From positions 62,001 to 126,000 of the forward strand of contig NZ_JAATOW010000010.1 of assembly GCF_011806405.1 (NCBI RefSeq): 64,000 nt of DNA, written 5' to 3'. How positions within the stretch are numbered: position 1 is the first letter of the stretch; every line of letters begins with the position of its first letter. Made by a program: the position numbers and the translations under genes. The stretch is from Pseudooceanicola sp. HF7. GTDB lineage: Bacteria > Pseudomonadota > Alphaproteobacteria > Rhodobacterales > Rhodobacteraceae. Positions 1 through 64,000 of this stretch are shown here, in pieces. Below the pieces are notes generated by a model that worked only from the letters and a program-made list of their open reading frames with translations, did not search any database and was not told the origin of the DNA.

Positions 1-1
1 C

Positions 2-844
2 ATGAAACTGCTTCGCTACGGCCCCGTGGGCGCTGAAAAGCCCGGGCTTCTGGATGCCGAAGGCAAGATGCGCGACATCTCGGCCATCGTTCCGGATATC
101 GACGGTGCGGCGCTGACGCCCGAAGGGCTTGCGCGGATCGCTGCCGCTGATCTGGCCAGCCTGCCGCTGGTAGAAGGCGAGCCGCGTATCGGGTCCGCCA
201 TCGCGCGGCCGGGCAAGTTCCTCTGCGTGGGTCTGAACTATTCCGACCACGCCAAGGAAACCGGCAAGGAACCCCCCGCGGAACCGATCCTCTTCATGAA
301 GGCTACCTCGGCGCTCTGCGGACCCAATGATGATGTCGAGATCCCCCGCGGCTCGGACCGCACCGACTGGGAAGTCGAGCTGGGCATCGTGATCGGCAGC
401 CGTGCAAAGTATGTCTCTGAAGAAGAGGCGCTGGATTACGTGGCCGGCTATGCGCTGGTCAACGACGTTTCCGAACGCCGCTTCCAGTCCGAACGCGGCG
501 GCCAGTGGGTCAAGGGCAAGAGCCACGACACCTTCGGCCCGGTCGGTCCCTGGATGGTCACCAAGGACGAGATCGCGGATGTGCAGGACATCGCCCTGTG
601 GCTGGACGTGGACGGCGAACGCCGCCAGACCGGCAACACCAACACGATGATCTTCGGCGTGGCGCATCTTGTGCATTACATCTCCCAGTTCATGACGCTG
701 GAACCGGGTGACATCATCGCCACGGGCACGCCTCCGGGTGTGGGCCTTGGGATGAAGCCGCCGACCTTCCTCTCCGAAGGCCAGGTCGTGACCCTGGGCG
801 CTGCGGGACTTGGCGAACAACGCCAGGTCATGGTGCAGGCATGA
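2..844 (+). CDS. Fumarylacetoacetate hydrolase (FAH) family protein
   Basis: This 280-residue protein has an N-terminal lid-like segment (about 1-70) and a FAH catalytic domain (about 75-280). The signature is GLNYSDHAKETG, followed by the acidic metal ligands in the DWEVELGIVIG stretch and the late GDIIATGTPPGVG motif. The family hydrolyses or decarboxylates 2,4-dioxo acids such as fumarylpyruvate or 2,4-diketo-3-deoxy sugar acids, or acts as ureidoglycolate lyase. The sequence does not fix the substrate. The ATG at position 2 gives the usual family length, but upstream DNA is outside the window, so operon membership on that side is unknown. Its stop overlaps the next ATG (ATGA), so it is co-translated with the SDR that follows. 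The pair could be a sugar-acid route or a late ring-fission step. Confidence 0.88.
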   Translation: MKLLRYGPVGAEKPGLLDAEGKMRDISAIVPDIDGAALTPEGLARIAAADLASLPLVEGEPRIGSAIARPGKFLCVGLNYSDHAKETGKEPPAEPILFMKATSALCGPNDDVEIPRGSDRTDWEVELGIVIGSRAKYVSEEEALDYVAGYALVNDVSERRFQSERGGQWVKGKSHDTFGPVGPWMVTKDEIADVQDIALWLDVDGERRQTGNTNTMIFGVAHLVHYISQFMTLEPGDIIATGTPPGVGLGMKPPTFLSEGQVVTLGAAGLGEQRQVMVQA

Positions 845-1650
845 GCGTCGACTTCCAAAAGGCCAAGGCTGCACTGACGGACCTGTCAGGCAAGACGGCC
901 ATCGTGACAGGCGGTGCCCGTGGCCAGGGCGCCGTGGAAACGGAGCTTCTGGCCACCGCCGGTGCCTCCGTGTTGATCTGCGATGTCCTGGAAGAAGAAG
1001 GGCAGGCCCTTGAGGCCCGCCTGACCGCCGATGGGTTGCAGGCCAAGTTCCTCAAGCTCGACGTGACCTCCGAAGCGGGTTGGGCCGAGGCCATGGACCT
1101 GGTCAAGGACTGGACCGGCCGGCTGGATATCCTGGTCAACAATGCCGGGATCATCAACCGCAAGATCATCCGGGACATGTCCGTGGATGAATGGCGCAAG
1201 GTGCTGGACGTGAACGCGACCGGCGCTTTCATCGGCACCAAGCTGGCTGCGCCCCTGATGGCGGAAACCGGCGGCGGGAGCATCATCAACATCTCCTCCA
1301 ACAGCGGTTTCTCCGGTCACTACGATCCGGCCTATACCTCTTCGAAATGGGCATTGCGTGGTCTGACCCGGACGGCCGCGATGGAATTCGCCGAGGAAGG
1401 CATCCGGGTCAATGCGATCTGCCCCGGCCTGATCGTGACCGATCTGAACCGTGGTTCGGCGCACCTGGGCCCGATGATCGGCATGACGCCGATGCAGCGC
1501 GCCGGTGAAGCCGACGAGGTCGCCCAACTGGTGCTCTTCCTGGCTTCCGACGGCTCCGGCTTCATCACCGGTGAGGATTTCGTGGTCGACGGCGGGTTCA
1601 CCGCCGGATCCGGATACCGCCGCGTGGCGAAGGAAACCGGCATCCTCTGA
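841..1650 (+). CDS. SDR family oxidoreductase
   Basis: A classical short-chain dehydrogenase of 269 residues. The cofactor motif TGGARGQG lies near residue 24, followed by NNAG (about residue 100), the active-site serine in NISSNS, and the YTSSK catalytic Tyr-Lys pair. It probably oxidises or reduces a hydroxy/keto acid in the cytosol, using NAD(P). The ATGA overlap with the FAH gene implies a shared pathway; in L-fuconate-type pathways an SDR produces the diketo acid that an FAH protein cleaves. That assignment is an inference. It is the last gene before a strong bidirectional terminator. Confidence 0.88.
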   Translation: MSVDFQKAKAALTDLSGKTAIVTGGARGQGAVETELLATAGASVLICDVLEEEGQALEARLTADGLQAKFLKLDVTSEAGWAEAMDLVKDWTGRLDILVNNAGIINRKIIRDMSVDEWRKVLDVNATGAFIGTKLAAPLMAETGGGSIINISSNSGFSGHYDPAYTSSKWALRGLTRTAAMEFAEEGIRVNAICPGLIVTDLNRGSAHLGPMIGMTPMQRAGEADEVAQLVLFLASDGSGFITGEDFVVDGGFTAGSGYRRVAKETGIL

Positions 1651-1658
1651 AAATGAAA

Positions 1659-1687
1659 AGGCCCCGACTTTCCGAAAGTCGGGGCCT
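1659..1687. terminator. Bidirectional intrinsic terminator
   Basis: A perfect 13-bp stem (arms 1659-1671 and 1675-1687) closes on a 3-nt loop. It has A residues on the left and CTTT on the right, so it can terminate both the plus-strand FAH-SDR unit and the convergent minus-strand MarR unit. Confidence 0.9.
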
Positions 1688-1704
1688 CTTTGATTGCTTC
1701 GAGA

Positions 1705-2175
1705 TTACTTGGCGGCTTTCTGGCGGACATCCAGCATGATGGAGATCCCCCGCGCCGCATCCGCTTCCGAGACATTGTGGAACATCTCGTCGATCCAGCG
1801 CAGATGCTCGACCGTCATTTCATCCATCAAGGTGCGCCCCTTGTCGGTGATGCGCACCAGGAAGGCGCGGCGATCCGTGGCCAGGTTCTGGCGCTCTGCA
1901 AGGCCTTCGGACACAAGGCGGTCGACGACGCCGGTCACATTGCCGTTGGAAACGACAAGGTGCTGTGACAGCTCGCTCATCTTCATGCCGGCGGGCTCTG
2001 CGTGCAGGGCAGCAAGGACATCGAAGCGCGGCAGCGTCGTGTCATAGCCAGAGCGCAGGCGTTCCCGCAGCGACCCTTCGACGAAACGCACGGCCTTAAG
2101 CATCTGCAACCAGAGGCGCAGGCGATGCCGCGCAAGGCTGTCATCGTCGATTTCGTGGATGCTTTCCTGATCCAT
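1705..2175 (-). CDS. MarR family transcriptional regulator
   Basis: A 156-residue winged-helix regulator. The recognition-helix region MSELSQHLVVSNGNVTGVVDR and the wing with DRRAFLVRITDKG are typical of MarR. MarR proteins near aromatic-acid CoA pathways usually repress until an aryl-CoA or aryl acid binds. It is the distal gene on the minus strand after the YciA-like gene, separated by about 130 bp that carry a near-perfect inverted repeat. It therefore probably has its own promoter and autoregulates. Its likely targets are the neighbouring thioesterase/RidA/monooxygenase genes. Confidence 0.88.
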   Translation of the reverse strand: MDQESIHEIDDDSLARHRLRLWLQMLKAVRFVEGSLRERLRSGYDTTLPRFDVLAALHAEPAGMKMSELSQHLVVSNGNVTGVVDRLVSEGLAERQNLATDRRAFLVRITDKGRTLMDEMTVEHLRWIDEMFHNVSEADAARGISIMLDVRQKAAK

Positions 2176-2207
2176 GTGCCGCCCAGCCCCTTTGGGTCCC
2201 GTTATTT

Positions 2208-2229
2208 ATTTCAAGTATCAACTTAAAAT
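2208..2229. promoter_or_regulatory. Candidate MarR operator (inverted repeat)
   Basis: The arms ATTTCAAGT (2208-2216) and ACTTAAAAT (2221-2229) are reverse complements with one mismatch, separated by 4 bp. The site lies in an AT-rich stretch just upstream of the MarR start at 2175, as expected for an autoregulatory operator. Binding is inferred. Confidence 0.5.
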
Positions 2230-2305
2230 CGGGGAGGTAAAGCAAAAGCTGCCCGCAGGCAACCTAGGCAGGCATCACAACCATTGCGGGTGTGCTCAGG
2301 CTGCC

Positions 2306-2665
2306 TCAGTGAAGTTTTCTGGGCTTGCCCTCCGCATCGACAGCAACCAGAAGGACATCCGCCGTCAGGATCTCACGCAGGCTTTCCCCGTCACCACCCC
2401 ATGCGGAAAGCGACAGGTTAAAGGAAGTGTTGCCCTTGCGCGTCAGCTCCGACCGGATGGCGAAGTCTTCACCGGCATGAAGCGCCGCCTTGAAGGTCAG
2501 CTCCCGGATTGACAGGATCAGCGCATCGCCGCCGGTTGCCTTGCGTCCGGCCAGGCCGGCAGCAAGGTCCAGTTGCGTCAGGATCCAGCCGCCGGTCACC
2601 GCACCGCGGGGCGTGACGGCATCGAAAGGCGCCATGGTGACCAGGACGGGTGCCGCGTCATTCAT
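2306..2665 (-). CDS. YciA-like hotdog-fold acyl-CoA thioesterase
   Basis: A 119-residue single hotdog domain. The stretch PRGAVTGGWILTQLDLAAG matches the acyl-CoA hydrolase (YciA/BACH) signature in which a GGW segment precedes the central helix. It should hydrolyse an acyl-CoA in the cytosol, possibly as a release valve for dead-end CoA esters of the neighbouring aromatic pathway. The start overlaps the end of the RidA-like gene by 8 nt, so it belongs to the same minus-strand operon. Substrate unknown. Confidence 0.75.
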   Translation of the reverse strand: MNDAAPVLVTMAPFDAVTPRGAVTGGWILTQLDLAAGLAGRKATGGDALILSIRELTFKAALHAGEDFAIRSELTRKGNTSFNLSLSAWGGDGESLREILTADVLLVAVDAEGKPRKLH

Positions 2666-3071
2666 GGGGAACGACCGCGGTTGCTTCGATCTCGACCTTG
2701 GCTTCGTCTTCCATCAGCGCAACGACCTGCACCACGGCCATGGCGGGGAAGTGGCGGCCGATCACGTCGCGGTAGGCCGCGCCGAAGGCCCGCAGGTTGT
2801 CCAGGTATTCCTGCTTGTCCGTGATGTACCAGGTCAGGCGCACCAGGTGTTCGGGGCGCGCCCCGGCTTCAGCCAGAACGGCCACGATGTTCTCAAGAGT
2901 CTGGCGGAACTGGCCCACCATGTCCTCGTGCTCCCAGGTCTGATCGGCGTTCCAGCCAACCAGTCCGCCGGTAAGGACAATGCGTCCTTCGGCCATCATG
3001 CCGTTGGCGTAGCCCTTGGCCGGAACCCATCCATCAGGTTGAAGGAACATGTGCGGGGTGAGAGCGGTCAT
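2658..3071 (-). CDS. RidA/YjgF-family protein (non-canonical active site)
   Basis: A 137-residue single-domain Rid protein, with the typical GRIVLTGG strand and the C-terminal EIEATAVVP ending. Canonical RidA deaminases carry an arginine in a PAR-x-x-V-E-V context that anchors the imine carboxylate. Here the equivalent segment reads PAMAVVQV, so the arginine is replaced by methionine and classical enamine deaminase activity is doubtful. Rid proteins accompany 2-aminobenzoyl-CoA monooxygenase genes, where ring opening would give enamine/imine intermediates. It lies 13 bp after the 4HBT gene in the same operon. Confidence 0.85.
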   Translation of the reverse strand: MTALTPHMFLQPDGWVPAKGYANGMMAEGRIVLTGGLVGWNADQTWEHEDMVGQFRQTLENIVAVLAEAGARPEHLVRLTWYITDKQEYLDNLRAFGAAYRDVIGRHFPAMAVVQVVALMEDEAKVEIEATAVVPHE

Positions 3072-3084
3072 GCGTTGGTCTTTC

Positions 3085-3516
3085 TCATGATTGATCGGCA
3101 GAGCTGAGGTAGCGGGTCATTGCGACACGCATCTCATCCGGCCAACGGGTGGCCTTGCTCGCGCCGAGGCTGGCATAGATTACGGTGGCTTCACCGGTGA
3201 AGCGCAGTTCGCCCGCGCATTCGCAGCGCAGTTGGAAAGTGGCGGAGGCACCGCCGATGGCAGACAGGTGCAGGCTCAGGTCAAGCCAGTCTTCAAGCCG
3301 GGACGGCGCATGGAAACGGACCTGGATGTCGCCCATTGGCGTGCCCATTGCACCCTCCAGACGACCCATCTGGGCCCAGCCCGTGCCGATCGCATCGGCG
3401 AAGAAGCGCTCCATCAGCGCCGAGATCATCTCGAAATAGCGCGGATAGAAGACGATCCCGGCCGGATCGCAGTGATTGAACTCCACCTGACGGCGGATCG
3501 TGAAAGTCTGGGTCAA
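3085..3516 (-). CDS. 4-hydroxybenzoyl-CoA thioesterase-like protein
   Basis: A 143-residue hotdog protein. The motif FNHCDPAGIVFYPRYFEM places the catalytic aspartate at residue 17, exactly as in the Pseudomonas 4HBT family. It probably hydrolyses an aryl-CoA or ring-derived CoA thioester made by the monooxygenase fusion upstream. The start overlaps the stop of the SDR gene (ATGA), and the RidA-like gene follows. The exact thioester is not determined by sequence. Confidence 0.85.
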   Translation of the reverse strand: MTQTFTIRRQVEFNHCDPAGIVFYPRYFEMISALMERFFADAIGTGWAQMGRLEGAMGTPMGDIQVRFHAPSRLEDWLDLSLHLSAIGGASATFQLRCECAGELRFTGEATVIYASLGASKATRWPDEMRVAMTRYLSSADQS

Positions 3517-4256
3517 GTCTCACCCCCGGAAACCGAAATGCACTGGCCGGTTACCATGTCCGAGCCATCGCCACAAAGCCACAGAACGGCGCGGGCGACA
3601 TCTTCGGGCGGCACCAGGCGGTGCATGGGGTTCGTCGCTTCCAGGGTCGCGCGGGCCTCTTCGGGGCTGCGGCCCGTCTTGGCGACGATGTTGGCGATCG
3701 AACGCTCGGTCATCTCCGTATCAAGGAACCCAGGGCAGACCGCGTTGACGGTCACGCCCTTGCGGGCCTGCTCCAGCGCCACGGATTTCACCATGCCGAC
3801 AACGCCATGCTTGGCGGCCGCATAGGGCGCGACATAGGGATAGCCTTTCAGCCCTGCAGTCGAGGCGATGGCGATGAGCCGGCCCCAGGGCTTGCCAGAC
3901 ATGGCCTTCAGCCCTTCACGCAGGGTCAGGAAAGTGCCGGTCAGGTTGACGGACATCATGCGTTCGAAGGCAGCAAGCTCCGTCTTGACAAAGGGCCCGC
4001 TTTCCGAGGCGCCTGCGTTGGCCACGACGATATCCGGCGCGGCCTCCGCGATTGCCCGGGCCACGGCAGCTTCATCGGTGATGTCGCAAATCGTGGTCGT
4101 GATACCCGGCTGAGCGGAGGCCACCGCTTCAAGTGGCTCGGCCCGGCGGCCGCAGATCGTGACCTGCGCGCCCTCACGGGCGAGCAGGGTAGCGATGACG
4201 GCCCCGACACCGGAGCCCCCTCCGGTCACGAATGCGCTGCGACCTTCCAGTGTCAT
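3513..4256 (-). CDS. SDR family oxidoreductase
   Basis: A 247-residue classical SDR. TGGGSGVG binds the dinucleotide near residue 11, followed by ANAG, the serine in IASTAG and the YAAAK catalytic pair. The ATG at 4256 overlaps the stop of the preceding fusion gene (ATGA), which decides this start over an upstream in-frame one. In 2-aminobenzoyl-CoA clusters such an SDR is expected to oxidise a 3-hydroxyacyl-CoA-like or alicyclic alcohol formed by the monooxygenase/reductase. That role is inferred from position. Confidence 0.85.
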   Translation of the reverse strand: MTLEGRSAFVTGGGSGVGAVIATLLAREGAQVTICGRRAEPLEAVASAQPGITTTICDITDEAAVARAIAEAAPDIVVANAGASESGPFVKTELAAFERMMSVNLTGTFLTLREGLKAMSGKPWGRLIAIASTAGLKGYPYVAPYAAAKHGVVGMVKSVALEQARKGVTVNAVCPGFLDTEMTERSIANIVAKTGRSPEEARATLEATNPMHRLVPPEDVARAVLWLCGDGSDMVTGQCISVSGGET

Positions 4257-6538
4257 TGGGCCATGGCCTTTTCGCGTTCTGCCAGGGTGTTCGCCTGACG
4301 GCGGCCCCCTTCGTAGGGCGCGGGCCAAGCCTGCGAGGTATCGCCCAGGTCAACCGCGGCGTGCAGGGTCCAGTAGGGATCGGCCAGGTGCGGACGCGCC
4401 AGCAGGACAAGATCTGCACGACCCGCCATGAGGATCGAGTTCACGTGGTCGGCTTCATAGACGTTGCCTGCGACGAGGGTCGGCAGATCGATCTCGTTCC
4501 GGACGCGATCCGCGAAGGGCACCTGGAACATGCGGCCGTAGATCGGCTTCTCCGCCTTGTCGGTCTGCCCCGAAGACACGTTGATCGCGTCAGCGCCGGC
4601 TTCCTTGAACATGGCCGAGATCTGCACGGCTTCATCCGGGGTGACCGCATCGTCACCCATCCAGTCGTGGGCAGAGATACGAACGGTCATCGGCTTGTCT
4701 TCCGGCCATTCGGCGCGCATGGCGGCGAAGATTTCCAGCGGGAAGCGCATCCGGTTTTCCAGGCTGCCACCGTATTCGTCGGACCGCTTGTTGGTCACCG
4801 GAGAGATGAAGGAGGCCAGCAGGTAGCCGTGGGCCGCGTGCATCTCGATCATGTCGAAACCGGCGGTCTTGGCGGCGCGGACGCTTTCGATGAACTGGTC
4901 CTTGACCATGTCCATGTCGGCGCGGTCCATTTCCTTGGGAACCACGTTGCCTTCCATCAGCGGGATGGCGGACGCGGAAAGAAGGTCCCAGTTCTCGCCT
5001 TCCGGCAGGGCCTGGTCGATGCCGTCCCACGCCAGGCGGGTCGACCCCTTGCGGCCTGCGTGGCCGATCTGGGCGCAAATCTTGGCCGGGGTCTCTTCGT
5101 GCACGAAGTCCACCAGGCGGGTCCAGGCCGGCACCTGCGCTTCACCGATGCAGGGGCAGCCGGGGGTGATACGCCCTTCCATGCTGACACAGAGCATTTC
5201 CGTGAAGACCAGGCCGGCACCGCCCTTGGCGCGTTCCGCGTAATGGACGAAGTGCCAGTCGGTGGGCATGCCATCCTTCGCCTTGTACTGGGCCATGGGG
5301 GAGACCACGACACGGTTCACCAGGCTCATGTCACGCAGCTTGAAGGGGGCGAACATCGGGCGGCGGTCGGAGTTGCTGCCGGCTTGGGACTGGAACCATG
5401 CTTCGGCAGAGGCCAGCCACTCCGGATCCCGCAAGCGCAGGTTCTCGTGGCTGATCCGCTGGGACCGCGTCAGCAGCGCGTAGTTGAACTGCATCATGTC
5501 CAGGTCAAGGTAGCGCTCGACTTCCTCGAACCACTGGGTGGAGTTCCGCGCGGCAGAGGTCACGCGAAGCACCTGCAGCTTGCGCTCGTCCTGGTAGGTT
5601 TGCAGCGCCTCGTCCAGCGGCTTGCCGGAGTTCAGCTCATCCGCCAGCGCGATGGCGCTTTCCATGCCCAGCTTGGTGCCCGACCCGATCGAGAAGTGTG
5701 CGGTCGCCGAGGCATCGCCCAGCAGCACGACGTTCTCGAAGTACCAGTTTTCACAGGTCACGCGGGGGAACTGGATCCAGGCAGAACCGCGAATGTGGTT
5801 GGCATTGGTCATCAAGGCGTGGCCGCCCAGGTGCTTGGCGAAGATCTTTTCGCACAGCGCGATGCTTTCCTGCTGGTTCAGCTTGTCGAAGCCGAACGCC
5901 TGGTAGACCTCGGGGCCGCATTCCACGATGAAGGTCGCGGTGTCATCATCAAACTGGTAGGCATGTGCCCAGATCCAGCCATGTTCCGTCTTTTCGAAGA
6001 TGAAGGTAAAGGCATCGTCGAACTTCTGGTGCGTGCCCAGCCAGACGAAGTGGTTCTTGCGCATGTCGATCTCGGGCTGGAACTCTGCCTCGTAGATCTG
6101 GCGGGTGCGGGAATTCAGACCGTCAGAGGCGACAACCAGGTCGTACTCTGCCTTGAGCTGGGTCAGGCCCTCTTCCGTGATGTCGTGTTCGAAGACAAGG
6201 TTCACGCCTACCTCGCGCGCGCGCTCCTGGAGCAGCAGAAGCATCTGCTTGCGCCCGATGCCGCAGAAGCCGTGGCCGCCAGAGGTCATGGCCTCTTCGC
6301 CGCGGACGACCTTGACGTCATCCCAGTAGGCGAAATGGTCACGGATCATCTTCTCGCTGACCGGATCGTTGCCTTCGAAATTCGACATTGTCTCATCCGA
6401 AAGGACCACCCCCCAGCCGAAGGTGTCGTCGGCGCGGTTGCGCTCGTAAACGGTAATGTCGTGCGCGGCGTCGCGCAACTTCATCGAAATTGCGAAGTAG
6501 AGCCCGGAGGGGCCTCCGCCCAGTACAGCGATCTTCAT
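4253..6538 (-). CDS. Bifunctional aryl-CoA monooxygenase / old-yellow-enzyme reductase (2-aminobenzoyl-CoA or salicylyl-CoA type)
   Basis: A 761-residue fusion of two flavoenzymes. Residues 1 to about 375 form a class A FAD monooxygenase ([10 protein letters not shown] at the N-terminus; [32 protein letters not shown] for the FAD). Residues from about 395 to 755 form an old-yellow-enzyme FMN barrel ([50 protein letters not shown]). This architecture is that of 2-aminobenzoyl-CoA monooxygenase/reductase, which hydroxylates and then reduces the ring, and of proteins annotated as salicylyl-CoA 5-hydroxylase. The two cannot be separated here. It heads a minus-strand operon with SDR, thioesterase and RidA genes, and is divergent from another thioesterase. 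Confidence 0.9.
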
Positions 6539-6832
6539 GACTCAGTTTCCCTGCTTGGTTCTGCTTCAGAGTATCGAATCCGGAAAGTACTTCAAGACTA
6601 AAATACTTTTCGCCGGAGAATTCCGCCGGACCGCCCCATGGCGGTATGTAAAATTTGTTCAGCGATTTCAGGCGTCTGCCAGGTTCTTTCGAGAGTTCTT
6701 GACCGGAGCGGCACAGCGCTTATTCTTTAGACACAAAATATTAAGCCGGGCCTTTTCCGACTCGCATCACCTTCAATGGTGCTCGAAAGGGGAGGGGCGG
6801 CAACCCTTTCAACGGAATCAGGAGGGCCCGAG
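6539..6832. promoter_or_regulatory. Divergent promoter region
   Basis: This 294-bp AT-rich gap separates the leftward fusion gene from the rightward thioesterase. A sequence TTCAAGACTAAAA at 6591-6603 resembles the TTTAAGCTTAAAA core found before the GntR gene (10 of 13 positions), and AAAGTA/TACTTT arms flank it. It is a possible but weak operator. I saw no gene within it. Confidence 0.45.
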
Positions 6833-7261
6833 ATGCCGTTCACCATGTCCAAACCCATGCGCTTCGGCGATTGCGACCTGACCGGGATCGCCTATCACCC
6901 GGCCTACCTTTCCATGCTCGTGGACGTGAACGAGGCGATGTTCGCCTCTTTCGGGGTCACCTGGAAAGAGCTCATGTTCGAACGCAAGCTGGGCCTTCCC
7001 AGCGTCAAGATGAACATCGAGTTCCGCAAGCCCGCGGTCTACGGCGACGTGCTGGACTTTAACGTCCACGTCCGCAAGATCGGCAAATCGTCCCTGGATC
7101 TCTACACGGTTGTCAAGGTTGGTGAGGACGTCATCTGGACGATCGAGCAGCTGATCGTCATGACATCCACCGAGGATCACAAGTCCCATCCCTGGCCGGA
7201 CGATTGCCGCGAGGGCCTGCAACAGTACCTGCACCCCGAGCTGCTGGCAGACAAAGCCTGA
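6833..7261 (+). CDS. Acyl-CoA thioesterase, 4HBT family
   Basis: A 142-residue hotdog thioesterase with the motif FGDCDLTGIAYHPAYLSM, in which Asp15 is the presumed catalytic residue. The ATG at 6833 is chosen because GGAGG stands 7 nt upstream; a longer in-frame form would lack both a ribosome site and family homology. It is divergent from the aryl-CoA monooxygenase gene and ends at a hairpin, so it is probably monocistronic. With the two other thioesterases nearby it suggests that CoA release matters in this pathway. Confidence 0.85.
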   Translation: MPFTMSKPMRFGDCDLTGIAYHPAYLSMLVDVNEAMFASFGVTWKELMFERKLGLPSVKMNIEFRKPAVYGDVLDFNVHVRKIGKSSLDLYTVVKVGEDVIWTIEQLIVMTSTEDHKSHPWPDDCREGLQQYLHPELLADKA

Positions 7262-7280
7262 CCCCCAGACTTCCTTCCCG

Positions 7281-7310
7281 CCCCGGCACACAGATGTGCC
7301 GGGGCGATTT
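7281..7310 (+). terminator. Intrinsic terminator of the thioesterase gene
   Basis: A perfect 10-bp stem (7281-7290 with 7295-7304, loop CAGA) is followed by a short T-rich stretch. It lies 20 bp after the stop codon. The rest of the 335-bp gap (7262-7596) holds the GntR promoter region. Confidence 0.75.
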
Positions 7311-7549
7311 GCTTCCAGGGTCTGGCGACCTGACGTGAAGCGGTAGCGCCGCCGCAGCGCACCCCCTCTATTTCGACATCGACACCCCTTTTGCGGCAAG
7401 GATTCGCCTCTGGCCCATGGCCTGTATGCGCTTGCATTAGTCGAACCCTAAAATTTGCATCCTCAAAGCATCAAAATATTGGCGCGTCCCGGAACCTTAG
7501 CCGGAAAAAGCAAAGAACTTGGCTTTCGAGCAAAAAAACCTCTTGCGTG

Positions 7550-7569
7550 ATTTAGTTTAAGCTTAAAAG
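7550..7569. promoter_or_regulatory. Palindromic operator, matches the site before the ABC operon
   Basis: The site has a perfect 12-bp palindrome TTTAAGCTTAAA (7556-7567). On the minus strand it reads CTTTTAAGCTTAAACTAAAT, which differs at one of 20 positions from 23325-23344. It overlaps a plausible promoter (TTGCGT at 7544, TATACA at 7570; the 20-bp spacing is long), so repression by the adjacent GntR protein is likely but unproven. Confidence 0.65.
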
Positions 7570-7596
7570 TATACAGAGGAAGTAGGAGCCCGTTCG

Positions 7597-8292
7597 ATGC
7601 ATACCGTGCCGTACGAAAAGTCACTGCCGCTGGCCCAGAAGGTCTATGATGGCCTCCTGCAGGATATCGTGCAGAACCGTCGTGGCGCGGGGGATCGGCT
7701 TGTCGAGGCAGAGATCGCGCGCGAGCTGGACGTGTCCCGCACGCCCGTGCGGGAAGCGCTCAACCGGCTTCTGAACGATGGGCTGATCGACAGCGCGACC
7801 TCCTCCACCGGCTACGTGGTCATCCGCCCCTCGATCGAGGATATCCGTGAGATCTTCGAAGTACGCCGCGCGCTGGAGCCGGTCGGCTTCGCAGCTGTCG
7901 TAACGCAGGCGGGCCCCGCGGATGACATCGTGATGCGGGCCCTGCGATCGGGCGTGCGCGAAGCGGAAACCGCCCCGGCCTCCATGCGGGCCAATGGCCG
8001 CTTCCGGGATTTCTGGCTGACGCGCATCCCCAACCAGCGCATGCGCAAGACGCTGATGCGGTTTCACCTTCAGGTCCAGGTCGTACGCGTCGCAACGCTG
8101 CAAACCCAGAAGGGTCGGCAGGCGGCGGCAGACGGTGCGAACCAGCTGACAGAGGCCTTCCTTAGCCGCGATGCCGCCAACGCCCATGCGGCCATGACGG
8201 AATTCGTGGATACCGCCCTGACCTATTACGAACAGGCGGACGCCGATGGTGTCCTGCTGCCTCCCCCGCTTTCACGAAGCGCCGGGCAATAA
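7597..8292 (+). CDS. GntR/FCD family transcriptional regulator
   Basis: A 231-residue regulator: a winged helix (about 12-75, with SRTPVREALNRLLNDGLI as the recognition region) followed by a helical FCD ligand domain (about 85-215). FCD regulators sense carboxylic acids. It lies immediately upstream of a TRAP transporter operon that carries carboxylates, so it probably controls that operon and itself. GGAAGTAGGAG precedes the ATG. The palindrome at 7556-7567 in its promoter, and the near-identical site before the ABC operon at 23.3 kb, suggest a wider regulon. Confidence 0.9.
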   Translation: MHTVPYEKSLPLAQKVYDGLLQDIVQNRRGAGDRLVEAEIARELDVSRTPVREALNRLLNDGLIDSATSSTGYVVIRPSIEDIREIFEVRRALEPVGFAAVVTQAGPADDIVMRALRSGVREAETAPASMRANGRFRDFWLTRIPNQRMRKTLMRFHLQVQVVRVATLQTQKGRQAAADGANQLTEAFLSRDAANAHAAMTEFVDTALTYYEQADADGVLLPPPLSRSAGQ

Positions 8293-8349
8293 TCCCATGC
8301 CACGAAAGAGCCGGCTAACGGACGTGGCACGATCAACAGTGAGGAAAAC

Positions 8350-9339
8350 ATGAAAAAATCTCTTCTCAGCAATGCCCTTGCGGCTGCCATCCTTGGGCTG
8401 TCGGCGATGTCCGCCCAGGCCGAAGACCTGATCCGCGCGATCACCTTCACCCCCGCGCAGGTGTCCTTCTCGCGCAACTTCCAGGGCTTCGTTGACCTGG
8501 TGAACGAACGTGGCGAAGGCGTGGTGCAGATCCAGGTCATCGGCGGCCCGGAAACCATCCCGCAGCCGAAGATGGGCGAAGCCCAGATGAACGGCATCGC
8601 GGACATGTTCCTGCTGCCCGCCGGCCTTTACCTGAACATCGTTCCCGAAGGCGAAGCCTTTGCCGGCTCCAATCTTGACCCGATGGCCCTGCGCGCAGCC
8701 GGTGGCCTGGAGCTGGTCAACGAGGCCTTCCACGAAAAGGGCAACGCCCATGTTCTGGCCCATGTCGACGGCGGCGCCGGTTTCCACCTCTGGACCACCA
8801 AGAAGCCGAGCGTTGGCGAAGACGGACAGCTGGACCTGAGCGGCATCCGCCTGCGGTCCTCTCCGCTCTACCGCGCCTTCCTTGAAGAGCTGGGCGCGAC
8901 CATCGTCGTTCAGCCCGCCGGTGAGGTCTATACCTCGCTCGAGCGTGGCGTTGTCGACGGCACCGGCTACCCGGTCACCGGCCTGCGCGACTACGGTTGG
9001 GACAAATTCCTGAAGTACCGCATCGATCCCGGCTTCTTCCAGACCGATGTTCTGATCTCCATGAACCTGGATTCCTGGGAAGGCCTGTCGCCCGAAGCCA
9101 AGGAAATCGTCCAGCAAGCCGCCATCGACCATGAGAAATCTTCCTACGAGGCCAACGTGGCCCTCAACGTGGAAGAAAGCGAAGCCATGGCCGCCAACGG
9201 CATCGAAACGATCGAGCTGACCGGCGCACAGCGTGAACTGTTCCTCACGACCGCCTACGACATCGCGTGGGAACGCCTGAAAAGCCGTGACGCCACCCAT
9301 CATGACGAGCTGAAAGAAGTCTTCTTCGAAGATTTCTAA
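8350..9339 (+). CDS. dctP: TRAP transporter substrate-binding protein DctP
   Basis: A 329-residue periplasmic solute receptor. The first 25 residues (MKKSLLSNALAAAILGLSAMSAQA) are a Sec signal peptide. The arginine in the segment SGIRLRSSPLYRAFLEELGA is the usual carboxylate-binding position in DctP proteins, followed by LERGVVDGTGYPVTG. It delivers an organic acid, probably aromatic or hydroxy, to the DctQM membrane pair encoded next. GAGGAA lies 4 nt before the ATG. A stable hairpin follows the gene and could raise its expression relative to the membrane genes. Confidence 0.92.
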   Translation: MKKSLLSNALAAAILGLSAMSAQAEDLIRAITFTPAQVSFSRNFQGFVDLVNERGEGVVQIQVIGGPETIPQPKMGEAQMNGIADMFLLPAGLYLNIVPEGEAFAGSNLDPMALRAAGGLELVNEAFHEKGNAHVLAHVDGGAGFHLWTTKKPSVGEDGQLDLSGIRLRSSPLYRAFLEELGATIVVQPAGEVYTSLERGVVDGTGYPVTGLRDYGWDKFLKYRIDPGFFQTDVLISMNLDSWEGLSPEAKEIVQQAAIDHEKSSYEANVALNVEESEAMAANGIETIELTGAQRELFLTTAYDIAWERLKSRDATHHDELKEVFFEDF

Positions 9340-9347
9340 GGCCCTTG

Positions 9348-9376
9348 GGGCCGGGTGGTATTGCGCCGCCCGGCCC
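9348..9376 (+). terminator. Intra-operon attenuator hairpin
   Basis: An 11-bp GC-rich stem (9348-9358 with 9366-9376, one wobble pair) in the dctP-dctQ gap. There is no T-tract, so it is more likely an mRNA stabiliser or partial terminator than a full stop. Confidence 0.6.
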
Positions 9377-9448
9377 GCTCCCGATCACACGCCGGTCCTT
9401 CGCTCCGCACCCGCCGGGGCCGATGCCGCTTGAACCAAAGGTCCCGTC

Positions 9449-9961
9449 ATGTCCGCTTCCCTGCGCATTCTCGATGCGATCTCGCTATTCCTCTTCCGCC
9501 TTGCCTGCCTGCTGGTGCTCGGCATCGTGCTGGTCGTCACCTATGACGTGGCCTCACGGAACCTCGGACTGCCCACTGCCGTCTGGGCGGTGAACTCCGT
9601 CGAATACGCGATGCTCTACATTACCTTCCTCTGCCTGCCCCACCTCGTGCTGACCCGCGGCCACGTCTGCGTTGAAATCGTGCTGACCTACCTGCCCGCG
9701 AAGCTGCGCAAGCTCTGGGAAGCCGGGCTTCAGATCCTGTCCGCTGCCATCTGCCTTTACCTGGCCTGGCACACGGCCGGCGCCTTCCTGGAGACGCTGA
9801 CCGACGGCTCATATGAAGTGCGCGCCTTCGACATGCCGAACTGGGCCATCTACCTGAGCATGCCTGTCGGCTTCTTCTTCGGCGGCCTTCAATTCCTGGC
9901 CTTCTTCCCCCGCGGCCAGAGCTTCTTCGGCGCTCCGCCCGAAGCCCACGCCGGCGTGTAA
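9449..9961 (+). CDS. dctQ: TRAP transporter small permease DctQ
   Basis: A 170-residue integral inner-membrane protein with four predicted hydrophobic helices (about 15-38, 50-70, 90-112 and 130-150). The order DctP-DctQ-DctM and the length fit the small TRAP permease, which pairs with the large subunit. It contains no catalytic motif, as expected. It is followed 12 bp later by dctM. Confidence 0.9.
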   Translation: MSASLRILDAISLFLFRLACLLVLGIVLVVTYDVASRNLGLPTAVWAVNSVEYAMLYITFLCLPHLVLTRGHVCVEIVLTYLPAKLRKLWEAGLQILSAAICLYLAWHTAGAFLETLTDGSYEVRAFDMPNWAIYLSMPVGFFFGGLQFLAFFPRGQSFFGAPPEAHAGV

Positions 9962-9973
9962 GGAGAGACTGAC

Positions 9974-11287
9974 ATGATGGACTGGACACTCTCTATCGCG
10001 ATCCTGATCGGCGGCCTGCTGCTGTCCATGGGGATCGGCCTGCCCGTTGCACTGGGCTTCTTCGTGATCAATATCATCGGCGTTTTCCTGTTCATGGGCG
10101 GCGCACGCGGTATCGACCAGATGATCGCCAATGCGACCGTGGCGGTTTCGACCTATTCGCTGGCCCCCGTGCCGCTGTTCCTGGTGATGGGCGCGCTCTT
10201 CTTCCATTCGGGCCTGGCGCGCCGGGTGCTGGACGCGATCGACGTGCTGATCGGCCGCCTGCCCGCCCGCCTGTCCTACCTCACGGTGACATCGGGCACG
10301 GTCTTCGCGGCGCTCTCGGGGTCCTCCCTGGCCAATACCGGGATGCTCGGCACGCTCATGGTCCCGGAGATGATGAAACGGGGCTACAAGAAACACATGG
10401 CAATCGGCCCCATATTGGGCTCCGGCGGCCTGGCCGTGATCATTCCGCCCTCCACGCTGGCGGTGCTCTTCGGCTCTCTTGCGCGGATCGACATCGGCGG
10501 CCTGCTTGTTGCGGGTCTTCTGCCGGGGCTGGTGCTCGCGATCCTCTACGCGATCCTGATCTTCGTTCAGGCCAAGTGGGATCCCGAGGCCGCCCCAAGC
10601 TACGAATACGTGCCCAAGCCCCTTGGCGAACGGCTCTATATCTTCGCCCGGGACATCCTGCCCATGGCGATGATCATCTTTGCCGTCGTCGGCTCCATCC
10701 TGACCGGTATCGCAACGCCCACTGAAAGCGGCGCCCTTGGTATCGTCGCGGTGGCGCTTCTGGCGCTGTTCTTCAAGGCGCTGGACGTCAAGGCGATCAC
10801 CACGGCCATCTCCGATGCGGCGCGCGTGACCGGCATGACCTTCCTGCTGATCACCGCCTCTTCCACCTTTGCGCAGCTTCTGGCCTTCTCCGGTGCCTCC
10901 TCCGGCATGGTTCGCTGGGCCACCTCGATGGACCTGGGACCGACGCAGACGCTGCTGATCATGGCGCTGATCCTTCTGGTGCTGGGCATGTTCATGGACC
11001 AGGTCTCCATGATGCTGATCACGCTGCCGATCTTCGTGCCGCTGGCCATGAGCCTGCAGTTCGACATGATCTGGTGGGGCCTCATCATGCTCCTGATGCT
11101 GGAGGTCAGCTTCACCACGCCGCCCTTCGGCCTGCTGCTCTTCGTGATGTACGGGGTGAGCCCCCCGGGCACGACACTGCCCGACGTCGCGAAAGCCGCA
11201 TTGCCTTATATCGCCTGCGTGTTCCTGCTGATCGCGATGGTCATCCTCTACCCGCCACTCGCCACCTTCATCCCGTCGCTCATGTAG
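9974..11287 (+). CDS. dctM: TRAP transporter large permease DctM
   Basis: A 437-residue, highly hydrophobic protein with about twelve membrane segments. The GSSLANTGMLGTLMVPEM and GLLLFVMYGV regions are typical of the TRAP large subunit, which moves the solute with a sodium gradient. AGGAGAG precedes the ATG. It works with the DctP receptor and DctQ encoded just upstream. A 50-bp gap separates it from the V4R gene, which may be in the same transcript. Confidence 0.92.
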   Translation: MMDWTLSIAILIGGLLLSMGIGLPVALGFFVINIIGVFLFMGGARGIDQMIANATVAVSTYSLAPVPLFLVMGALFFHSGLARRVLDAIDVLIGRLPARLSYLTVTSGTVFAALSGSSLANTGMLGTLMVPEMMKRGYKKHMAIGPILGSGGLAVIIPPSTLAVLFGSLARIDIGGLLVAGLLPGLVLAILYAILIFVQAKWDPEAAPSYEYVPKPLGERLYIFARDILPMAMIIFAVVGSILTGIATPTESGALGIVAVALLALFFKALDVKAITTAISDAARVTGMTFLLITASSTFAQLLAFSGASSGMVRWATSMDLGPTQTLLIMALILLVLGMFMDQVSMMLITLPIFVPLAMSLQFDMIWWGLIMLLMLEVSFTTPPFGLLLFVMYGVSPPGTTLPDVAKAALPYIACVFLLIAMVILYPPLATFIPSLM

Positions 11288-11337
11288 CGACGGGCCCGAG
11301 ACAGAGATGACGAGACAGAGAAAACAAGGAGGGAACC

Positions 11338-11844
11338 ATGAGTTTCCGTGACAGGGTCGCCTTCGATGCAGAGGCCGGAACCTATTTCGACGGCGCCATG
11401 CGCTACATCTACATCAAGCCAGAGGCGCTGATGGGCATTGCCCTGGCCATGCCCGAAGATCAGCGTGGCGCCGTGCTTGAGGCGATGGCAGAGAGCGTCT
11501 TCATCAACGGCGGCAAGTCCGCCAAGACCTACCAGGAAAGCGGCGCCGCCGACGGAGAGGCCCTGCTGGCCGTCATTCGCGAAACGGCCCCGCAACTGGG
11601 CTGGGGCAGCTGGAGCACGGTGGTGGACGGCGATGAGCTGACCGTCACCGTCAAGGGCTCGCCCTTCGCGATGGGATACGGTGCGGCGGACCACCCGGTC
11701 TGCGCGCCGATCCTGGGCATGTTGCGCGCGGTGTCCCCCGTCGTCCTTGGCGGACCGACAGAGGTCCGGGAAACCGCCTGCGCCGCCGTGGGCGCAGAGG
11801 CCTGCACCTTCACCGCCCGCCGCCTGACCGAGGCCCCGGAATGA
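11338..11844 (+). CDS. V4R-domain protein
   Basis: A 168-residue cytosolic protein. The C-terminal half resembles the V4R (4-vinyl reductase) small-molecule-binding domain: GSPFAMGYG, then HPVCAPILGMLRAV, then ETACAAVGAEACTF, with the three cysteines that bind zinc in this family. V4R domains sense or bind hydrocarbons and aromatics in XylR/DmpR regulators and occur in BchJ. Here the domain stands alone with no DNA-binding part, inside a transporter-enzyme operon, and its stop overlaps the next ATG (ATGA). It may bind the imported substrate or an intermediate. Its function is not established. Confidence 0.7.
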   Translation: MSFRDRVAFDAEAGTYFDGAMRYIYIKPEALMGIALAMPEDQRGAVLEAMAESVFINGGKSAKTYQESGAADGEALLAVIRETAPQLGWGSWSTVVDGDELTVTVKGSPFAMGYGAADHPVCAPILGMLRAVSPVVLGGPTEVRETACAAVGAEACTFTARRLTEAPE

Positions 11845-13241
11845 GCGATTTCATCACCAGCCTGACAGATCGTTTCGGCCCCGAGGCCATCACCACCGGA
11901 GAGGCCATCCCCCCAAGATACCGCCAGGACTGGGCCGGCCTTGCGCCGGTCCTGCCCCTTGGCCTTGCCCGCCCGCGCGACACGGCAGAGGTCTCCGGCA
12001 TCCTGGCGGCCTGTCATGCCGCCGGCGTGCCGGTCGTGCCCCAGGGCGGGCTGACCGGGATTTCTGGCGCGGCGCATCCCGAAGCGGCCGGGCTGGTGCT
12101 CAGCCTGGAACGGCTGAACGTGATCGAAGGCATTGACGCCGACAGCGGCACGCTTACCGCCGGGGCCGGCGTCATCCTGGAAACCGCGCAAGAGGCCGCC
12201 CGCGACGCCGGCCTGATGCTGGGCATCGACATCGGCGCGCGCGGCTCCTGCCAGTTGGGCGGGGTGCTGGCCACCAACGCCGGCGGCAATACCGTCATCC
12301 GCTACGGCATGGCCCGCGATCACGTCCTTGGGCTAGAGGTCGTCCTGGCCGATGGCACAGTGATCGACGGCATGAACACCATGCTGAAGAACAACGCAGG
12401 CCTTGACCTCAAGCAGCTCTTCATAGGCTCGGAGGGGCTGTTGGGCGTGATCACGCGTTGCGTCCTGCGCCTGCATCCCCTGCCCCCGGCGCGCGCCACC
12501 GCCTTCCTTGGCTGTGCCGACACGGCAGCGACCATCGCGCTGCTGCGCGCCGCCCGTGCCGCCCTGGGGCCGATGCTCTCCAGCTTCGAGGTGATGTGGC
12601 CCAGCTTCTTCCACTACATGTCCAAGGCCACCGGCTTGGGGTCTCCGCTTGCGGGCGAACACGGCACCTATGTCATCATCGAGGCAACGGGCTTCGATGC
12701 GACCTTCACGCGCGAAACCCTGGAAACCTTCTTCGAAAAGGCGTTCGAGGATGAGCTGGTCGAGGATGGCGTCCTTGCCAGCTCCGTCAAGGAAGAGCGC
12801 GCGCTCTGGGCGGTGCGTGAAAGCCCGGCGGAATACGAAACGGTGCTGGGTCCGGTGATCCCCTTCGACGTGGGCATTCCCATCCCGCGGATGGAAGAGG
12901 CCGTCACCGCCATCGAAGCCGGCATTGCAGAGCTTTTCCCAACCGCGCGGGCCCTGTCCTACGGCCATATCGGCGATTCCAACCTTCACGTGGTGGTCAA
13001 TGTCCCCGAAGCCGGGCGCGATCAGCCTCATGGTCCGGTCAAGGCGAAGATTTACGAGATCGTGCGCGCCCTGGGCGGCACGGTCTCTGCGGAACATGGG
13101 ATCGGCATGATCAAGCGGGACTACCTGCCCTACTGCCGTAGCCCGCAGGAAATCGCCATGATGCGCCAGATCAAGGCCCTGCTCGATCCGAAGGGGATCC
13201 TGAACCCCGGCAAGAGCTTCGATGAAGAGGCCGGCGCATGA
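11841..13241 (+). CDS. FAD-binding oxidase/dehydrogenase of the GlcD family
   Basis: A 466-residue enzyme with a PCMH-type FAD-binding domain (about 35-215; PQGGLTGISG and LGVLATNAGGNTVIRYG) and a FAD-oxidase C-terminal domain ending in SAEHGIGMIKRDYL. Members oxidise D-2-hydroxy acids such as D-lactate, D-2-hydroxyglutarate or glycolate, passing electrons to quinone or ETF. It overlaps both neighbours by ATGA, so it is translated together with the V4R protein and the aldolase. It probably oxidises the acid imported by the TRAP system, or the aldolase product. Confidence 0.88.
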   Translation: MSDFITSLTDRFGPEAITTGEAIPPRYRQDWAGLAPVLPLGLARPRDTAEVSGILAACHAAGVPVVPQGGLTGISGAAHPEAAGLVLSLERLNVIEGIDADSGTLTAGAGVILETAQEAARDAGLMLGIDIGARGSCQLGGVLATNAGGNTVIRYGMARDHVLGLEVVLADGTVIDGMNTMLKNNAGLDLKQLFIGSEGLLGVITRCVLRLHPLPPARATAFLGCADTAATIALLRAARAALGPMLSSFEVMWPSFFHYMSKATGLGSPLAGEHGTYVIIEATGFDATFTRETLETFFEKAFEDELVEDGVLASSVKEERALWAVRESPAEYETVLGPVIPFDVGIPIPRMEEAVTAIEAGIAELFPTARALSYGHIGDSNLHVVVNVPEAGRDQPHGPVKAKIYEIVRALGGTVSAEHGIGMIKRDYLPYCRSPQEIAMMRQIKALLDPKGILNPGKSFDEEAGA

Positions 13242-13981
13242 CAAGCCTGAGGCAGGCGATTGCGGACCGCCGGCCGCAGCGCGGCCCCTTCGTTGCCATT
13301 CCCTCGCCCATGGCGGTGGAGATCATGGCCGGGGCCGGGCCGGACTTCCTCTGCATCGACACGGAGCACAGCCCGATTTCCGATGCGCTGCTGACCGACA
13401 TGCTGCGCGCCGGAGAGCTTTGCGGCCTGCCGATGCTGGTCCGTGTCCGCAGCGCCCTACCTCAGAACATCGCCGCCGCGCTGGACGCGGGCGCGACCGG
13501 CGTTCTCGTGCCCCATGTCTCCTCCGTCGAGGCGGCAGAGGCCGTGGTCAAGGCGGCCCGCTTCCCGCCTGAGGGGACACGCGGGGCCGGCCCCGCAAGG
13601 GCCGCGAAATACATGCGCAACATCGCCGGCTATCTGGAAACGGCACGGCGCGAGAGCGTCCTCATGATCCAGATCGAGACGGTCAAGGCCGTGACCGATG
13701 TGGCCGCCATCCTTGCCGTGCCGGGCATCGACCTGGCGCTCATCGGGCCGGGTGATCTGGCCGTCGATCTTGCCGCGCAAGAGCATGACGAACGCACGCT
13801 TGAAACGCTGATCGACCAGGTGATCGCCGCCGGCGGACAGGCCGGCGTGCCCATCGGCATCTTCTCTGCGGACCGGGAAGCCAGCCGGCGCTGGCTGGAA
13901 CGGCTGTCCTTCGTGATCGAAGGCTCGGACGCCCTGCTGTTGACCCAGGCCTCTGACGCGGCCTGCGCGCCGCTCGACTGA
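13238..13981 (+). CDS. HpcH/HpaI family aldolase
   Basis: A 247-residue TIM-barrel class II pyruvate aldolase. The key features are CIDTEHSPI (residues about 40-48), the metal-binding Glu in MIQIET and Asp in IGPGDLA, and the RGAGPAR loop. It cleaves 4-hydroxy-2-oxo acids to pyruvate and an aldehyde, or acts as an entner-type lyase. It is the last gene of the GntR-TRAP-V4R-GlcD unit. The combination suggests that a branched or aromatic-derived hydroxy acid is oxidised and then split. Confidence 0.88.
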   Translation: MTSLRQAIADRRPQRGPFVAIPSPMAVEIMAGAGPDFLCIDTEHSPISDALLTDMLRAGELCGLPMLVRVRSALPQNIAAALDAGATGVLVPHVSSVEAAEAVVKAARFPPEGTRGAGPARAAKYMRNIAGYLETARRESVLMIQIETVKAVTDVAAILAVPGIDLALIGPGDLAVDLAAQEHDERTLETLIDQVIAAGGQAGVPIGIFSADREASRRWLERLSFVIEGSDALLLTQASDAACAPLD

Positions 13982-14523
13982 TCGGCTGGTTGAGCAAGAC
14001 AGCGCCCTGCCGCCTGCTTCCCCGGCGGTGGGGACGATTCGAGCACCGATTGGGCAAAGGGCCTACCGGTCTCGGATATCGATGCGCGAACACGGGGATG
14101 GCTTCAGCCGCCCGCGAAGGCCCGCGCCCAAGTGCGCGGCCTGATTGAATTTTCCGGCAACTCAAGTGTGTTTCGTGGCCGTCCTTGGATAATGCGGCTT
14201 CAAGAATGTTTTAAATCTAAAGTACCGTCGAGACGATCTTCTTGATGGCTCATGTTAACGCGGCAGAAAAGCCGCGGTGCCGTGCCCAGAATCATGCCAT
14301 TCCTTCGCCTTAACACAGCCGCCCATCACCTAGAGTTTTCTAATAGCCTCGGTGCCCTTTTCGCAACCAAGTCCAGTTTTTGTGCATTCGAAGCTGAACG
14401 ACAGTCGCCCAGCTAAAAAATATTTTTTTTGCACATTAATTCACTTTGAACTTGAAGAATTACGGTACATGCATTTGCATATCTCTCAGAGACCACACCA
14501 CTTCCAACAGGAGAGGACGCAAG
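13982..14523. promoter_or_regulatory. 542-bp intergenic region with candidate sites
   Basis: No gene was seen. The first 180 bp are GC-rich and the rest is AT-rich. Notable sites are TTTTAAATCTAAAGTA near 14209-14224 (a degenerate match to the 7.55-kb operator), an A6TAT8 tract (14415-14430) and the palindrome ATGCATTTGCAT (14469-14480). A promoter for the downstream cyclase operon is expected here; AGGAG (14509-14513) serves the ATG at 14524. Confidence 0.5.
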
Positions 14524-15318
14524 ATGAGCGCTCAGGATACTCTGGCCCAGCTGGCCACTTCGCTGCTCGACGGTTCGATCAAGGTCGTCGATTGCACGGC
14601 CCCCCTCGGCCCCGACACCCCGCTGCTGAAACTGCCGGATGAGATCGCCGACCAGACTCCGCCGATCGAGATCCACAAGATCTCCGAATATGGTGATCGC
14701 GGCCCCTTCTGGGCCTGGAACTGGCTGAAGCTGGGCGAACACTCCGGCACCCACTACGACGCGCCGCACCACTGGGTGACGGGCAAGGATTTCCCCGACG
14801 GCTCCGTCGACACCATCGCCCCGCAGAACTTCGTCGCCCCGGCGAACGTGCTCGATTTCTCCAAGGAAGCGGCTGAAAATCCCGGCTTCCTGCTGACCGT
14901 CGATCACGTCAAGGCCTGGGAAGCCGAGCACGGCGAGATCAAGGAAGGCGAATGGGTTCTCTTCCGCACCGACTGGGACCAGTTCAACACCGATGAAGAG
15001 AAGTTCCTGAACGACAAGGGCGAAGGCCCCGTAACTCCCGGCCCGACGGCCGAGGTCATCATTTACCTGATGGAAGAGAAGAAGGCGCTTGGCTGGGGCT
15101 CCCAGTGCATCGGCACCGACGCTGGCGCCGCCGGCGGCTTCGAAATCCCCTTCCCCGCCCACAACCTGCTGCACAAGCACAACAAGTACGGCCTGGCCTC
15201 TCTGACCAACCTCAGCGAACTGCCGGCCAAGGGCGCCGTCCTGGTCACCGCACCGCTGAAGATCGTCAAAGGCACCGGCTCTCCGATCCGCGCCCTGGCG
15301 CTCGTGCCCGGCGCATAA
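14524..15318 (+). CDS. Cyclase-family metal hydrolase (isatin hydrolase / kynurenine formamidase-like)
   Basis: A 264-residue hydrolase of the putative cyclase family. The diagnostic HSGTHYDAPHHW motif (H-x-G-T-H-x-D-x-P-x-H) binds the divalent metal. Characterised relatives include kynurenine formamidase (N-formylkynurenine to kynurenine) and the manganese isatin hydrolase (isatin to isatinate). The ATG at 14524 is selected because AGGAG precedes it by 10 nt; the upstream in-frame extension has no ribosome site. It is the first gene of a plus-strand run with flavoprotein, MarR, VOC and IorAB genes. A 267-residue paralogue lies at 33.4 kb. An amide/lactam-opening role is the best guess. Confidence 0.85.
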   Translation: MSAQDTLAQLATSLLDGSIKVVDCTAPLGPDTPLLKLPDEIADQTPPIEIHKISEYGDRGPFWAWNWLKLGEHSGTHYDAPHHWVTGKDFPDGSVDTIAPQNFVAPANVLDFSKEAAENPGFLLTVDHVKAWEAEHGEIKEGEWVLFRTDWDQFNTDEEKFLNDKGEGPVTPGPTAEVIIYLMEEKKALGWGSQCIGTDAGAAGGFEIPFPAHNLLHKHNKYGLASLTNLSELPAKGAVLVTAPLKIVKGTGSPIRALALVPGA

Positions 15319-15328
15319 GGACCTGACC

Positions 15329-16894
15329 ATGACCGCATCCGCAGATATCGCCATCGTCGGCTCCGGCATCAACGCGCTGGCCGCCGGCGCCATGCTGGCC
15401 CGATCCGGCAAACGCGTCGCCGTCTTCGAACGCGCGCCGATCGCCGGTGGCTGCATGCGGTCCGAAACACTGGCCGAGGGGGTCACCTACGATCCCCTCG
15501 CCACCACCTTCGTGCTTTGGGTTACCGGGGCCGCGCATGGCGCGCTGGCCGACGATCTTGCACGGCACGGGGTCGAATTTTGTGGCACCGACACGCCCAC
15601 GGGCGTGCTGCTGCCGGATGGCCGCGCGCTGACCTACCGGATGGACCGCGCGGCGAATGTCGCGGCTTTCGATGCCGAAGCGCCGGGGGACGGCGGCCAG
15701 CTTGCCGCCGACCTGGACGCTTTCGCAGCGGATGCCGAATTGCTGTTCGGCCTGATGGGCGGGGATCCCTGGTCCCGCTCGACAGTCAAGCTGCTTGGCA
15801 AGGAGGCCTGGAAGCGCAAGCCGCGCGGCCTGGCCACCACCATGGGCGGCGCTCTGCAAAGCATGCGCGGCTGGCTCGAAACCTCTTTCAACGGTGAACT
15901 CAACCGGGCGCTCTGGGCGCCTTGGTGCCTGCACGCGGGTCTTGGCCCGGAAGCCTCTTTCTCCGGCCAGATGGGCCAGGTCATCGGCTTCGCGCTTGAG
16001 GCCGCCGGTGCCCCCGTGGTCAAGGGCGGCGCGGCCAACATGGTGCGCGGCCTGACCGCCATCATCGAAGAACACGGCGGCGAGGTGCGCTGCAACGCAG
16101 AGGTCGCAGAGATCACCCGTGACGGCAATCGCGCCACCGGCCTGCGCCTGACCTCGGGCGAAAAGATCACGGCACCGACCGTGCTGGCCTCGGTCACGCC
16201 CAACCAGCTTTACGAAGACCTGGCCCCCGCGCCGGAACGCAAGGACGACCTGCGCAAATACAAGTACGGCAAGGGAAACTTCCAGCTTCACTACCTTCTG
16301 AAAGGCCCGGTCAACTGGAAGACGGAAGGGCTTGAGAACGTCCAGCTTCTGCACCTGACCCCGGGTCTTGATGGTGTCTCCAAGGCCGGCAACGAGGCCG
16401 AGCGCGGTATGCTGCCAGAGGTGCCGACGATCTGCGTGGGCCAGCCCTGCGCCGCCGATCCCAGCCGCGCGCCCGAGGGGCAGACGGTGCTCTGGCTGCA
16501 AATGCCCGAGGCCCCGCGCCACGTGAAAGGCGATGCCGCCGGGCAGATCGATGTGCCCGCGGACGGCCAATGGACCCAGGACCTGCGCGAAGCCTATGCC
16601 GACCGGATCGAGGCGATCCTGGCGAGCCATATCAAGGACTTCTCAGAACGCGTCGTCACCCGGCGCGCGATCTCTCCGGCCGATCTTGAAGCCTACAACA
16701 TCAACCTTGTCGGCGGCGATCCCTACGGTGGGGCCTGCTCGCTTGAGCAGTTCTTCCTCTGGCGGCCCTTCGCGGACAGCGTGCGCCATGACACCGGGCT
16801 GAAGGGGCTGTACCATATCGGTGCCTCCACCCATCCGGGCCCCGGCCTGGCGGGCGGCTCCGGCTTCCTGGTGGCCAAGGAACTGGGCGCATGA
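15329..16894 (+). CDS. NAD(P)/FAD-dependent oxidoreductase, PYROXD2/phytoene-desaturase-like
   Basis: A 521-residue flavoprotein. The N-terminal Rossmann fold is IAIVGSGINALAAGAMLA with the FERAPIAGGCMRSE continuation, and the C-terminal FAD segment is HPGPGLAGGSGFLVAKEL. These fit the PYROXD2/CrtI-like amine-oxidase superfamily, which desaturates or oxidises hydrophobic substrates. The substrate cannot be read from the sequence. It lies 10 bp after the cyclase, and its stop overlaps the MarR start (ATGA). A second family member (21724-23268) closes the same run, so the two may catalyse successive steps. Confidence 0.85.
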   Translation: MTASADIAIVGSGINALAAGAMLARSGKRVAVFERAPIAGGCMRSETLAEGVTYDPLATTFVLWVTGAAHGALADDLARHGVEFCGTDTPTGVLLPDGRALTYRMDRAANVAAFDAEAPGDGGQLAADLDAFAADAELLFGLMGGDPWSRSTVKLLGKEAWKRKPRGLATTMGGALQSMRGWLETSFNGELNRALWAPWCLHAGLGPEASFSGQMGQVIGFALEAAGAPVVKGGAANMVRGLTAIIEEHGGEVRCNAEVAEITRDGNRATGLRLTSGEKITAPTVLASVTPNQLYEDLAPAPERKDDLRKYKYGKGNFQLHYLLKGPVNWKTEGLENVQLLHLTPGLDGVSKAGNEAERGMLPEVPTICVGQPCAADPSRAPEGQTVLWLQMPEAPRHVKGDAAGQIDVPADGQWTQDLREAYADRIEAILASHIKDFSERVVTRRAISPADLEAYNINLVGGDPYGGACSLEQFFLWRPFADSVRHDTGLKGLYHIGASTHPGPGLAGGSGFLVAKELGA

Positions 16895-17337
16895 TCGACC
16901 GCCCCGAAGAGCTTGAGGAATTCACCCCCTACCTGATGAACCGCATTATCGCGCGGTACAACAAGGGGGTTGAATCCGCGCTGAAGGAGGCTGGCGTCTC
17001 CGTAGCGCAGATGCGCGCGCTGGCCGTGCTGACCGAAGGCGGCCCCTGCACGATCGGCGAGCTTTCGGTGCTGACGGTCATCAAGCAATCCACGCTCTCG
17101 CGCACCCTCGACACGATGGAACGCGCGGGCCTCATCCTGCGCCAAGCGCAGGACGGGGACAGCCGCTATCGCATGATCAGCCTGACCCCCGAAGGACAGG
17201 CCGCCTACGAAGCCGCCTGGCCGGCCATGCTGGGGATGCGGGACACGATGCTCAAGGCCCTGAGCCCGCAAGAGCAGGAAGAGCTCAACCGGATGTTGCT
17301 GAGCATTTTCTACGACATCCGCCACCACGATTTCTGA
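16891..17337 (+). CDS. MarR family transcriptional regulator
   Basis: A 148-residue winged-helix regulator. The recognition region IGELSVLTVIKQSTLSRTLDTMER and the wing with DGDSRYRMISLTPEGQ are standard for MarR. Its ATG overlaps the flavoprotein stop, which puts the regulator inside the catabolic operon, as for IacR/IadR-type regulators of indole-acetate loci. The ligand would be a pathway substrate or intermediate; this is inferred from context. Confidence 0.88.
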   Translation: MIDRPEELEEFTPYLMNRIIARYNKGVESALKEAGVSVAQMRALAVLTEGGPCTIGELSVLTVIKQSTLSRTLDTMERAGLILRQAQDGDSRYRMISLTPEGQAAYEAAWPAMLGMRDTMLKALSPQEQEELNRMLLSIFYDIRHHDF

Positions 17338-17400
17338 CCCGGGTCCCAACCGGGGTTTCCGACGCCGACTGCCAAGTCGATCGCCAACAAGGACAGCTAC

Positions 17401-17988
17401 ATGAAACGTGCACTCCTTATCGCTTCCATCGCCTGCCTGCCTGCCCTCGCGCAGGCCGAACCGCTTCCCGGCATGCGGGGCGTCGACCATATCGGGCTGA
17501 CCGTCCCGGACCTGGACCAGGCCGTGACCTTTTTCGGGGATGTTCTGGGCTGCACGGAAACCACCGGTTTCGGCCCGCTCTCGGATCCCGAGGGGACCTT
17601 CATGCAGGACCTGCTGGGCGTGGATCCGAAAGCCGTGATCGAACAGGTCACGCTGATGCGCTGCGGCTTCGGCGCCAACCTGGAGCTGTTCCAGTACAGC
17701 GCGCCCGACCAGCAGACCATCACCCAGAAGAACAGCGATATCGGGGCCTACCATATCGCGGTCTACGTCGATGATATCGACGCCGCCGTCGCCTACTTCG
17801 ACGCGAACGGCGTGAAGCACAACTGGGGTCCCCTCCCCGTCACCGATGGCCCGACCGCGGGTCAGCAGATCATCTACTTCTACGCCCCCTGGGGGCTGCA
17901 GATGGAAGCCATCACCTATCCTGACGGCATGGCCTACGAAGGCGACTCGGACACTGTCCTGTGGTCGCCCAAAGCCCCTGCCGAATAA
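17401..17988 (+). CDS. Secreted VOC-family (glyoxalase/dioxygenase-fold) protein
   Basis: A 195-residue protein with a clear Sec signal peptide (MKRALLIASIACLPALAQAEP), then one VOC module made of two beta-alpha-beta-beta-beta units. The four family metal ligands are visible: His in VDHIGLTVPD, Glu in LELFQY, His in AYHIAVYVDD and Glu in QMEAITYP. VOC enzymes (glyoxalase I, extradiol dioxygenases, epimerases) are normally cytosolic, so export is unusual. AAGGA precedes the ATG. It sits between MarR and the IorA gene and is probably a periplasmic metal enzyme or binding protein acting on the substrate before uptake. Confidence 0.82.
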   Translation: MKRALLIASIACLPALAQAEPLPGMRGVDHIGLTVPDLDQAVTFFGDVLGCTETTGFGPLSDPEGTFMQDLLGVDPKAVIEQVTLMRCGFGANLELFQYSAPDQQTITQKNSDIGAYHIAVYVDDIDAAVAYFDANGVKHNWGPLPVTDGPTAGQQIIYFYAPWGLQMEAITYPDGMAYEGDSDTVLWSPKAPAE

Positions 17989-18011
17989 CCCTATCATCCA
18001 GGAGACCACCC

Positions 18012-20156
18012 ATGGCAGAACGTTCTTTCGCCAAGGAAGTCCAGAAACTCAAAAAGGGTGAGGGCGAGACCTTCACCGGTGAGGGTATCCTTGCCATCAC
18101 CAAGGCCCTGCTCGAAAACGGCGTGGGCTACGTGGGGGGCTACCAGGGCTCTCCCATTTCCCACCTCATGGACGTGCTGGCCGATGCCCAGGAAATCCTG
18201 GGCGAGCTGGGCGTGCACTTCGAGGCCTCGGCCTCTGAAGCCACCGCAACGGCGATGCTGGCCGCCTCCGTGCATTACCCGATCCGGGGTGCCGTGACCT
18301 ACAAGTCCGTCGTCGGCACCAACGTGGCCTCTGACGCGCTGTCGAACCTCGCCTCCGGCGGTGTCACCGGCGGCGCGCTGATCATCGTCGGGGAAGACTA
18401 CGGCGAAGGCTCCTCCATCATGCAGGAGCGCACCTATGCCTTCGCGATGAAAAGCCAGGTCTGGATGCTGGATCCCCGGCCCAACCTGCCTTCCATCGTC
18501 AAGGCCGTGGGCGACGGCTTCGAGCTTTCTGAGGCCACCAACACGCCGATCATGCTGCAGGTCGGCATCCGCTCCTGCCACGTGCACGGCCATTTCACGG
18601 CCTCGGACAACAAGCGCCCCGCGCAGACGGTCTCCGACGCGCTGGAAAACCCCAAGCGGAAGCTGGACCGGATCGTCCTGCCCCCCGCGACCTACCTGCA
18701 CGAAGCCGAGAAGCTGACCAAGCGCAAGCCCGCGGCCGAGCAGTTCATCCTGGATCGCGGCATCAACGAACGCTTCGGCCAGTCCTCCTCCAAGGTCGGC
18801 CTGATCATCCAGGGCGGCACCTACAACACCGTCATCCGGGCGCTGAACCGCCTGGGCCTGGCCGATCTTTACGGCGAGACGGATATCGACATCCTCTGTC
18901 TCAACTGCGTCTACCCGCTGGTTGAAACCCAGATCCTCGATTTCTGCGACGGCAAGGATGCCGTGCTGATCGTCGAGGAAGGCCACCCCAACTACGTCGA
19001 ACAGCAGATCGCCCACATGCTTTACCAGAAGGGCAAATCGGTGAAGCTGGAAGGCAAGGGCAAGCTGCCCATGGGCGGCGAATACACCGGCCAGGTCATG
19101 GTCGACGGGCTGGGCGCCTTCTTCTCCGAACATGCGCCGGGCCTTCTGCCGGTGGCCAAGGTTGCCACCAACGAGGAACCGATCGCCATCCCCGACCTGT
19201 CGGACACCCTTCCGGCCCGCCCGCCGGGGTTCTGCACCGGCTGCCCGGAGCGCCCGATCTTCGCCGCCACCAAGCTGGTCGAGGAAGAGCTGGGGGAACA
19301 CCACATCTCCTCCGACATCGGCTGCCACCTGTTCTCCATCATGCCACCCTTCGACCTGGGCGCGACGACCATGGGCTATGGCCTGGGCCCGGCCTCTGCC
19401 GCCGCCTTCCATAACGAGGACAAGAAGGGCCGCCGCTCGATCTCCTTCGTCGGGGATGGCGGGTTCTGGCACAACGGCCTGACCTCTTCCGTGGGCAACG
19501 CGGTCTTCAACAAGTCCGACAACGTCATCGTCATCGTCGACAACTTCTACTCGGCAGCGACCGGCGGTCAGGACATCCTGTCCTCTCGGGCGGACAACAA
19601 GACCAAGCAGACCCAGAACTCCATCGTGGATGCCTGCAAGGGCATGGGCGTGAAGTGGATCCGCCAGATCGACCGCACCTATGACGTAACCAAGGTCCGC
19701 GACACGCTGAAAGAGGCCCTGACCACCGAAGAAGAAGGTCCCAAGGTCATCGTCGCCTCGTCCGAATGCATGCTGAACAAGCAGCGCCGGGTGAAGCCGC
19801 AGCTGGCCAAGGCCGCCAAGGAAGGCAAGCGCGTCATCCGGCCCCGCTTCGGCGTGGACGAAGACGTCTGCACCGGCGATCACGCCTGCATGCGCCTGTC
19901 CGGTTGCCCGTCGCTCTCCGTGAAGGACACCGGCGATCCCCTGCGCGACGATCCGGTTGCCGCCATCGACCAGACCTGCGTCGGCTGTGGCAACTGTGGC
20001 GAGGTGGCCGATGCCGCCGTGCTCTGCCCGTCCTTCTACCAGGCAGAGATCGTCTCCAACCCGACCGATGGCGAGAAGCGCCGCGCTTCGCGCGCCAACA
20101 AGGTCATCTCCTGGCTGCAAACCCGCCGTGACGCCAAGCGCGTCGCCTTCGCCTGA
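18012..20156 (+). CDS. iorA: Indolepyruvate ferredoxin oxidoreductase alpha-like subunit (IorA)
   Basis: A 714-residue thiamine-diphosphate 2-oxoacid oxidoreductase subunit. The N-terminal pyrimidine-binding part starts with GGYQGSPISH. The TPP-binding part follows (FVGDGGFWHNGL and VIVIVDNFYSAATGGQ). A C-terminal ferredoxin-like domain carries C-x5-C-x5-CP and CVGCGNC plus LCP. The first cluster spacing is not the standard CxxCxxCxxxCP. The family converts aryl-pyruvates or aryl-2-oxo acids to aryl-acyl-CoA with release of CO2. The ATG at 18012 follows a CAGGAG site; an upstream in-frame extension is rejected. IorB is encoded 10 bp later. Confidence 0.85.
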   Translation: MAERSFAKEVQKLKKGEGETFTGEGILAITKALLENGVGYVGGYQGSPISHLMDVLADAQEILGELGVHFEASASEATATAMLAASVHYPIRGAVTYKSVVGTNVASDALSNLASGGVTGGALIIVGEDYGEGSSIMQERTYAFAMKSQVWMLDPRPNLPSIVKAVGDGFELSEATNTPIMLQVGIRSCHVHGHFTASDNKRPAQTVSDALENPKRKLDRIVLPPATYLHEAEKLTKRKPAAEQFILDRGINERFGQSSSKVGLIIQGGTYNTVIRALNRLGLADLYGETDIDILCLNCVYPLVETQILDFCDGKDAVLIVEEGHPNYVEQQIAHMLYQKGKSVKLEGKGKLPMGGEYTGQVMVDGLGAFFSEHAPGLLPVAKVATNEEPIAIPDLSDTLPARPPGFCTGCPERPIFAATKLVEEELGEHHISSDIGCHLFSIMPPFDLGATTMGYGLGPASAAAFHNEDKKGRRSISFVGDGGFWHNGLTSSVGNAVFNKSDNVIVIVDNFYSAATGGQDILSSRADNKTKQTQNSIVDACKGMGVKWIRQIDRTYDVTKVRDTLKEALTTEEEGPKVIVASSECMLNKQRRVKPQLAKAAKEGKRVIRPRFGVDEDVCTGDHACMRLSGCPSLSVKDTGDPLRDDPVAAIDQTCVGCGNCGEVADAAVLCPSFYQAEIVSNPTDGEKRRASRANKVISWLQTRRDAKRVAFA

Positions 20157-20166
20157 GGACACGCCC

Positions 20167-21720
20167 ATGAACATGCCAGTCCAGCAACCGATCATCGCCC
20201 GCCGCTCCCCCGGTCCTGACGGGGAAAAGGTCATCACCCTTGCCGCTCTCGCCGTCGGCGGGCAGGGCGGCGGCGTCCTGACCAACTGGATCGTCGCCGT
20301 GGCCGAGGCCAACGGCTACCGCGCGCAATCCACCTCTGTCGCCGGGGTCGCACAGCGGACCGGCGCCACGATCTACTACGTCGAGATGTGCCGCGACACC
20401 GGCCGTATGCCGGTCTTCGCCCTGTCGCCCTCCATCGGGGACGTGGACATCCTGATGGCCTCCGAGCTGATGGAAGGCGGCCGTGCGATCATGCGCGGCT
20501 TCGTCACCCCCGGCCGCACCACCCTGATCGCCTCCACCCACCGGATTGCGGCGGTGTCGGAAAAGGTCGCGCCCGGTGACGGCCGCGCCAACAGCGCAGA
20601 GGTGATCGAAGCCATGGGGATCGCGGCGGACCATACCGTCGCCTTCGACATGGAGACCGTCGCCAAGGAAGCCGGCTCCGTCATCTCCTCCTCCCTGCTG
20701 GGGGCGCTTGCGGGCTCCGGTGCCCTGCCCTTCCCGCGGGAAAGCTACGAAGAGGTGATCCGCGCCTCCGGTCGCGGCGTCGAAGCCTCGCTGCGCAGCT
20801 TCGGCGCGGCCTATGACATCGCCACCGGTGCCTCCCCCGCACCCGAGGCCCCCGAAGCCCCGGTCAAACCGGTGCCCGTGCTCAACGTGCCCAAGAAGCT
20901 GAAGGCGGACTGGGACAAGGTCGAAGCGCGCGTGGCCGCCCTGCCTGCCGAAGTGCAGGAAATGGCCGGCCTGGGCATCAAGAAGGTCGTCGATTACCAG
21001 GACGTCGCCTATGGCGCGCAGTACCTCGACATGGTCGAACAGGTGCTGGCCCTGGACGAAGCCCCCTATGACATGACGATCGCCGCGGCCAAGTATTGTT
21101 CCCGCGCGCTCTGCTACGATGACCTGCCCCGCGTGGCGGACATCAAGACGCGGGCCTCCCGCTTCGACCGGGTCCGCGACGAGGTCGTCGTCAAGGATGA
21201 CCAGCTGATGATGCTGACGGAATACTTCCACCCCCGTTACGAGGAATTCGCCGCCTCCATGCCCAGGGGTCTGGGCCGCTGGCTTCAGAAGCGCAAGGGG
21301 CTGGAAGCCTTCTATGGCAAGCACTTCGACAAGGGCCGCCGCATTCGCACCGACTCCCTCAGCGGCTTCCTGATGCTCTGGGTGGTCTCTTCCCTGCGTC
21401 CGATCCGCCGCCGCCTGCTGCGCCATGAATCCGAAATGGCCCATGTGGACACCTGGTTCTCCAAGGTTCTGGAAACGGCCAAGACGGACCGCGCCCTGGC
21501 CGCAGAGGTTCTGGCCAACTACCGGCTGATCAAGGGCTATTCGGACACCCACGTCCGCGGCCATTCCAAGTTCGCCAAGGTGATGTCGGCGCTCGACATG
21601 CTGAAGGGGCGAGAAGATGCCGCCGACTGGATGCGCCGCCTGCGCACCGCCGCGCTGGATGACGTCGAAGGAGAGAAGCTGGACGGGGCCCTTGCCACCG
21701 TGCGCAGCTTCGCGGCGTAA
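20167..21720 (+). CDS. iorB: Indolepyruvate oxidoreductase beta-like subunit (IorB) with long C-terminal extension
   Basis: A 517-residue protein. The first 210 residues form the gamma/beta domain of 2-oxoacid:acceptor oxidoreductases (AVGGQGGGVLTNWIVAVAEANGY and SVAGVAQRTGATIYYVEM). A helical C-terminal extension of about 300 residues follows, as in the DUF6537-type IorB proteins of aerobic proteobacteria. It completes the IorA enzyme by binding CoA. The ATG at 20167 lies just after IorA. An open frame extending upstream into IorA has no homology. Substrate is likely an aryl 2-oxo acid. Confidence 0.85.
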   Translation: MNMPVQQPIIARRSPGPDGEKVITLAALAVGGQGGGVLTNWIVAVAEANGYRAQSTSVAGVAQRTGATIYYVEMCRDTGRMPVFALSPSIGDVDILMASELMEGGRAIMRGFVTPGRTTLIASTHRIAAVSEKVAPGDGRANSAEVIEAMGIAADHTVAFDMETVAKEAGSVISSSLLGALAGSGALPFPRESYEEVIRASGRGVEASLRSFGAAYDIATGASPAPEAPEAPVKPVPVLNVPKKLKADWDKVEARVAALPAEVQEMAGLGIKKVVDYQDVAYGAQYLDMVEQVLALDEAPYDMTIAAAKYCSRALCYDDLPRVADIKTRASRFDRVRDEVVVKDDQLMMLTEYFHPRYEEFAASMPRGLGRWLQKRKGLEAFYGKHFDKGRRIRTDSLSGFLMLWVVSSLRPIRRRLLRHESEMAHVDTWFSKVLETAKTDRALAAEVLANYRLIKGYSDTHVRGHSKFAKVMSALDMLKGREDAADWMRRLRTAALDDVEGEKLDGALATVRSFAA

Positions 21721-21723
21721 CCC

Positions 21724-23268
21724 ATGGCAGATCCGATCCTCATCATCGGCGCCGGGATCAACGGCCTTGTCGCGGCGGCGGACCTTGCCGCGCGGGGCCA
21801 CAAGGTGCGGGTTCTTGAACGCGGCCCCACCCCCGGTGGCGCCGTGCGCACCGAAGAGCTGACGCTGCCGGGCTTCCGGCACGACGTGGCAGCCATGAAC
21901 CTGTCGATGTTCGCCGGCTCCGCCTTCATGGCGAAACACGGCGAAGAGATGGCGAAGCACGGGATGGACTTCGTGCCCATCGACCGCCCCTTCGCCCAGG
22001 CCATGGAGCCCGGCGATTACATCGGCGTCAGCACAGACGTCGAAGAGACCCTGGCCACCTTCGCCTCAGAAGCCGACAAGACCACCTGGCGGGACCTGAT
22101 GCAGGCCTTCCCGGCCCGCGTGGGCACCATCGGCGGGCTGCTTGGCACGCCGATGCGCCGCGGCGCGCTGGCGAAGTTCCTGTGGAAGACCTGGCGCGGG
22201 CTGGGCACGGCGGAAAGCCTTGAGACCGCGCGCTTCCTCATGACCTCGCCCCGCGACTGGCTGGAAGACACCTTCGAGGATCCCCGCCTGCGCACCGCGC
22301 TCTCCACCTGGGGGATGCACCTGGACTTCGCGCCCGATATCGCCGGTGGCGCCATCTTCCCCTACCTGGAAGCCATGGGCGGCCAGGCCATGGGCATGGT
22401 GATCGGCAAGGGCGGCGCGGATGCCGCCACCAAGGCGCTTGTCTCCATGATCGAAGCCCATGGTGGCACCGTCGAGTGCAACTGCGAGGTCGAAGAGATC
22501 CTGCATGCGGGCGGCAAGGTCACCGGCCTGCGGCTGGCGGGCGAAACGATCAAGGCATCGACCGTCTTCGCGGGACTTGCCCCGAAACACCTGCTGCGCC
22601 TGATCGGCCGGTCCGGTGATGCGCGCTTTGACACCGGCATGAAGAAATTCCGCCATGCGCCGGGCACCATGATGCTGCACTTGGCGCTGGATGGTCCGGT
22701 GCCGTGGAAGGCCCAGGAACTGGGCAAGTTCGCCTATGTCCACGTGGGTCGCTCCATCGACACAGCGGCGCGCACCTATGCCCAGGCACGGGCCGGCCTG
22801 CTGCCCGATACGCCGCTCCTGGTCGTCGGCCAGCCCTCCGTCTTCGATCCGACCCGCGCGCCCGATGGCAAGCAGACCCTCTGGGTTCAGGCCCGCGTCG
22901 TGCCCGCAGAGATCGCCGGCGACGCCAAGGCAGAAATCACGGCCACCACCTGGGACGAGGCCAAGGAACCGATGACAGAGCGGATCCTGTCGCTGATCGA
23001 GGAACAGGCCCCCGGCCTGCGCGGTCGCATTCTTGGGGCCAAGGCGGTCTCTCCGCTCGACCTCGAAGCGGAAAATCCCAACCTCGTCGGAGGCGACCAG
23101 ATCTGCGGCTCGCATCACCTGACGCAGAACTTCCTGTTCCGCCCCCTGCGCGGCTTTGCCGATGGCAGCACCCCGATCAAGGGTCTGAACATGATCGGCG
23201 CAGCCTGCTGGCCGGGTGCCGGCACCGGGGCCGGCTCAGGCTTCTTCGCCGCAGAGACCATAAAATAA
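21724..23268 (+). CDS. NAD(P)/FAD-dependent oxidoreductase, PYROXD2-like (paralogue)
   Basis: A 514-residue flavoprotein of the same family as the 15329-16894 gene. The FAD motifs are LIIGAGINGLVAAADLAARG with ERGPTPGGAVRTEE, and a C-terminal WPGAGTGAGSGFFAAETI. It starts 3 bp after the IorB stop, so it is translationally linked. Together with its paralogue it brackets MarR, VOC and IorAB. The two may dehydrogenate or oxygenate intermediates on either side of the decarboxylation. Substrate unknown. Confidence 0.85.
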   Translation: MADPILIIGAGINGLVAAADLAARGHKVRVLERGPTPGGAVRTEELTLPGFRHDVAAMNLSMFAGSAFMAKHGEEMAKHGMDFVPIDRPFAQAMEPGDYIGVSTDVEETLATFASEADKTTWRDLMQAFPARVGTIGGLLGTPMRRGALAKFLWKTWRGLGTAESLETARFLMTSPRDWLEDTFEDPRLRTALSTWGMHLDFAPDIAGGAIFPYLEAMGGQAMGMVIGKGGADAATKALVSMIEAHGGTVECNCEVEEILHAGGKVTGLRLAGETIKASTVFAGLAPKHLLRLIGRSGDARFDTGMKKFRHAPGTMMLHLALDGPVPWKAQELGKFAYVHVGRSIDTAARTYAQARAGLLPDTPLLVVGQPSVFDPTRAPDGKQTLWVQARVVPAEIAGDAKAEITATTWDEAKEPMTERILSLIEEQAPGLRGRILGAKAVSPLDLEAENPNLVGGDQICGSHHLTQNFLFRPLRGFADGSTPIKGLNMIGAACWPGAGTGAGSGFFAAETIK

Positions 23269-23324
23269 ACAGGGACCGTGAAGTTTATCCAACGGAACCC
23301 TGCGTTTTAGCTTTAACTGTGAAC

Positions 23325-23344
23325 CTTTTAAGCTCAAACTAAAT
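23325..23344 (+). promoter_or_regulatory. Operator site matching the GntR promoter site
   Basis: CTTTTAAGCTCAAACTAAAT is one mismatch away from the minus-strand reading of 7550-7569. It lies 56 bp before the ABC binding-protein gene in a 132-bp AT-rich gap (23269-23400). Co-regulation of the TRAP and ABC operons is inferred. Confidence 0.65.
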
Positions 23345-23400
23345 TCGAAAGACGAAGTCCGGCGAACCGGACCGCTACACACCAACAGGAGTCTTGGCAC

Positions 23401-24939
23401 ATGAAAGAACTCAGCACTCTCAGCCGGCGCGGCTTTCTAGGCGCTTCGGCCGCCCTTTCGGCCTTGCTTGTCTCCGGCGTCCCGACGCTGGCGCAAGATG
23501 GCAGCAACCTGACCATCGCCTACAACCTTCCGGTCCAAAGCTGGGATCCCACCACGGGTCCCGCGGCCGTGAACCCGGCGCTGCAATCGGTCTACCTGGC
23601 CGTCTTCGACCGTTTCATCGGCCAGGCGCCCGACCTGTCCTTCGAACCCGGCCTGCTGACCGACTGGAGCTTCAGCGAGGACAAGTCCACCATCACCATG
23701 ACCGTCCGTGAGGGCGTGAAATGGCACAATGGCGCGGATCTGACCCCGGAAGACGTCGTCTGGTCCCTGAAACGCGCGGCGAACCCGGAAACCGGCAACC
23801 CGATGCAGTTCGTCTGGGGCAAGATCGGCAACTTCGCGATCGACGGCCAGGTGATCACCGCCGACGTGATGGAATTCGAACCCGCGCTCTTCAAGTGGAT
23901 GGCCTTCCTGACCGCCTTCGTCCTGCCCAAGGCATATTACGAGGAAGTCGGCCCCGAGGGCTTCGAGAACGCCCCCGTCGGCACCGGCCCCTACATGGTC
24001 GACGCCTTCGAACAGGGCGCCTATGTTCGCCTCAAGGCCTTCCCCGACTACTGGGGTGACGCGCCCGAGTTCGAGACCGTGACGATCAAGTTCGTGACCG
24101 ATTCCGCCTCCCGCGTGGCAGAGATCGAATCCGGCAACTCCGATATCACCACGAACATCCCCTACGAAGAATACGACCGCCTGATCGCCAAGGACGGCCT
24201 GTCCGGCGAAGCGGTGCCGATCACCGACATCGGCATGATCTTCCTCAACGATATCGACGTGATGACCGACAAGAACGTGCGTCTTGCGGCCCACCACGCC
24301 ATCGACAAGCAGCTGATCATCGACCGCCTGCTGCGCGGCTACGGCGTGCCGATCTCCACGCTGGAAGCACCGGGTTACGCGGCTTACGACGACAGCATCG
24401 TTGTGGAATACGACCCCGAGCTCTCCAAGGAACTGCTGGCGGAGTCCGGCTATTCCACCGACAACCCGGTCAAGTTCACCATCCAGACGACCCGCGGCTT
24501 CAAGCCCAAGGATTACGAGATGATCCAGGCCATCGTCGGCATGTGGCGCAAGGTCGGCATCGAGGCAGAGATCGAGGTCTACGAGATCGCCAAGCACTAC
24601 GAGCTGCGCGCGACCGATACCCTGGCACCGGCGGCCTTCTACAACTGGGGAAACTCCATCGGGGATCCCTCGACCTCCACCGGGTTCTCCATGTTCGGCC
24701 CCTCGCCCCACGCGGTCTGGGATACCCAGGACCTGATCGACAAGATCGGCCCCCTCTTCGTCGAACCCGACGAGGAAAAGCGGATCCAGGGCTACAAGGA
24801 CGTATCGAAATACATCGCGGAAGAGGGCTACGTGATCCCGCTGCTGCAATACGTGATGCCGATCGTCTATGCCTCTGACCTCTCGGTCACGCCCTATACC
24901 TCCGGCGACCTGCTGCCGCAGGCTGTCTCCAAGTCCTGA
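23401..24939 (+). CDS. ABC transporter substrate-binding protein, peptide/nickel (DppA/OppA) family
   Basis: A 512-residue family-5 solute-binding protein. The N-terminus SRRGFLGASAALSALLVSG is a twin-arginine (Tat) signal, so the protein may be exported folded. The domain shows the typical WHNGADLTPEDVVWSLKRA signature. It would capture an oligopeptide-like or other amphipathic solute in the periplasm for the DppBC channel encoded downstream. Given the surrounding catabolic genes, the ligand may be an aromatic amide or conjugate rather than a peptide. A shared operator lies upstream, and a perfect 11-bp hairpin follows. Confidence 0.9.
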   Translation: MKELSTLSRRGFLGASAALSALLVSGVPTLAQDGSNLTIAYNLPVQSWDPTTGPAAVNPALQSVYLAVFDRFIGQAPDLSFEPGLLTDWSFSEDKSTITMTVREGVKWHNGADLTPEDVVWSLKRAANPETGNPMQFVWGKIGNFAIDGQVITADVMEFEPALFKWMAFLTAFVLPKAYYEEVGPEGFENAPVGTGPYMVDAFEQGAYVRLKAFPDYWGDAPEFETVTIKFVTDSASRVAEIESGNSDITTNIPYEEYDRLIAKDGLSGEAVPITDIGMIFLNDIDVMTDKNVRLAAHHAIDKQLIIDRLLRGYGVPISTLEAPGYAAYDDSIVVEYDPELSKELLAESGYSTDNPVKFTIQTTRGFKPKDYEMIQAIVGMWRKVGIEAEIEVYEIAKHYELRATDTLAPAAFYNWGNSIGDPSTSTGFSMFGPSPHAVWDTQDLIDKIGPLFVEPDEEKRIQGYKDVSKYIAEEGYVIPLLQYVMPIVYASDLSVTPYTSGDLLPQAVSKS

Positions 24940-24955
24940 TACCCGCCGTCAGGCT

Positions 24956-24983
24956 GGCCCGGTCCGCCCCTTCGGACCGGGCC
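24956..24983 (+). terminator. Intra-operon attenuator hairpin after the binding-protein gene
   Basis: A perfect 11-bp stem (24956-24966 with 24973-24983, 6-nt loop) without a T-tract. It sits in the 64-bp gap between the binding-protein and permease genes, matching the arrangement after dctP. Confidence 0.65.
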
Positions 24984-25003
24984 CCAGAATTCCCGAGGAT
25001 CCC

Positions 25004-26011
25004 ATGCTGCTCAGAACCGTTCTGATCCGGTTGCTGACCACGGCCATCACCCTGTTCGGTGTGGCCGTCGTTGTCTTTACGCTTGTCCGCGTTGCCCCCG
25101 GCAACCCCATTGCCATGATGCTTCCCCCCGGTGCCACCGAACAGGACATCGCCAATCTCACCGCGCTTTACGGCTTTGACAAAAGCCTGCCACACCAGTT
25201 CGTCATCTGGCTGAGCGGCGTGGTGCAGGGGGACTTCGGAACCTCGATCACCCTGCGCCGCCCGGTGTCGGAACTGGTGCTAAGCCGCCTGCCCGCCACG
25301 CTTGAGCTTTCGGTCATGGCGCTGTTCATCGCCGTTGCGCTTGGCGGCTTCGTGGCCGTGCTTGGCGCACGCCGCCGCAATTCCGCGACCGAGGTCGGGC
25401 TGGACCTGTCCAGCGGCGCGGTGCTCTCGATCCCGGATTTCCTCTGGGGTCTGATCTTCGTGCTGCTCTTCGGGGTGCTCTGGCCGGTGCTGTCGATCTC
25501 CGGCCGCATCGATCCCCGGATCGAGTTCGATTTCACCACCAACTATTACGTGCTGGAGGGGCTGCTGCGCGGGCGTTTCGATGTCGTCGGCTCCACCCTT
25601 GGGCACATGCTGATGCCGGCCATGTCGCTGGCACTGCCCTTGGCGGCCATGATCGCCCAGCTTCTCAAGCAGAACCTGAAGGAAGAGCTGCTGAAGGATT
25701 ACACCACCCTGACCCGGGTGCGCGGCTTCACCGAAACCGCCGTGATCCTGCGCGAGGCGCTGCGCAACGCCGCACTGCCCACGCTGGCGCTGGTGGGGGT
25801 GCAGTTCACCTTCCTGATCGGCGGCACCGTGATCGTCGAACGGCTGTTTGCCTACGAAGGCCTTGGCAATATGGCCATCGACGCGGTGATCAACCGGGAC
25901 CTGCCGCTGATCCAGGGTATCGTGATGCTCTTCGCCGCGCTCTTCATCGTGATCAACCTTGCCGTCGATCTCTCCTACACCCTTCTGAACCCGAGGCTCC
26001 GTCATGGCTGA
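25004..26011 (+). CDS. ABC transporter permease, DppB-like
   Basis: A 335-residue inner-membrane permease with an N-terminal helix, a periplasmic loop (FGTSITLRRPVSELVLSRLPAT) and five further helices. The EAA-type cytosolic loop DYTTLTRVRGFTETAVILREALRNAALP contacts the ATPase. The ATG at 25004 matches family length; a longer in-frame start would run back into the binding-protein gene. The last 8 nt overlap the DppC-like gene. It forms the channel with the next gene product. Confidence 0.92.
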   Translation: MLLRTVLIRLLTTAITLFGVAVVVFTLVRVAPGNPIAMMLPPGATEQDIANLTALYGFDKSLPHQFVIWLSGVVQGDFGTSITLRRPVSELVLSRLPATLELSVMALFIAVALGGFVAVLGARRRNSATEVGLDLSSGAVLSIPDFLWGLIFVLLFGVLWPVLSISGRIDPRIEFDFTTNYYVLEGLLRGRFDVVGSTLGHMLMPAMSLALPLAAMIAQLLKQNLKEELLKDYTTLTRVRGFTETAVILREALRNAALPTLALVGVQFTFLIGGTVIVERLFAYEGLGNMAIDAVINRDLPLIQGIVMLFAALFIVINLAVDLSYTLLNPRLRHG

Positions 26012-26867
26012 TGTCACCGCCTCCCCCCGCAGTCGCGCTGGCCAGGGCCTGAACCTGCGCCTCTGGCTGCCGCTGACCTGGATCGTGATCCTGATCTGCG
26101 CGGCCGTCTTCGCGCCGCTGGTCGCCCCGCAGGACCCGCTGATGCAGGACCTGATGATGGAGCGCCTGCCCCCCTTCTTCATGGACGGCTCCGAACCCGG
26201 TTTCTGGCTGGGCACGGACAGCCTGGGCCGCGACGTGCTGTCCCGGATGATCTACGGCGCCCGCATCGCGCTCTTCGTCAGCGTCATCGCGGCGACCACC
26301 ACCTGCCTCTTCGGCTCTGCCCTTGGCCTGCTGGCCGGCTATTACGGCGGCTGGTGGGATCGCGTGATCTCGCGTCTGGTCGATATCTGGATGGCCTTCC
26401 CGCCGGTGCTGTTCGCCGTGCTGCTGGTGGCCGTCATGGGTACCGGCCTCACCTCGGTCATTGCCGCCATCGCCCTGATCGACTGGACCCGCTTCGCGCG
26501 TGTCATCCGGGCAGAGACCATGGTTCAGGCGCGCATGGACTACGTTGACAGCGCCCGCATCGGCGGCGCGCGCCGCCTGGCCACGCTGGTCACCGAAATC
26601 CTGCCCAACGTGCTGCCCACCATCATCGCCCTGCTGATGCTGGAAATGGGCATCGCCATCATCGTCGAGGCGATCCTGAGCTTCGTGAACCTCTCGATTT
26701 CCTCCGACGACCCCACCTGGGGCTCGATGATCGCCGAGGGGCGCGGTGCCATCCACTTTGCCTGGTGGGTGCTGCTGTTCCCGCTGATCGCGCTGTTCTT
26801 CAGCGTGCTCAGCTTCTCAACCCTGGGCGAAGGCCTGAAGAAACGTTTCGATCCGGTGCTGCAATGA
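26004..26867 (+). CDS. ABC transporter permease, DppC-like
   Basis: A 287-residue permease with the typical N-terminal helix, the GTDSLGRDVLSRMIYGARIAL segment and the EAA loop with MDYVDSARIGGARRLATLVTEILPN. It pairs with the DppB-like subunit to form the transmembrane pore. The ORF begins within the end of dppB and ends with an ATGA overlap to the first ATPase, so the four membrane/ATPase genes are translationally coupled. Confidence 0.92.
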   Translation: MADVTASPRSRAGQGLNLRLWLPLTWIVILICAAVFAPLVAPQDPLMQDLMMERLPPFFMDGSEPGFWLGTDSLGRDVLSRMIYGARIALFVSVIAATTTCLFGSALGLLAGYYGGWWDRVISRLVDIWMAFPPVLFAVLLVAVMGTGLTSVIAAIALIDWTRFARVIRAETMVQARMDYVDSARIGGARRLATLVTEILPNVLPTIIALLMLEMGIAIIVEAILSFVNLSISSDDPTWGSMIAEGRGAIHFAWWVLLFPLIALFFSVLSFSTLGEGLKKRFDPVLQ

Positions 26868-27760
26868 GCCAACAGACACAACACCGCCACGCGCTGGAGA
26901 TCATCAACCTCTCCATCGCGCTGCCCAATGGCGTCCGCCTGCTGCGCGACGTCTCCCTGAAGCTGGAACCGGGCGAGGTCCGCGCGCTGGTGGGCGAAAG
27001 CGGCGCGGGCAAGTCGATGATCGGCAAGACCGTGCTTGGCATCCTGCCCGACACGCTGAAGATCACCCAGGGTGAGATCATCCTGGAAGGTCAGCACCTG
27101 AACATGATGACCCCCTGGACCCGCCGCAAGACGGTGGCCGAGATCACGGCGCTGATCCCTCAGGATCCGCTGACGGCGCTGAACCCGCTGCGCAAGATCG
27201 GTCCGCAGATCGTCGATCCGCTGATCCGTATCCGCGGCTGGGAAAAGGACCGCGCCCGGGCCCGCGCGCTGGAACTGCTGGAGCGCGTGCACATCCGCGC
27301 GCCCGAACGGGTGATGCAAAGCTACCCGCATGAGCTTTCCGGCGGGATGCGCCAGCGGATCCTCATCGCGGCAGCCTTCGCGCCCTCGCCCCGGCTGATC
27401 GTCGCGGATGAACCCACCACCGCGCTCGACGTGACCGTGCAGAAGGAAATCCTGAAGCTGATCCGCGAGCTGCAGAAGGAAACCGGCACCGCCGTCCTCT
27501 TCGTGACCCACGACATGGGCGTGGTTGCCAAGATCTCCCAGCAGGTGACGGTGCTCTTTGCCGGCAAGGTGATGGAAGACGCCCCCACGCGGGAGGTCTT
27601 CACCAACCCGGCCCATCCCTATACCCGCGCGCTGATCGCCGCGACGCCCAGCTCGGCTGACCTTGATCGGCCGTTCAGCCCCGTCCCCACGGAGCTGATC
27701 GCAGAGCTGCACGCCCAGGTCGCCCGGGACGATGCCCTTTGGCAGGGAAAGAAACGATGA
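26864..27760 (+). CDS. ABC transporter ATP-binding protein, DppD-like
   Basis: A 298-residue ATPase. It has Walker A (GESGAGKSM), Q-loop, signature LSGGMRQRI, Walker B (LIVADEPTTALD) and the H-loop (VTHDMG), followed by the C-terminal oligopeptide-transporter extension with PYTRALIAATPS. It powers the permease pair together with the DppF-like ATPase. The start at 26864 is fixed by the ATGA overlap with the permease stop; an earlier in-frame start lies inside the permease gene. Confidence 0.92.
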   Translation: MSQQTQHRHALEIINLSIALPNGVRLLRDVSLKLEPGEVRALVGESGAGKSMIGKTVLGILPDTLKITQGEIILEGQHLNMMTPWTRRKTVAEITALIPQDPLTALNPLRKIGPQIVDPLIRIRGWEKDRARARALELLERVHIRAPERVMQSYPHELSGGMRQRILIAAAFAPSPRLIVADEPTTALDVTVQKEILKLIRELQKETGTAVLFVTHDMGVVAKISQQVTVLFAGKVMEDAPTREVFTNPAHPYTRALIAATPSSADLDRPFSPVPTELIAELHAQVARDDALWQGKKR

Positions 27761-28563
27761 CTGCGCTGTTCTCCATCCGTGACCTGCACCTGTCCTTCCC
27801 GGACCGGGGCAACAAGCCGCTCTTCGGCCCCGCCCCCCGGATCGAGGTGCTGAAAGGCCTGACGCTGGACATCCCCGAGGGCCGGATCACCGGAATCGTG
27901 GGTGAATCCGGATCGGGCAAATCCACCTTCGGGCGGGTGCTCGTGCGGCTGCTCGATCCCGATTCCGGCCAGGTGCTCTTTGACGGCAAGGATATCGCCA
28001 CCCTGGATGAAGAGGCGATCCTGCCCCTGCGCCGCGATCTGCAGATGATCTTCCAGGACCCGATGTCCTCTCTCAACCCGCGCCACCGGGTCTGGCGGCT
28101 GATCGCCCAGCCGCTCAAGCGCTACGGGCGCGGTGGCACCAAGGCACAGGCGACAGAGGCCCTGGCCCGCGTCGGCCTGCCCGCCGCCTTCGCCGATCGC
28201 TACCCGCACCAGCTGTCCGGTGGCCAGCGTCAGCGCGTCGGCATCGCCCGCGCCATCGCGCTTGAGCCGCGCTTCATCCTGGCGGATGAGATCGTCTCGG
28301 GCCTCGATGTCTCAAGCCAGGCTCAGGTGCTGATGCTGCTCAAGCAGCTGGCAGAAGAAATGGGGCTGACGGTCGCTTTCATCAGCCACGACCTCTCGGT
28401 GATCCGTCACCTCTGCGACAACGTGGTGGTGCTGAACCACGGAGAGATCGTGGACGCCGGCCCCGTGGCCGAGGTCTTCGAGAATCCGCAATCCGAGGTG
28501 ACCCGGAAACTGCTGTCGGCCATCCCCTTGCCGGAGATGGATGACGATTGGTTCAACGATTGA
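27757..28563 (+). CDS. ABC transporter ATP-binding protein, DppF-like
   Basis: A 268-residue ATPase with Walker A (GESGSGKST), signature LSGGQRQRV, Walker B (FILADEIVSGLD) and H-loop (ISHDLSV). Note that the canonical DEP of Walker B reads DEI. It is the last gene of the five-gene importer and overlaps the DppD-like gene by ATGA. A hairpin terminator stands 6 bp beyond its stop, against the convergent flavin reductase gene. Confidence 0.9.
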   Translation: MTALFSIRDLHLSFPDRGNKPLFGPAPRIEVLKGLTLDIPEGRITGIVGESGSGKSTFGRVLVRLLDPDSGQVLFDGKDIATLDEEAILPLRRDLQMIFQDPMSSLNPRHRVWRLIAQPLKRYGRGGTKAQATEALARVGLPAAFADRYPHQLSGGQRQRVGIARAIALEPRFILADEIVSGLDVSSQAQVLMLLKQLAEEMGLTVAFISHDLSVIRHLCDNVVVLNHGEIVDAGPVAEVFENPQSEVTRKLLSAIPLPEMDDDWFND

Positions 28564-28568
28564 ACCTT

Positions 28569-28591
28569 CGGGGCTGCCCCAGGCAGCCCCG
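28569..28591. terminator. Hairpin between convergent genes
   Basis: A perfect 10-bp stem (28569-28578 with 28582-28591, 3-nt loop) in the 34-bp gap between the plus-strand ABC operon and the minus-strand flavin reductase. It lacks a T-tract but is well placed to terminate both. Confidence 0.6.
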
Positions 28592-28597
28592 GGCGGA

Positions 28598-29113
28598 TCA
28601 CTCCGCCGCCAGCGCGTGGAACCTGGAGCGCGCATAGACCAGTGCGCCGCGTTCCGGGGCCAGCCGCACATCCGTGATCTTGCCGATGAAGACCCGGTGA
28701 CTGCCGTTCAGGCTGTCGCTGGTGACCTCGCAGGCGATGGAGGCCAGGGCAGAGCCAAGCCGCGGCAGGCCGGATCCACAGGTCTCCCAGGCGCCCTCGC
28801 GGAACTTCTCCGCACCGCGCGCGCCCTTTGCACCGGCGAAATGCAGGGCAAGCCCCTCGGCCTCGTCAGACAATAGTTGAACGCTGAACTTTCCGGTCTC
28901 ACGGATCGCGGCGCAGGTCTCTGTGCCGGCGTTCACGCAGACCAGCAGGCTGGGCGGGCTGTCCGTCAGCGAACAGACGGCGGTTGCGGTCAGGCCGCGC
29001 CGGGCCGCGCCCTCTCCGGCGGTGATCAGGGTCACCGCGCCGGGGAATAGCCCCATGGCCTCGCGGAACTGCTCACGCGTGATGGTCGCGTCGGAAAGGC
29101 TGTCGTTGGTCAT
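28598..29113 (-). CDS. Flavin reductase (HpaC-like)
   Basis: A 171-residue FMN-binding split-barrel protein: LFPGAVTLITAG, then GLTATAVCSLTDSPPSLLVCVN, then GKFSVQLLSDEA. It supplies reduced flavin to a two-component monooxygenase. The obvious partner is the acyl-CoA-dehydrogenase-fold oxygenase at 30053-31243, transcribed just upstream on the same strand with a LysR gene between (4-nt overlap with that gene). This is the usual HpaBC/HsaAB or IacA-IacG arrangement. Confidence 0.88.
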   Translation of the reverse strand: MTNDSLSDATITREQFREAMGLFPGAVTLITAGEGAARRGLTATAVCSLTDSPPSLLVCVNAGTETCAAIRETGKFSVQLLSDEAEGLALHFAGAKGARGAEKFREGAWETCGSGLPRLGSALASIACEVTSDSLNGSHRVFIGKITDVRLAPERGALVYARSRFHALAAE

Positions 29114-30030
29114 ACTGACATCTCCACTGTTTCGGCCAGCAACCCGTGCAACCAGGTCAGGCCGGGGTCGGAGGCAAAGCTCTCGTGGACCCAGAAGTTC
29201 ACATCGAAACCGGACACGTCGAAGGGCAGTTCGGCAAACCCGAACTCGCCATGCCGGTTCATCAGCGCGCAGACCGAATGCGGAAAGAGCGCAACGAAAT
29301 CAGTGCGCCGGATGATCTCCGGCACGATGGTGAAGTGATCGACCTGGGCGACGACCCGGTAGGGCACGCCCAGTTCGGCAATCCGTTCCCGCGCCATGCG
29401 GTAGCCGGTGGCATCCTGCCCGACGTCCAGGAAGGACAGGCCGGCAAAGCTGGCCGGCGTCCAGTCCTGCCCGCACAGGGGATGACCCGCGCGGAACAGG
29501 CAGATGATCCGGTCCTTCATCACCGGCCAGCCCTGGCAGCTGGTCTCAAGCAGGCGCGGCTGGTAGCCGATGGCCGCATCCACCTGCCCCGTGCGCAGGG
29601 CAGAGGCGATCGTGTCGGGCGGCACCCGGGTGGACTGGACCCGAACGCCCGGCGCCACCTTCTGAAGGGCCGCCAGCAGGCGCGGCAGGATGACGAATTC
29701 GCCGGTGTCGGTCATGGCCACGCGGAACTGGCGTTCCGCCGTGGCCGGATCAAACCGGGTTGTCGCCTGCATGGTATCCGCCACCAGCCGCAGCGCCTCC
29801 TCGAAAGAGGCGCGCAGGGTGACGGCCATCTGCGTGGGCTCCATCCCGTTGCCGGAGCGCACGAAAAGCGGATCGTCGAATTCGTCGCGCAGGCGGCGCA
29901 GGGCATGGCTGACGGCGGGCTGGGTCAGGCCCAGCCGACCGGCAGCCTGGGTCAGGTTGCCGCTTTCCCAGACCGCAAGGAAGACCTTGATCAGGTTCAG
30001 GTCGAACCTCAGAAGGGTCTTGTTGTCCAT
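29110..30030 (-). CDS. LysR-family transcriptional regulator (NodD-like)
   Basis: A 306-residue LTTR. The N-terminal helix-turn-helix is FLAVWESGNLTQAAGRLGLTQPAVSHALRRL, followed by FVRSGNGMEPT, and the remainder is a periplasmic-binding-like effector domain. It is most like the NodD/aromatic-sensing branch. It lies between the monooxygenase and flavin reductase genes on the same strand, so it is co-transcribed with its likely target operon. The start lies 22 bp after the monooxygenase stop. Confidence 0.9.
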   Translation of the reverse strand: MDNKTLLRFDLNLIKVFLAVWESGNLTQAAGRLGLTQPAVSHALRRLRDEFDDPLFVRSGNGMEPTQMAVTLRASFEEALRLVADTMQATTRFDPATAERQFRVAMTDTGEFVILPRLLAALQKVAPGVRVQSTRVPPDTIASALRTGQVDAAIGYQPRLLETSCQGWPVMKDRIICLFRAGHPLCGQDWTPASFAGLSFLDVGQDATGYRMARERIAELGVPYRVVAQVDHFTIVPEIIRRTDFVALFPHSVCALMNRHGEFGFAELPFDVSGFDVNFWVHESFASDPGLTWLHGLLAETVEMSV

Positions 30031-30052
30031 GCGCCCTGCCCCTTTTCCCGGC

Positions 30053-31243
30053 TCAGGGGTAGCCGCGCGGCGCGTCCAGCCCCGCCAGCACCCGGCCCGC
30101 GCTTTCCATGGTCATTTCGGTGACGGCAGCGTGCTGCGTCACGACCATGGCATCGCGCAGGTGGCGCTGCATCGGGCTTTTCTTGCTGATCACGCCCATG
30201 CCGGCAATCCGGTAGGCCTGCTGGACCACTTCGGCACCCTTGAGGGCCGCGGTGGTGGCGCTCAGGCGCAGCATGTTGACCTGGTCAAGCGGCACCGGGT
30301 CACCCTTCATCAGGCTGTCCCATGCCTCTTCGGCGGCCTCGTAGAAGAAGGCGCGGATGGAGCGCAGCTTGGCTTCGCATTCCGCGATGCCGGTCAGGAA
30401 ATAGGGGCGGTCGCACAGGCGCGCATGACCCACGTTGATCTTGGCCGCGCCGGAGACGGACTTGGCGTATTCGATGGCCGCCCGGGCCAGGCCCAGGTTG
30501 CAGGCCGCGTGGACCTGCGCCTGGTAGGCCATGGCGGGGTACTTGTAGAGCGGCTCGTCGATCACGCCCGGCGCGCCGCGTTCGCAGATCCACATGTCGG
30601 CGTAGAACTTGTCCTTGACCGTGGTGTCGTGGCTGCCGGTGCCCTGCATGCCCGAGACTTCCCAGGTCTCAATGATGTCAACCTCTTGCGCGGGGGCGAC
30701 GGCCATCATGACGGTGGGCGTATCCTCTCCGCCCTGGGGCGCACCGGCGATGCCGACACCGATCCAGTCAGCGCCCATGCAACCAGAGGCGAACTTCCAG
30801 CGGCCCGAGACATTCCAGCCGCCCTCGACCCGCGTGGCCTCCTGCACCGGGTGCAGACCGCCGGCAAAGACCTGGTCGGGACCATCGGCGTACATCACCG
30901 CCTGGGCCTCTTCGCAGAGTGCCGCGGTATAGGTATTGGCCGACCCGAAGGCCGAGACCCATGCAGCGGAGCCATCGACGGTGCCGATCTTGTCGACCAT
31001 CTTCAGGAAATGATGCGGCGCCATGGCGTCACCGCCGAATTTCTTCGGCGTGGCAGAGCGGAAGATCCTGGCCTTTTTCATGAGGTCGATCACGTCGCGG
31101 GGGACATGGCGCAGGGTTTCGAACTCATCCCGGCGGGCTTCCAGAACCTCGAGAAGATGGGTGAATTCCGGAGTCTCGGTCAGGCGGGAGAAATCAACCG
31201 TCTCAGCCGGGGCGCCGGTCAAGGCCTTGTCTACATGGGTCAT
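30053..31243 (-). CDS. Flavin-dependent monooxygenase, acyl-CoA-dehydrogenase fold (HsaA/IacA/IifC-like)
   Basis: A 396-residue group D flavin monooxygenase. It shows an N-terminal helical domain, the central beta domain (WNVSGRWKFASGCMGADWIGVG and GSHDTTVKDKF), and a C-terminal helical domain that ends near QRHLRDAMVVTQHAAV. Relatives hydroxylate phenols (HsaA, HpaB) or start indole and indole-acetate degradation (IifC, IacA). A flavin reductase two genes downstream would provide FADH2/FMNH2. The ATG at 31243 has AAGGA 7 nt before it; a longer in-frame start is AT-rich and lacks homology. The substrate is inferred from context only. Confidence 0.85.
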   Translation of the reverse strand: MTHVDKALTGAPAETVDFSRLTETPEFTHLLEVLEARRDEFETLRHVPRDVIDLMKKARIFRSATPKKFGGDAMAPHHFLKMVDKIGTVDGSAAWVSAFGSANTYTAALCEEAQAVMYADGPDQVFAGGLHPVQEATRVEGGWNVSGRWKFASGCMGADWIGVGIAGAPQGGEDTPTVMMAVAPAQEVDIIETWEVSGMQGTGSHDTTVKDKFYADMWICERGAPGVIDEPLYKYPAMAYQAQVHAACNLGLARAAIEYAKSVSGAAKINVGHARLCDRPYFLTGIAECEAKLRSIRAFFYEAAEEAWDSLMKGDPVPLDQVNMLRLSATTAALKGAEVVQQAYRIAGMGVISKKSPMQRHLRDAMVVTQHAAVTEMTMESAGRVLAGLDAPRGYP

Positions 31244-31627
31244 GATGCGTTCCTTTATCCTGAGACCATCCTGACCGCAGAGGGGCACATTCCGGAAATT
31301 CATATTTATTATCCTCATCATGCAGCGGATTCATTCGCGCTGGCAAGGGGGGCGAGGGTTTTCGGGAGGATTCTCTAGAGCCCTGAAATATAAGGGATTC
31401 AGGTGCGGTGGAGTGCCCGTGCAAATCGGCGCTGGCCCCTGAGAACCCGCCAGAAAAATCCCCGGACCCGCTCCAAATTTGGGCGGTTTTGCAGAAGAGC
31501 GGCAGGCCCACGGTGCTCTTTGGCGGGCGGTGTGGGCTTGCTGGGCCGGGGACTCCCGGCTTGGGCGGGGGCCGCAAGGCGCGCTGTCCGAGGGGGTCCT
31601 GGGGCCGCGGAAAGGGCCTGGAATGGC

Positions 31628-31682
31628 CGTCGGTGCGGCGTCTGTTTTGCGTCGGTATCACGTCGGTATTGCGCCGGTGCGC
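31628..31682 (+). repeat. Five tandem 11-bp units, copy A
   Basis: The units are CGTCGGTGCGG, CGTCTGTTTTG, CGTCGGTATCA, CGTCGGTATTG and CGCCGGTGCGC, with consensus CGTCGGTRTYR. The second unit is aberrant (TCTG). An equivalent element in reverse orientation, with the same unit order including the aberrant second unit, is at 43300-43354. It lies in an 801-bp gene-free gap (31244-32044) that I could not otherwise explain. No spacer structure is present, so it is not CRISPR. Confidence 0.85.
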
Positions 31683-31718
31683 GGCGAACGGGGTGTTAGG
31701 CTTGTGTTAAGTGCTGGC

Positions 31719-31770
31719 GGGGGGCTTTGCCCCCCACGAAACTGGGGGGCTCGATGCCCCCCGGTTTCGT
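31719..31770 (+). terminator. Double hairpin with T-tract
   Basis: A 7-bp stem (31719-31725 with 31729-31735) is followed by a 15-bp stem (31736-31750 with 31756-31770; one wobble), and TTTTT at 31782-31786. It looks like a strong plus-strand terminator, but no plus-strand gene precedes it within the gap. It could end a small RNA or be a remnant. Confidence 0.6.
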
Positions 31771-32044
31771 TCCCCCCAGAGTTTTTCGGCAAGAAGAAAG
31801 GCGGGGGCCGCGTGATTGGGGATTTCCCGGAGGGGGTCTTGAGGAGCAGGCAAAGGGGCTCTACCAAGGGCGGGCGTCGCGGGTGCGCAGGTCCCGGCCC
31901 TGCTGTTGCGGCCGTTCAAAATGGGGCTGGTGCCTGGGATCGTCCGGCTGCGGTTCTTGTGGGCCTCTTGCCCGCCCCCTGTGTGCCCGGTTCGCGCCTG
32001 CCCGGATCTTCGCGTTTCTCTGACTGCCCTGAAGGACCCCTCTC

Positions 32045-32641
32045 TTGGATCACACCTATTACGATTTCGCCGCCTTCGAACCGGTTGAGCGCTACAGGAT
32101 CATGGCCAATGCGATCACCCCGCGGCCCATCGCCTTTATCACCACGCGCAGTGCGGCCGGCGTGGCCAATGCCGCGCCCTTTTCCTTCTTCGGGCTGCTC
32201 AGCCACGATCCGGCCACGCTGGCCGTGGGGATCGAGCCGCGCCTGGATGGGCGGCGCAAGGATACGGCGCAGAACATCCTGGAGACCGGGGTTTTCACCG
32301 TGCATATCGCCGATGTGGCCCTGGCCGCCCAGATGGATGCCTGCGGCGCCCCGGTGGAGCCGGATGTCGATGAGCTGAGCCTGTCCGGCCTGCCGGTGAC
32401 ATCCGGGCAGAACATCGACGTGCCGCGCATCCTGACGGCGCCGCTGGCGATGGAGTGCCGCCTGCATTCCTCGATCGAGCTGGGGCCGGCACGGGACGTG
32501 ATCATCGGCTCCATCCTGGGGCTTTTCGTGCGCAGCACGGCCGTGGATGCCGACGGGCGCTTCATCCAGCAGGAGCTGGACGTGATCACCCGCGTCGGTG
32601 GGGGCGCCTATGCCACCAGCCGCGACCTGTTCAGCGTTTAG
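32045..32641 (+). CDS. Flavin reductase-like split-barrel protein
   Basis: A 198-residue protein of the flavin-reductase-like (FMN-binding split barrel) family, with the segment NAITPRPIAFITTRSAAGVANAAPFSFF typical of the family and the late FVRSTAVDADGRFI region. The reading frame begins with TTG. AAGGA stands 8 nt before it, and no upstream ATG fits the homology, so TTG at 32045 is the favoured start. It could serve an oxygenase or act as a flavin/thioester-modifying enzyme. It stands alone on the plus strand, convergent with the CcdAB genes. Confidence 0.78.
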   Translation: MDHTYYDFAAFEPVERYRIMANAITPRPIAFITTRSAAGVANAAPFSFFGLLSHDPATLAVGIEPRLDGRRKDTAQNILETGVFTVHIADVALAAQMDACGAPVEPDVDELSLSGLPVTSGQNIDVPRILTAPLAMECRLHSSIELGPARDVIIGSILGLFVRSTAVDADGRFIQQELDVITRVGGGAYATSRDLFSV

Positions 32642-32682
32642 GATTTTTTCCGGCTGCGCGATGCAGGGCGTGCCGGGCAGGC

Positions 32683-32976
32683 CTAGAAGCCGGAGAAGAC
32701 CATGTCGAGCGCGCCGCGGATCTCGTAATCCTGCGCGCTGAGGTCGGCCAGGGGCGCGGATTTCAGCAGGTGGCCGGGCACGGCCGCCATTTCGGCCGTA
32801 TGCAGGACATGGGCCTGTCCCGCGACCTGCAGGATCGGCTCAAGCCGGGTGAAGGGCCGGGGGCCCTCCCCTTCGGGGATCAGGGGCGCGACAACCCTTG
32901 TGCCGGTCTCCATCAGGTCCGCCTGCAGGTCGAGGACAAGCTGGCCACCGGGCAGGCGGTAGACATGGAATTGCAT
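32683..32976 (-). CDS. ccdB: CcdB-family toxin
   Basis: A 97-residue protein beginning MQFHVYRLPGG, the typical CcdB start, and ending in ALDMVFSGF, like many alphaproteobacterial CcdB proteins. CcdB poisons DNA gyrase unless bound by CcdA. The gene overlaps the stop of the upstream antitoxin gene (ATGA), the usual antitoxin-toxin order. Whether the toxin is active cannot be judged, since the end differs from the WGI of F-plasmid CcdB. Confidence 0.8.
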   Translation of the reverse strand: MQFHVYRLPGGQLVLDLQADLMETGTRVVAPLIPEGEGPRPFTRLEPILQVAGQAHVLHTAEMAAVPGHLLKSAPLADLSAQDYEIRGALDMVFSGF

Positions 32977-33236
32977 CAGTCGGTCTTCAGCACCTGGTAG
33001 GCCGCCAGCGGCGTGCCATTGGCGGCGATCCAGTCCCGGCGTTCCCTGAGCGCAGCGGCGTTTTCCGCCGCCCAGCTTTCTGCCGCGGCCTCGCGCACGG
33101 CCCGGGCCAGCGCCGCTTCGCTGATGGCAGAGACATTCAGGTTCAGCGCCCGCGCCTGCGTCAGCGTGCGGGCATCCACGGTGATATTGGTGCGTTGCTT
33201 TTCGGCGCTGCGGGTCGTGGGGGTCATCGTGGTCAT
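32976..33236 (-). CDS. ccdA: CcdA-family antitoxin
   Basis: An 86-residue antitoxin. It contains an N-terminal ribbon-helix-helix segment (QRTNITVDARTLTQARALNLNVS) and a charged, probably disordered C-terminal tail (ESWAAENAAALRERRDWIAANGTPLAAYQVL) that binds CcdB. AAGGAG precedes the ATG at 33236 by about 10 nt, which decides this start over a longer in-frame option. A 15-bp palindrome upstream is the likely autoregulatory operator. Confidence 0.82.
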   Translation of the reverse strand: MTTMTPTTRSAEKQRTNITVDARTLTQARALNLNVSAISEAALARAVREAAAESWAAENAAALRERRDWIAANGTPLAAYQVLKTD

Positions 33237-33264
33237 TGGGGGGGCACTCCTTGCCGGTGCCCGA

Positions 33265-33285
33265 AATATACACACTTTGAGTGTG
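33265..33285. promoter_or_regulatory. ccdAB promoter/operator
   Basis: The perfect palindrome CACACT-TTG-AGTGTG spans 33271-33285, next to a TATATT -10-like hexamer on the minus strand (33265-33270). It is well placed for CcdA/CcdAB autorepression. Confidence 0.6.
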
Positions 33286-33369
33286 CAGGGCAATGGACAT
33301 GGCAGAGGGTGCTGGCAGGGGGGGGGCTGGCAGAGGGCAGCCGGTCAGCCGCCCTCTGCCAATCAGGCC

Positions 33370-34173
33370 TCAGCCGGCGCGCGGCACCAGCGCCAGTACG
33401 CGCAGGGGGCTGCCCGTGCCGTTGCGGATCTTGAGCGGCGCGGCCAGCAGCATCGCGCCCCGGGGCGGCAGCAGGTCCAGGTTGGCGAGGCATTGCAGCC
33501 CGTAGCGCCCGGCCCCGTGCAGGATGTGGTGCGCGGGATAGGGCGGCGTGTAATGCGACCCCTGCCCGGCGTCCGTCCCCACGGTTTCGGTGCCAAAGCC
33601 GCGAATGCCGCGCTCATGCACCAGCAGCTCCACCGCCGCAGGCACCGGGCCCGGGGAATGGGGGCCATCGTCCTTCATGTTCAGGTAGGCCTCTCCGCGC
33701 CGCCGGGACCAGTCGGTCCGCATCAGCACCCAGGAATCCTTCGGAATGCGGCCATGGGTGGCTTCCCAGTCCAGGATCACCTGCGGCGTCAGCTCGAAAT
33801 CCTCGTCCGCGGCGGCGCCTTCGGAGCAGTCGATCACGCAGACCGGACCGACGAAGCGTTCCGGCGCGATCTCATCCACGGCACCATTGGGCACGTCGCG
33901 GCCGCTGATCCAGTGGGAGGGCGCATCGAAATGGGTGCCGGTATGTTCCGAGCAGGTGAAATTGTGCCATTTCCACGCCGGGCCCCGGTGATCGTAGGCC
34001 GAGATTTCCTCCATCCGGAAGCGCGCGCATTGGCCGAATTCCGGCGGCAGGACGATGACCGGGAAATCCGGGTCCAGCGTATGGGTCAGGTCGACCACGT
34101 CCACGTCGCCGCTGACCAGTGCGGTGGCCAGATCTGCCAGCATGGCGGTTGCCCCCTGTGCGTCTTCGGTCAT
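33370..34173 (-). CDS. Cyclase-family metal hydrolase (paralogue)
   Basis: A 267-residue homologue of the 14524-15318 hydrolase. It retains the full H-T-G-T-H-x-D-x-P-x-H motif (CSEHTGTHFDAPSHW), so it is probably active. The family hydrolyses cyclic or formyl amides (isatin hydrolase, kynurenine formamidase). The start overlaps the stop of the DUF35-SDR gene (ATGA). It is the last gene of a ligase-thiolase-DUF35/SDR-hydrolase minus-strand operon, where a ring-derived acyl substrate may be opened or deacylated. Confidence 0.85.
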   Translation of the reverse strand: MTEDAQGATAMLADLATALVSGDVDVVDLTHTLDPDFPVIVLPPEFGQCARFRMEEISAYDHRGPAWKWHNFTCSEHTGTHFDAPSHWISGRDVPNGAVDEIAPERFVGPVCVIDCSEGAAADEDFELTPQVILDWEATHGRIPKDSWVLMRTDWSRRRGEAYLNMKDDGPHSPGPVPAAVELLVHERGIRGFGTETVGTDAGQGSHYTPPYPAHHILHGAGRYGLQCLANLDLLPPRGAMLLAAPLKIRNGTGSPLRVLALVPRAG

Positions 34174-35429
34174 GCGTCACCTCCACCCATGCGGGTCAAT
34201 TCGTATTCCAGTACTTTCGGATCCTCGCGCCAGCGCGCCAGCATGTCCTTGGCCACATCGCCCACGGCGACCTCTTCCAGCCCGCCGCGCAGACCGGAGA
34301 TCACGGCGCGTGCCAGGGCCTTGGGCTGGACCTTGGGCGGTGGCAGCGGCTGGTGCCAGGCATCCTCGGTCGGGCCGCTGAAGACGTTCATCACCCGCAG
34401 CCCGCCGCCGTGCACCTCGGCCCGCAGGGCCTGGGAGAGCGACAGCGCCGCCGCTTGCGAGGCCGCGAAGGGGCCGATCTGGGGCAGGTTGGACAGCGCA
34501 TGGACCGACAGCAGGTTGACCCAGGCCACGGCGTTATTGACCCCGTCGGCCCCGCGCCCGGCCATCGCCGGACCAAAGACCTGGGCCAGGCGCATCAGGC
34601 CGAAGTAGTTCACTTCCATCTCGTCGCGGGCAAAGGTCACGTCGCCGCGCGCGAACAGCCCGCCGGGCCGGATGAAGCGGGCATTGTTGACCAGGATATC
34701 CGTCTTGCCGCCGATCTGGCCGGCCAGCTCCTGGACTGAGCGGGTGTCGGTCACGTCCAGCGGCAGGATCTCCACCCCCTCCAGCGCGGAAAGGGCGGCG
34801 CGTTCGGCGTGGCCGCGCCATTGCTCGGATTCACCCATGAAGACCTTTGTGGCCCCGGCGTCGAGGAAGGCCTTGGCCAGGGCCAGGGCATCGGGCGCAC
34901 GGGCATCGGTGATCAGCACCCGGCGGTGCCGGGGATCGCATGTCATTTCGCGCAGGATCTTGTCATCCTCCATGTTGGGGGTCGCGCGGGGCGGCATGGC
35001 CACCAGCACGCCCTGCCCGGCCCGGTCCAGCCGCGCGGTCATCCGCACGGGCCCGGCCTGTTCCACGTCGCCATGCAGGTAGGCCATGACAGAGACGCCG
35101 ACCGCAAGGCGCACGGTGCCGATCCGCCAGTCGCCGCGTTCGCGGAAATAGGGCGCGGTGGAGACGCGCACGGTGCTTTCGGCGATCACCTGGCCGTTGG
35201 GATCGGTGTCCTGCCAGCGCAGGTCGCCGGACAGGCATTTCCCGCAGGCATCGCGCGGCGGATATTGCACAGCGCCGCACTCGCCGCAGTGCTGCAGCAT
35301 GAAGCGCCCCTCTGCCGCCGCCGCCGTCAGGCCAAGCGCGGCGCGGCTGCGCGGCACCGGCGGCAGGGTCGGCACCGGGGTGCGCAGCTGCGGGTTCTTC
35401 TTGCCGGGTCTCTCGATCGGAACGCTCAT
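34170..35429 (-). CDS. DUF35/OB-fold - SDR fusion protein
   Basis: A 419-residue fusion. The N-terminal part (about 45-165) has a zinc-ribbon (CGECGAVQYPPRDACGKCLSG) followed by an OB-fold, the DUF35 architecture found in partners of thiolase-like proteins. From about 175 onward it is SDR-like, with DILVNNARF and VNYFG. The usual TGxxxGxG dinucleotide motif is not clear (VLITDARAPDALALA) and a Y-x3-K pair is not obvious (FAASQAAAL), so the SDR part may be degenerate or structural. The ATG at 35429 overlaps the thiolase stop. Such DUF35 partners bind and help thiolase-like aldolases. Confidence 0.78.
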   Translation of the reverse strand: MSVPIERPGKKNPQLRTPVPTLPPVPRSRAALGLTAAAAEGRFMLQHCGECGAVQYPPRDACGKCLSGDLRWQDTDPNGQVIAESTVRVSTAPYFRERGDWRIGTVRLAVGVSVMAYLHGDVEQAGPVRMTARLDRAGQGVLVAMPPRATPNMEDDKILREMTCDPRHRRVLITDARAPDALALAKAFLDAGATKVFMGESEQWRGHAERAALSALEGVEILPLDVTDTRSVQELAGQIGGKTDILVNNARFIRPGGLFARGDVTFARDEMEVNYFGLMRLAQVFGPAMAGRGADGVNNAVAWVNLLSVHALSNLPQIGPFAASQAAALSLSQALRAEVHGGGLRVMNVFSGPTEDAWHQPLPPPKVQPKALARAVISGLRGGLEEVAVGDVAKDMLARWREDPKVLEYELTRMGGGDA

Positions 35430-36607
35430 GCGCCTTCCCCTGTCAGAATGGCCGCGCCGGTGCACAGCCCTCGGTCATAGTTGATCATCCCGAAGCCCGA
35501 GACCATGGCCTGTTTCGCCCCCGCCACCTGGGTCGGACCGGCCTGGCCGGTCACCTGGCGGATCGCCTCGACAATCCCGATAAAGCCGCCGGCCGCACCG
35601 GGCTGTCCGCCCGAAAGCTGCCCGCCAGAGGTGTTATGCGGGAAATCGCCTTTGATCGTCAGGTCATGGGCGCGCAGGAATTCCGGCCCCTCGCCCTTGC
35701 CGCAGAAGCCCAGGTCCTCGATCTGCATCACGCAGATGACCGGGTAATCGTCATAGGTCTGAAGCAGGTCGATCTGCTCCGGCCGCGTGCCGGCCATCTG
35801 GTAAAGCTCGTCGACATCCATGGCCCAGCCGCCGCGATCCTGGATCGGATCCTCGGGGAAGGCATTGTGGCGCTCGATCGCGCCGGTCAGGCGGGCGAAG
35901 GGAATGCCCTGGGCCTGCGCATCCTCTTCGCGCATCACCAGGAAGGCCTCTGACCCCGCGCAGGGCATGACGCAATCAAACAGCGCGATCGGATCAGAGA
36001 TCATCCGCGCGTTCATGTATTGCTCCATCGTCAGCGGAGTCTTCATCAGCGCGTTGGGATTGCGCAGGGCATTGTCCCGCTGGGACACGCAGATGCGCCC
36101 GAAATCCTCGCGCTGCGCGCCATGGGCGGTCATGTAGTGATCCGTCAGCAGCGCGAAGCAGCTGTTCGGCCCGCCCGCGCCATAGGGATAGCTAGCATCC
36201 TGGGCAAAGCGGGAAAAGCCCGACAGGCTGCGGCGGAAACTGTCCACGTGATTGGCATCGCCCGCCACGCAGGCCACGACATCCGCATCACCGGCCTGGA
36301 CCGCCCGCGCGGCGCGGCGCAGACCGACCAGCCCCGCAGCACCGCCCATGGGAATGTGATCCAGCCAGCGCGGGGTAAGCCCCAGGTGCTGGGTCAGCCC
36401 CACCGCGCTGTCCGGCCCAAGCGAGAAACTGGTGACGGAGAAACCGTCCACGTCCCCAGGTGTCAGCCCGGCGGCCTTCAGGGAGTTGCGCAGCGCCCCG
36501 GCGATCCACCAATGGGCGGTCTTCGTGGAGAACCGCTCATAGGCCATGCCTGCCGGCGCGGCCAGGACCACGCCGTCATAGCCCTGCCGCTTGCGTCGCC
36601 CGGCCAT
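35426..36607 (-). CDS. Thiolase-like protein lacking the nucleophilic cysteine (Ltp2-like)
   Basis: A 393-residue thiolase-fold protein. In active thiolases a cysteine sits in the segment equivalent to HIPMGGAAGLVGLRRAA; here no cysteine is present. The C-terminal NTSGGQLSGGQPGAAGG has Gln where GHP normally occurs. Loss of these residues with an adjacent DUF35 gene is characteristic of Ltp2/ChsH2-type systems, in which the thiolase fold performs retro-aldol cleavage of acyl-CoA side chains. It is linked to the upstream ligase (TGATG) and to the DUF35-SDR gene (ATGA). The substrate is not known. Confidence 0.82.
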   Translation of the reverse strand: MAGRRKRQGYDGVVLAAPAGMAYERFSTKTAHWWIAGALRNSLKAAGLTPGDVDGFSVTSFSLGPDSAVGLTQHLGLTPRWLDHIPMGGAAGLVGLRRAARAVQAGDADVVACVAGDANHVDSFRRSLSGFSRFAQDASYPYGAGGPNSCFALLTDHYMTAHGAQREDFGRICVSQRDNALRNPNALMKTPLTMEQYMNARMISDPIALFDCVMPCAGSEAFLVMREEDAQAQGIPFARLTGAIERHNAFPEDPIQDRGGWAMDVDELYQMAGTRPEQIDLLQTYDDYPVICVMQIEDLGFCGKGEGPEFLRAHDLTIKGDFPHNTSGGQLSGGQPGAAGGFIGIVEAIRQVTGQAGPTQVAGAKQAMVSGFGMINYDRGLCTGAAILTGEGA

Positions 36608-38232
36608 CAGCCTGCCACCTTCGGGCGCGCGGGGGCGCCATTGCGCGCCACCACGTAACCGGCCTTGTCCCGGTCCCAGGTCTGCGGGCCGACGCCCTGT
36701 TCGCGCAGCGGGAACTTGGTCACCTTGCCATTGGCGGTGGTCGGCAGGGCCTCCACGAAATCCAGGAAGCGCGGCACGGCGAAATAGGGCATCCGGGGGG
36801 TGCAGTGATCCAGCAGCGCCTCCGGCGTCAGGCTCTTGCCCGGCTTGAGGACCACGGCGGCCATCACCTCGTCCTCGGCCAGTTCGGAGCGCACGGGGAA
36901 GGCGGCGGCATTGGCCACATCGGGATGGCTGACCAGCACCTGCTCCACCTCGAAGGAAGAGATATTCTCGCCCCGGCGGCGGATCGCGTCCTTCATGCGA
37001 TCCAGGAAGCGGAAGTAGCCATCGGGCTCCTGCACTACGCGGTCGCCGCTGTGGAACCAGAGGTTCTGCCAGGCCTCGACCGTCTTTTCGGGCATGCCGA
37101 AATAGCCGGTGGAAAAGGCATTGGCCTCATCCGCGCGCAGCAACAGTTCGCCGGCCTCGCCCGGGGGCACGGGCTGGTCGTTTTCATCCACGACGCGCGC
37201 CTCGAAGCCGGGGCGCAGCTTGCCCATCATGCCGTTGCGCTGCTCATCGGGCGTGGCGCCGATGACAAAGTTGGTCTCTGTCGCGCCGTAGCCGTCCACC
37301 AGCCCGATGCCGAACCTTTCGCGGAAACTGTCGAACATGTCGCCGGGCGTGGCCGGGGCCAGGGCGATGCGGCAGCGGTGGGTCCGGGTTTCCGGCCCCT
37401 CGGCGCGGGCCATCAGCATCGGGACCATGGCGCCCAGCAGGTAGGTCACCGTCGCCTTGTGCTTGTCGAGCGCGGCAAAGTAGTTCGACACGGAGAAGCG
37501 CGGCTCGATCACCACGGTGGCGCCGGTCAGCAGGGCCTGGAAGCAGGTGTTCATGGCATTGGTGTGGAACAGCGGCAGCGATGTCAGCAGCACGTCATCC
37601 GCGGTCACGCCCAGCAGGGCGGCGGTGTGATAGCCCCACCAGAAGAACTGCGCATGGGGGCAGCAGACCCCCTTCGAGGGCCCCGTGGTGCCGGAGGTGA
37701 AGAGGATCAGCAGCGTCTCGCTGGGCTGCACATCGGCGGCAGGCAGCGCCTCGCCCCCCTCGGGCAGCGGCTGGCGGATGCCGTCCGTTTCTTCGCCGTC
37801 GATCACCCAGATGGACTTCAGGTCCGGGGCGGTAACGGTATCCAGCGCCGGCAGCAGGTCCTTTTCGATCACCAGCAGGCAGGCGCCGCTGGTCTTCAGG
37901 ATATGTTCGAACTGCATCCCGCGCGTGGCGGTATTGACCGGCACCGCGATGGCGCCCAGCCAGCCGCAGCCCAGCAGAAGGCGCAGGAACTCCGGCCGGT
38001 TGCCCGCCAGGATCGCCACGCGATCGCCGCGCTTGATCCCCGCTGCGGCCAGCGCCCCCGCCGTCTGCGCCGCGATCCGCATCGCATCGGCGCAGGTCCA
38101 GCTTTCCTGCCGGAACACGGCCAGCCGCCGGTCCGGGTGGGCCTGGGCCTGCTGGGTCAGCATCCCCGGCAAGGAGCGCGTCTCCGGCGGGAAGGTTTGC
38201 TTCAGGGCTTCTACGGAGTCGATCACTGTCAC
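36607..38232 (-). CDS. AMP-dependent acyl-CoA ligase
   Basis: A 541-residue ANL-family adenylating enzyme. The P-loop LFTSGTTGPSKGV, the motif GYGATETN and the DRMKDAIRRRGENIS hinge are intact, and the terminal lysine lies in TTANGKVTKF. It activates a carboxylic acid to an acyl-CoA in the cytosol. The GTG start at 38232 is preferred because AAAGGA precedes it by about 10 nt; upstream in-frame TTG would add residues with no homology. It heads the ligase-thiolase-DUF35/SDR-hydrolase operon and is divergent from a LysR gene. The acid activated is unknown. Confidence 0.88.
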   Translation of the reverse strand: MTVIDSVEALKQTFPPETRSLPGMLTQQAQAHPDRRLAVFRQESWTCADAMRIAAQTAGALAAAGIKRGDRVAILAGNRPEFLRLLLGCGWLGAIAVPVNTATRGMQFEHILKTSGACLLVIEKDLLPALDTVTAPDLKSIWVIDGEETDGIRQPLPEGGEALPAADVQPSETLLILFTSGTTGPSKGVCCPHAQFFWWGYHTAALLGVTADDVLLTSLPLFHTNAMNTCFQALLTGATVVIEPRFSVSNYFAALDKHKATVTYLLGAMVPMLMARAEGPETRTHRCRIALAPATPGDMFDSFRERFGIGLVDGYGATETNFVIGATPDEQRNGMMGKLRPGFEARVVDENDQPVPPGEAGELLLRADEANAFSTGYFGMPEKTVEAWQNLWFHSGDRVVQEPDGYFRFLDRMKDAIRRRGENISSFEVEQVLVSHPDVANAAAFPVRSELAEDEVMAAVVLKPGKSLTPEALLDHCTPRMPYFAVPRFLDFVEALPTTANGKVTKFPLREQGVGPQTWDRDKAGYVVARNGAPARPKVAG

Positions 38233-38295
38233 CTGCTGGGTTCCTTTTTCCTTGTCCCGCCCAGCATTCGGCCAGAGCCGGCGCGGGTCAAACAA

Positions 38296-38314
38296 CTATC
38301 ATTGCCCCTATCAT
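38296..38314. promoter_or_regulatory. Candidate LysR-type binding site
   Basis: A direct repeat CTATCAT at 38296-38302 and 38308-38314 (12-bp period) lies in the 121-bp divergent gap between the ligase and the LysR gene. Its position suits control of both genes; binding is inferred. Confidence 0.4.
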
Positions 38315-38353
38315 GACTTATTCTTATATTGCACCCACCCCGGGGGATCTTCC

Positions 38354-39250
38354 ATGGAATTGCGTCAACTCAGGCACTTCGTGACCATCGTGCGGTTCTC
38401 CAGCTTCAGCCTGGCCGCCGAAAAGCTGAACCTGACGCAGCCCGCGCTCAGCAAGAGCATCCGCACGCTGGAACAATCGCTGGGCCTGAAGCTGCTGGAC
38501 CGGGGGCCGAACGGCGTGCGCCTGACGGTCTTCGGGGAAAGCCTGATGGGCTATGCAGAGCTGATCCTTTCGCTGACAGAGGAAGCCGCGGATGAGCTGG
38601 ACGCGCTGCGCGGCGTGCGCAGCGGCACGCTTGAGGTCGGGGCGATGGCGGCGGTGCTGGGCTCCCTCCTGCCGCGCGCCGTGCAAAGCTTCATGGCGGC
38701 CCGCCCGGATATGGAGATCATCGTGCACGAAGGGCTGAACGACGCCATGCTAGAGGCGCTTTATGCCGGCAAGCTGGACGTGGTGCTGACCGTGCCGCCG
38801 GTGGATCACCTGCATGACGAATACGAATGGACCCCGCTGCGCAAGGAACCGATGGATATCGTGGTGGGCAAATCCCATCCGCTGGCGGATCGCGACGGGG
38901 TGGAGCTGGCCGATCTGACGCCCTTTTCCTGGGTGGTGCCCCCCCGGCCGGAACCGGACCGGATCAGCCTGGACGCGCTGTTTCTCAGCGCCGGCCTGCC
39001 CAAGCCCGCCATCGCGGTAGAGACGACATCGGTCACCTTCCTGGCCGGCATCCTGCTGCAATCGGATCACCTGAGCTACCTGACCCGGTCGAACATGTAC
39101 ACGACCTACACCGCCCTGAACGCCCTGACGACCCTGAAGATGACCGCCCCCACGTGGGATCGCACGGTCTGCGCGGTCTACCGGCGGCGCGGCACCATCC
39201 GCCCGGCGGTGCTGGCCTTCATCCAGGAATTGCAGGGCATCTTCAGCTAA
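38354..39250 (+). CDS. LysR-family transcriptional regulator
   Basis: A 298-residue LTTR. The N-terminal helix-turn-helix is FSLAAEKLNLTQPALSKSIRTLEQ, and LDRGPNGVRLT is the usual linker start. The remaining 200 residues form the effector-binding domain. It is divergently arranged to the acyl-CoA ligase operon, the classical layout for an LTTR and its target. The ATG at 38354 gives the family length; a longer in-frame frame runs into the ligase promoter and gene. Confidence 0.9.
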   Translation: MELRQLRHFVTIVRFSSFSLAAEKLNLTQPALSKSIRTLEQSLGLKLLDRGPNGVRLTVFGESLMGYAELILSLTEEAADELDALRGVRSGTLEVGAMAAVLGSLLPRAVQSFMAARPDMEIIVHEGLNDAMLEALYAGKLDVVLTVPPVDHLHDEYEWTPLRKEPMDIVVGKSHPLADRDGVELADLTPFSWVVPPRPEPDRISLDALFLSAGLPKPAIAVETTSVTFLAGILLQSDHLSYLTRSNMYTTYTALNALTTLKMTAPTWDRTVCAVYRRRGTIRPAVLAFIQELQGIFS

Positions 39251-39261
39251 ACGCGGGGCCG

Positions 39262-39885
39262 TCACAGCCCTTCGCTGATGGGGGAGACCCCGCTGACCAG
39301 CAGTTCCGGCAGGTCGCGCAGACTTTGCAGATCGAAGGTCTCAAGGAAGGTATCGGTGGTGACGAACGTATGCGGCGCGCCGGTGCGCGGGGATCGCGGG
39401 CCACTGGCGATCAGCGATTTCAGGCGCAGGCGCGAAAGCAGGTCGCGGCTGACCTTCTTGCCGAAGATCGCCACCAGCCCGGCGCGGTCGATGGGCTGGT
39501 GATAGGCAATGGCGCAGAGCACGGCCATCTCCATCTCCGTGAACTCCAGGCCGCGTTCAGAGGCCGGTTTGACCGCCAGGATCGCCTCGGCGAACTCGGT
39601 GCGGGTGCGAAAGACCCAGCCCCCCGGCACCTGCGCCAGCACATAGGGCCGCCCGGTCAGCTCGGCCCGGATATCCTCGATCAGATCGGCGAGCGGGACC
39701 CCCTCTCCGACGATGCGCGCCAGGTGCTGGGGCGGGATGGGCACCGGGCTGGCGAACAGCGCTGCCTCTATCCGGCCCATCCAGATGCGCCGGCGCTGCG
39801 CGGGCGCAAGATCGGCAAGCTCCCGATCAAAGGGCGGCGGATCCGCAGAGCCGCTGGCGGAGGCCGTCTTCGCGCCCTTCGTCAT
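39262..39885 (-). CDS. ScpB-like protein (accessory SMC-ScpAB subunit)
   Basis: A 207-residue protein with two winged-helix segments. RIEAALFASPVPIPPQHLARIVG and EMEMAVLCAIAYHQPIDRAGL match the ScpB fold, which bridges SMC and ScpA in chromosome condensation. It is not next to scpA. Its start overlaps the stop of the DUF1403-like gene (ATGA), so the two form an operon. Orphan ScpB/DUF1403 pairs occur on rhizobial and rhodobacterial accessory replicons. A role in plasmid/chromid maintenance or defence is possible but unproven. Confidence 0.75.
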   Translation of the reverse strand: MTKGAKTASASGSADPPPFDRELADLAPAQRRRIWMGRIEAALFASPVPIPPQHLARIVGEGVPLADLIEDIRAELTGRPYVLAQVPGGWVFRTRTEFAEAILAVKPASERGLEFTEMEMAVLCAIAYHQPIDRAGLVAIFGKKVSRDLLSRLRLKSLIASGPRSPRTGAPHTFVTTDTFLETFDLQSLRDLPELLVSGVSPISEGL

Positions 39886-40844
39886 GGCAGGATTCCGTAG
39901 AGGCGGAAGGTCGGGCGGCCCGTCAGCTCCCGCGCGACGCCAAGGCTGACCAGCCGGTCGCAGAACCGCCGCGCGGCGCGGTCGGTCATGGCAATGGACG
40001 TGCCCCGGATGCGCGGCGACAGCATGCCAGAGGGGGCAACGGCATCTTCGCTCAGGAACAGCTCCACCGCCGCGTCGGAGGCCTTCGAGCGCAGCTTGGG
40101 CGCGACGCGGCGCAGCGCCTCGGCCCGGCGGGACAGGTCCTGTGACAGCGCGATCGCACCCCGGACAGAGCGGAAGAGCGCGCGGCTGAGGGCCAGGTCG
40201 GCCCCCGGCCCGGTCCCCTCAAGCGCGCGCAGGTCGCGCTTGGCCAGGTGCAGGGCCGTCAGCGGCAGGATCTGACTGCGCCGCAGGGCGCGCGCCAGCA
40301 CCACGTCCGACATGAGGCAGGCGATGCCTTCGGCGCGGTCATCGGCCAGAAGCACCGCGCGCATGATCCCGGCGCAGGCGGTGAGCGGCCCCTGGGTCTT
40401 CAGCTGATCGAGCGCCGTGGCCAGCCAGCCCTCCAGGTTGGGCCCCAGGCCGGGGCCGACCAGATCGGCCAGCTCCGCCTGCCATCCCCTGGTCCCAAGG
40501 CGGATCTTCAGCGCCGCGCGCCAGAAGACCAGCAGATCGCCATCGGGGCCGGGGGCCTCTCCCGGCGGGGTCAGGTGATAGGCGTCGCGGATCTCGCCCT
40601 CCTGCGCCAGACGCCCCTCAAGGGCAGAGGTCGCGGCAGAGGCGCTGAGCGCCAGGCGGTTGGCCAGCAATGCCTGCGGCACGGCAGCGTCAGGATCCGC
40701 CAGCAGCCCCTCAAGCAGGGCAAGGCCGGCACCGCAGAGAAAGGCCGCGTTCTCAGGGCTTTCCGGCATCCGCGCCGTCAGCCAACCGGGCAGGCCCGGC
40801 AGCGGGGGCAGCGCCGCAAGGGGGGACGGGGGATGGGCTGTCAT
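39882..40844 (-). CDS. DUF1403-like protein
   Basis: A 320-residue, mostly helical, cytosolic protein. No catalytic motif, signal peptide or membrane segment is visible. The central region (GWQAELADLVGPGLGPNLEGWLATAL) and a helix-rich C-terminus ending in winged-helix-like SLGVARELTGRPTFRLYGI resemble proteins annotated as DUF1403, often encoded next to ScpB. The shared ATGA overlap implies a physical or functional partnership. The assignment is from recollection of the family, not from a search. Confidence 0.6.
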   Translation of the reverse strand: MTAHPPSPLAALPPLPGLPGWLTARMPESPENAAFLCGAGLALLEGLLADPDAAVPQALLANRLALSASAATSALEGRLAQEGEIRDAYHLTPPGEAPGPDGDLLVFWRAALKIRLGTRGWQAELADLVGPGLGPNLEGWLATALDQLKTQGPLTACAGIMRAVLLADDRAEGIACLMSDVVLARALRRSQILPLTALHLAKRDLRALEGTGPGADLALSRALFRSVRGAIALSQDLSRRAEALRRVAPKLRSKASDAAVELFLSEDAVAPSGMLSPRIRGTSIAMTDRAARRFCDRLVSLGVARELTGRPTFRLYGILP

Positions 40845-40916
40845 GGGGCAAGCTTGTCCAATACCGGCGCTTATGTCCAGCGAACCCTGGGCGAACCGCC
40901 GCCCCGAAGCAGCCCG

Positions 40917-41840
40917 TCAGCCCGCCTGCTCTGCCGCCGCCTGTTCAGCCCGCGCGCGCAGCACCTCAAGGAATCCCCCCAGAAGCGGCGAGCGATCGCC
41001 CTGCCGGTGCAGCACATGCAGCGCCTGGGTCACGTTCAGATCGCGCACCGGAGCAAAGCGCACGCCATGGGGCGGGCGCCAGGCCTGCATGGCATTGGCC
41101 AGCCCCAGCCCCGATCCCATGCCCACCAGCGCCAGCATCTCTGCCTCGTTCACCGGATCGGCGTTGAAGCCGGGCGCGAACCCGGCCGCGGATAGCGCCG
41201 CACTCAGGTCATCGAACAGCCGGGGGCTGGCCGCGCGCTGGAACCCGACCAGCGGATAGCCCTTCAGATCACGCAGGTGCAGCTCCGGCAGGGCCAGCAG
41301 CGGGCAATCCTCTGGCAGGGCCAGGACGATGGGAATCCGCGCCAGGCAGATCGACACCAGGTCCGCCACCCCAAGCGGGTTATAGAGGATCGCCGCATCG
41401 ACCTCATTCCGGCGCAGGGCGGCCAGCAGGGGGGCATGGGCCATGGTCGACAGGGTCACATCGGCCTCTGGCGTGGCCTGGCGGTAGGCGCGCAGCGCAT
41501 CCGGCACCAGCCCGTGCCAGGCCGCGCTTTCGATCAGCCCCAGCCGCAGGATGCCATGGCGCCCCGCCGCTGCCTGCCGCGCCCGCCCGATGCCCGATTG
41601 CAGGCGCTGCTCCACCTCCTTCATCTCGGCCAGCATCACCTGGCCGGCGCGGGTCAGCCGCACGCCCCGGGGCAGGCGCTCGAACAGGGCAAAGCCCAGC
41701 TCTGCCTCAAGCAGGCGCACCTGGCGGCTCAGCGCGGGCTGCGCAATGCCCAGGCGCAGCGCCGCACGGCCGAAATGTTCGTCTTCCGCGACGGCGATGA
41801 AATAGCGAAGTTTTCTTGACAGCATGGCAACCGATAGCAT
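40917..41840 (-). CDS. LysR-family transcriptional regulator
   Basis: A 307-residue LTTR of the CbbR/CatR-like branch: LRYFIAVAEDEHFGRAALRLGIAQPALSRQVRLLEAE forms the DNA-binding domain, followed by an effector domain. The start at 41840 is preferred since GGCAGGAC precedes it by about 10 nt; an ATG five codons later has no ribosome site. It is divergent from the SRPBCC-SDR pair, which is probably its target operon, in a 103-bp gap. A longer in-frame start at 42026 lies in the SRPBCC gene and is rejected. Confidence 0.85.
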   Translation of the reverse strand: MLSVAMLSRKLRYFIAVAEDEHFGRAALRLGIAQPALSRQVRLLEAELGFALFERLPRGVRLTRAGQVMLAEMKEVEQRLQSGIGRARQAAAGRHGILRLGLIESAAWHGLVPDALRAYRQATPEADVTLSTMAHAPLLAALRRNEVDAAILYNPLGVADLVSICLARIPIVLALPEDCPLLALPELHLRDLKGYPLVGFQRAASPRLFDDLSAALSAAGFAPGFNADPVNEAEMLALVGMGSGLGLANAMQAWRPPHGVRFAPVRDLNVTQALHVLHRQGDRSPLLGGFLEVLRARAEQAAAEQAG

Positions 41841-41943
41841 TTCGGCATCGGTCCTGCCAATGCATTGAATTGGACCACCCCCCCGGCCCCGCCCCACAAA
41901 GACGGCAGACCAGCCCCCCGGGGCCCCCGTGGAAAGGACCGGA

Positions 41944-42378
41944 ATGATCGACCCGCATTGCCATACCAGCAGCATCAAGGTGGCCCGCCCCGCAGACCAG
42001 GTCTTTGGCCTGATGGCCGACGGCATCCAGCAGGGCCAGTGGGCCTGGGGCAGTTTCGACCGCGAGGACCTGGGCCAGGGCGTCTATGCCGGCACCTCCA
42101 TGTTCGACGGCGGGCGCACCTTCGTGCGGCTCAACGTCGATGCCGACCGCCTGCTGGTGGATTACGACGTGGGCCGCGCCCCGGATGCCCTGGCTTTTCG
42201 CAACAGCGCCCGCGTCCTGCCGGGGGTCCTGCTGGGCCATGAAGAGGGCAGCTGCGTCGTCACCCTGATGACCTGGCGCCACGTGAACCAGGACGAAGCC
42301 GCCTGGCTTCAGACCTCCACCATCCACGAAGCGGAAATGTTCCTCATTCGCGGCCTGGCCGAACGCGCCGCAGGTTAA
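41944..42378 (+). CDS. SRPBCC-superfamily protein
   Basis: A 144-residue small-ligand-binding domain. IKVARPADQVFGLMADG resembles the opening strand-helix of SRPBCC/polyketide-cyclase proteins, and the remainder has alternating strands ending in a long helix (EAEMFLIRGLAE). No catalytic residues can be named. GGAAAGGAC precedes the ATG at 41944, better than the GTG five codons upstream. It is followed 46 bp later by an SDR gene and divergent from LysR. It may bind the SDR substrate. Confidence 0.68.
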   Translation: MIDPHCHTSSIKVARPADQVFGLMADGIQQGQWAWGSFDREDLGQGVYAGTSMFDGGRTFVRLNVDADRLLVDYDVGRAPDALAFRNSARVLPGVLLGHEEGSCVVTLMTWRHVNQDEAAWLQTSTIHEAEMFLIRGLAERAAG

Positions 42379-42424
42379 GGCGCGCGACGGGCACGACAGA
42401 CACAACAGGAAAGGCAAGCCAAAG

Positions 42425-43225
42425 ATGGATCTGAGCGGAAAAACAGCGCTTATCACGGGCGGCACCCACGGCCTTGGCGGCACCATCGCGACAGAGCTGC
42501 ACGCAGCCGGCGCAAACGTGCTGATCACCGGGATCGAGGACGAGGCGGGCAAAGCCCTGGCCGGGACCCTGGGCGAGCGCGCGGCCTATCACCGTATGGA
42601 CCTGTCCCGTGACGGCGATATCGACGCCGCGCTGGCCGACTGCCGCGACCGTTTCGGCAAGCTCGACATCATTGTGCACAACGCCTGCTCCTACCTGGAT
42701 TCCGGCCTGTCCACGGCGCGGGAGGATTGGCTGACCTCTCTCAACATCAACGTGGTCGGGGCCTCTGTCCTGGTGGACAAGGCGCGGCCCATGCTGACCG
42801 CTCCCGGCGGCGTGGTGGTGCTGATCGGCAGCGTGTCGGGCAAGTCCGGCAACCATTCGCGCGGCCCCTATTCCGTCAGCAAGGCCGCCATCGCGCAGCT
42901 GGCAAAGCTGATGGCGGTGCAACTGGGCACCGATGGCATCCGCGCGCTGACCGTCAGCCCGGGCTGGACCTGGACCCCGCCGATGGAGGCGATGACCGAT
43001 GGCGACCGCGACATCGCTGACAAGGCCGGCGCAAAGGTGAACCTGCTGGGCCGTGTGGGGCGTCAGAAGGAAGTGGCCAACGCGGTGGTCTTCGCCGCCT
43101 CTGATGCCGCCTCCTGGGTGACGGGCTGCGACATCCCGGTGGACGGCGGCTTTACCACGCTGGCCTCTGACCAGGGCCTTGGCCCGCGCCACTGGTGCAG
43201 CGTGATCGCGTCAGAGCAGTCCTGA
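42425..43225 (+). CDS. SDR family oxidoreductase
   Basis: A 266-residue classical SDR: TGGTHGLG near residue 11, HNAC in place of NNAG, the serine in IGSVSG, and YSVSK as the catalytic pair. AGGAAAGGC precedes the ATG. It follows the SRPBCC gene and faces a LysR regulator, suggesting a small inducible unit that reduces a ketone or oxidises an alcohol. The C-terminus (LGPRHWCSVIAS) is longer than in most SDRs. It ends in a 205-bp convergent gap that carries an 11-bp tandem element. Confidence 0.85.
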   Translation: MDLSGKTALITGGTHGLGGTIATELHAAGANVLITGIEDEAGKALAGTLGERAAYHRMDLSRDGDIDAALADCRDRFGKLDIIVHNACSYLDSGLSTAREDWLTSLNINVVGASVLVDKARPMLTAPGGVVVLIGSVSGKSGNHSRGPYSVSKAAIAQLAKLMAVQLGTDGIRALTVSPGWTWTPPMEAMTDGDRDIADKAGAKVNLLGRVGRQKEVANAVVFAASDAASWVTGCDIPVDGGFTTLASDQGLGPRHWCSVIASEQS

Positions 43226-43299
43226 ACCGGGCATGAAGGTACTGCGGGGCGCCATGGTGCGCCCCCGCACATTACCAAACCGCTGCCCCACCGCGCGCT

Positions 43300-43354
43300 G
43301 CGCACCGACGTGATACCGACGTCATACCGACGTGAAACAGACATGGCACCGACG
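43300..43354 (-). repeat. Five tandem 11-bp units, copy B
   Basis: On the minus strand the units read CGTCGGTGCCA, TGTCTGTTTCA, CGTCGGTATGA, CGTCGGTATCA and CGTCGGTGCGC. They show the same order and aberrant second unit as copy A at 31628-31682, in the opposite orientation. It lies between convergent SDR and response-regulator genes. Confidence 0.85.
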
Positions 43355-43430
43355 CGGTCCGCAGCCCCCGCCGCGCCCCTGCATTTTTGCACAGAAAGCC
43401 CTTGTTTTGCGGGTGTTCAGCGGTGCCGGA

Positions 43431-44108
43431 TCACTCGATCCGGGGGGCCAGTCCATCCAGGCAGAAGCCCCGGTTGCGCTGCGTGCGGATCTCGAAACCA
43501 AAGTCCCGCCCGGCCAGTTTTCGGCGCAGGTAGCCGATGTAGACATCCACCACATTTTCGGTGCTTGAGCCCTCTCCGGCCCAGAGCGTATCGAAGATTT
43601 TCCCCCGGGACAGCGGCGTTCCGGCATTCTCCGCCAGCGTCTGCAACAGGTGAAATTCCCGCTCCGTCAAGGTGATAGCCATGTCCGACAGGCGCAGGCT
43701 GCGGTCCGCCACGGAGAGGATCGCCGGCGTGGGGCGGCTGTCATGGGCGCGTTTTTCCTGCACCTTCAGGCGCGCGATCAGCTCATCGAAGTCGAAGGGT
43801 TTGACGATGTAATCATCCGCCCCGGCCTCAAGCCCCGCAGCGCGGTGATCGACATCCGACAGGGCCGACAGCATGATGATCGGCGCGCCGACCCCGGCAG
43901 CGCGCGCCGCCCGGACCAGTTCCACGCCGGTGTCCGCGCCCAGCATGACATCGCAGATGACCCCGTCGAAGGCCTCGCTCGTCAGGCGCTGCAATCCCCG
44001 GTCGGCCCGATTTTCTGCAGCAGTTTCATAGCCATGCATCGCCAGCCCCCGCGCCAGGGCAGCGGTGATTCCGGGGTCGTCGTCGATGATGAGCAAACGC
44101 GCGGCCAT
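43431..44108 (-). CDS. OmpR-family response regulator
   Basis: A 225-residue two-domain regulator. The N-terminal receiver (LLIIDDDPG; phospho-accepting Asp in GVICDVMLG; KPFDFDEL lysine) is followed by a winged-helix DNA-binding domain (TLTEREFHLLQTLAENAG and VDVYIGYLRRKLAG). It is encoded 9 bp after its presumed kinase on the minus strand. The neighbouring PQQ/ABC operons are potential targets, but no binding site has been identified. Confidence 0.9.
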   Translation of the reverse strand: MAARLLIIDDDPGITAALARGLAMHGYETAAENRADRGLQRLTSEAFDGVICDVMLGADTGVELVRAARAAGVGAPIIMLSALSDVDHRAAGLEAGADDYIVKPFDFDELIARLKVQEKRAHDSRPTPAILSVADRSLRLSDMAITLTEREFHLLQTLAENAGTPLSRGKIFDTLWAGEGSSTENVVDVYIGYLRRKLAGRDFGFEIRTQRNRGFCLDGLAPRIE

Positions 44109-44117
44109 GGAACCTTT

Positions 44118-45749
44118 CTATGCCTCGCGGCGCGGAAAGCGAATGGAAACCTTGGTCCCGGTCGCCGCGCCGATGGCCTCTGCCCGGGCCACGGGGCTTT
44201 GCAGGGCGATCTGGCCCTCCTGCGCCTCCACGACCCAGCGGGCCAGCGCCAGCCCGATGCCGAACCCGACAGAGCTTGCCCCGCGCACGAAACGGTCGAA
44301 CAGGTGGTCCTGCTCTGCCTCGGGAACCCCCGGGCCGTTGTCCAGCACCGTGATCCCCACGACACCCGGTTCCGCGATCGGCTCCAGCCGGATCGCGCCG
44401 CCCTCCCGCGCATGGCGGATGGCGTTGCGCACAAGGCCCACCGTGACCTGACGCAGCCAGTTGGCATCGGCCATGGCCGGCAGCGCGGGCCCCGGCACCA
44501 GCTCAAGCATCATGCCGGCGCTGTCGCATTCGGCCCCCACCTCTTCCTGGACCTGGGTGAGAATGACAGACAGGTCAACCTGTTGAACATCCAGCGCAAG
44601 TTCACCGCTTTCAGAGCGCGCCACGCGCAGAAGGTCGTCGATCCGCCGGTTCAGCCGCTCTGCCCGCTCACCGATGCGGGTAAAGGCTGGATCGGCCTCT
44701 GGCCCCTGTTTCACGCCGATCTGCGCCTCCATCAGGATGACGGTCAGGGGCGTGCGCAGCTCATGGCCGATATCGGCAAAGAAGCGGCGGCGGTTCTCAT
44801 CCGTGCGGGCCAGCTCTGCATTGGCTGCGCGCAGTTCGGCGGTGCGCTGCAGGATGGTTTCGTTCAGGGCATCGCGGTCCGCGCGCACGGTGGCCTCGCG
44901 CTGTGACAGGGCCTGGGCCATGCGGTTGGTTTCCGCGTAAAGGTGGCCGATCTCGTCATCGCGGGTTTCAGGCAGGGCGACCGCGTAATTCTCATGCCCG
45001 ATCTGGCGCGCGGCATCCCGCAACCGGTCCAGCCGCAGGAACTGGGGCCGCACCAGCCCGAAGTAGAAGGCCAGCGCGATGCAGACCGACAGCGCCCCGA
45101 TGAGGACCGCCACAAGGGACAAGCGGTGCCGCAGCCGTTCGACCCCGGCCAGAATATCGTTGCGAAACAAGAGCTCTGCGTTGACGGCCTGGTTGAGCAG
45201 CGGATCGAAGGAAGAGGCAAAACCGTTGATCCGCGCGCGCAGCTGATCCTTGTCAGCGTCTCGACCGGACAGCCCGACGATGGTACTCTCCAGCAGGGCT
45301 TGCATGCGTGCCAGGCCAAGCGACTGGGTTCCGAAGCGCGATTGCGCGTCCAGTCCCAGGGCCTCGACCTGGATGACAGCCTTTTCAAGATCGGCCCGAA
45401 GCAGGCCGAAGGTCTGGGCTATGTCCCGGACGACCGGCGCGATCCTGTCGCCCAGGTCGGGTCCCGTCAGCTCTGCTTGGATTGCTTCCGTCGAGACGAC
45501 CAGAAACGTGGACACCTGGGTAGAAAGGTTCGAATAGCGCGAAATACGCGTTTCAGCGTTCAGGGCCATCTCAAGCCGGTCCCCAACCGCTGTCATGCCG
45601 AAATAGAGCGTTGCGACGGTCAGAATCGTTCCTGCGGTCAGCAAGGCGCCCCCTGCCCCCAGTCGTGCCTTCAGGGAAAAGTTTCTGCGTCGCAGCATCC
45701 CACGCCGCCCAATTCTGCGGCGAAGCGGGCGGATTTGCTCCGATATCAT
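44118..45749 (-). CDS. Membrane sensor histidine kinase
   Basis: A 543-residue kinase. Two membrane helices (about 30-55 and 215-240) enclose a periplasmic sensor domain of about 160 residues, followed by a HAMP domain, a coiled coil and HisKA with the phospho-acceptor His in FADIGHELRTPLT. The ATPase domain has N-box NAIRHA, G1 DNGPG and G2 GFGIGLAL. GGGGAG precedes the ATG. The gene starts the kinase-regulator pair, and the ligand of the sensor domain is unknown. Confidence 0.9.
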   Translation of the reverse strand: MISEQIRPLRRRIGRRGMLRRRNFSLKARLGAGGALLTAGTILTVATLYFGMTAVGDRLEMALNAETRISRYSNLSTQVSTFLVVSTEAIQAELTGPDLGDRIAPVVRDIAQTFGLLRADLEKAVIQVEALGLDAQSRFGTQSLGLARMQALLESTIVGLSGRDADKDQLRARINGFASSFDPLLNQAVNAELLFRNDILAGVERLRHRLSLVAVLIGALSVCIALAFYFGLVRPQFLRLDRLRDAARQIGHENYAVALPETRDDEIGHLYAETNRMAQALSQREATVRADRDALNETILQRTAELRAANAELARTDENRRRFFADIGHELRTPLTVILMEAQIGVKQGPEADPAFTRIGERAERLNRRIDDLLRVARSESGELALDVQQVDLSVILTQVQEEVGAECDSAGMMLELVPGPALPAMADANWLRQVTVGLVRNAIRHAREGGAIRLEPIAEPGVVGITVLDNGPGVPEAEQDHLFDRFVRGASSVGFGIGLALARWVVEAQEGQIALQSPVARAEAIGAATGTKVSIRFPRREA

Positions 45750-45859
45750 GCAAACTCCCCAAGGATCTGCCCGATGGCACGACCGCGCTTCACCGGATGA
45801 TAAGGCATGCCGGGCCAGGGTCGAATACGACCAAAGGATGTATTGCTAAGGGATTTGTC

Positions 45860-46072
45860 ATGATCGAATTGCTTTTCGTCACCTGCATGGCCGCCACGGC
45901 CCCCCAGTCCGAAGCCTGCCGCGAACGCAGCCTGCTTTTCACCGATGTCACCCCGATGATGTGCATGATGGGCGCCCAGCCCCAGCTTGCCAAGTGGGTC
46001 CAGGAGCATCCGGGCGAACAGGTCAGAAGCTGGAAATGCCGCGTCGTGGATAATTCGGAACGCGACGCCTGA
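45860..46072 (+). CDS. Small cysteine-containing protein, unknown
   Basis: A 70-residue protein with ATG at 45860 (AAGGGA 7 nt upstream). MIELLFVTCMAATAPQSEAC is a mildly hydrophobic start, and there are four cysteines (C9, C20, C35, C59 approx.) and a tryptophan pair. It might be exported or membrane-linked with disulfides; no family is recognised. It is divergent from the histidine kinase by 110 bp and convergent with the ABC permease gene. A longer in-frame upstream start is less likely. Confidence 0.55.
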   Translation: MIELLFVTCMAATAPQSEACRERSLLFTDVTPMMCMMGAQPQLAKWVQEHPGEQVRSWKCRVVDNSERDA

Positions 46073-46083
46073 GGGCCGCGCTT

Positions 46084-46875
46084 TCAGACCTTGCGCTTCA
46101 TCAGACCCCGGGCCGGATCGTAACCCCATAGCGCCAGAACCGCGAAAACCGCCGTGGTGCCCAGCACCCAGAGAAGGGCGGACAGGTTGAATTGCAGGTA
46201 GAGCAGGAAGCGGACCAGCTCGACCACGTGGGTGAAGGGGTTGAGCGCACAGATCCGGTAGAGAAGCTCAGAGCTTTCGGCCATCTTCCACAGCGGGTAG
46301 AGCGCCGAGGACAGGAAGAACATCGGGAAGATGACAAAGTTCATCACCCCGGCAAAGTTTTCAAGCTGGCGGATCAGGCTGGACAACACCAGGCCAAGCG
46401 CCCCCAGCATCAGCCCCCCCAGGAACAGCCCCGGCAGCGCGGCGACATAGCCCCAGCCGGGCATGGTGATGTCGAAAAGCGCAGCAATGCCAAGGAAGGC
46501 ATAGACCTGCAGCACGGAAATCGCGCTGGAGCCCAGCAGGCGGCAGAACAACAGCCACCAGCGGGGCAGCGGGCTGGTCAGCAGCAACCTCATCGAGCCC
46601 ATCTCGCGGTCATAGACAAGCGACAGGGAGCTCTGCATCCCGTTGAACAACAGGATCATCGCGCAAAGGCCGGGCACGATGTAGGTCTCATAGGTGATGT
46701 AGGTCTGATAGGGCCGGATGATCGACACGCCAAGCGCGGCGCGAAAGCCGGCGGCGAAGATCAACAGCCAGACCAGCGGGCGCACGAGAGCGGACAGGAA
46801 CCTCTCGCGCTGATGGATGAAGCGCAGGAACTCGCGCCCGACGATGGCGCGCAGGGCGATCAGCCAGCCGTTCAT
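46084..46875 (-). CDS. ABC-2 type permease, PQQ-associated (PedC/LutF-like)
   Basis: A 263-residue permease with six predicted membrane helices and the LVYDREMGSMRLLLTSPLPRWWLL loop seen in ABC-2 export permeases. Its partner ATPase gene overlaps by ATGA. Families of this type (PedC-like alcohol ABC transporter, TIGR03861) occur with PQQ-dependent alcohol oxidation and correspond to LutF in lanthanide-utilisation loci. It is the last gene of a nine-gene minus-strand operon. The transported compound is unknown here. Confidence 0.8.
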   Translation of the reverse strand: MNGWLIALRAIVGREFLRFIHQRERFLSALVRPLVWLLIFAAGFRAALGVSIIRPYQTYITYETYIVPGLCAMILLFNGMQSSLSLVYDREMGSMRLLLTSPLPRWWLLFCRLLGSSAISVLQVYAFLGIAALFDITMPGWGYVAALPGLFLGGLMLGALGLVLSSLIRQLENFAGVMNFVIFPMFFLSSALYPLWKMAESSELLYRICALNPFTHVVELVRFLLYLQFNLSALLWVLGTTAVFAVLALWGYDPARGLMKRKV

Positions 46876-47591
46876 GCCGGGGCTCCGGTCACGCTTTGAA
46901 ACCAGTCCGACAGGCTGAGCGCACCGCGGATCTCTCCGCTGCGGCCCGCCGTCAGGATTTCACCCCGGTGCAGGACCAGCAGGTCGTCGCTGTCGCGCAC
47001 CTCGTCCGTCAGGTGGGTGGTCCAGAGCACGCAGAGCCCCTGGTCGGCCAGGTCATGCACATGCGCCACGATGCTGGCGCGGGAGGCCGCATCAAGACCC
47101 ACGGTCGGCTCATCCAGCAGCAGCACCTGGGGATCATGCAGCAGGGCGCGGGCCAGCTCGGTGCGCCGGCGGTGCCCGCCGTTCAGCGAGCGCACCTTTT
47201 CATGGGAGCGTTCCGCCATGTCGAGCCGGGAGAGCACGGCGTCGATCCGCGCGTTCAGCCCGCGGCGCGGAATGCGGTGCAGGGCGGCGAAATAGGCCAG
47301 GTTCTGGCGCACGCTCAGGTCCAGGTCCAGGGTCGGCTGCTGGAAGACCACGCCCAGCCGGGCCAGCGCCTTGCCCGGGCTGCGCCCCAGGTCCTGTCCC
47401 GCGATATGGATCGCACCGGAGGGTGAGACCAGCAGTCGCGTCAGCAGCGACACCAGCGTCGATTTCCCCGCGCCGTTCGGCCCCAGCAGGGCACAGAAGC
47501 GCCCCGGCGGCACGGCAAAGCTGACATGGTTCAGCGCTTGTTTCGCCCCGTAGCTGAAGCTCAGATCCTGCACATCCAGACCGCCGGTCAC
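46872..47591 (-). CDS. ABC transporter ATP-binding protein, PQQ-associated (LutE-like)
   Basis: A 239-residue ATPase: Walker A GPNGAGKST, Q-loop FQQPTLD, Walker B VLLLDEPTVGLD, H-loop TTHLTDE. The signature reads LNGGHRRR rather than LSGGQ, a deviation shared with some ABC-2 exporters. It drives the permease encoded downstream and overlaps the neighbours on both sides. It corresponds to the PQQ-dependent alcohol ATPase family TIGR03864. Confidence 0.85.
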   Translation of the reverse strand: MTGGLDVQDLSFSYGAKQALNHVSFAVPPGRFCALLGPNGAGKSTLVSLLTRLLVSPSGAIHIAGQDLGRSPGKALARLGVVFQQPTLDLDLSVRQNLAYFAALHRIPRRGLNARIDAVLSRLDMAERSHEKVRSLNGGHRRRTELARALLHDPQVLLLDEPTVGLDAASRASIVAHVHDLADQGLCVLWTTHLTDEVRDSDDLLVLHRGEILTAGRSGEIRGALSLSDWFQSVTGAPA

Positions 47592-48196
47592 GCTGCATCC
47601 GCCTTTTGCGACAGGGTTGCGGGGCGGCCTGAAAGCGCGATCACCCGGTCGGCCAGCCGGTCGGCCTCGGCCCTTGCATGGGTGACGAAAAGGGTCGCCG
47701 GGCGTGCCTCGGCGATGAGGGTTTCGGTGAGAGAGAGCATCTGGTCGGCCATTTCGGGATCAAGGGAGACGAAGGGTTCATCCATAACCAGGAACTCCGG
47801 CGCGCCGGCAAAGGCGCGCGCTAGCGCCAGGCGGCGTTGCTGGCCCAGGGACAGCTGGCCCGGAAAGGCCTCGTCGCGCCCGGCAAGCCCGACCTTTTCC
47901 AGCGCCTCGCGCGCAGCCACTGCCCCCAGGGTCGGGTGCGGGATCAAGAGGTTGTCCAGCGCATTGCGCCAGGGCAGCAGGTTGGGTTCCTGGAAGACGA
48001 TGGCCATGTTTTCAGGCCGCGTCACCCGGCCTTCGAAACGGGTGTCGATCCCGGCCATGATCCGCAGGATGGTGGATTTCCCGATGCCCGAGGGCCCCAG
48101 AAGCGCCACGGTTTCCCCCGGCGCGATGGTGAACTGCACCTGCCCCAGAACCTGCTGTTCGCCAAAGAACTTCGATGTGATGTCAGCCCGGATCAC
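47588..48196 (-). CDS. ABC transporter ATP-binding protein, NitT/TauT type
   Basis: A 202-residue ATPase: Walker A GPSGIGKST, signature LSLGQQRR, Walker B FLVMDEPFVSLD, H-loop VTHARAE. The GTG at 48196 overlaps the stop of the permease upstream (GTGA), which decides the start; a longer in-frame version runs antisense-like into the permease gene. At 202 residues it is shorter than the usual 240-260. It energises the NitT/TauT-type importer encoded just upstream. Confidence 0.82.
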   Translation of the reverse strand: MIRADITSKFFGEQQVLGQVQFTIAPGETVALLGPSGIGKSTILRIMAGIDTRFEGRVTRPENMAIVFQEPNLLPWRNALDNLLIPHPTLGAVAAREALEKVGLAGRDEAFPGQLSLGQQRRLALARAFAGAPEFLVMDEPFVSLDPEMADQMLSLTETLIAEARPATLFVTHARAEADRLADRVIALSGRPATLSQKADAA

Positions 48197-48963
48197 GCGG
48201 TTCTCCACCGCCGGACGCGGCGCTCCCAGGGTTGCAGCAGCGCCCATTCCACCGTCAGCATCACGGCGATGAAGGACAGCGCATAGACCAGCACCATGGT
48301 GACGTCGAAGAGCTGGAAATATAGGTGGATCTGGAAGCCGACGCCGTTCGAACGGCCCAGGAATTCGACCACCAGGACGATCTTCCAGATCACCGCCACG
48401 CCGGAGCGGGCCGCGGCGGTGATGAAGGGCGCCAGCTGCGGCAGGGTGACATGGCGCATCCGCGCCCACCAGGACATGCGATAGACCTTGGCCATCGCAT
48501 CCAGCTCTGGGCTGAGCGCGCGCGCCCCTTCACGCACGACGGTAGCGACATTGGGGATCTTGTTCAGCGTCACGGCAATGATCGCCGCCGTCTCATTGAG
48601 CCCGATCCAGAGATAGCACAACACGATCAGCACCAGCGCGGGCAGGTTCAGGAAGATCACCAGCCAGGGATCGAGCCAGCGATTGACCCGCTCGGACCGC
48701 CCCATCGCCAGGCCCAGCGTGACCCCGATCGCCATGGCCAGCGCGAAGGCCCAGATCACCCGCAGCAGCGTCGCGCCCAAGTGATAGAGCAGCGTGCCAG
48801 AGGCAAGCTCCCGCGCCGCCGGGGCAATCAGCGCCCAGGGTTGGGGCAGGACCGTCGGATCCGCCGTCAGGGTGGCGCAGACGACCCAGAGCAGCAGCAG
48901 ACCGACGATCGACAGGACGGGCGTGGTCACGCCGGAATGGCGCATCAGGGCAGCCGACCTCAC
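48193..48963 (-). CDS. ABC transporter permease, NitT/TauT (SsuC-like)
   Basis: A 256-residue inner-membrane permease with six helices and the EAA loop MAKVYRMSWWARMRHVTLPQLAP. It is the channel of a NitT/TauT-family importer whose binding protein is encoded immediately upstream (ATGA overlap). Members import sulfonates, nitrate, thiamine precursors or aromatic acids, and the ligand here is not defined. Confidence 0.9.
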   Translation of the reverse strand: MRSAALMRHSGVTTPVLSIVGLLLLWVVCATLTADPTVLPQPWALIAPAARELASGTLLYHLGATLLRVIWAFALAMAIGVTLGLAMGRSERVNRWLDPWLVIFLNLPALVLIVLCYLWIGLNETAAIIAVTLNKIPNVATVVREGARALSPELDAMAKVYRMSWWARMRHVTLPQLAPFITAAARSGVAVIWKIVLVVEFLGRSNGVGFQIHLYFQLFDVTMVLVYALSFIAVMLTVEWALLQPWERRVRRWRTA

Positions 48964-49937
48964 TTGATGTCGGCAAACAAGCCGTCAGGCACGGAGGTCG
49001 CCTTGCCCACCAGTTCCTCGCCGCCCAGATCGTTCATCAGGGCCAGCAGCTTGTTCGCGCCCTCGATATCCACCGGGCCACGGGCGGGCGTGCCGGCCAG
49101 CCAGTCGGCCTTGAGCACGTCGAATTGCGCGTCATTGGCCGCATTCATGGCAGGGCGGATCGCCTCCCAGGCGGCGGGGTCGGTGGCCAGCAGATCCTTG
49201 GCATCGCGGCTGGCATCGTAAAGTGCCTGGGCGATGTCGGGGTTCTCTGCCAGGTAGCTTTCCTTCATGAAGTAGCCCAGCAAAGGCGTGTCGGTGTTCA
49301 GCCCAAGCGCCTTGCCCGCAGTCTCGACCGAGATCACCTCTTCCATGCCGGCGGCCTTCATCTTGGCCAGGAAATGCCAGAAGTTGATCGCCCCTGTCAG
49401 ATCCCCGCTGAGCCCGGTCTTGAAGATCAGCGGCGGCGCGCCGTAGACCTGTTCGGTCACCTCGGCCAGGTCCATGCCGTATTCCTGCTGGGCATAGGCG
49501 CGCAGGATCAGCCAGGATTTGTCGAGCGGCCCGCCCGCGATGCCGACCTTGCCCCCGGCCAGCTCCTGCAGGGTTTCCATGCCGCTGCCCTTGGGCGCGA
49601 CAAGCCCGCCGACCGCCTTGGAATAGGGGACAAAGACGTAATCCTTGCCAGCCGCCCGCTGCCGCGCGACCCAAATCCAGTCGGCCACGGCGATATCGGC
49701 CTCTCCGCCCTCCACGGCGACGCGGGTCGCGCCGTTGTCGGCATAGGGCATGACCTCAAGCTCGAAGCCATTGGCCGTGTCCAAGTCGTTGTCGGTGATC
49801 GTCTGAAGCTCCCAGTTGACGGTGCCGATCTTCAGCACCGCCGCCCGCATCTTTGGCAGATCCTGGGCAAAGGCCGGGACGGCGATGGTCAGGGCGACCA
49901 GAGCGCAAAGCGCGCGGCGCGTGATGGAACCAGGCAT
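48960..49937 (-). CDS. ABC transporter substrate-binding protein, NitT/TauT-like
   Basis: A 325-residue periplasmic protein with a Sec signal (residues 1-25, ending AFAQ). The body (RAAVLKIGTVNWELQTI; EGGEADIAVADWIWVARQRAAG) fits the SsuA/THI5-like binding fold. GGGAGA precedes the ATG. It lies within the PQQ-associated operon and may bring in a cofactor, an organic acid or a metal-chelate. It is similar in position to binding proteins of lanthanide-uptake loci, but the ligand cannot be read. Confidence 0.85.
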   Translation of the reverse strand: MPGSITRRALCALVALTIAVPAFAQDLPKMRAAVLKIGTVNWELQTITDNDLDTANGFELEVMPYADNGATRVAVEGGEADIAVADWIWVARQRAAGKDYVFVPYSKAVGGLVAPKGSGMETLQELAGGKVGIAGGPLDKSWLILRAYAQQEYGMDLAEVTEQVYGAPPLIFKTGLSGDLTGAINFWHFLAKMKAAGMEEVISVETAGKALGLNTDTPLLGYFMKESYLAENPDIAQALYDASRDAKDLLATDPAAWEAIRPAMNAANDAQFDVLKADWLAGTPARGPVDIEGANKLLALMNDLGGEELVGKATSVPDGLFADIK

Positions 49938-50009
49938 GTCGTATCTCCCTTTTGGCGCGCGGCACTCCGACCGCTTTGGCTTGAAGTGGATCGGCGGGGG
50001 CCGGCGGGT

Positions 50010-50264
50010 CTATTCCGCCCGGCGACTGACCTCTTTCAGGTCCTTGTCGAGCTTGATGTCGAACTGGTTGCCGCCTTCGCAGATCACGTCGTCCAGGTCG
50101 TAGCCGTCGTCCTCCATCTCGATATCGTCGGGGTCCATCTGGCAGTTCATCTCCGTCAGCATGGCAGTGATCTTGTCCACGGTGTCCTGCGGGACCTCGT
50201 GGTGATCGGCCAGGGCGGGGGCGGCGATGAAGCTGGCAAGGGCAAGGGCGATAATGCGTTTCAT
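50010..50264 (-). CDS. Small secreted acidic PepSY-like protein
   Basis: An 84-residue protein with a Sec signal (MKRIIALALASFIAAPALA) and a mature region of about 65 residues that is unusually rich in Asp/Glu (MDPDDIEMEDDGYDLDDVIC). The strand-helix pattern and ending resemble a single PepSY-like unit. Acidic PepSY proteins include the lanthanide-binding Lanpepsy of Methylobacillus. Sitting inside a PQQ/ABC operon, it could bind a metal in the periplasm. Metal binding is not demonstrated. Confidence 0.7.
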   Translation of the reverse strand: MKRIIALALASFIAAPALADHHEVPQDTVDKITAMLTEMNCQMDPDDIEMEDDGYDLDDVICEGGNQFDIKLDKDLKEVSRRAE

Positions 50265-50276
50265 GTCAGGGCCTTC

Positions 50277-50717
50277 CTATTGGATGCTGATTCGGATCTG
50301 TTGCGCGTCACCGGTCGAGCCGGGGATGCGCAGCACGTGGGTGCCGGGCTTGATGGCAATGAAGGAGAGCTCCGCCGTGCCGGCATCGTCGAACTCAAGC
50401 GAGTCGATCGCCATGGGGCGGACCTCGATCTTGTTGATGACGATCTCGTTCATCCAGATCGCGCGGAAGAAATCGGAGCCGGTCACCGCCAGTTCGGCAG
50501 AGCCATCGGCGGTGATGTTCATCTTGTAATAGGCACCCGATTGCAGGGTCACGTCCTCTCCGAGCGGCTGACCGGAGGCCAGCGTCACCTCGATCGGATC
50601 GCCCCGGTTGCAGGCGGCCAGCAGACCGGCAAAGCCCAGGTCATCGCAAAGCGGGGCCGCCGTGGCGGGCAGGGACAGGCCGAACAGCAAGGCGGCGGCG
50701 GGCAGGATCTTTTTCAT
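50277..50717 (-). CDS. Secreted beta-rich protein of unknown function
   Basis: A 146-residue exported protein (signal about 1-20). The mature part is beta-rich, with VINKIEVRPMAIDSLEFDD and a C-terminal AIKPGTHVLRIPG that resembles a cupredoxin-like or Ig-like strand arrangement. Two cysteines lie near the mature N-terminus. AAGGAG precedes the ATG at 50717. It is encoded between the beta-propeller and the PepSY-like gene in the same operon. No named family recognised. Confidence 0.7.
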   Translation of the reverse strand: MKKILPAAALLFGLSLPATAAPLCDDLGFAGLLAACNRGDPIEVTLASGQPLGEDVTLQSGAYYKMNITADGSAELAVTGSDFFRAIWMNEIVINKIEVRPMAIDSLEFDDAGTAELSFIAIKPGTHVLRIPGSTGDAQQIRISIQ

Positions 50718-50728
50718 CGCGGGCTCCT

Positions 50729-51703
50729 TCAATTGGGGGTCACGACCACGCCCCAGGGCTGCTGGCCGACCGGCACCGACTTGATCGCCTTTTCGGCGGC
50801 CACGTCGATCACGGTGATGTCGTTGGAATTGCCGTTGGTGGTCAGCAGGAAGTCCTGCCCCGGCGTGAAGGCCAGTTGCCAGACGCGCTGACCGACCAGG
50901 ATGTAATCGATGACTTCCAGGCTTTCCCCGTCGATCACCGCCACCCGGTTCGCCGGGCCAAGGGCCACGAAAATGCGGCTGCCGTCCTGCGTGATCTTGA
51001 TGCCGACGGGTTGCAGCCATTCGGGCAGCACGCCGGGCACCTCGAAGGCGATCTTGCCGACCATGCTGGGCGTGCCATCTTCGGCGATATCCATGACCGA
51101 AACCGTGCCGCCGATCTCTGACGAGACGAACAGCCGGGTGCCGTCATCGGTGTACTGGGCATAGCGCGGGCGCTGGTCGACCAGCACGTTGTGCTTGATC
51201 TGGTAATCCTCGGTCGAGATGAAATGCGCCATGTTGGTGGTTTCAGAGGTGTTCACCACCCACTTGGCATCCGGGCTGATCGCCATCCCTTCGGGTTCGA
51301 CCCCCACCGGCACTTCCGCCTTGATGGTCCGGGTGCCGGTATCGGTCACCGTGACAAGGTTGTCGTCCTCGTTCGCGATGTAGAGGTACTGCCCCTCGGG
51401 ATCGAGGACGAAGAGCTCCGGATCAGGGCCCGAGGGCAGACTTTCCAGCTCTTCGTAGGTCTCTGTATCGAAGACCCGCACGATATTGTCGTCCGAGGCA
51501 CAGACATACAGCTTCGTGCCATCCGGGCTCATGGTGATGCCGCGCGGGCGGTTGCCGCCGTCGAATTCGGTCAGCACCTCCCATGTTTCCGTATCAACGA
51601 CGGTGATCGTGTTGCCGCGTTCGTTGGACACGAAGGCCTTGTTGGCCAGGGCCGGCGTGGCGGCCATCAGGGCAAGCAGGGAAGAGGCAAGGAGCGTTTT
51701 CAT
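50729..51703 (-). CDS. YVTN beta-propeller protein, PQQ-associated
   Basis: A 324-residue secreted protein (signal about 1-21). Repeated blades of about 42 residues carry VVDTETWEVL, FVSNERGNTITVVDTE, LYVCASDDNIVRVFDTE and similar strings. The family (TIGR03866-like) occurs with PQQ-dependent alcohol oxidation ABC operons. It is probably a periplasmic scaffold or ligand-binding accessory for the ABC system. The ATG at 51703 gives the signal peptide at the N-terminus; a TTG four codons upstream is less likely. Confidence 0.88.
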   Translation of the reverse strand: MKTLLASSLLALMAATPALANKAFVSNERGNTITVVDTETWEVLTEFDGGNRPRGITMSPDGTKLYVCASDDNIVRVFDTETYEELESLPSGPDPELFVLDPEGQYLYIANEDDNLVTVTDTGTRTIKAEVPVGVEPEGMAISPDAKWVVNTSETTNMAHFISTEDYQIKHNVLVDQRPRYAQYTDDGTRLFVSSEIGGTVSVMDIAEDGTPSMVGKIAFEVPGVLPEWLQPVGIKITQDGSRIFVALGPANRVAVIDGESLEVIDYILVGQRVWQLAFTPGQDFLLTTNGNSNDITVIDVAAEKAIKSVPVGQQPWGVVVTPN

Positions 51704-51715
51704 CAAGCGTTCCAA

Positions 51716-52906
51716 TCAGTTGAAAGCGGTGCAGTCGGTTTCCGGGCGATCAAGACCCAGCGTATCCAGGGGCGAGGTCTGGTGCAGGAAGCCCTCTTGC
51801 GGGCTGACGCTGACGGTGATCATGCCGTCGTAAAGCAGGATCGGCTGGCGCAGCTGGCCGTTCCAGTCGCGGAAGGTCACCTTCTGGCCCTTGAAGGCGG
51901 CCAGCTCGAAGGCGCCTGACAGCGCGTAATCCCGGATCTCCTGGGGGTCGTTGGTATTGGCGCGGGTCACGGCCTCTCCGATCACGCGCAGGGCCAGCCA
52001 GACGTTGTAATCCTCGGGCCGTGCGTAGCGGCCTGTCAGGTCCTCGAAGCGGGTCTGGAACTGGGTCGTGCCCCAGGCCTCATGCGCGGCGTGGAAGGTG
52101 ACCGGGCGCAGGCCTGCGGAGCCCATGACGGGGCGCGGGGTGGCCAGGTGATAGGGCAGGTAGCGGGCGAAGTAATCGGTGTCATCAGCCGCGACCAGCA
52201 CGTCATGCCGCTTTGCCCCCTGGGTGAACGCGGGCAGTTGCCGCTGCACCAGAACGTGGCCGCTGTCTGTGCGCCGCGACCCGCCCGTGTCCTCGAATTC
52301 GCGTTCCTCCGTGATCTCCACCCCGAATTTCCGGGCGGCGCGGCGGTAGGCATCGGCCAGCGCCTGGTCCGCCGGGTTGGAGCCGGACACAAGGAACCAT
52401 TCGTCCCATTTCTTCCAGACCGCGAATTGCGCCACCGCATCGGCCAGCATCAGATTGGACGGCGCGATATGCAGAAGGGAGGCGCGACATTCACCGGAGC
52501 GCAGCTCGGCCTCCGGCGCGGTGGCGTTCAGCACCAGCGCGCCCTCTTGCGCGGCCCGGTCGGTCAGGCGCAGAAGGTCGGGCCCCTCTGCCATGACAAC
52601 GATCAGGCGCACGCCATCCGCCAGCAACCCGTCGAGAGCGGCATCAGCATCCTCCGGGGAGGCGGAGACCTGAGCCGTCTCGTAGGTGTGACCAAGGAAC
52701 GAACCCGTGGTGCCGTTGTCGTCATCGGCCAGCATGGCCCCGGCAAACCCCAGGTCGTCGGGAGTAAGGTCATATCGAGAGATCGGTAACAGGCGGGGAG
52801 AGTCGATGCGTAGCACCGCCGCCCTTACATCCAGAGCACTGGCCTGACCGGCCAGACCCATGCACATCAGCGCCGCCGAAAGCGGGGCAAAAATCCGTCT
52901 CAACAT
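51716..52906 (-). CDS. PQQ-associated ABC substrate-binding protein (LutA-like)
   Basis: A 396-residue periplasmic protein (signal about 1-24) of the branched-chain-amino-acid receptor fold, matching the PQQ-dependent alcohol dehydrogenase-associated binding family (TIGR03863-like). Features include WKKWDEWFLVSGSNPAD and RRTDSGHVLVQRQL. It is the first gene of the nine-gene minus-strand operon, and a 150-bp divergent gap (52907-53056) holds the promoter. In lanthanide-utilisation loci the equivalent protein is a periplasmic receptor. Ligand unknown here. Confidence 0.82.
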   Translation of the reverse strand: MLRRIFAPLSAALMCMGLAGQASALDVRAAVLRIDSPRLLPISRYDLTPDDLGFAGAMLADDDNGTTGSFLGHTYETAQVSASPEDADAALDGLLADGVRLIVVMAEGPDLLRLTDRAAQEGALVLNATAPEAELRSGECRASLLHIAPSNLMLADAVAQFAVWKKWDEWFLVSGSNPADQALADAYRRAARKFGVEITEEREFEDTGGSRRTDSGHVLVQRQLPAFTQGAKRHDVLVAADDTDYFARYLPYHLATPRPVMGSAGLRPVTFHAAHEAWGTTQFQTRFEDLTGRYARPEDYNVWLALRVIGEAVTRANTNDPQEIRDYALSGAFELAAFKGQKVTFRDWNGQLRQPILLYDGMITVSVSPQEGFLHQTSPLDTLGLDRPETDCTAFN

Positions 52907-53056
52907 GTCCTCCCCACCCCGTTACCGTTTCGAGCTTGTTCTTGATATCCCAAGAGAAACGGGGCCTCCGCGCAACCGATACTTTTGGTCCGGTTGCCTG
53001 ATCGAAGGTAACAACTGCACGATGAACTGCGACTCTTAATTTCTAAGAATGGTTTC

Positions 53057-53548
53057 ATGCAGCTGGTCCTGGCCGCCCTTCTGATCGCCCTTGGCACGCC
53101 TGCGATTGCGCAGGAAAGCGTGGCGTTTTTCGGCGTGACCCTGCTGGATTCCTCGCTGCAAAGCGCAGAGCTGGGCGCCGCCCCCGCAGAGCAGACGCGC
53201 CTTGAGATGCTTGAGGAGCTGATCGCGGATCGCTTCACGCAGGAAGGCTATGAATTGCTGGATCTGGCGCCGGTCGCGGCGGACCTGGACAGGGTCGTGA
53301 ACCCGGCGAAATGCTATGGCTGCGACGTGCGGATGGCGGACAAGCTGGGCGCTGATTTCATACTGGTGGGCGAAGTTCAGAAGGTCTCGAACCTGATCCT
53401 GACGATGAACCTGCAAATGAGGGACCCGGGAACGGGTCAGACGGTGAAGGGGCGCGTGGTCGACATACGCTCCAACACCGATGAAGCCTGGCTGAGGGGG
53501 ATGAAATACATCCTCAAGACGGCCTTTTTTCCACCGGAGGGGAAATGA
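53057..53548 (+). CDS. DUF3280/DUF2380-family secreted protein
   Basis: A 163-residue protein with a Sec signal (MQLVLAALLIALGTPAIAQ). The mature domain has VAFFGVTLLDSSLQ and then AKCYGCDVRMADKLGADFILVGEVQKVSN, the layout of DUF2380-like proteins often found in PQQ alcohol-oxidation clusters. The CYGC pair may form a disulfide. It starts a three-gene plus-strand unit (ATGA overlap with the SRPBCC gene), divergent from the large ABC operon. Function unknown. Confidence 0.72.
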   Translation: MQLVLAALLIALGTPAIAQESVAFFGVTLLDSSLQSAELGAAPAEQTRLEMLEELIADRFTQEGYELLDLAPVAADLDRVVNPAKCYGCDVRMADKLGADFILVGEVQKVSNLILTMNLQMRDPGTGQTVKGRVVDIRSNTDEAWLRGMKYILKTAFFPPEGK

Positions 53549-54090
53549 AGAAACGTACTTTCATGAGTCTGGTGCTGGCCACGATGCTGGTGCCGGGACT
53601 GGCCGCAGCCCATGGGCCGACCCGCCAGAAGATCACGCTAACCACGGAGGTCGCCGCCGATCCGGCAGAGGTCTGGGAGGCCATCGGCGATTTCCAGGAC
53701 ATGAGCTGGCACCCGGTCGTCTTTTCGACGGAGGGTGAAGGCGGCAATGACATCGACGCCACCCGCCTGCTGACCCTCGGCGAAGCCGGCGGGCCGACCA
53801 TCGCAGAGGTGCTCTACAAGTACAGCGACGAGAAGATGAGCTATTCCTACCGCATCACGGAGGTCGACGTGGCCGTGCTGCCGGTCACCAATTATTCCTC
53901 TCATCTCACGGTGAAACCGCTTGATAGCGGCGGCGCGCTGGTGGAATGGCGCGGGGCCTTCTACCGCGGCTACCCCAACAACGATCCGCCAGAAGAGCTG
54001 AACGACGAAGCCGCAATCGCCGCGGTCACCGATGTCTATGCCGCCGGGCTGGGCGCCCTTGTCGAGCGCTTCGGTGCGCCGTCGAACTAA
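53545..54090 (+). CDS. Secreted SRPBCC-family protein
   Basis: A 181-residue protein with a Sec signal (about 1-22). The mature domain, ITLTTEVAADPAEVWEAIGDFQDMSWHPVV, is an SRPBCC small-ligand-binding fold like those of MxaD. MxaD-type periplasmic proteins influence methanol dehydrogenase-cytochrome interaction. Its position in a methanol-oxidation island fits such a role, though this is inferred. It overlaps the preceding DUF gene by ATGA. Confidence 0.78.
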   Translation: MKKRTFMSLVLATMLVPGLAAAHGPTRQKITLTTEVAADPAEVWEAIGDFQDMSWHPVVFSTEGEGGNDIDATRLLTLGEAGGPTIAEVLYKYSDEKMSYSYRITEVDVAVLPVTNYSSHLTVKPLDSGGALVEWRGAFYRGYPNNDPPEELNDEAAIAAVTDVYAAGLGALVERFGAPSN

Positions 54091-55066
54091 GCCCGGCCGC
54101 CGCCTGACCGGCGCCACCATACCGGCTGCATCGGCCCGTGTTGTGGCCGCCATCCTGCTGGTCGCCTCCCCCCTGCCCGCCCTTGCGGACAGGGCCTATG
54201 TGACCTGCCAGAACGGGACGGCGCTGAGCGTTCTTGACCTGACCAGCGGGGCCGAGGTTGCGCGCTGGTCGGTGCCGGGCCAGCCTGCGGGCGTGGCCGT
54301 GGCCGCTTCCGGTGCGATCTACACCGTGGCGGCGGACAGCAAGACCATCCGCCGCCATGACCGCACGGGCCAGGTGCTGGCCGAGGTCACGCTGGACGGC
54401 GGCCCGATCGGTATCGCCCACGACGAATCCCGCGGGCGCATCTTCGTCTCTGACTGGTACAATGCCCGGATCTGGGTGCTGGCGGACCAGTCGCTTGAGC
54501 CCTTGCAGGAGCTGACCACAGGCGCGGCCCCGGCCGGGCTGGCGCTATCGCCTGACGGGCGGTTCCTGGCTTCTGCCGATCGCGATGCCGACCAGGTCTC
54601 GATCTTCGATGCCGGGACGCTTGCGCTGCTGCACCGCGTTTCGGTGGGCACCCGCCCCTTCGGACTGCGCTTTGCGCCTGACGGGCGGCTCTTTGCGGGC
54701 AATGTCGGCTCCGATGACCTCAGCATCCTGGACCCCGGCAGCGGTGCGCGGCTTGCCACGGTGCCGGTTGGCGCGCGCCCCTATGGCGTGGCCTTCGCCG
54801 CCGGGCGCGCCTTTGTCACCAATCAGTACGAGGATACCCTCAGCGTCATCGACCTGGCGACGCTGAAGGATCTGGGCCGCATCGACGTGGGCGAATACCC
54901 CGAGGGCATCGACACGACCGCCGAAGGCACGCGAATCGTGGTGGCGAACTGGTTCGAGAACACGGTGACGGTGGTGGATACGCAGAGCCTTCAGGTGGTG
55001 GCGGTGCTGGACACCTGCGACGGGCCGCGCGCCTTTGGCCGGTTCATTGCCGGCACGGCGGACTAG
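54074..55066 (+). CDS. YVTN beta-propeller protein (second)
   Basis: A propeller protein of about 330 residues with seven repeated blades (SVPGQPAGVAVAASG, TTGAAPAGLALSPDG, SVGTRPFGLRFAPDG, PVGARPYGVAFAAG, DVGEYPEGIDTTAEG). A signal-like hydrophobic stretch (VVAAILLVASPLPALA) follows about 20 charged residues. The GTG at 54074 overlaps the SRPBCC gene end and gives the cleanest signal peptide; the start is uncertain. It is probably periplasmic and works with the neighbouring PQQ-associated proteins. It ends 3 bp from the convergent CxxxCW gene. Confidence 0.8.
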   Translation: MRRRTKPGRRLTGATIPAASARVVAAILLVASPLPALADRAYVTCQNGTALSVLDLTSGAEVARWSVPGQPAGVAVAASGAIYTVAADSKTIRRHDRTGQVLAEVTLDGGPIGIAHDESRGRIFVSDWYNARIWVLADQSLEPLQELTTGAAPAGLALSPDGRFLASADRDADQVSIFDAGTLALLHRVSVGTRPFGLRFAPDGRLFAGNVGSDDLSILDPGSGARLATVPVGARPYGVAFAAGRAFVTNQYEDTLSVIDLATLKDLGRIDVGEYPEGIDTTAEGTRIVVANWFENTVTVVDTQSLQVVAVLDTCDGPRAFGRFIAGTAD

Positions 55067-55069
55067 GGT

Positions 55070-55627
55070 CTATTCGGTGCCGGGCTGCGGTTCTTCGGGC
55101 AGGACGCGTTCCAGCGGATGGCCGGCGGCAGCCCAGCCATCCGTGCCCTGCGGCAGCCAGTAGACAGCGGAATAGCCCCATTCGACCGCGCGCCGGGCGG
55201 CATTCCAGCTCATCCAGCAATCCGTGAGGCAGAAGAACAGAATGGGTTGCGCCGGATCGCCCCCCGTCGCCTTGTCCAGCCCGCGGCGAAAGTAGGCGGC
55301 GGTGCTTTCGGCGATGGCTCCGTAACCCGTGTTCGGCAACCAGATCGCGCCGGGAATCGAGTCCCGCGGCTTGTCGCGCCAGATCGTCCCTTCGGGCAGA
55401 TCGGGGGGCTTCGGGGGCTGGGGCAGCACGTCGATGAAGGCCACGTCGCCCTGCTCCCAGAGGTCACGCGCTTCTGCGACCCCGACGACCCTGGCGCCCG
55501 TCAGCGTGGCAGGCACCGGCGCGCGATAGTCCTGCATCCGGTAGCCGGGCGGTTCAGCCGGCGCGGTTTCAGCCGTGACCGCGCCCGGCAGAATTGCCAG
55601 CAGCAGGGCTGCCAGCCCCTTGATCAT
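55070..55627 (-). CDS. PQQ-dependent catabolism-associated rhodanese-like CxxxCW protein
   Basis: A 185-residue secreted protein (signal about 1-19). The rhodanese-like domain has FIDVLPQPPKPPDLP and the diagnostic FFCLTDCWMSWNAARRAVEWGY, where two cysteines stand in C-x3-C-W. This family (called CXXCW) occurs with PQQ-dependent dehydrogenases. It may handle disulfides or sulfur in quinoprotein maturation. The start overlaps the XoxJ-like stop (ATGA), and it ends the methanol-oxidation operon. Confidence 0.88.
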   Translation of the reverse strand: MIKGLAALLLAILPGAVTAETAPAEPPGYRMQDYRAPVPATLTGARVVGVAEARDLWEQGDVAFIDVLPQPPKPPDLPEGTIWRDKPRDSIPGAIWLPNTGYGAIAESTAAYFRRGLDKATGGDPAQPILFFCLTDCWMSWNAARRAVEWGYSAVYWLPQGTDGWAAAGHPLERVLPEEPQPGTE

Positions 55628-56484
55628 TGCGAGACGTCCAGCACGGAATCCCCCAGGTCTGAAATCAGCGGCACGCCTGCCTCTGCCAGGATGGCGTTGA
55701 TCTCATCCTGGTTGCGGCGGATCAGCGAGTTCAGCTCGCGTTGCCAGACCTTTTCGCCCTGCCGAACCCCCATGGTGATCCGGTAATAGAGCTTGGGCGG
55801 CAGGGTTTCCCGGACCAGCGGAATGGCGGTGAAATCCGGGTGATCCTGCTGCACGAGCGGCCCGCCGATCGGCCCCCACAGGATCGCGGCATCGGTCTCT
55901 CCGGCCTCAAGATCCGCCAGCATGTCCTGCGCGGGGCTTTCGTGGCGGCGATCGACGAACAGATCATAGGAGCGCGCCTTGCCGATCAGCCCGTTGCGCG
56001 CCATGTGCGTGGCGGGCGGGCTGCCGGCGATGATGCCGATGCGCAGATCCTTCAGGCGGTCGTCCGACAGGGTGGTCACCTCTGCCAGCTCGCTGTCGCG
56101 CGGCACGATCAACACGTAGGTCGAGGTCATGTAGTGGTTGGTGTTCAGCACCAGCTCATGACCCTGCGCATAGCCCATGATCACGTCGCATTCCCGCGCT
56201 TTCAGCGTGTTGCGCACAAAGCCCGTGGCCATCGGATACCAAGTGTATTGCACCGGCAGGCCAAGCTTGTCCCCGACCAGGTCGGCCAGCTTGTTTTCAA
56301 AGCCCGACTGATCCTGCATGGACATCGGATCATTCGCCGGGTCCGCGCAGACCCGCAGCGCGCTGGTCGACACAAGGTCAGAGGTCTGCGCCTGGGCGTG
56401 TCCCATGGCCAGGACCGCCAGGCCCGCCGCAACCAGGCCCGGCGCGGTCAGGAAGCCAAGGGCCTTAGATACCCAGGCAGGCAT
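55624..56484 (-). CDS. xoxJ: XoxJ/MoxJ-like quinoprotein-associated binding protein
   Basis: A periplasmic binding-fold protein of about 286 residues with a signal peptide (ending AQA). The opening LRVCADPANDPMSMQDQSGFENKLADLVGDKLG is characteristic of quinoprotein dehydrogenase-associated binding proteins (MoxJ/XoxJ). XoxJ is believed to assist XoxF activation. It overlaps the XoxG gene. The ATG at 56484 has GAGG 6 nt before it; ATG at 56490 is the alternative. The gene order xoxF-xoxG-xoxJ supports the assignment. Confidence 0.82.
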   Translation of the reverse strand: MPAWVSKALGFLTAPGLVAAGLAVLAMGHAQAQTSDLVSTSALRVCADPANDPMSMQDQSGFENKLADLVGDKLGLPVQYTWYPMATGFVRNTLKARECDVIMGYAQGHELVLNTNHYMTSTYVLIVPRDSELAEVTTLSDDRLKDLRIGIIAGSPPATHMARNGLIGKARSYDLFVDRRHESPAQDMLADLEAGETDAAILWGPIGGPLVQQDHPDFTAIPLVRETLPPKLYYRITMGVRQGEKVWQRELNSLIRRNQDEINAILAEAGVPLISDLGDSVLDVSQ

Positions 56485-56977
56485 TTTCATCCTCGCGGAT
56501 CACGTCCGACTTGGCCTCTTTCTTGCCGGGACGGCCCCGCGGCACCACGTCCGCGCCGCGCGCCTTGAGGTAGATGTAGATATCGTCGAGGTAGCACATG
56601 ACGTTCGGGTTATCCCCGAACGCCGGCATGACGGAGTTATCCGACGCAGAGACGCGCTTGCGTCCGTTCACGACCACGTCGACGAAGTCGTAGTAATCCA
56701 TGTCGATCGCGGATTTCTTCAACGCCGGCGCATAGCTGGACCCTTCGCCTTCGGGGCCGTGGCAGACGTGGCATTCGGAGTGATAGCGACGGAAACCGGA
56801 ATAGGTAAGCCAGTCGACGGTGCCATCCTCTTCCACGTTGTAGGTGGGGATGTCATCCTCGGTGAAATAGCGACCGTCCTCGGAGTAGGCAGCAGTCAGG
56901 TTGTCGGCTTCCTGTGCTGTCGCAGCGGTGGCGCCTGCGATCAGCGCCAGCGCGAGCAGTCTTCCCGTCAGTTTCAT
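56465..56977 (-). CDS. xoxG: XoxG-like c-type cytochrome, methanol metabolism-related
   Basis: A 170-residue secreted cytochrome c (signal about 1-20, ending ATA). It has one haem motif CHVCH and PEGEGSSYAPALKKS after it, with a methionine in SVMPAFGDNP as the likely axial ligand. Extra cysteines (MCYLDD and NACLGI) fit the four-cysteine methanol-related cytochrome family. XoxG accepts electrons from XoxF. The gene lies 82 bp after xoxF, separated by a hairpin. GGTGAG precedes the ATG at 56977. Confidence 0.88.
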   Translation of the reverse strand: MKLTGRLLALALIAGATAATAQEADNLTAAYSEDGRYFTEDDIPTYNVEEDGTVDWLTYSGFRRYHSECHVCHGPEGEGSSYAPALKKSAIDMDYYDFVDVVVNGRKRVSASDNSVMPAFGDNPNVMCYLDDIYIYLKARGADVVPRGRPGKKEAKSDVIREDENACLGI

Positions 56978-57016
56978 GTAGCTCACCTGTCTATGGAGGA
57001 ATTTTCTGGATGGACC

Positions 57017-57038
57017 GGCGCGGCCTTGAAGCCGCGCC
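57017..57038 (-). terminator. xoxF-xoxG intergenic hairpin
   Basis: A perfect 8-bp GC-rich stem (57017-57024 with 57031-57038, 6-nt loop) without a T-tract. It may lower read-through and raise the XoxF:XoxG ratio. Confidence 0.55.
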
Positions 57039-57059
57039 AGCCCTGTTTGGATGCGCCGA

Positions 57060-58862
57060 TCAATCCGGCAGGGCAAAGACCGTCAGCTGACCGCCAAGCG
57101 CGGTGTAGTCACTGAGCGCGGCATAGCCGCCCACGGCGCCAAGACCGTCGTTAGGGTTGGTCAGGCCAGCCGCAAGGCCGATCCCGGCCCAGCCGCCGAT
57201 CCCGGACAGGATGCCAAGGTACTGCTTGCCGCCCTGTTCGTAGGTCATGACGTTGCCGATGATGCCCGAGGGGGTCTTGAAGCTGTAAAGCTCTTCACCC
57301 GTCTCGGAATCCACCGCCTTCAGGTAGCCTTCAAGCGTACCGTAGAAGACGATGTCGCCCGCGGTCGCCAGGGCGCCGGACCAGACAGAGAACTGCTCCG
57401 CGATGGACCACTTGATCTCACCGTTGATGTTGTCCCAGGCGATGAAGTTACCCATGCCGCCGTGGCTGTCCGGGGCCGGGTACATCGCCAGGGTGGCGCC
57501 CACGTAGGGCTGACCGGCGGTGTAGGACACGCGGAACGGTTCGTAATCCATGCAGACGTGGTTCGTGGGAACATACATCAGCTCGGTCTTGGGCGAATAG
57601 GCCGCCGGCTGCTGGTCCTTGGAGCCAAGCGCCGCCGGGCAGATCCCGGTGGAGTTCACGTCTTCGCCGTTCTGCTCGGTCGAATATTCCGCCACCACGG
57701 CCGGACGGCCATAGGTGTCGGAGTTCGGGTCCATGTCGACGCCGGTCGTCCAGTTGACGGCAGGGTCGAACTTCTCTGCGACCAGCAACTCACCGGTGAC
57801 GCGGTCCATGGTGTAGCCCAGGCCGTTCCGATCGAAGTGGGTCAGCAGCTTGCGCTCTTCCCCGTCGATCTCCTGTTCGGTCAGGATCATCTCGTTGACG
57901 CCGTCGTAGTCCCATTCATCGTGGGGCGTCATCTGGTAGAACCACTTGGCCATGCCGGTGTCGATGTCGCGGGCCATGACGGTCATGGACCAGCGGTTGT
58001 CACCGGGACGCTGCGCGGGGTTCCAGGTAGAGGGGTTGCCGGTGCCGTAATAGAAGAGGTTCTCTTCCATATCGACCGAATACCAGCCCCAGGTGGTGCC
58101 GCCGCCGATCATCCACTGATCGCCTTCCCAGGTATTGGTGCCGGAGTTCTCTCCGACCGGCTTGCCAAGGTGCGTGGTCTTTTCCGGATCGACCAGGATG
58201 TCCTCGTCCGGGCCCATGGAATAGGCGCGCCATTCCTGTTCGCCGGTTTCCATGTCGTAGGCAGTGACGGAGCCGCGCACGCCGAATTCACCGCCCGAAA
58301 TGCCGACGATGACCTTGTCTTTCACCGGCAGAACGGTGGCCGTGTTGGTCTCGCCCTTGGAGGCATCGCCGTTCTGGGCTTCCCATTTCACTTCGCCGGT
58401 CTTGGCGTCCAGCGCGACGACCTTGGTATCGGCCTGGTGCAGGAAGATCTTGCCGTTGGCATAGGCGACACCGCGGTTGACCGTGTCACAGCACATCACC
58501 GGGATCACGTCCGGATCCTGCTTGGGCTCGTAGCGCCAGACGATCTTGCCCTCCTGCTCCAGGTCGAGCGCATAGACGATGTTGGGGAAAGGCGTATGAA
58601 CATACATCATGTTGTCGACAACGAGGGGCGAGCCCTCATGGCCGCGCAGCACGCCGGTCGAGAAGGTCCAGGCGACCTGCAGGTCACCGACGTTCTCGGC
58701 GTTGATCTGGTCAAGCTCGGAGTAGCGCTGGTTCTTGTAGTCGCCGGTCTGGATCGCCCATTGCGTCGGGTCGTCCATCCTGGAGATCAGGTCGTCGTTT
58801 GCCATCGCCATCCCGGCGCAGCAAATGGCGAAGCCCGATGTCATCATCTTCAAGGTCTTCAT
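57060..58862 (-). CDS. xoxF: Lanthanide-type PQQ methanol dehydrogenase XoxF
   Basis: A 600-residue PQQ-dependent, eight-bladed beta-propeller alcohol dehydrogenase with an N-terminal Sec signal (about 1-22). The adjacent-cysteine pair is Cys124-Cys125 (VMCCDT). Glu192, Asn276 and catalytic Asp318 are in place, and the extra Asp320 in [10 protein letters not shown] is the lanthanide-coordinating residue that distinguishes XoxF from calcium MxaF. It oxidises methanol to formaldehyde (possibly further) in the periplasm, passing electrons to cytochrome XoxG. GGGAGGAAAAG precedes the ATG at 58862. No mxaI-like gene is present in the window. Confidence 0.95.
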
Positions 58863-58981
58863 GTCTTTTCCTCCCGAAAAGTGCGGCTTTCGCCGCTTCA
58901 TGGCAGACCGGGTCTCCACCCTTCTCTGCCTCATGTGCCGCCCTGCCAGTTCTCTCCTCCCGGCCAGGCGGACATTCCGTG

Positions 58982-59386
58982 TCAGGACCCTCCGTCCGAG
59001 AAGGTCATGAGATATGCGATGACGTCGGCGCGGTCCTCTTCCTTGCGCAGGCCGGCAAAGGACATCTTGGTGCCCGGCACGTAGTCGCGCGGCTTGGTCA
59101 GGAAGGCGTCCAGCGCCTCTGGTGTCCAGGTGTCCCCGGCCTCGCCCAGCTTGACCAGGGCATCGGAATAGCCAAAGCCCTCGACCGCTGCGACCGGGCG
59201 GCCGACCACGTCATTCAGGACCGGTCCGGCCTTGTTCTGCGCGTCTTCGCCGACCGCGTGGCAGGCCTGGCACTTGCGGAACGACTTCTTCCCGGCTTCG
59301 GCGTCGCCGGCCAGCACATCGCCGGGCGTCAGCGCCGCGAAGGTCAGCAGGGTTGCAAAGGTCGTGCCGAAAACTCTCTTGATCAT
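58982..59386 (-). CDS. Class I cytochrome c (c550-like)
   Basis: A 134-residue secreted cytochrome c (signal about 1-26). The haem motif is CQACH, and the axial methionine lies in [10 protein letters not shown]. This is the c550/c2 pattern, which passes electrons from the quinoprotein side to the terminal oxidase. It lies between the formaldehyde genes and xoxF in the same operon, so both electron carriers (this one and XoxG) are co-expressed with XoxF. It is followed by a 119-bp gap before xoxF. Confidence 0.9.
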
Positions 59387-59398
59387 GTTAAGCCTTTG

Positions 59399-59436
59399 TC
59401 TGGGGTTTCCTGAAGAATCTGGGGTTTCCTAAAGAA
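59399..59436. repeat. Tandem 19-bp duplication at the fghA end
   Basis: Two adjacent copies of TCTGGGGTTTCCTRAAGAA (59399-59417 and 59418-59436) differ at one position. The second copy contains the TAG stop of the S-formylglutathione hydrolase gene. It looks like a recent slippage duplication. Confidence 0.8.
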
Positions 59437-60253
59437 GGCGCTCTGCGTGCCAGGCGACATGGTCCCCGGCAAAGGAGTTCACGAAGAAATATGAATGGTC
59501 GTACCCTTCCTGCATCCTGAAGACGCCCGCCTGGCGGTGGGCAATCATGGCCTCGGCCAGGGCTTCCGGCTTCAGCAGGTCAAGAAACTGGTCCGATCCC
59601 CCCTGGTCAATCAGCAGCTCACCTTTCCAGCCACGCTCTGCCAGAAGTAGAGTTGAATCGTGATCGCACCAAGTGGATTCATCATCGCCAAGATAGGCGC
59701 TGAGCTGTTTTTTGCCCCAATCGCTTTGGGTTGGATTGGCGATCGGCGCGAAAGCCGACAAGGAATCATACATGTCAGGGTTGCGCATCGCGATGGTAAG
59801 CGCCCCGTGTCCGCCCATGGAGTGTCCGGTGATGCCGTGCCGGTCCAGCACCGGGAACTTCTGCACCACAAGGTCGCGCAGTTCCCTGGTGATGTAGTCG
59901 TACATCTGGAAATGCGGCCGCCAGGGATTGCGCGTGGCGTTCAGGTAGAACCCGGCCCCCTGCCCCAGGTCATAGGCTTCGTCATCCTCGACGCCGGCGC
60001 CACGCGGCGAGGTATCGGGATAGACCACGGCCAGCCCGTATTGCGCCGCATGTTCCTGAAGCCCCGCCTTGGTCATGGCATTCTCATGGGTGCAGGTCAG
60101 CCCGGAAAGGTACCACAGGACCGGCACCTTTTCCGTCCTGGCCTGGGGCGGCAGGTAGACGGCAAAGGTCATCGCGCAGCCACAGGCGTCAGAGTCGTGC
60201 GTGTAGACGCCCTGAACCCCATCGAAGCTTCTGTTTTCCGATACGGTTTCCAT
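59429..60253 (-). CDS. fghA: S-formylglutathione hydrolase
   Basis: A 274-residue alpha/beta hydrolase of the esterase D family. The nucleophile serine lies in GHSMGGHGAL, the general acid-base aspartate and histidine lie near DQGGSDQFL and GYDHSYFFV. LSGLTCTHENAMTKAG is a family signature. It hydrolyses S-formylglutathione to formate and glutathione in the cytosol. Its start is 6 bp after the class III alcohol dehydrogenase gene, which supplies its substrate. The TAG stop falls in the 19-bp tandem duplication. Confidence 0.93.
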   Translation of the reverse strand: METVSENRSFDGVQGVYTHDSDACGCAMTFAVYLPPQARTEKVPVLWYLSGLTCTHENAMTKAGLQEHAAQYGLAVVYPDTSPRGAGVEDDEAYDLGQGAGFYLNATRNPWRPHFQMYDYITRELRDLVVQKFPVLDRHGITGHSMGGHGALTIAMRNPDMYDSLSAFAPIANPTQSDWGKKQLSAYLGDDESTWCDHDSTLLLAERGWKGELLIDQGGSDQFLDLLKPEALAEAMIAHRQAGVFRMQEGYDHSYFFVNSFAGDHVAWHAERLL

Positions 60254-60259
60254 GCGCGC

Positions 60260-61387
<1,128 letters not shown>

Positions 61388-61552
61388 AGATCAATCTCCC
61401 TTTCGCGCCCGGCCATTCTGCGGAACAGACGCGTCCTCGGATCGAGTATGGTGTGCGGTCATATACCGGACAATGCAGACCATGGTGGGCATTGGCCGGA
61501 CGTGGACTTGCAGGCCGCTCTGGGGCATCGTTGCAGGCGGAGGAGACGACAG

Positions 61553-62182
61553 ATGGTACACCCAAAGTTGCGGGCCAGCTCACTGGCCGGGATCGTGGCG
61601 TTGAGCGGGCTCTGCCTGGCCACGCCTGCGCTTGCCACCGATTACTCGGACCCGACCTGGCCCTGCGTGCAGCGAAAGGTGGGCCAGCTGTCGGTCGGCC
61701 TGATGTGGGCCGGCCCGGTGCCGGAGGCCACGCGCGAAGGGCTGGCAGAGGACGTGCAGCATCTGGCGGATGTGCTGGCCGTGCGCAGAATCGCGCCCGA
61801 AGATCTGGCCCCCGAAATCGCCGCCTTTGCCGAGCGCCACGATGGCAGCCCCGAAGCCCTTGGGCTGGTCTTCGAACGGGTCTTCGAGCGCCTCTCGCGC
61901 CGCCGCGACCGGATCATGCACGGGATCGAGGAATTCTCGCTCAGCCAGATCGCCCTCAGCGAAAAGATCGAGGCCGCGCGCGGGGAGATGTCCGCGCAGA
62001 TGGCGCTTGAGGATCCCGATTTCGACAAGGTGGATGCGCTGGAAGAGCAGCTCGACTGGGATCAGCTGATCTATTCGGACCGCCAGCAGAACATCACCTA
62101 CCTCTGCGAGACGCCGACGCTGCTGGAAAAGCGGCTCTATGCCATCGCGCAGCTGTTGCAGGCTGAGATGCGGCAGGACTGA
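61553..62182 (+). CDS. Secreted helical protein of unknown function
   Basis: A 209-residue exported protein (signal about 1-28, ending ALA). The mature part is helical, with Trp-Pro-Cys at its start (DPTWPCVQRKVGQLSVG) and a long charged coiled-coil-like region (LSRRRDRIMHGIEEFSLSQIALSEKIEAARGEMSAQ). A second cysteine (TYLCET) could pair with the first. GAGGAGAC precedes the ATG at 61553, which decides this start over much longer antisense-type frames. It is divergent from frmA and is followed by a convergent metallohydrolase gene. The context suggests a periplasmic quinoprotein-associated role. Confidence 0.72.
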   Translation: MVHPKLRASSLAGIVALSGLCLATPALATDYSDPTWPCVQRKVGQLSVGLMWAGPVPEATREGLAEDVQHLADVLAVRRIAPEDLAPEIAAFAERHDGSPEALGLVFERVFERLSRRRDRIMHGIEEFSLSQIALSEKIEAARGEMSAQMALEDPDFDKVDALEEQLDWDQLIYSDRQQNITYLCETPTLLEKRLYAIAQLLQAEMRQD

Positions 62183-62186
62183 CGGG

Positions 62187-63200
62187 TCATTCCCATTCCA
62201 GTTCCGTGAAGGCGACGGTGGCGTTGCGCGGGTTGTAATCCTTGAACAATTGCCAGTGCGGGGCCTCTTCCTCGGCGATGCTTTCCACCGCCTCGCCCAG
62301 GCGCGTGCCCGCTTCGATCGCCGCGCGGGTGTCCACCAGCAGCCGGGCCAGGTAGCGATCCTGGTCCGCCGCACCCTCCGGCCACGGCAGGGAGGCCGGC
62401 CCGTGGCCGGGCACCACCCGGGCCAGCGGCATGTTCTCAAGCTGCGCCATCACCGCCTGCCAGCCCAGCAGGCTTCCGTCCAGCGCCGGGGTCTGGTCAT
62501 GAAACAGCAGGTCCCCGGCAAAGAGCGTCCCGGTGGTCGCGTCATAGACGGTCAGGTCACTGGGCGAATGGGCCACCGGCCAGGGGGTCAGGCTCAATTC
62601 CCTCTCGCCAAGGTCGATCCTGGTTTCCTGCGTCAGCGCCGTGCTGACCCGGGGCGCGGTGGTGCCGATCAGCGCCTGAGGGCCGATCAGCCGGGACAGG
62701 CTTACCAGATAATTCTCCTGCCGGTCCGCCAGCGCCCTCGGCAGGGCCGCATGGGCGACCACCTTTGCCCCGACCTCTTCGAAGAGAGAGGCGCCGAAGA
62801 CGTGATCGGGATGCATATGCGTCAGGATCACGTGGCTGACGGGCTTATCGGTTTGGGCCCGGATCGCCCGCCACAGTGCCTCTGCGATCCAGCGGGCCGC
62901 ACCGCTGTCGATCACCGCGACGGAGCGCCCCCCGATCACGAAGCCCAGGTTCGCCACATCGCCCAGGTTCTGCCCGTCGGCATCGGCGATCTGCCCGGTG
63001 TGCACGAAGACGCCGGGCGCGATCTCTGTCACCGGCAGCGGGGCAAGGGCAGGCTGGCAAACCGGATCGCCCTGCGGCGGGTCGGCGGCAAGCGCGGCTT
63101 CGCAGGCTGCGCGGGTCTCGCCCTCGTATCCCGGTAGCAGGACCTCGCGGCAAGGCTGCGCGCCCGTGGTCAGGCAGATCAGGACAATGGCTTCGAACAT
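62187..63200 (-). CDS. Quinoprotein relay-system zinc metallohydrolase (SoxH-related MBL)
   Basis: A 337-residue metallo-beta-lactamase-fold protein. The zinc motif is THMHPDHVFG (H-x-H-x-D-H), with later histidines in PVAHSPSDLTVY and VPGHGPAS. MFEAIVLICLTTGAQPC is an N-terminal export-type segment, followed by the family's CREVLLPGYEG. The ATG at 63200 is chosen because GGGGGG precedes it; 63218 is the alternative. In this family the enzyme is encoded with a SoxYZ-like carrier in PQQ systems. The carrier gene is divergent from it here. Confidence 0.85.
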   Translation of the reverse strand: MFEAIVLICLTTGAQPCREVLLPGYEGETRAACEAALAADPPQGDPVCQPALAPLPVTEIAPGVFVHTGQIADADGQNLGDVANLGFVIGGRSVAVIDSGAARWIAEALWRAIRAQTDKPVSHVILTHMHPDHVFGASLFEEVGAKVVAHAALPRALADRQENYLVSLSRLIGPQALIGTTAPRVSTALTQETRIDLGERELSLTPWPVAHSPSDLTVYDATTGTLFAGDLLFHDQTPALDGSLLGWQAVMAQLENMPLARVVPGHGPASLPWPEGAADQDRYLARLLVDTRAAIEAGTRLGEAVESIAEEEAPHWQLFKDYNPRNATVAFTELEWE

Positions 63201-63301
63201 GCGGCCCCCCTTTCCCATGCCCCGGTACCGACCAAGCGCTCGGTATCGCCAAGGCTGCAGTCATGGCATGATCCCCCCGTGCTCACGGAGGAGGTGACGG
63301 C

Positions 63302-64000
63302 ATGACCCATCCAACCCTTTTCGCGCCAACCCTTTGTGCGGCGGCCCTTGTGTTTCTGCTGGCCGGGCCGGTGCCCGCTGGCGACGCGGTGGAAAACCCG
63401 TTGATCGACAGCCCGACCTGGGCAGAGCTGCGCGGCGATGTCGTGGGGGACGTGCCGATCTCGGACGGCACCGGCATCATCGATGTAGAGGCCCCCTACC
63501 GTGCCCATGACGCGGCGACGGTTCCGGTGATACTGCACCAGGTCGACCCCGATCTGCCGATCCAGAAAGCGACCGTTGTCATCGATGAAAACCCCGCGCC
63601 CGTGGCGGCCGTGATGACCTTTGCCAAGGCCATGGCGCCGCTTGATTTCGAACTGCGAGTGCGGGTGAACCAGTATTCCAATCTGCGGGTGCTGGCCGAA
63701 ACCGACCAGGGACTCAGCATGAACGGGCGCTTCGTGAAGGCCTCGGGCGGCTGTTCCGCCCCGGCCACGCGCGATCCGGAACTGGCGCTGGACGGCATGG
63801 GGCAGATGAAGCTGCGCATGTTCCAGGAACCCGCCATGTCCGTCCCGCGCCGCGAAGCGCAGATCATGATCCGGCATCCCAACTACTCGGGCCTGCAACG
63901 CGATCAGGTGACTCAATTGTTCATCCCGGCGCATTTCATCGACCATATGGAAGTCTGGCAGGGAGACGATTTCCTGTTCTCCGTCGATGGCGGGATCTCG
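63302..64000 (+). CDS. Quinoprotein dehydrogenase-associated SoxYZ-like carrier (partial, cut by window end)
   Basis: At least 233 residues, open at the end of the window. A signal peptide (about 1-26) is followed by a SoxY-like domain, whose carrier motif VKASGGCSAP places the thiol-bearing Cys at residue 151, and the start of a SoxZ-like domain (about 160 onward, MIRHPNYSGLQRD). In Sox systems this cysteine carries covalent sulfur, but in PQQ relay systems its cargo is not known. GGAGGAGGTG precedes the ATG at 63302. It is divergent from the relay metallohydrolase gene, with a 101-bp shared promoter region. The C-terminus is missing. Confidence 0.87.
   Translation, partial: MTHPTLFAPTLCAAALVFLLAGPVPAGDAVENPLIDSPTWAELRGDVVGDVPISDGTGIIDVEAPYRAHDAATVPVILHQVDPDLPIQKATVVIDENPAPVAAVMTFAKAMAPLDFELRVRVNQYSNLRVLAETDQGLSMNGRFVKASGGCSAPATRDPELALDGMGQMKLRMFQEPAMSVPRREAQIMIRHPNYSGLQRDQVTQLFIPAHFIDHMEVWQGDDFLFSVDGGIS

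Follow-up and report, generated by a model that had tools for sequence, protein, structure and literature searches.

The window analysed here is a 64-kb stretch of the genome of Pseudooceanicola sp. HF7 (contig NZ_JAATOW010000010.1; genome G000), and its gene content was read from translations and family scans (Pfam and NCBIfam curated models). It contains the following features:

2661..3071 (extent of the tblastn match), minus strand: RidA enamine/imine deaminase, 86% identical to RidA in the ABM blocks of relatives
3085..4328, minus strand: thioesterase and SDR of the ABM block (family scans, locus comparison)
4253..6538, minus strand: ABM, a 2-aminobenzoyl-CoA monooxygenase/reductase fusion (PRK08255, 1212.9 bits against a cut-off of 1078)
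6776..7261, plus strand: 4HBT-type thioesterase adjoining ABM (PF13279)
14524..15318, plus strand: isatin hydrolase, B type (isatin to isatinate), 65.4% identical to LaIHB (4j0n) over 263 positions
15329..16894, plus strand: FAD1, a CrtI/CrtO-like flavoprotein (family scans) that may help to make isatin; it adjoins isatin hydrolase/IorAB in many loci
16891..17337, plus strand: MarR regulator (closest solved chains 3cjn, 107.9 bits; 7kym, 81.4; 3cdh, 37.5)
17401..17988, plus strand: VOC/glyoxalase-like protein with an apparent signal peptide (PF13669, PF00903)
18012..20156, plus strand: IorA, ThDP subunit with a C-terminal ferredoxin-like domain (PF02775; TIGR03336 294.5 bits, cut-off 650.9)
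20167..21720, plus strand: IorB, gamma/POR domain and DUF6537 (PF01558, PF20169; NF006179 662.1 bits against a cut-off of 348, upstream extension included)
21724..23268, plus strand: FAD2, a CrtI/CrtO-like flavoprotein (predicted model of pLDDT 86.3, fold matches)
23401..28563, plus strand: Dpp/Opp-type ABC transporter of one binding protein (by family matches), two permeases and two ATPases
28598..29113, minus strand: flavin reductase (family scan)
29110..30030, minus strand: LysR (family scan)
30053..31243, minus strand: group D (acyl-CoA-dehydrogenase-like) monooxygenase (best curated model HsaA, below cut-off)
33370..34173, minus strand: isatin hydrolase, A type, in an IadI-like place in the gene order
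34170..35429, minus strand: ChsH2-like/SDR fusion of an iadFGH-like block (order as in loci with IadCDE-like genes; 51-64%)
35426..36607, minus strand: thiolase of the same block (order as in the same loci; 69-75%)
36607..38295, minus strand: AMP-forming acyl-CoA ligase of the same block (passes PRK06155; 34% to the IadF-like protein of Azospirillum)

Iad labels follow an Azospirillum plasmid, by its annotation and its gene order, not Variovorax proteins. The genes from the first cyclase to the second flavoprotein form an operon-like run on the plus strand, with intergenic gaps of -4 to 63 nt. A preliminary description of this DNA listed a cyclase with the motif HxGTHxDxPxH, MarR, IorAB, two flavoproteins, a group D monooxygenase and a flavin reductase, together with a 2-aminobenzoyl-CoA-type monooxygenase-reductase about 8 kb upstream adjoined by RidA and thioesterase genes; all are present at the places given. 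The VOC/glyoxalase-like gene was absent from that list, and the second cyclase lies outside the coordinates described (14524-31243), though two cyclases were mentioned. Genes for an FAD oxidase and an HpcH aldolase are located beside the CrtO-like flavoproteins, at 11841-13981. Rfam and tRNA scans of the window gave no matches, and promoter-scan matches in it were no commoner than in shuffles.

Judged by sequence, both cyclases are isatin hydrolases and not KynB or lactonases, which bears out the earlier assignment. The closest characterised homolog of the first is 4j0n (394 bits, phmmer). The second scores 482.5 bits to 5nnb compared with 34 bits or less to KynB chains, and shares 75-83% identity with the cyclase in four loci that carry IadCDE-like genes. 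The Mn site and aromatic pocket of isatin hydrolase are kept in both: H73, H77, D79, H83, W65, W84 and H212 are retained in the two window proteins and 10 relatives, in which F63 is replaced by Trp and F209 is Phe or Tyr.

IorA and IorB carry the ThDP domain, POR gamma domain and Fe-S cysteines of the 2-oxoacid:ferredoxin oxidoreductase superfamily, with 11 IorA cysteines (four in the core, seven in the ferredoxin-like part) conserved in all 84 aligned rows. Neither subunit matched a solved chain by phmmer, and the AlphaFold model of IorA (pLDDT 57.5) is too poor for judging the active site. In the IorA tree, members with indole-type and auxin-type neighbours are interspersed, as expected if isatinate is a shared intermediate.

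IorA tracks isatin hydrolase across genomes. In a family draw of 295 genomes (one for each of 294 genera, otherwise uncorrected for shared ancestry and with plasmids spreading isatin hydrolase, IorAB and ABM genes; 60% identity cut of our own choice), an IorA ortholog was found in 59/59 genomes with isatin hydrolase and 4/236 others. ABM was present in 56 of the 63 genomes with IorA compared with 46 of 232 others, a count that leaves out 46-48% relatives (G055, G255, G139 and G282) and partial matches (G135 and G019). IorAB thus co-occurs with both partners across the family; for ABM, this was a check proposed in the preliminary description. In a class-level draw of 337 genomes, an IorA homolog (E<=1e-100) accompanied isatin hydrolase in 12 of 12 genomes and occurred in 39 of 325 others. 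As a control, the fused IOR paralog showed no enrichment (45/59 isatin hydrolase genomes compared with 198/236 others); fused paralogs of the same genome, considered as the relevant enzyme, were rejected as they have no link to isatin hydrolase. Neighbourhoods of IorA were taken for 40 of the 61 listed places, plus the window's own. Of 80 IorA loci taken from named genomes, 70 had flanks of 8 kb or more each way, and isatin hydrolase was present in 68 of them; this neighbourhood is more than chance. The IorA homolog of a Hydrogenophaga linuron plasmid (L118) was uninformative, with no isatin hydrolase match in the stretch examined.

Individual loci bring the same genes together. Four relatives have indole monooxygenase together with isatin hydrolase, IorAB and ABM at a single locus (L044, L049, L116 and L236), and in two loci (L123 and L064) IadCDEF-like genes accompany IorAB and ABM without a ligase ortholog in the stretch seen. 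Another reads isatin hydrolase-MarR-IorA-IorB-ABM-SDR-MarR-ECH-ACAD (L080), while ABM-thioesterase-IorB-IorA run in one direction in G251 (L138). The genome G260 has the same ABM-isatin hydrolase-IorAB cluster as the window.

ABM passes a model, PRK08255, for a monooxygenase fused to an OYE reductase; since this model is named for salicylyl-CoA 5-hydroxylase, it does not settle the substrate, and salicylyl-CoA may be an alternative to 2-aminobenzoyl-CoA. The RidA gene of the block presumably suits an amino-substituted product, and hence 2-aminobenzoyl-CoA.

Taken together, the window is probably an isatin-type indole degradation locus (probability about two in three) in which IorAB would supply ABM with 2-aminobenzoyl-CoA. 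Isatin hydrolase would open the isatin ring, yielding the aryl 2-oxo acid isatinate (2-aminophenylglyoxylate); IorAB, a proposed isatinate:ferredoxin (CoA-acylating) oxidoreductase, would oxidatively decarboxylate isatinate with CoA to 2-aminobenzoyl-CoA, reducing ferredoxin; and ABM would hydroxylate and reduce the product. The 2-aminobenzoyl-CoA route would thereby be entered without free anthranilate or an ATP-dependent ligase. The isatin hydrolases, the IorAB and ABM families, their linkage and the lack of a detected ligase ortholog in this genome are read from sequence, from which we infer the substrate and product of IorAB and the flow between enzymes. Isatin itself might come from the IadFGH-like block, the two CrtO-like flavoproteins, or both. 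Counted against this reading are the ligase retained in 51 of 56 genomes with both IorA and ABM, the 46 ABM genomes without an IorA ortholog, anthranilate formation in Variovorax without iadAB, the four of 63 IorA genomes with no isatin hydrolase match, and IorAB of R. pomeroyi, which has no isatin hydrolase within 15 kb.

The distribution of the 2-aminobenzoate-CoA ligase bears most directly on the route taken. Its ortholog was sought within about 8.5 kb of ABM in 102 ABM loci (100 fetched, the window and L233; G069 is not among them), of which 13 with a downstream flank below 7.4 kb were dropped, leaving 89. It was missing from 6 of 14 ABM loci near IorA compared with 4 of 75 farther off (p=0.0008); in four of these six the ligase is elsewhere in the genome, in two of them 12-16 kb off on the same contig. 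Genome-wide searches gave no ortholog for two genomes that carry ABM, the window's own (97% complete) and G260 (99%), nor, at E<=1e-100, for G138 (100%) or G102 (95%), which have both IorA and ABM; for the window's genome and G260 this agrees with the ligase bypass suggested earlier. Absence from 5 of 56 genomes with IorA and ABM, compared with 1 of 46 other ABM genomes, is in the expected direction and not significant (p=0.22). Canonical operons of the family are ordered ABM-SDR-MarR-ECH-ACAD-RidA-ligase; the window has no orthologs of their ligase, ECH or ACAD, and searches of G000, G260 and G239 gave no close ACAD (best 31-37%).

An unlikely alternative is that isatinate is converted to free anthranilate by another route (e.g. 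via 2-aminobenzaldehyde), in which case a CoA ligase would feed ABM, as it does classically in the abm pathway, and some other indole role would fall to IorAB. The iad pathways are reported to end in anthranilate (PMC9613470), the Variovorax iadC-K2 set fully restores anthranilate without iadA or iadAB (PMC12633357), and a ligase ortholog occurs in 96 of 102 ABM genomes. However, this route would leave the 59/59 link unexplained, and the four genomes named above have no detected ligase. C8H7NO3 and C7H7NO reportedly build up only upon iadC-K2 overexpression in a background with a deletion spanning iadA (PMC12633357; PMC9613470), which fits a missing isatinate consumer. It is quite improbable that IorAB is instead an indolepyruvate oxidoreductase converting transaminated tryptophan to indole-3-acetyl-CoA for the auxin pathway. 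This would agree with family annotation, the listing of the genes as indolepyruvate ferredoxin oxidoreductase by Conway et al., as far as that source is available, and the aminotransferase gene near IorAB in five loci (L050, L051, L053, L054 and L080). However, those five are the only such cases among 135 IorA loci, IorA falls below the curated indolepyruvate:ferredoxin oxidoreductase alpha model, the occurrence of fused IOR paralogs shows no link to that of isatin hydrolase, and some loci that combine IorAB with indole monooxygenase and isatin hydrolase showed no IadCDE-like gene and need not have indoleacetate as an intermediate. A kynurenine route, from tryptophan dioxygenase via N-formylkynurenine, the cyclase as formamidase, and an aminotransferase yielding 2-aminobenzoylpyruvate for conversion by IorAB to 2-aminobenzoylacetyl-CoA, is very unlikely: dioxygenase directly precedes cyclase-MarR-IorA-IorB and then aminotransferase in a Paracoccus group (L050, L051 and L054), both genes lie downstream in L053, dioxygenase follows the transporter in L034 and a homolog exists elsewhere in the window's genome, but such types occur in only 6 of 135 IorA loci, none was found in G260, G239 or G102 (all with IorA ortholog, ABM and isatin hydrolase), and both sequence and pocket mark the cyclases as isatin hydrolases.

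The best folds for the predicted FAD2 structure are carotenoid desaturases, then nicotine oxidoreductase NicA2, and the model pins down only a carotenoid-desaturase/amine-oxidase fold. The five transporter genes are likewise found next to the core in Mesorhizobium and Rhodobacterales loci. MarR is nearest to 3cjn and 7kym and distant from 3cdh, the comparison with the IAA-binding IadR type being by overall score only. The VOC/glyoxalase-like gene, in 3 of 135 IorA loci, is not core. The group D monooxygenase had been proposed as a possible IifC/IacA-type entry enzyme; it is set aside in this role, though not disproved, because it occurs in 2 of 135 IorA loci (a third case, by annotation, is plasmid pLA6_001). 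Its best curated model, HsaA, scores 152.8 against a cut-off of 450. In Celeribacter and Caballeronia it travels with LysR, flavin reductase, FAD oxidase and HpcH aldolase, and its 60% relatives in Caballeronia adjoin LysR, HpaC and HpcH; flavin reductase, LysR and monooxygenase (28598..31243) are probably a separate module. The preliminary reading is thus supported for the cyclases, IorAB co-occurrence and, in the window's genome and G260, ligase absence, and is not supported for this entry enzyme.

A broader scheme is tentative and, as a whole, doubtful: IorAB of this clade could be a dedicated 2-aminobenzoyl-CoA-forming isatinate:ferredoxin oxidoreductase, the role of IadAB in auxin degradation and a common exit for isatin from indole, auxin and other indoles. 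An imported oxindole-type compound would be converted to isatin by the two CrtO-like flavoproteins in two dehydrogenations with water, and 3-hydroxyoxindole-3-pyruvate might undergo retro-aldol cleavage to isatin and pyruvate where FAD oxidase and HpcH aldolase adjoin, as at 11841-13981.

Reviews treat the standing of isatin as a true intermediate in aerobic indole breakdown, and the genes acting on it next, as open questions (PMC6221969). The genes suggest a possible role for IorAB of auxin-degrading bacteria, by which indole compounds, the plant hormone auxin among them, would pass via isatin into a CoA-bound route. If true, the 2-aminobenzoyl-CoA pathway would gain an entry that needs no ligase and saves ATP, and the pairing of isatin hydrolase with IorAB, whether ABM is present or not, would serve as a genomic signature for marine and soil degraders of indole and auxin. 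The new part is the IorAB step only: it is undescribed in the literature searched, and the preliminary description knew of no pathway with it, whereas an isatin-to-anthranilate route with IorAB (IadAB) as marker genes of auxin iad loci, which that description did not mention, is already published (PMC9613470), the available text of which gives no function for IadAB.

The proposed route resembles several known systems. Phenylglyoxylate:acceptor oxidoreductase and IOR have the ThDP/Fe-S 2-oxoacid oxidoreductase architecture of the IorAB family and decarboxylate to an acyl-CoA, though window IorA lies far under the IOR alpha cut-off. The ABM fusion, RidA and thioesterase genes recur in the abm pathway of Azoarcus evansii and Arthrobacter Rue61a, with 2-aminobenzoyl-CoA as proposed substrate (PMC3534580); canonical operons include the ligase, ECH and ACAD, whose orthologs the window lacks. 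Both isatin hydrolase types of Labrenzia aggregata, LaIHA and LaIHB, have counterparts with the metal site and aromatic pocket kept, though Phe63 of LaIHB is Trp here; the available text on these enzymes discusses no partner enzymes (PMC6117287). The iad loci of Variovorax, Bradyrhizobium and Ruegeria likewise involve isatin, isatinate and anthranilate as intermediates or product, and their kynurenine-formamidase-like IadI, MarR regulator and IorAB markers have counterparts in the window (PMC9613470; PMC12633357), as has the IadF-G-H-I-like gene order (33370-38295). Two CrtO-like flavoproteins and the ABM fusion set the window apart from iad loci; within its 64 kb there was no match to Azospirillum IadC/D/E-like proteins at 1e-8, no IadJ-like match of note and a best IadSDR match of 34%. 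The iif/ind pathway (IifC, IifB, IifA) also takes indole aerobically to the anthranilate level, but a cofactor-independent oxygenase reportedly bypasses isatin there (PMC6221969), whereas the route proposed here is built round isatin hydrolase.

The genes concerned lie at the following positions in the window, whose G+C content is 65%.

14524-28563, + strand: run of cyclase, FAD1, MarR, VOC, IorA, IorB, FAD2 and Dpp-type ABC transporter genes, in that order
4253-6538, strand opposite to the IorAB run: 2-aminobenzoyl-CoA monooxygenase/reductase fusion (ABM), with SDR, thioesterase, RidA and MarR genes
33370-34173, - strand: second cyclase, last gene of a block with acyl-CoA ligase, thiolase and a ChsH2-like/SDR fusion

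Intergenic gaps from the first cyclase through FAD2 are -4 to 63 nt. The sole other genome of the genus in the family draw (G192) has no IorA, ABM or isatin hydrolase match, and the window locus is therefore accessory. Elsewhere in the window, a ScpB-like gene adjoins a DUF1403 gene (39262-40844, - strand), and a quinoprotein alcohol oxidation cluster (50729-59386) encodes a PQQ-dependent alcohol dehydrogenase-type protein, cytochrome c, binding proteins and a beta-propeller protein.

Both cyclases are predicted from sequence to be isatin hydrolases and not KynB-type enzymes, in agreement with the preliminary description. The first shares 65.4% identity over 263 positions with the Labrenzia aggregata enzyme LaIHB (394 bits); for the second, the match to LaIHA reaches 482.5 bits and those to KynB chains at most 34 bits. 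The residues that PMC6117287 identifies as Mn ligands, catalytic His and aromatic pocket are kept in both window cyclases and ten relatives, and the Phe63 position is Trp in all of these.

Isatin hydrolase and window-type IorA occur together. Among 295 family genomes (294 genera), IorA orthologs (at least 60% identity) were found in 63 and isatin hydrolase (E<=1e-30) in 59; all 59 isatin hydrolase genomes carry the ortholog, compared with 4 of the 236 others (G155, G229, G251 and G272). A more distant IorA clade (<60%) is present alone in eight family genomes, none with isatin hydrolase. In a class draw of 337 genomes, IorA homologs (E<=1e-100) occur in 51 and isatin hydrolase in 12, all within those 51; with a 60% identity cut their overlap becomes 7/14 vs 5/323, and the partner IorA outside the family is therefore often at 55-57% identity. 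Isatin hydrolase is likewise present in 68 of the 70 named-genome IorA loci with 8 kb on both sides (80 loci in total).

Isatinate is an aryl 2-oxo acid and therefore a possible substrate for an IOR-type ThDP/Fe-S oxidoreductase, which would convert it, with CoA, to 2-aminobenzoyl-CoA. Phenylglyoxylate oxidoreductase catalyzes an analogous reaction giving benzoyl-CoA. Eleven IorA cysteines, four in the core and seven in the ferredoxin-like part at the C terminus, are kept in 84/84 aligned rows. Assignment of IorA as an indolepyruvate oxidoreductase was set aside because it falls below the curated IOR alpha cut-off. Jiang et al. (PMC12633357) describe accumulation of C7H7NO and C8H7NO3 only under iadC-K2 overexpression, in a strain whose background deletion spans gene IDs including iadA, according to PMC9613470, and probably iadB. 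This build-up with iadA deleted fits IadAB, the iad-locus counterpart of IorAB, as the isatinate consumer; full anthranilate production by the same strain, also described in PMC12633357, counts against a requirement for IadAB in forming anthranilate. In the open-licence literature covered, no enzyme, IorAB included, was found assigned to conversion of isatinate to 2-aminobenzoyl-CoA.

Co-occurrence of IorAB with ABM across the family, anticipated in the preliminary description, is borne out: ABM (at least 60% identity) is found in 102 of the 295 genomes, comprising 56/63 with the IorA ortholog and 46/232 without (p=3e-24). It lies <20 kb from IorA in 14 family genomes and within reach of IorA in 16 of the 80 named-genome loci, of which one shows a 2-aminobenzoate-CoA ligase ortholog and several end at the 10 kb flank. 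In canonical family ABM operons, an AMP-forming ligase is the last gene (P. denitrificans and R. pomeroyi plasmids). Bypass of this ligase, also proposed earlier, is supported in part. Among the 89 of 102 ABM loci with sufficient downstream sequence, the ligase is absent within about 8.5 kb in 6/14 near IorA vs 4/75 far from it (p=0.0008), and neither the window's genome nor G260 has an ortholog at E<=1e-60. Against a general bypass, four of those six genomes (G239, G251, G215 and G104) encode the ligase at another site, which in G239 and G215 lies 12-16 kb away on the contig that holds ABM, and genome-wide absence is 5/56 in IorA-positive vs 1/46 in IorA-negative ABM genomes (p=0.22), the lone negative case being 62% complete. 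IorAB could therefore substitute for the ligase, with most genomes keeping both.

Related loci link these genes to indole and auxin degradation genes. L044 carries, in a single run, indole monooxygenase, flavin reductase, ABM, SDR, thioesterase, RidA, MarR, isatin hydrolase, FAD1, MarR, IorA, IorB, FAD2 and ABC transporter genes; L049, L116 (an Alloyangia plasmid) and L236 have this set in different order. The indole monooxygenase is present in 8/135 IorA loci (seven records; L213 and L236 are one genome), and among solved structures it matches 7z4x best (608 bits), an Acinetobacter indole monooxygenase. An IadD-like gene is present in six loci (L064, L123, L227, L228, L255 and L261); L123 and L064 combine IadCDEF-like genes with IorAB and ABM and have no ligase ortholog in view, and in L228 the ligase accompanies ABM. 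L080 (Chelativorans) reads isatin hydrolase, MarR, IorA, IorB, ABM, SDR, MarR, ECH, ACAD, while G193 (L204) has IadC to IadI-like genes, then ABM, with the ligase on a different contig. Indole-type and auxin-type loci are mixed in the IorA tree (three changes each, equalled or bettered in 62 and 52 of 500 shuffles). In Ruegeria pomeroyi (L115:18761-19240) and Shinella (L122:15727-16215), a thioesterase gene directly 3' of IorB, followed by two MarR genes, would fit anthranilate release from 2-aminobenzoyl-CoA. A Hydrogenophaga linuron plasmid (L118) has a two-piece IorA homolog, with no annotated IorB adjoining it, near glutamine-synthetase-like and Rieske genes and insertion sequences.

The Paracoccus group lends real support to a kynurenine route, through dioxygenase, cyclase, aminotransferase and IorAB, its gene order being dioxygenase-cyclase-MarR-IorAB-aminotransferase; in L050, L051 and L054 a tryptophan 2,3-dioxygenase gene immediately precedes the isatin-hydrolase-like cyclase and IorAB, and the aminotransferase comes after IorB. 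A dioxygenase homolog is encoded in the window's genome, but no kynureninase above cut-off; G260, G239 and G102 have no dioxygenase match. The indolepyruvate reading of IorAB is weakened by the loci with indole monooxygenase and by the control: a fused IOR paralog that the window's genome also encodes is found in 45/59 isatin hydrolase genomes vs 198/236 others.

For the isatin route, IadC, IadD, IadE and the indole monooxygenase are all without a match in the window. Its block at 33370-38295 has the IadF-G-H-I order of loci with IadCDE-like genes, at 75-83% (cyclase), 69-75% (thiolase) and 51-64% (fusion) identity. FAD1 and FAD2, which are CrtI/CrtO-like, occur in 85/135 IorA loci yet in 1/6 with IadD, the pattern anticipated if isatin comes from them in loci where it is not formed by the iad oxygenase. 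FAD oxidase and HpcH aldolase genes just upstream of the window run also adjoin FAD1/FAD2 in L046, L057, L058, L059, L061 and L225. The group D monooxygenase, earlier suggested as entry enzyme, is found in 2/135 IorA loci and is probably part of a different module. TRAP transporter, V4R, FAD oxidase and HpcH aldolase genes (8350-13981) and LysR, flavin reductase and group D monooxygenase genes (28598-31243) look like one module interrupted by the isatin operon; in L046, FAD oxidase, HpcH, reductase, LysR and monooxygenase are contiguous, and a Caballeronia plasmid (L265) has a similar set.

No ECH or ACAD match is present in the window, and no close ACAD in its genome, G260 or G239. The lower pathway here differs: canonical abm operons carry ECH and ACAD genes, unlike the ABM block of the window (2-7261), G239 and G260, where FAH-family, SDR, thioesterase and RidA genes occur instead.
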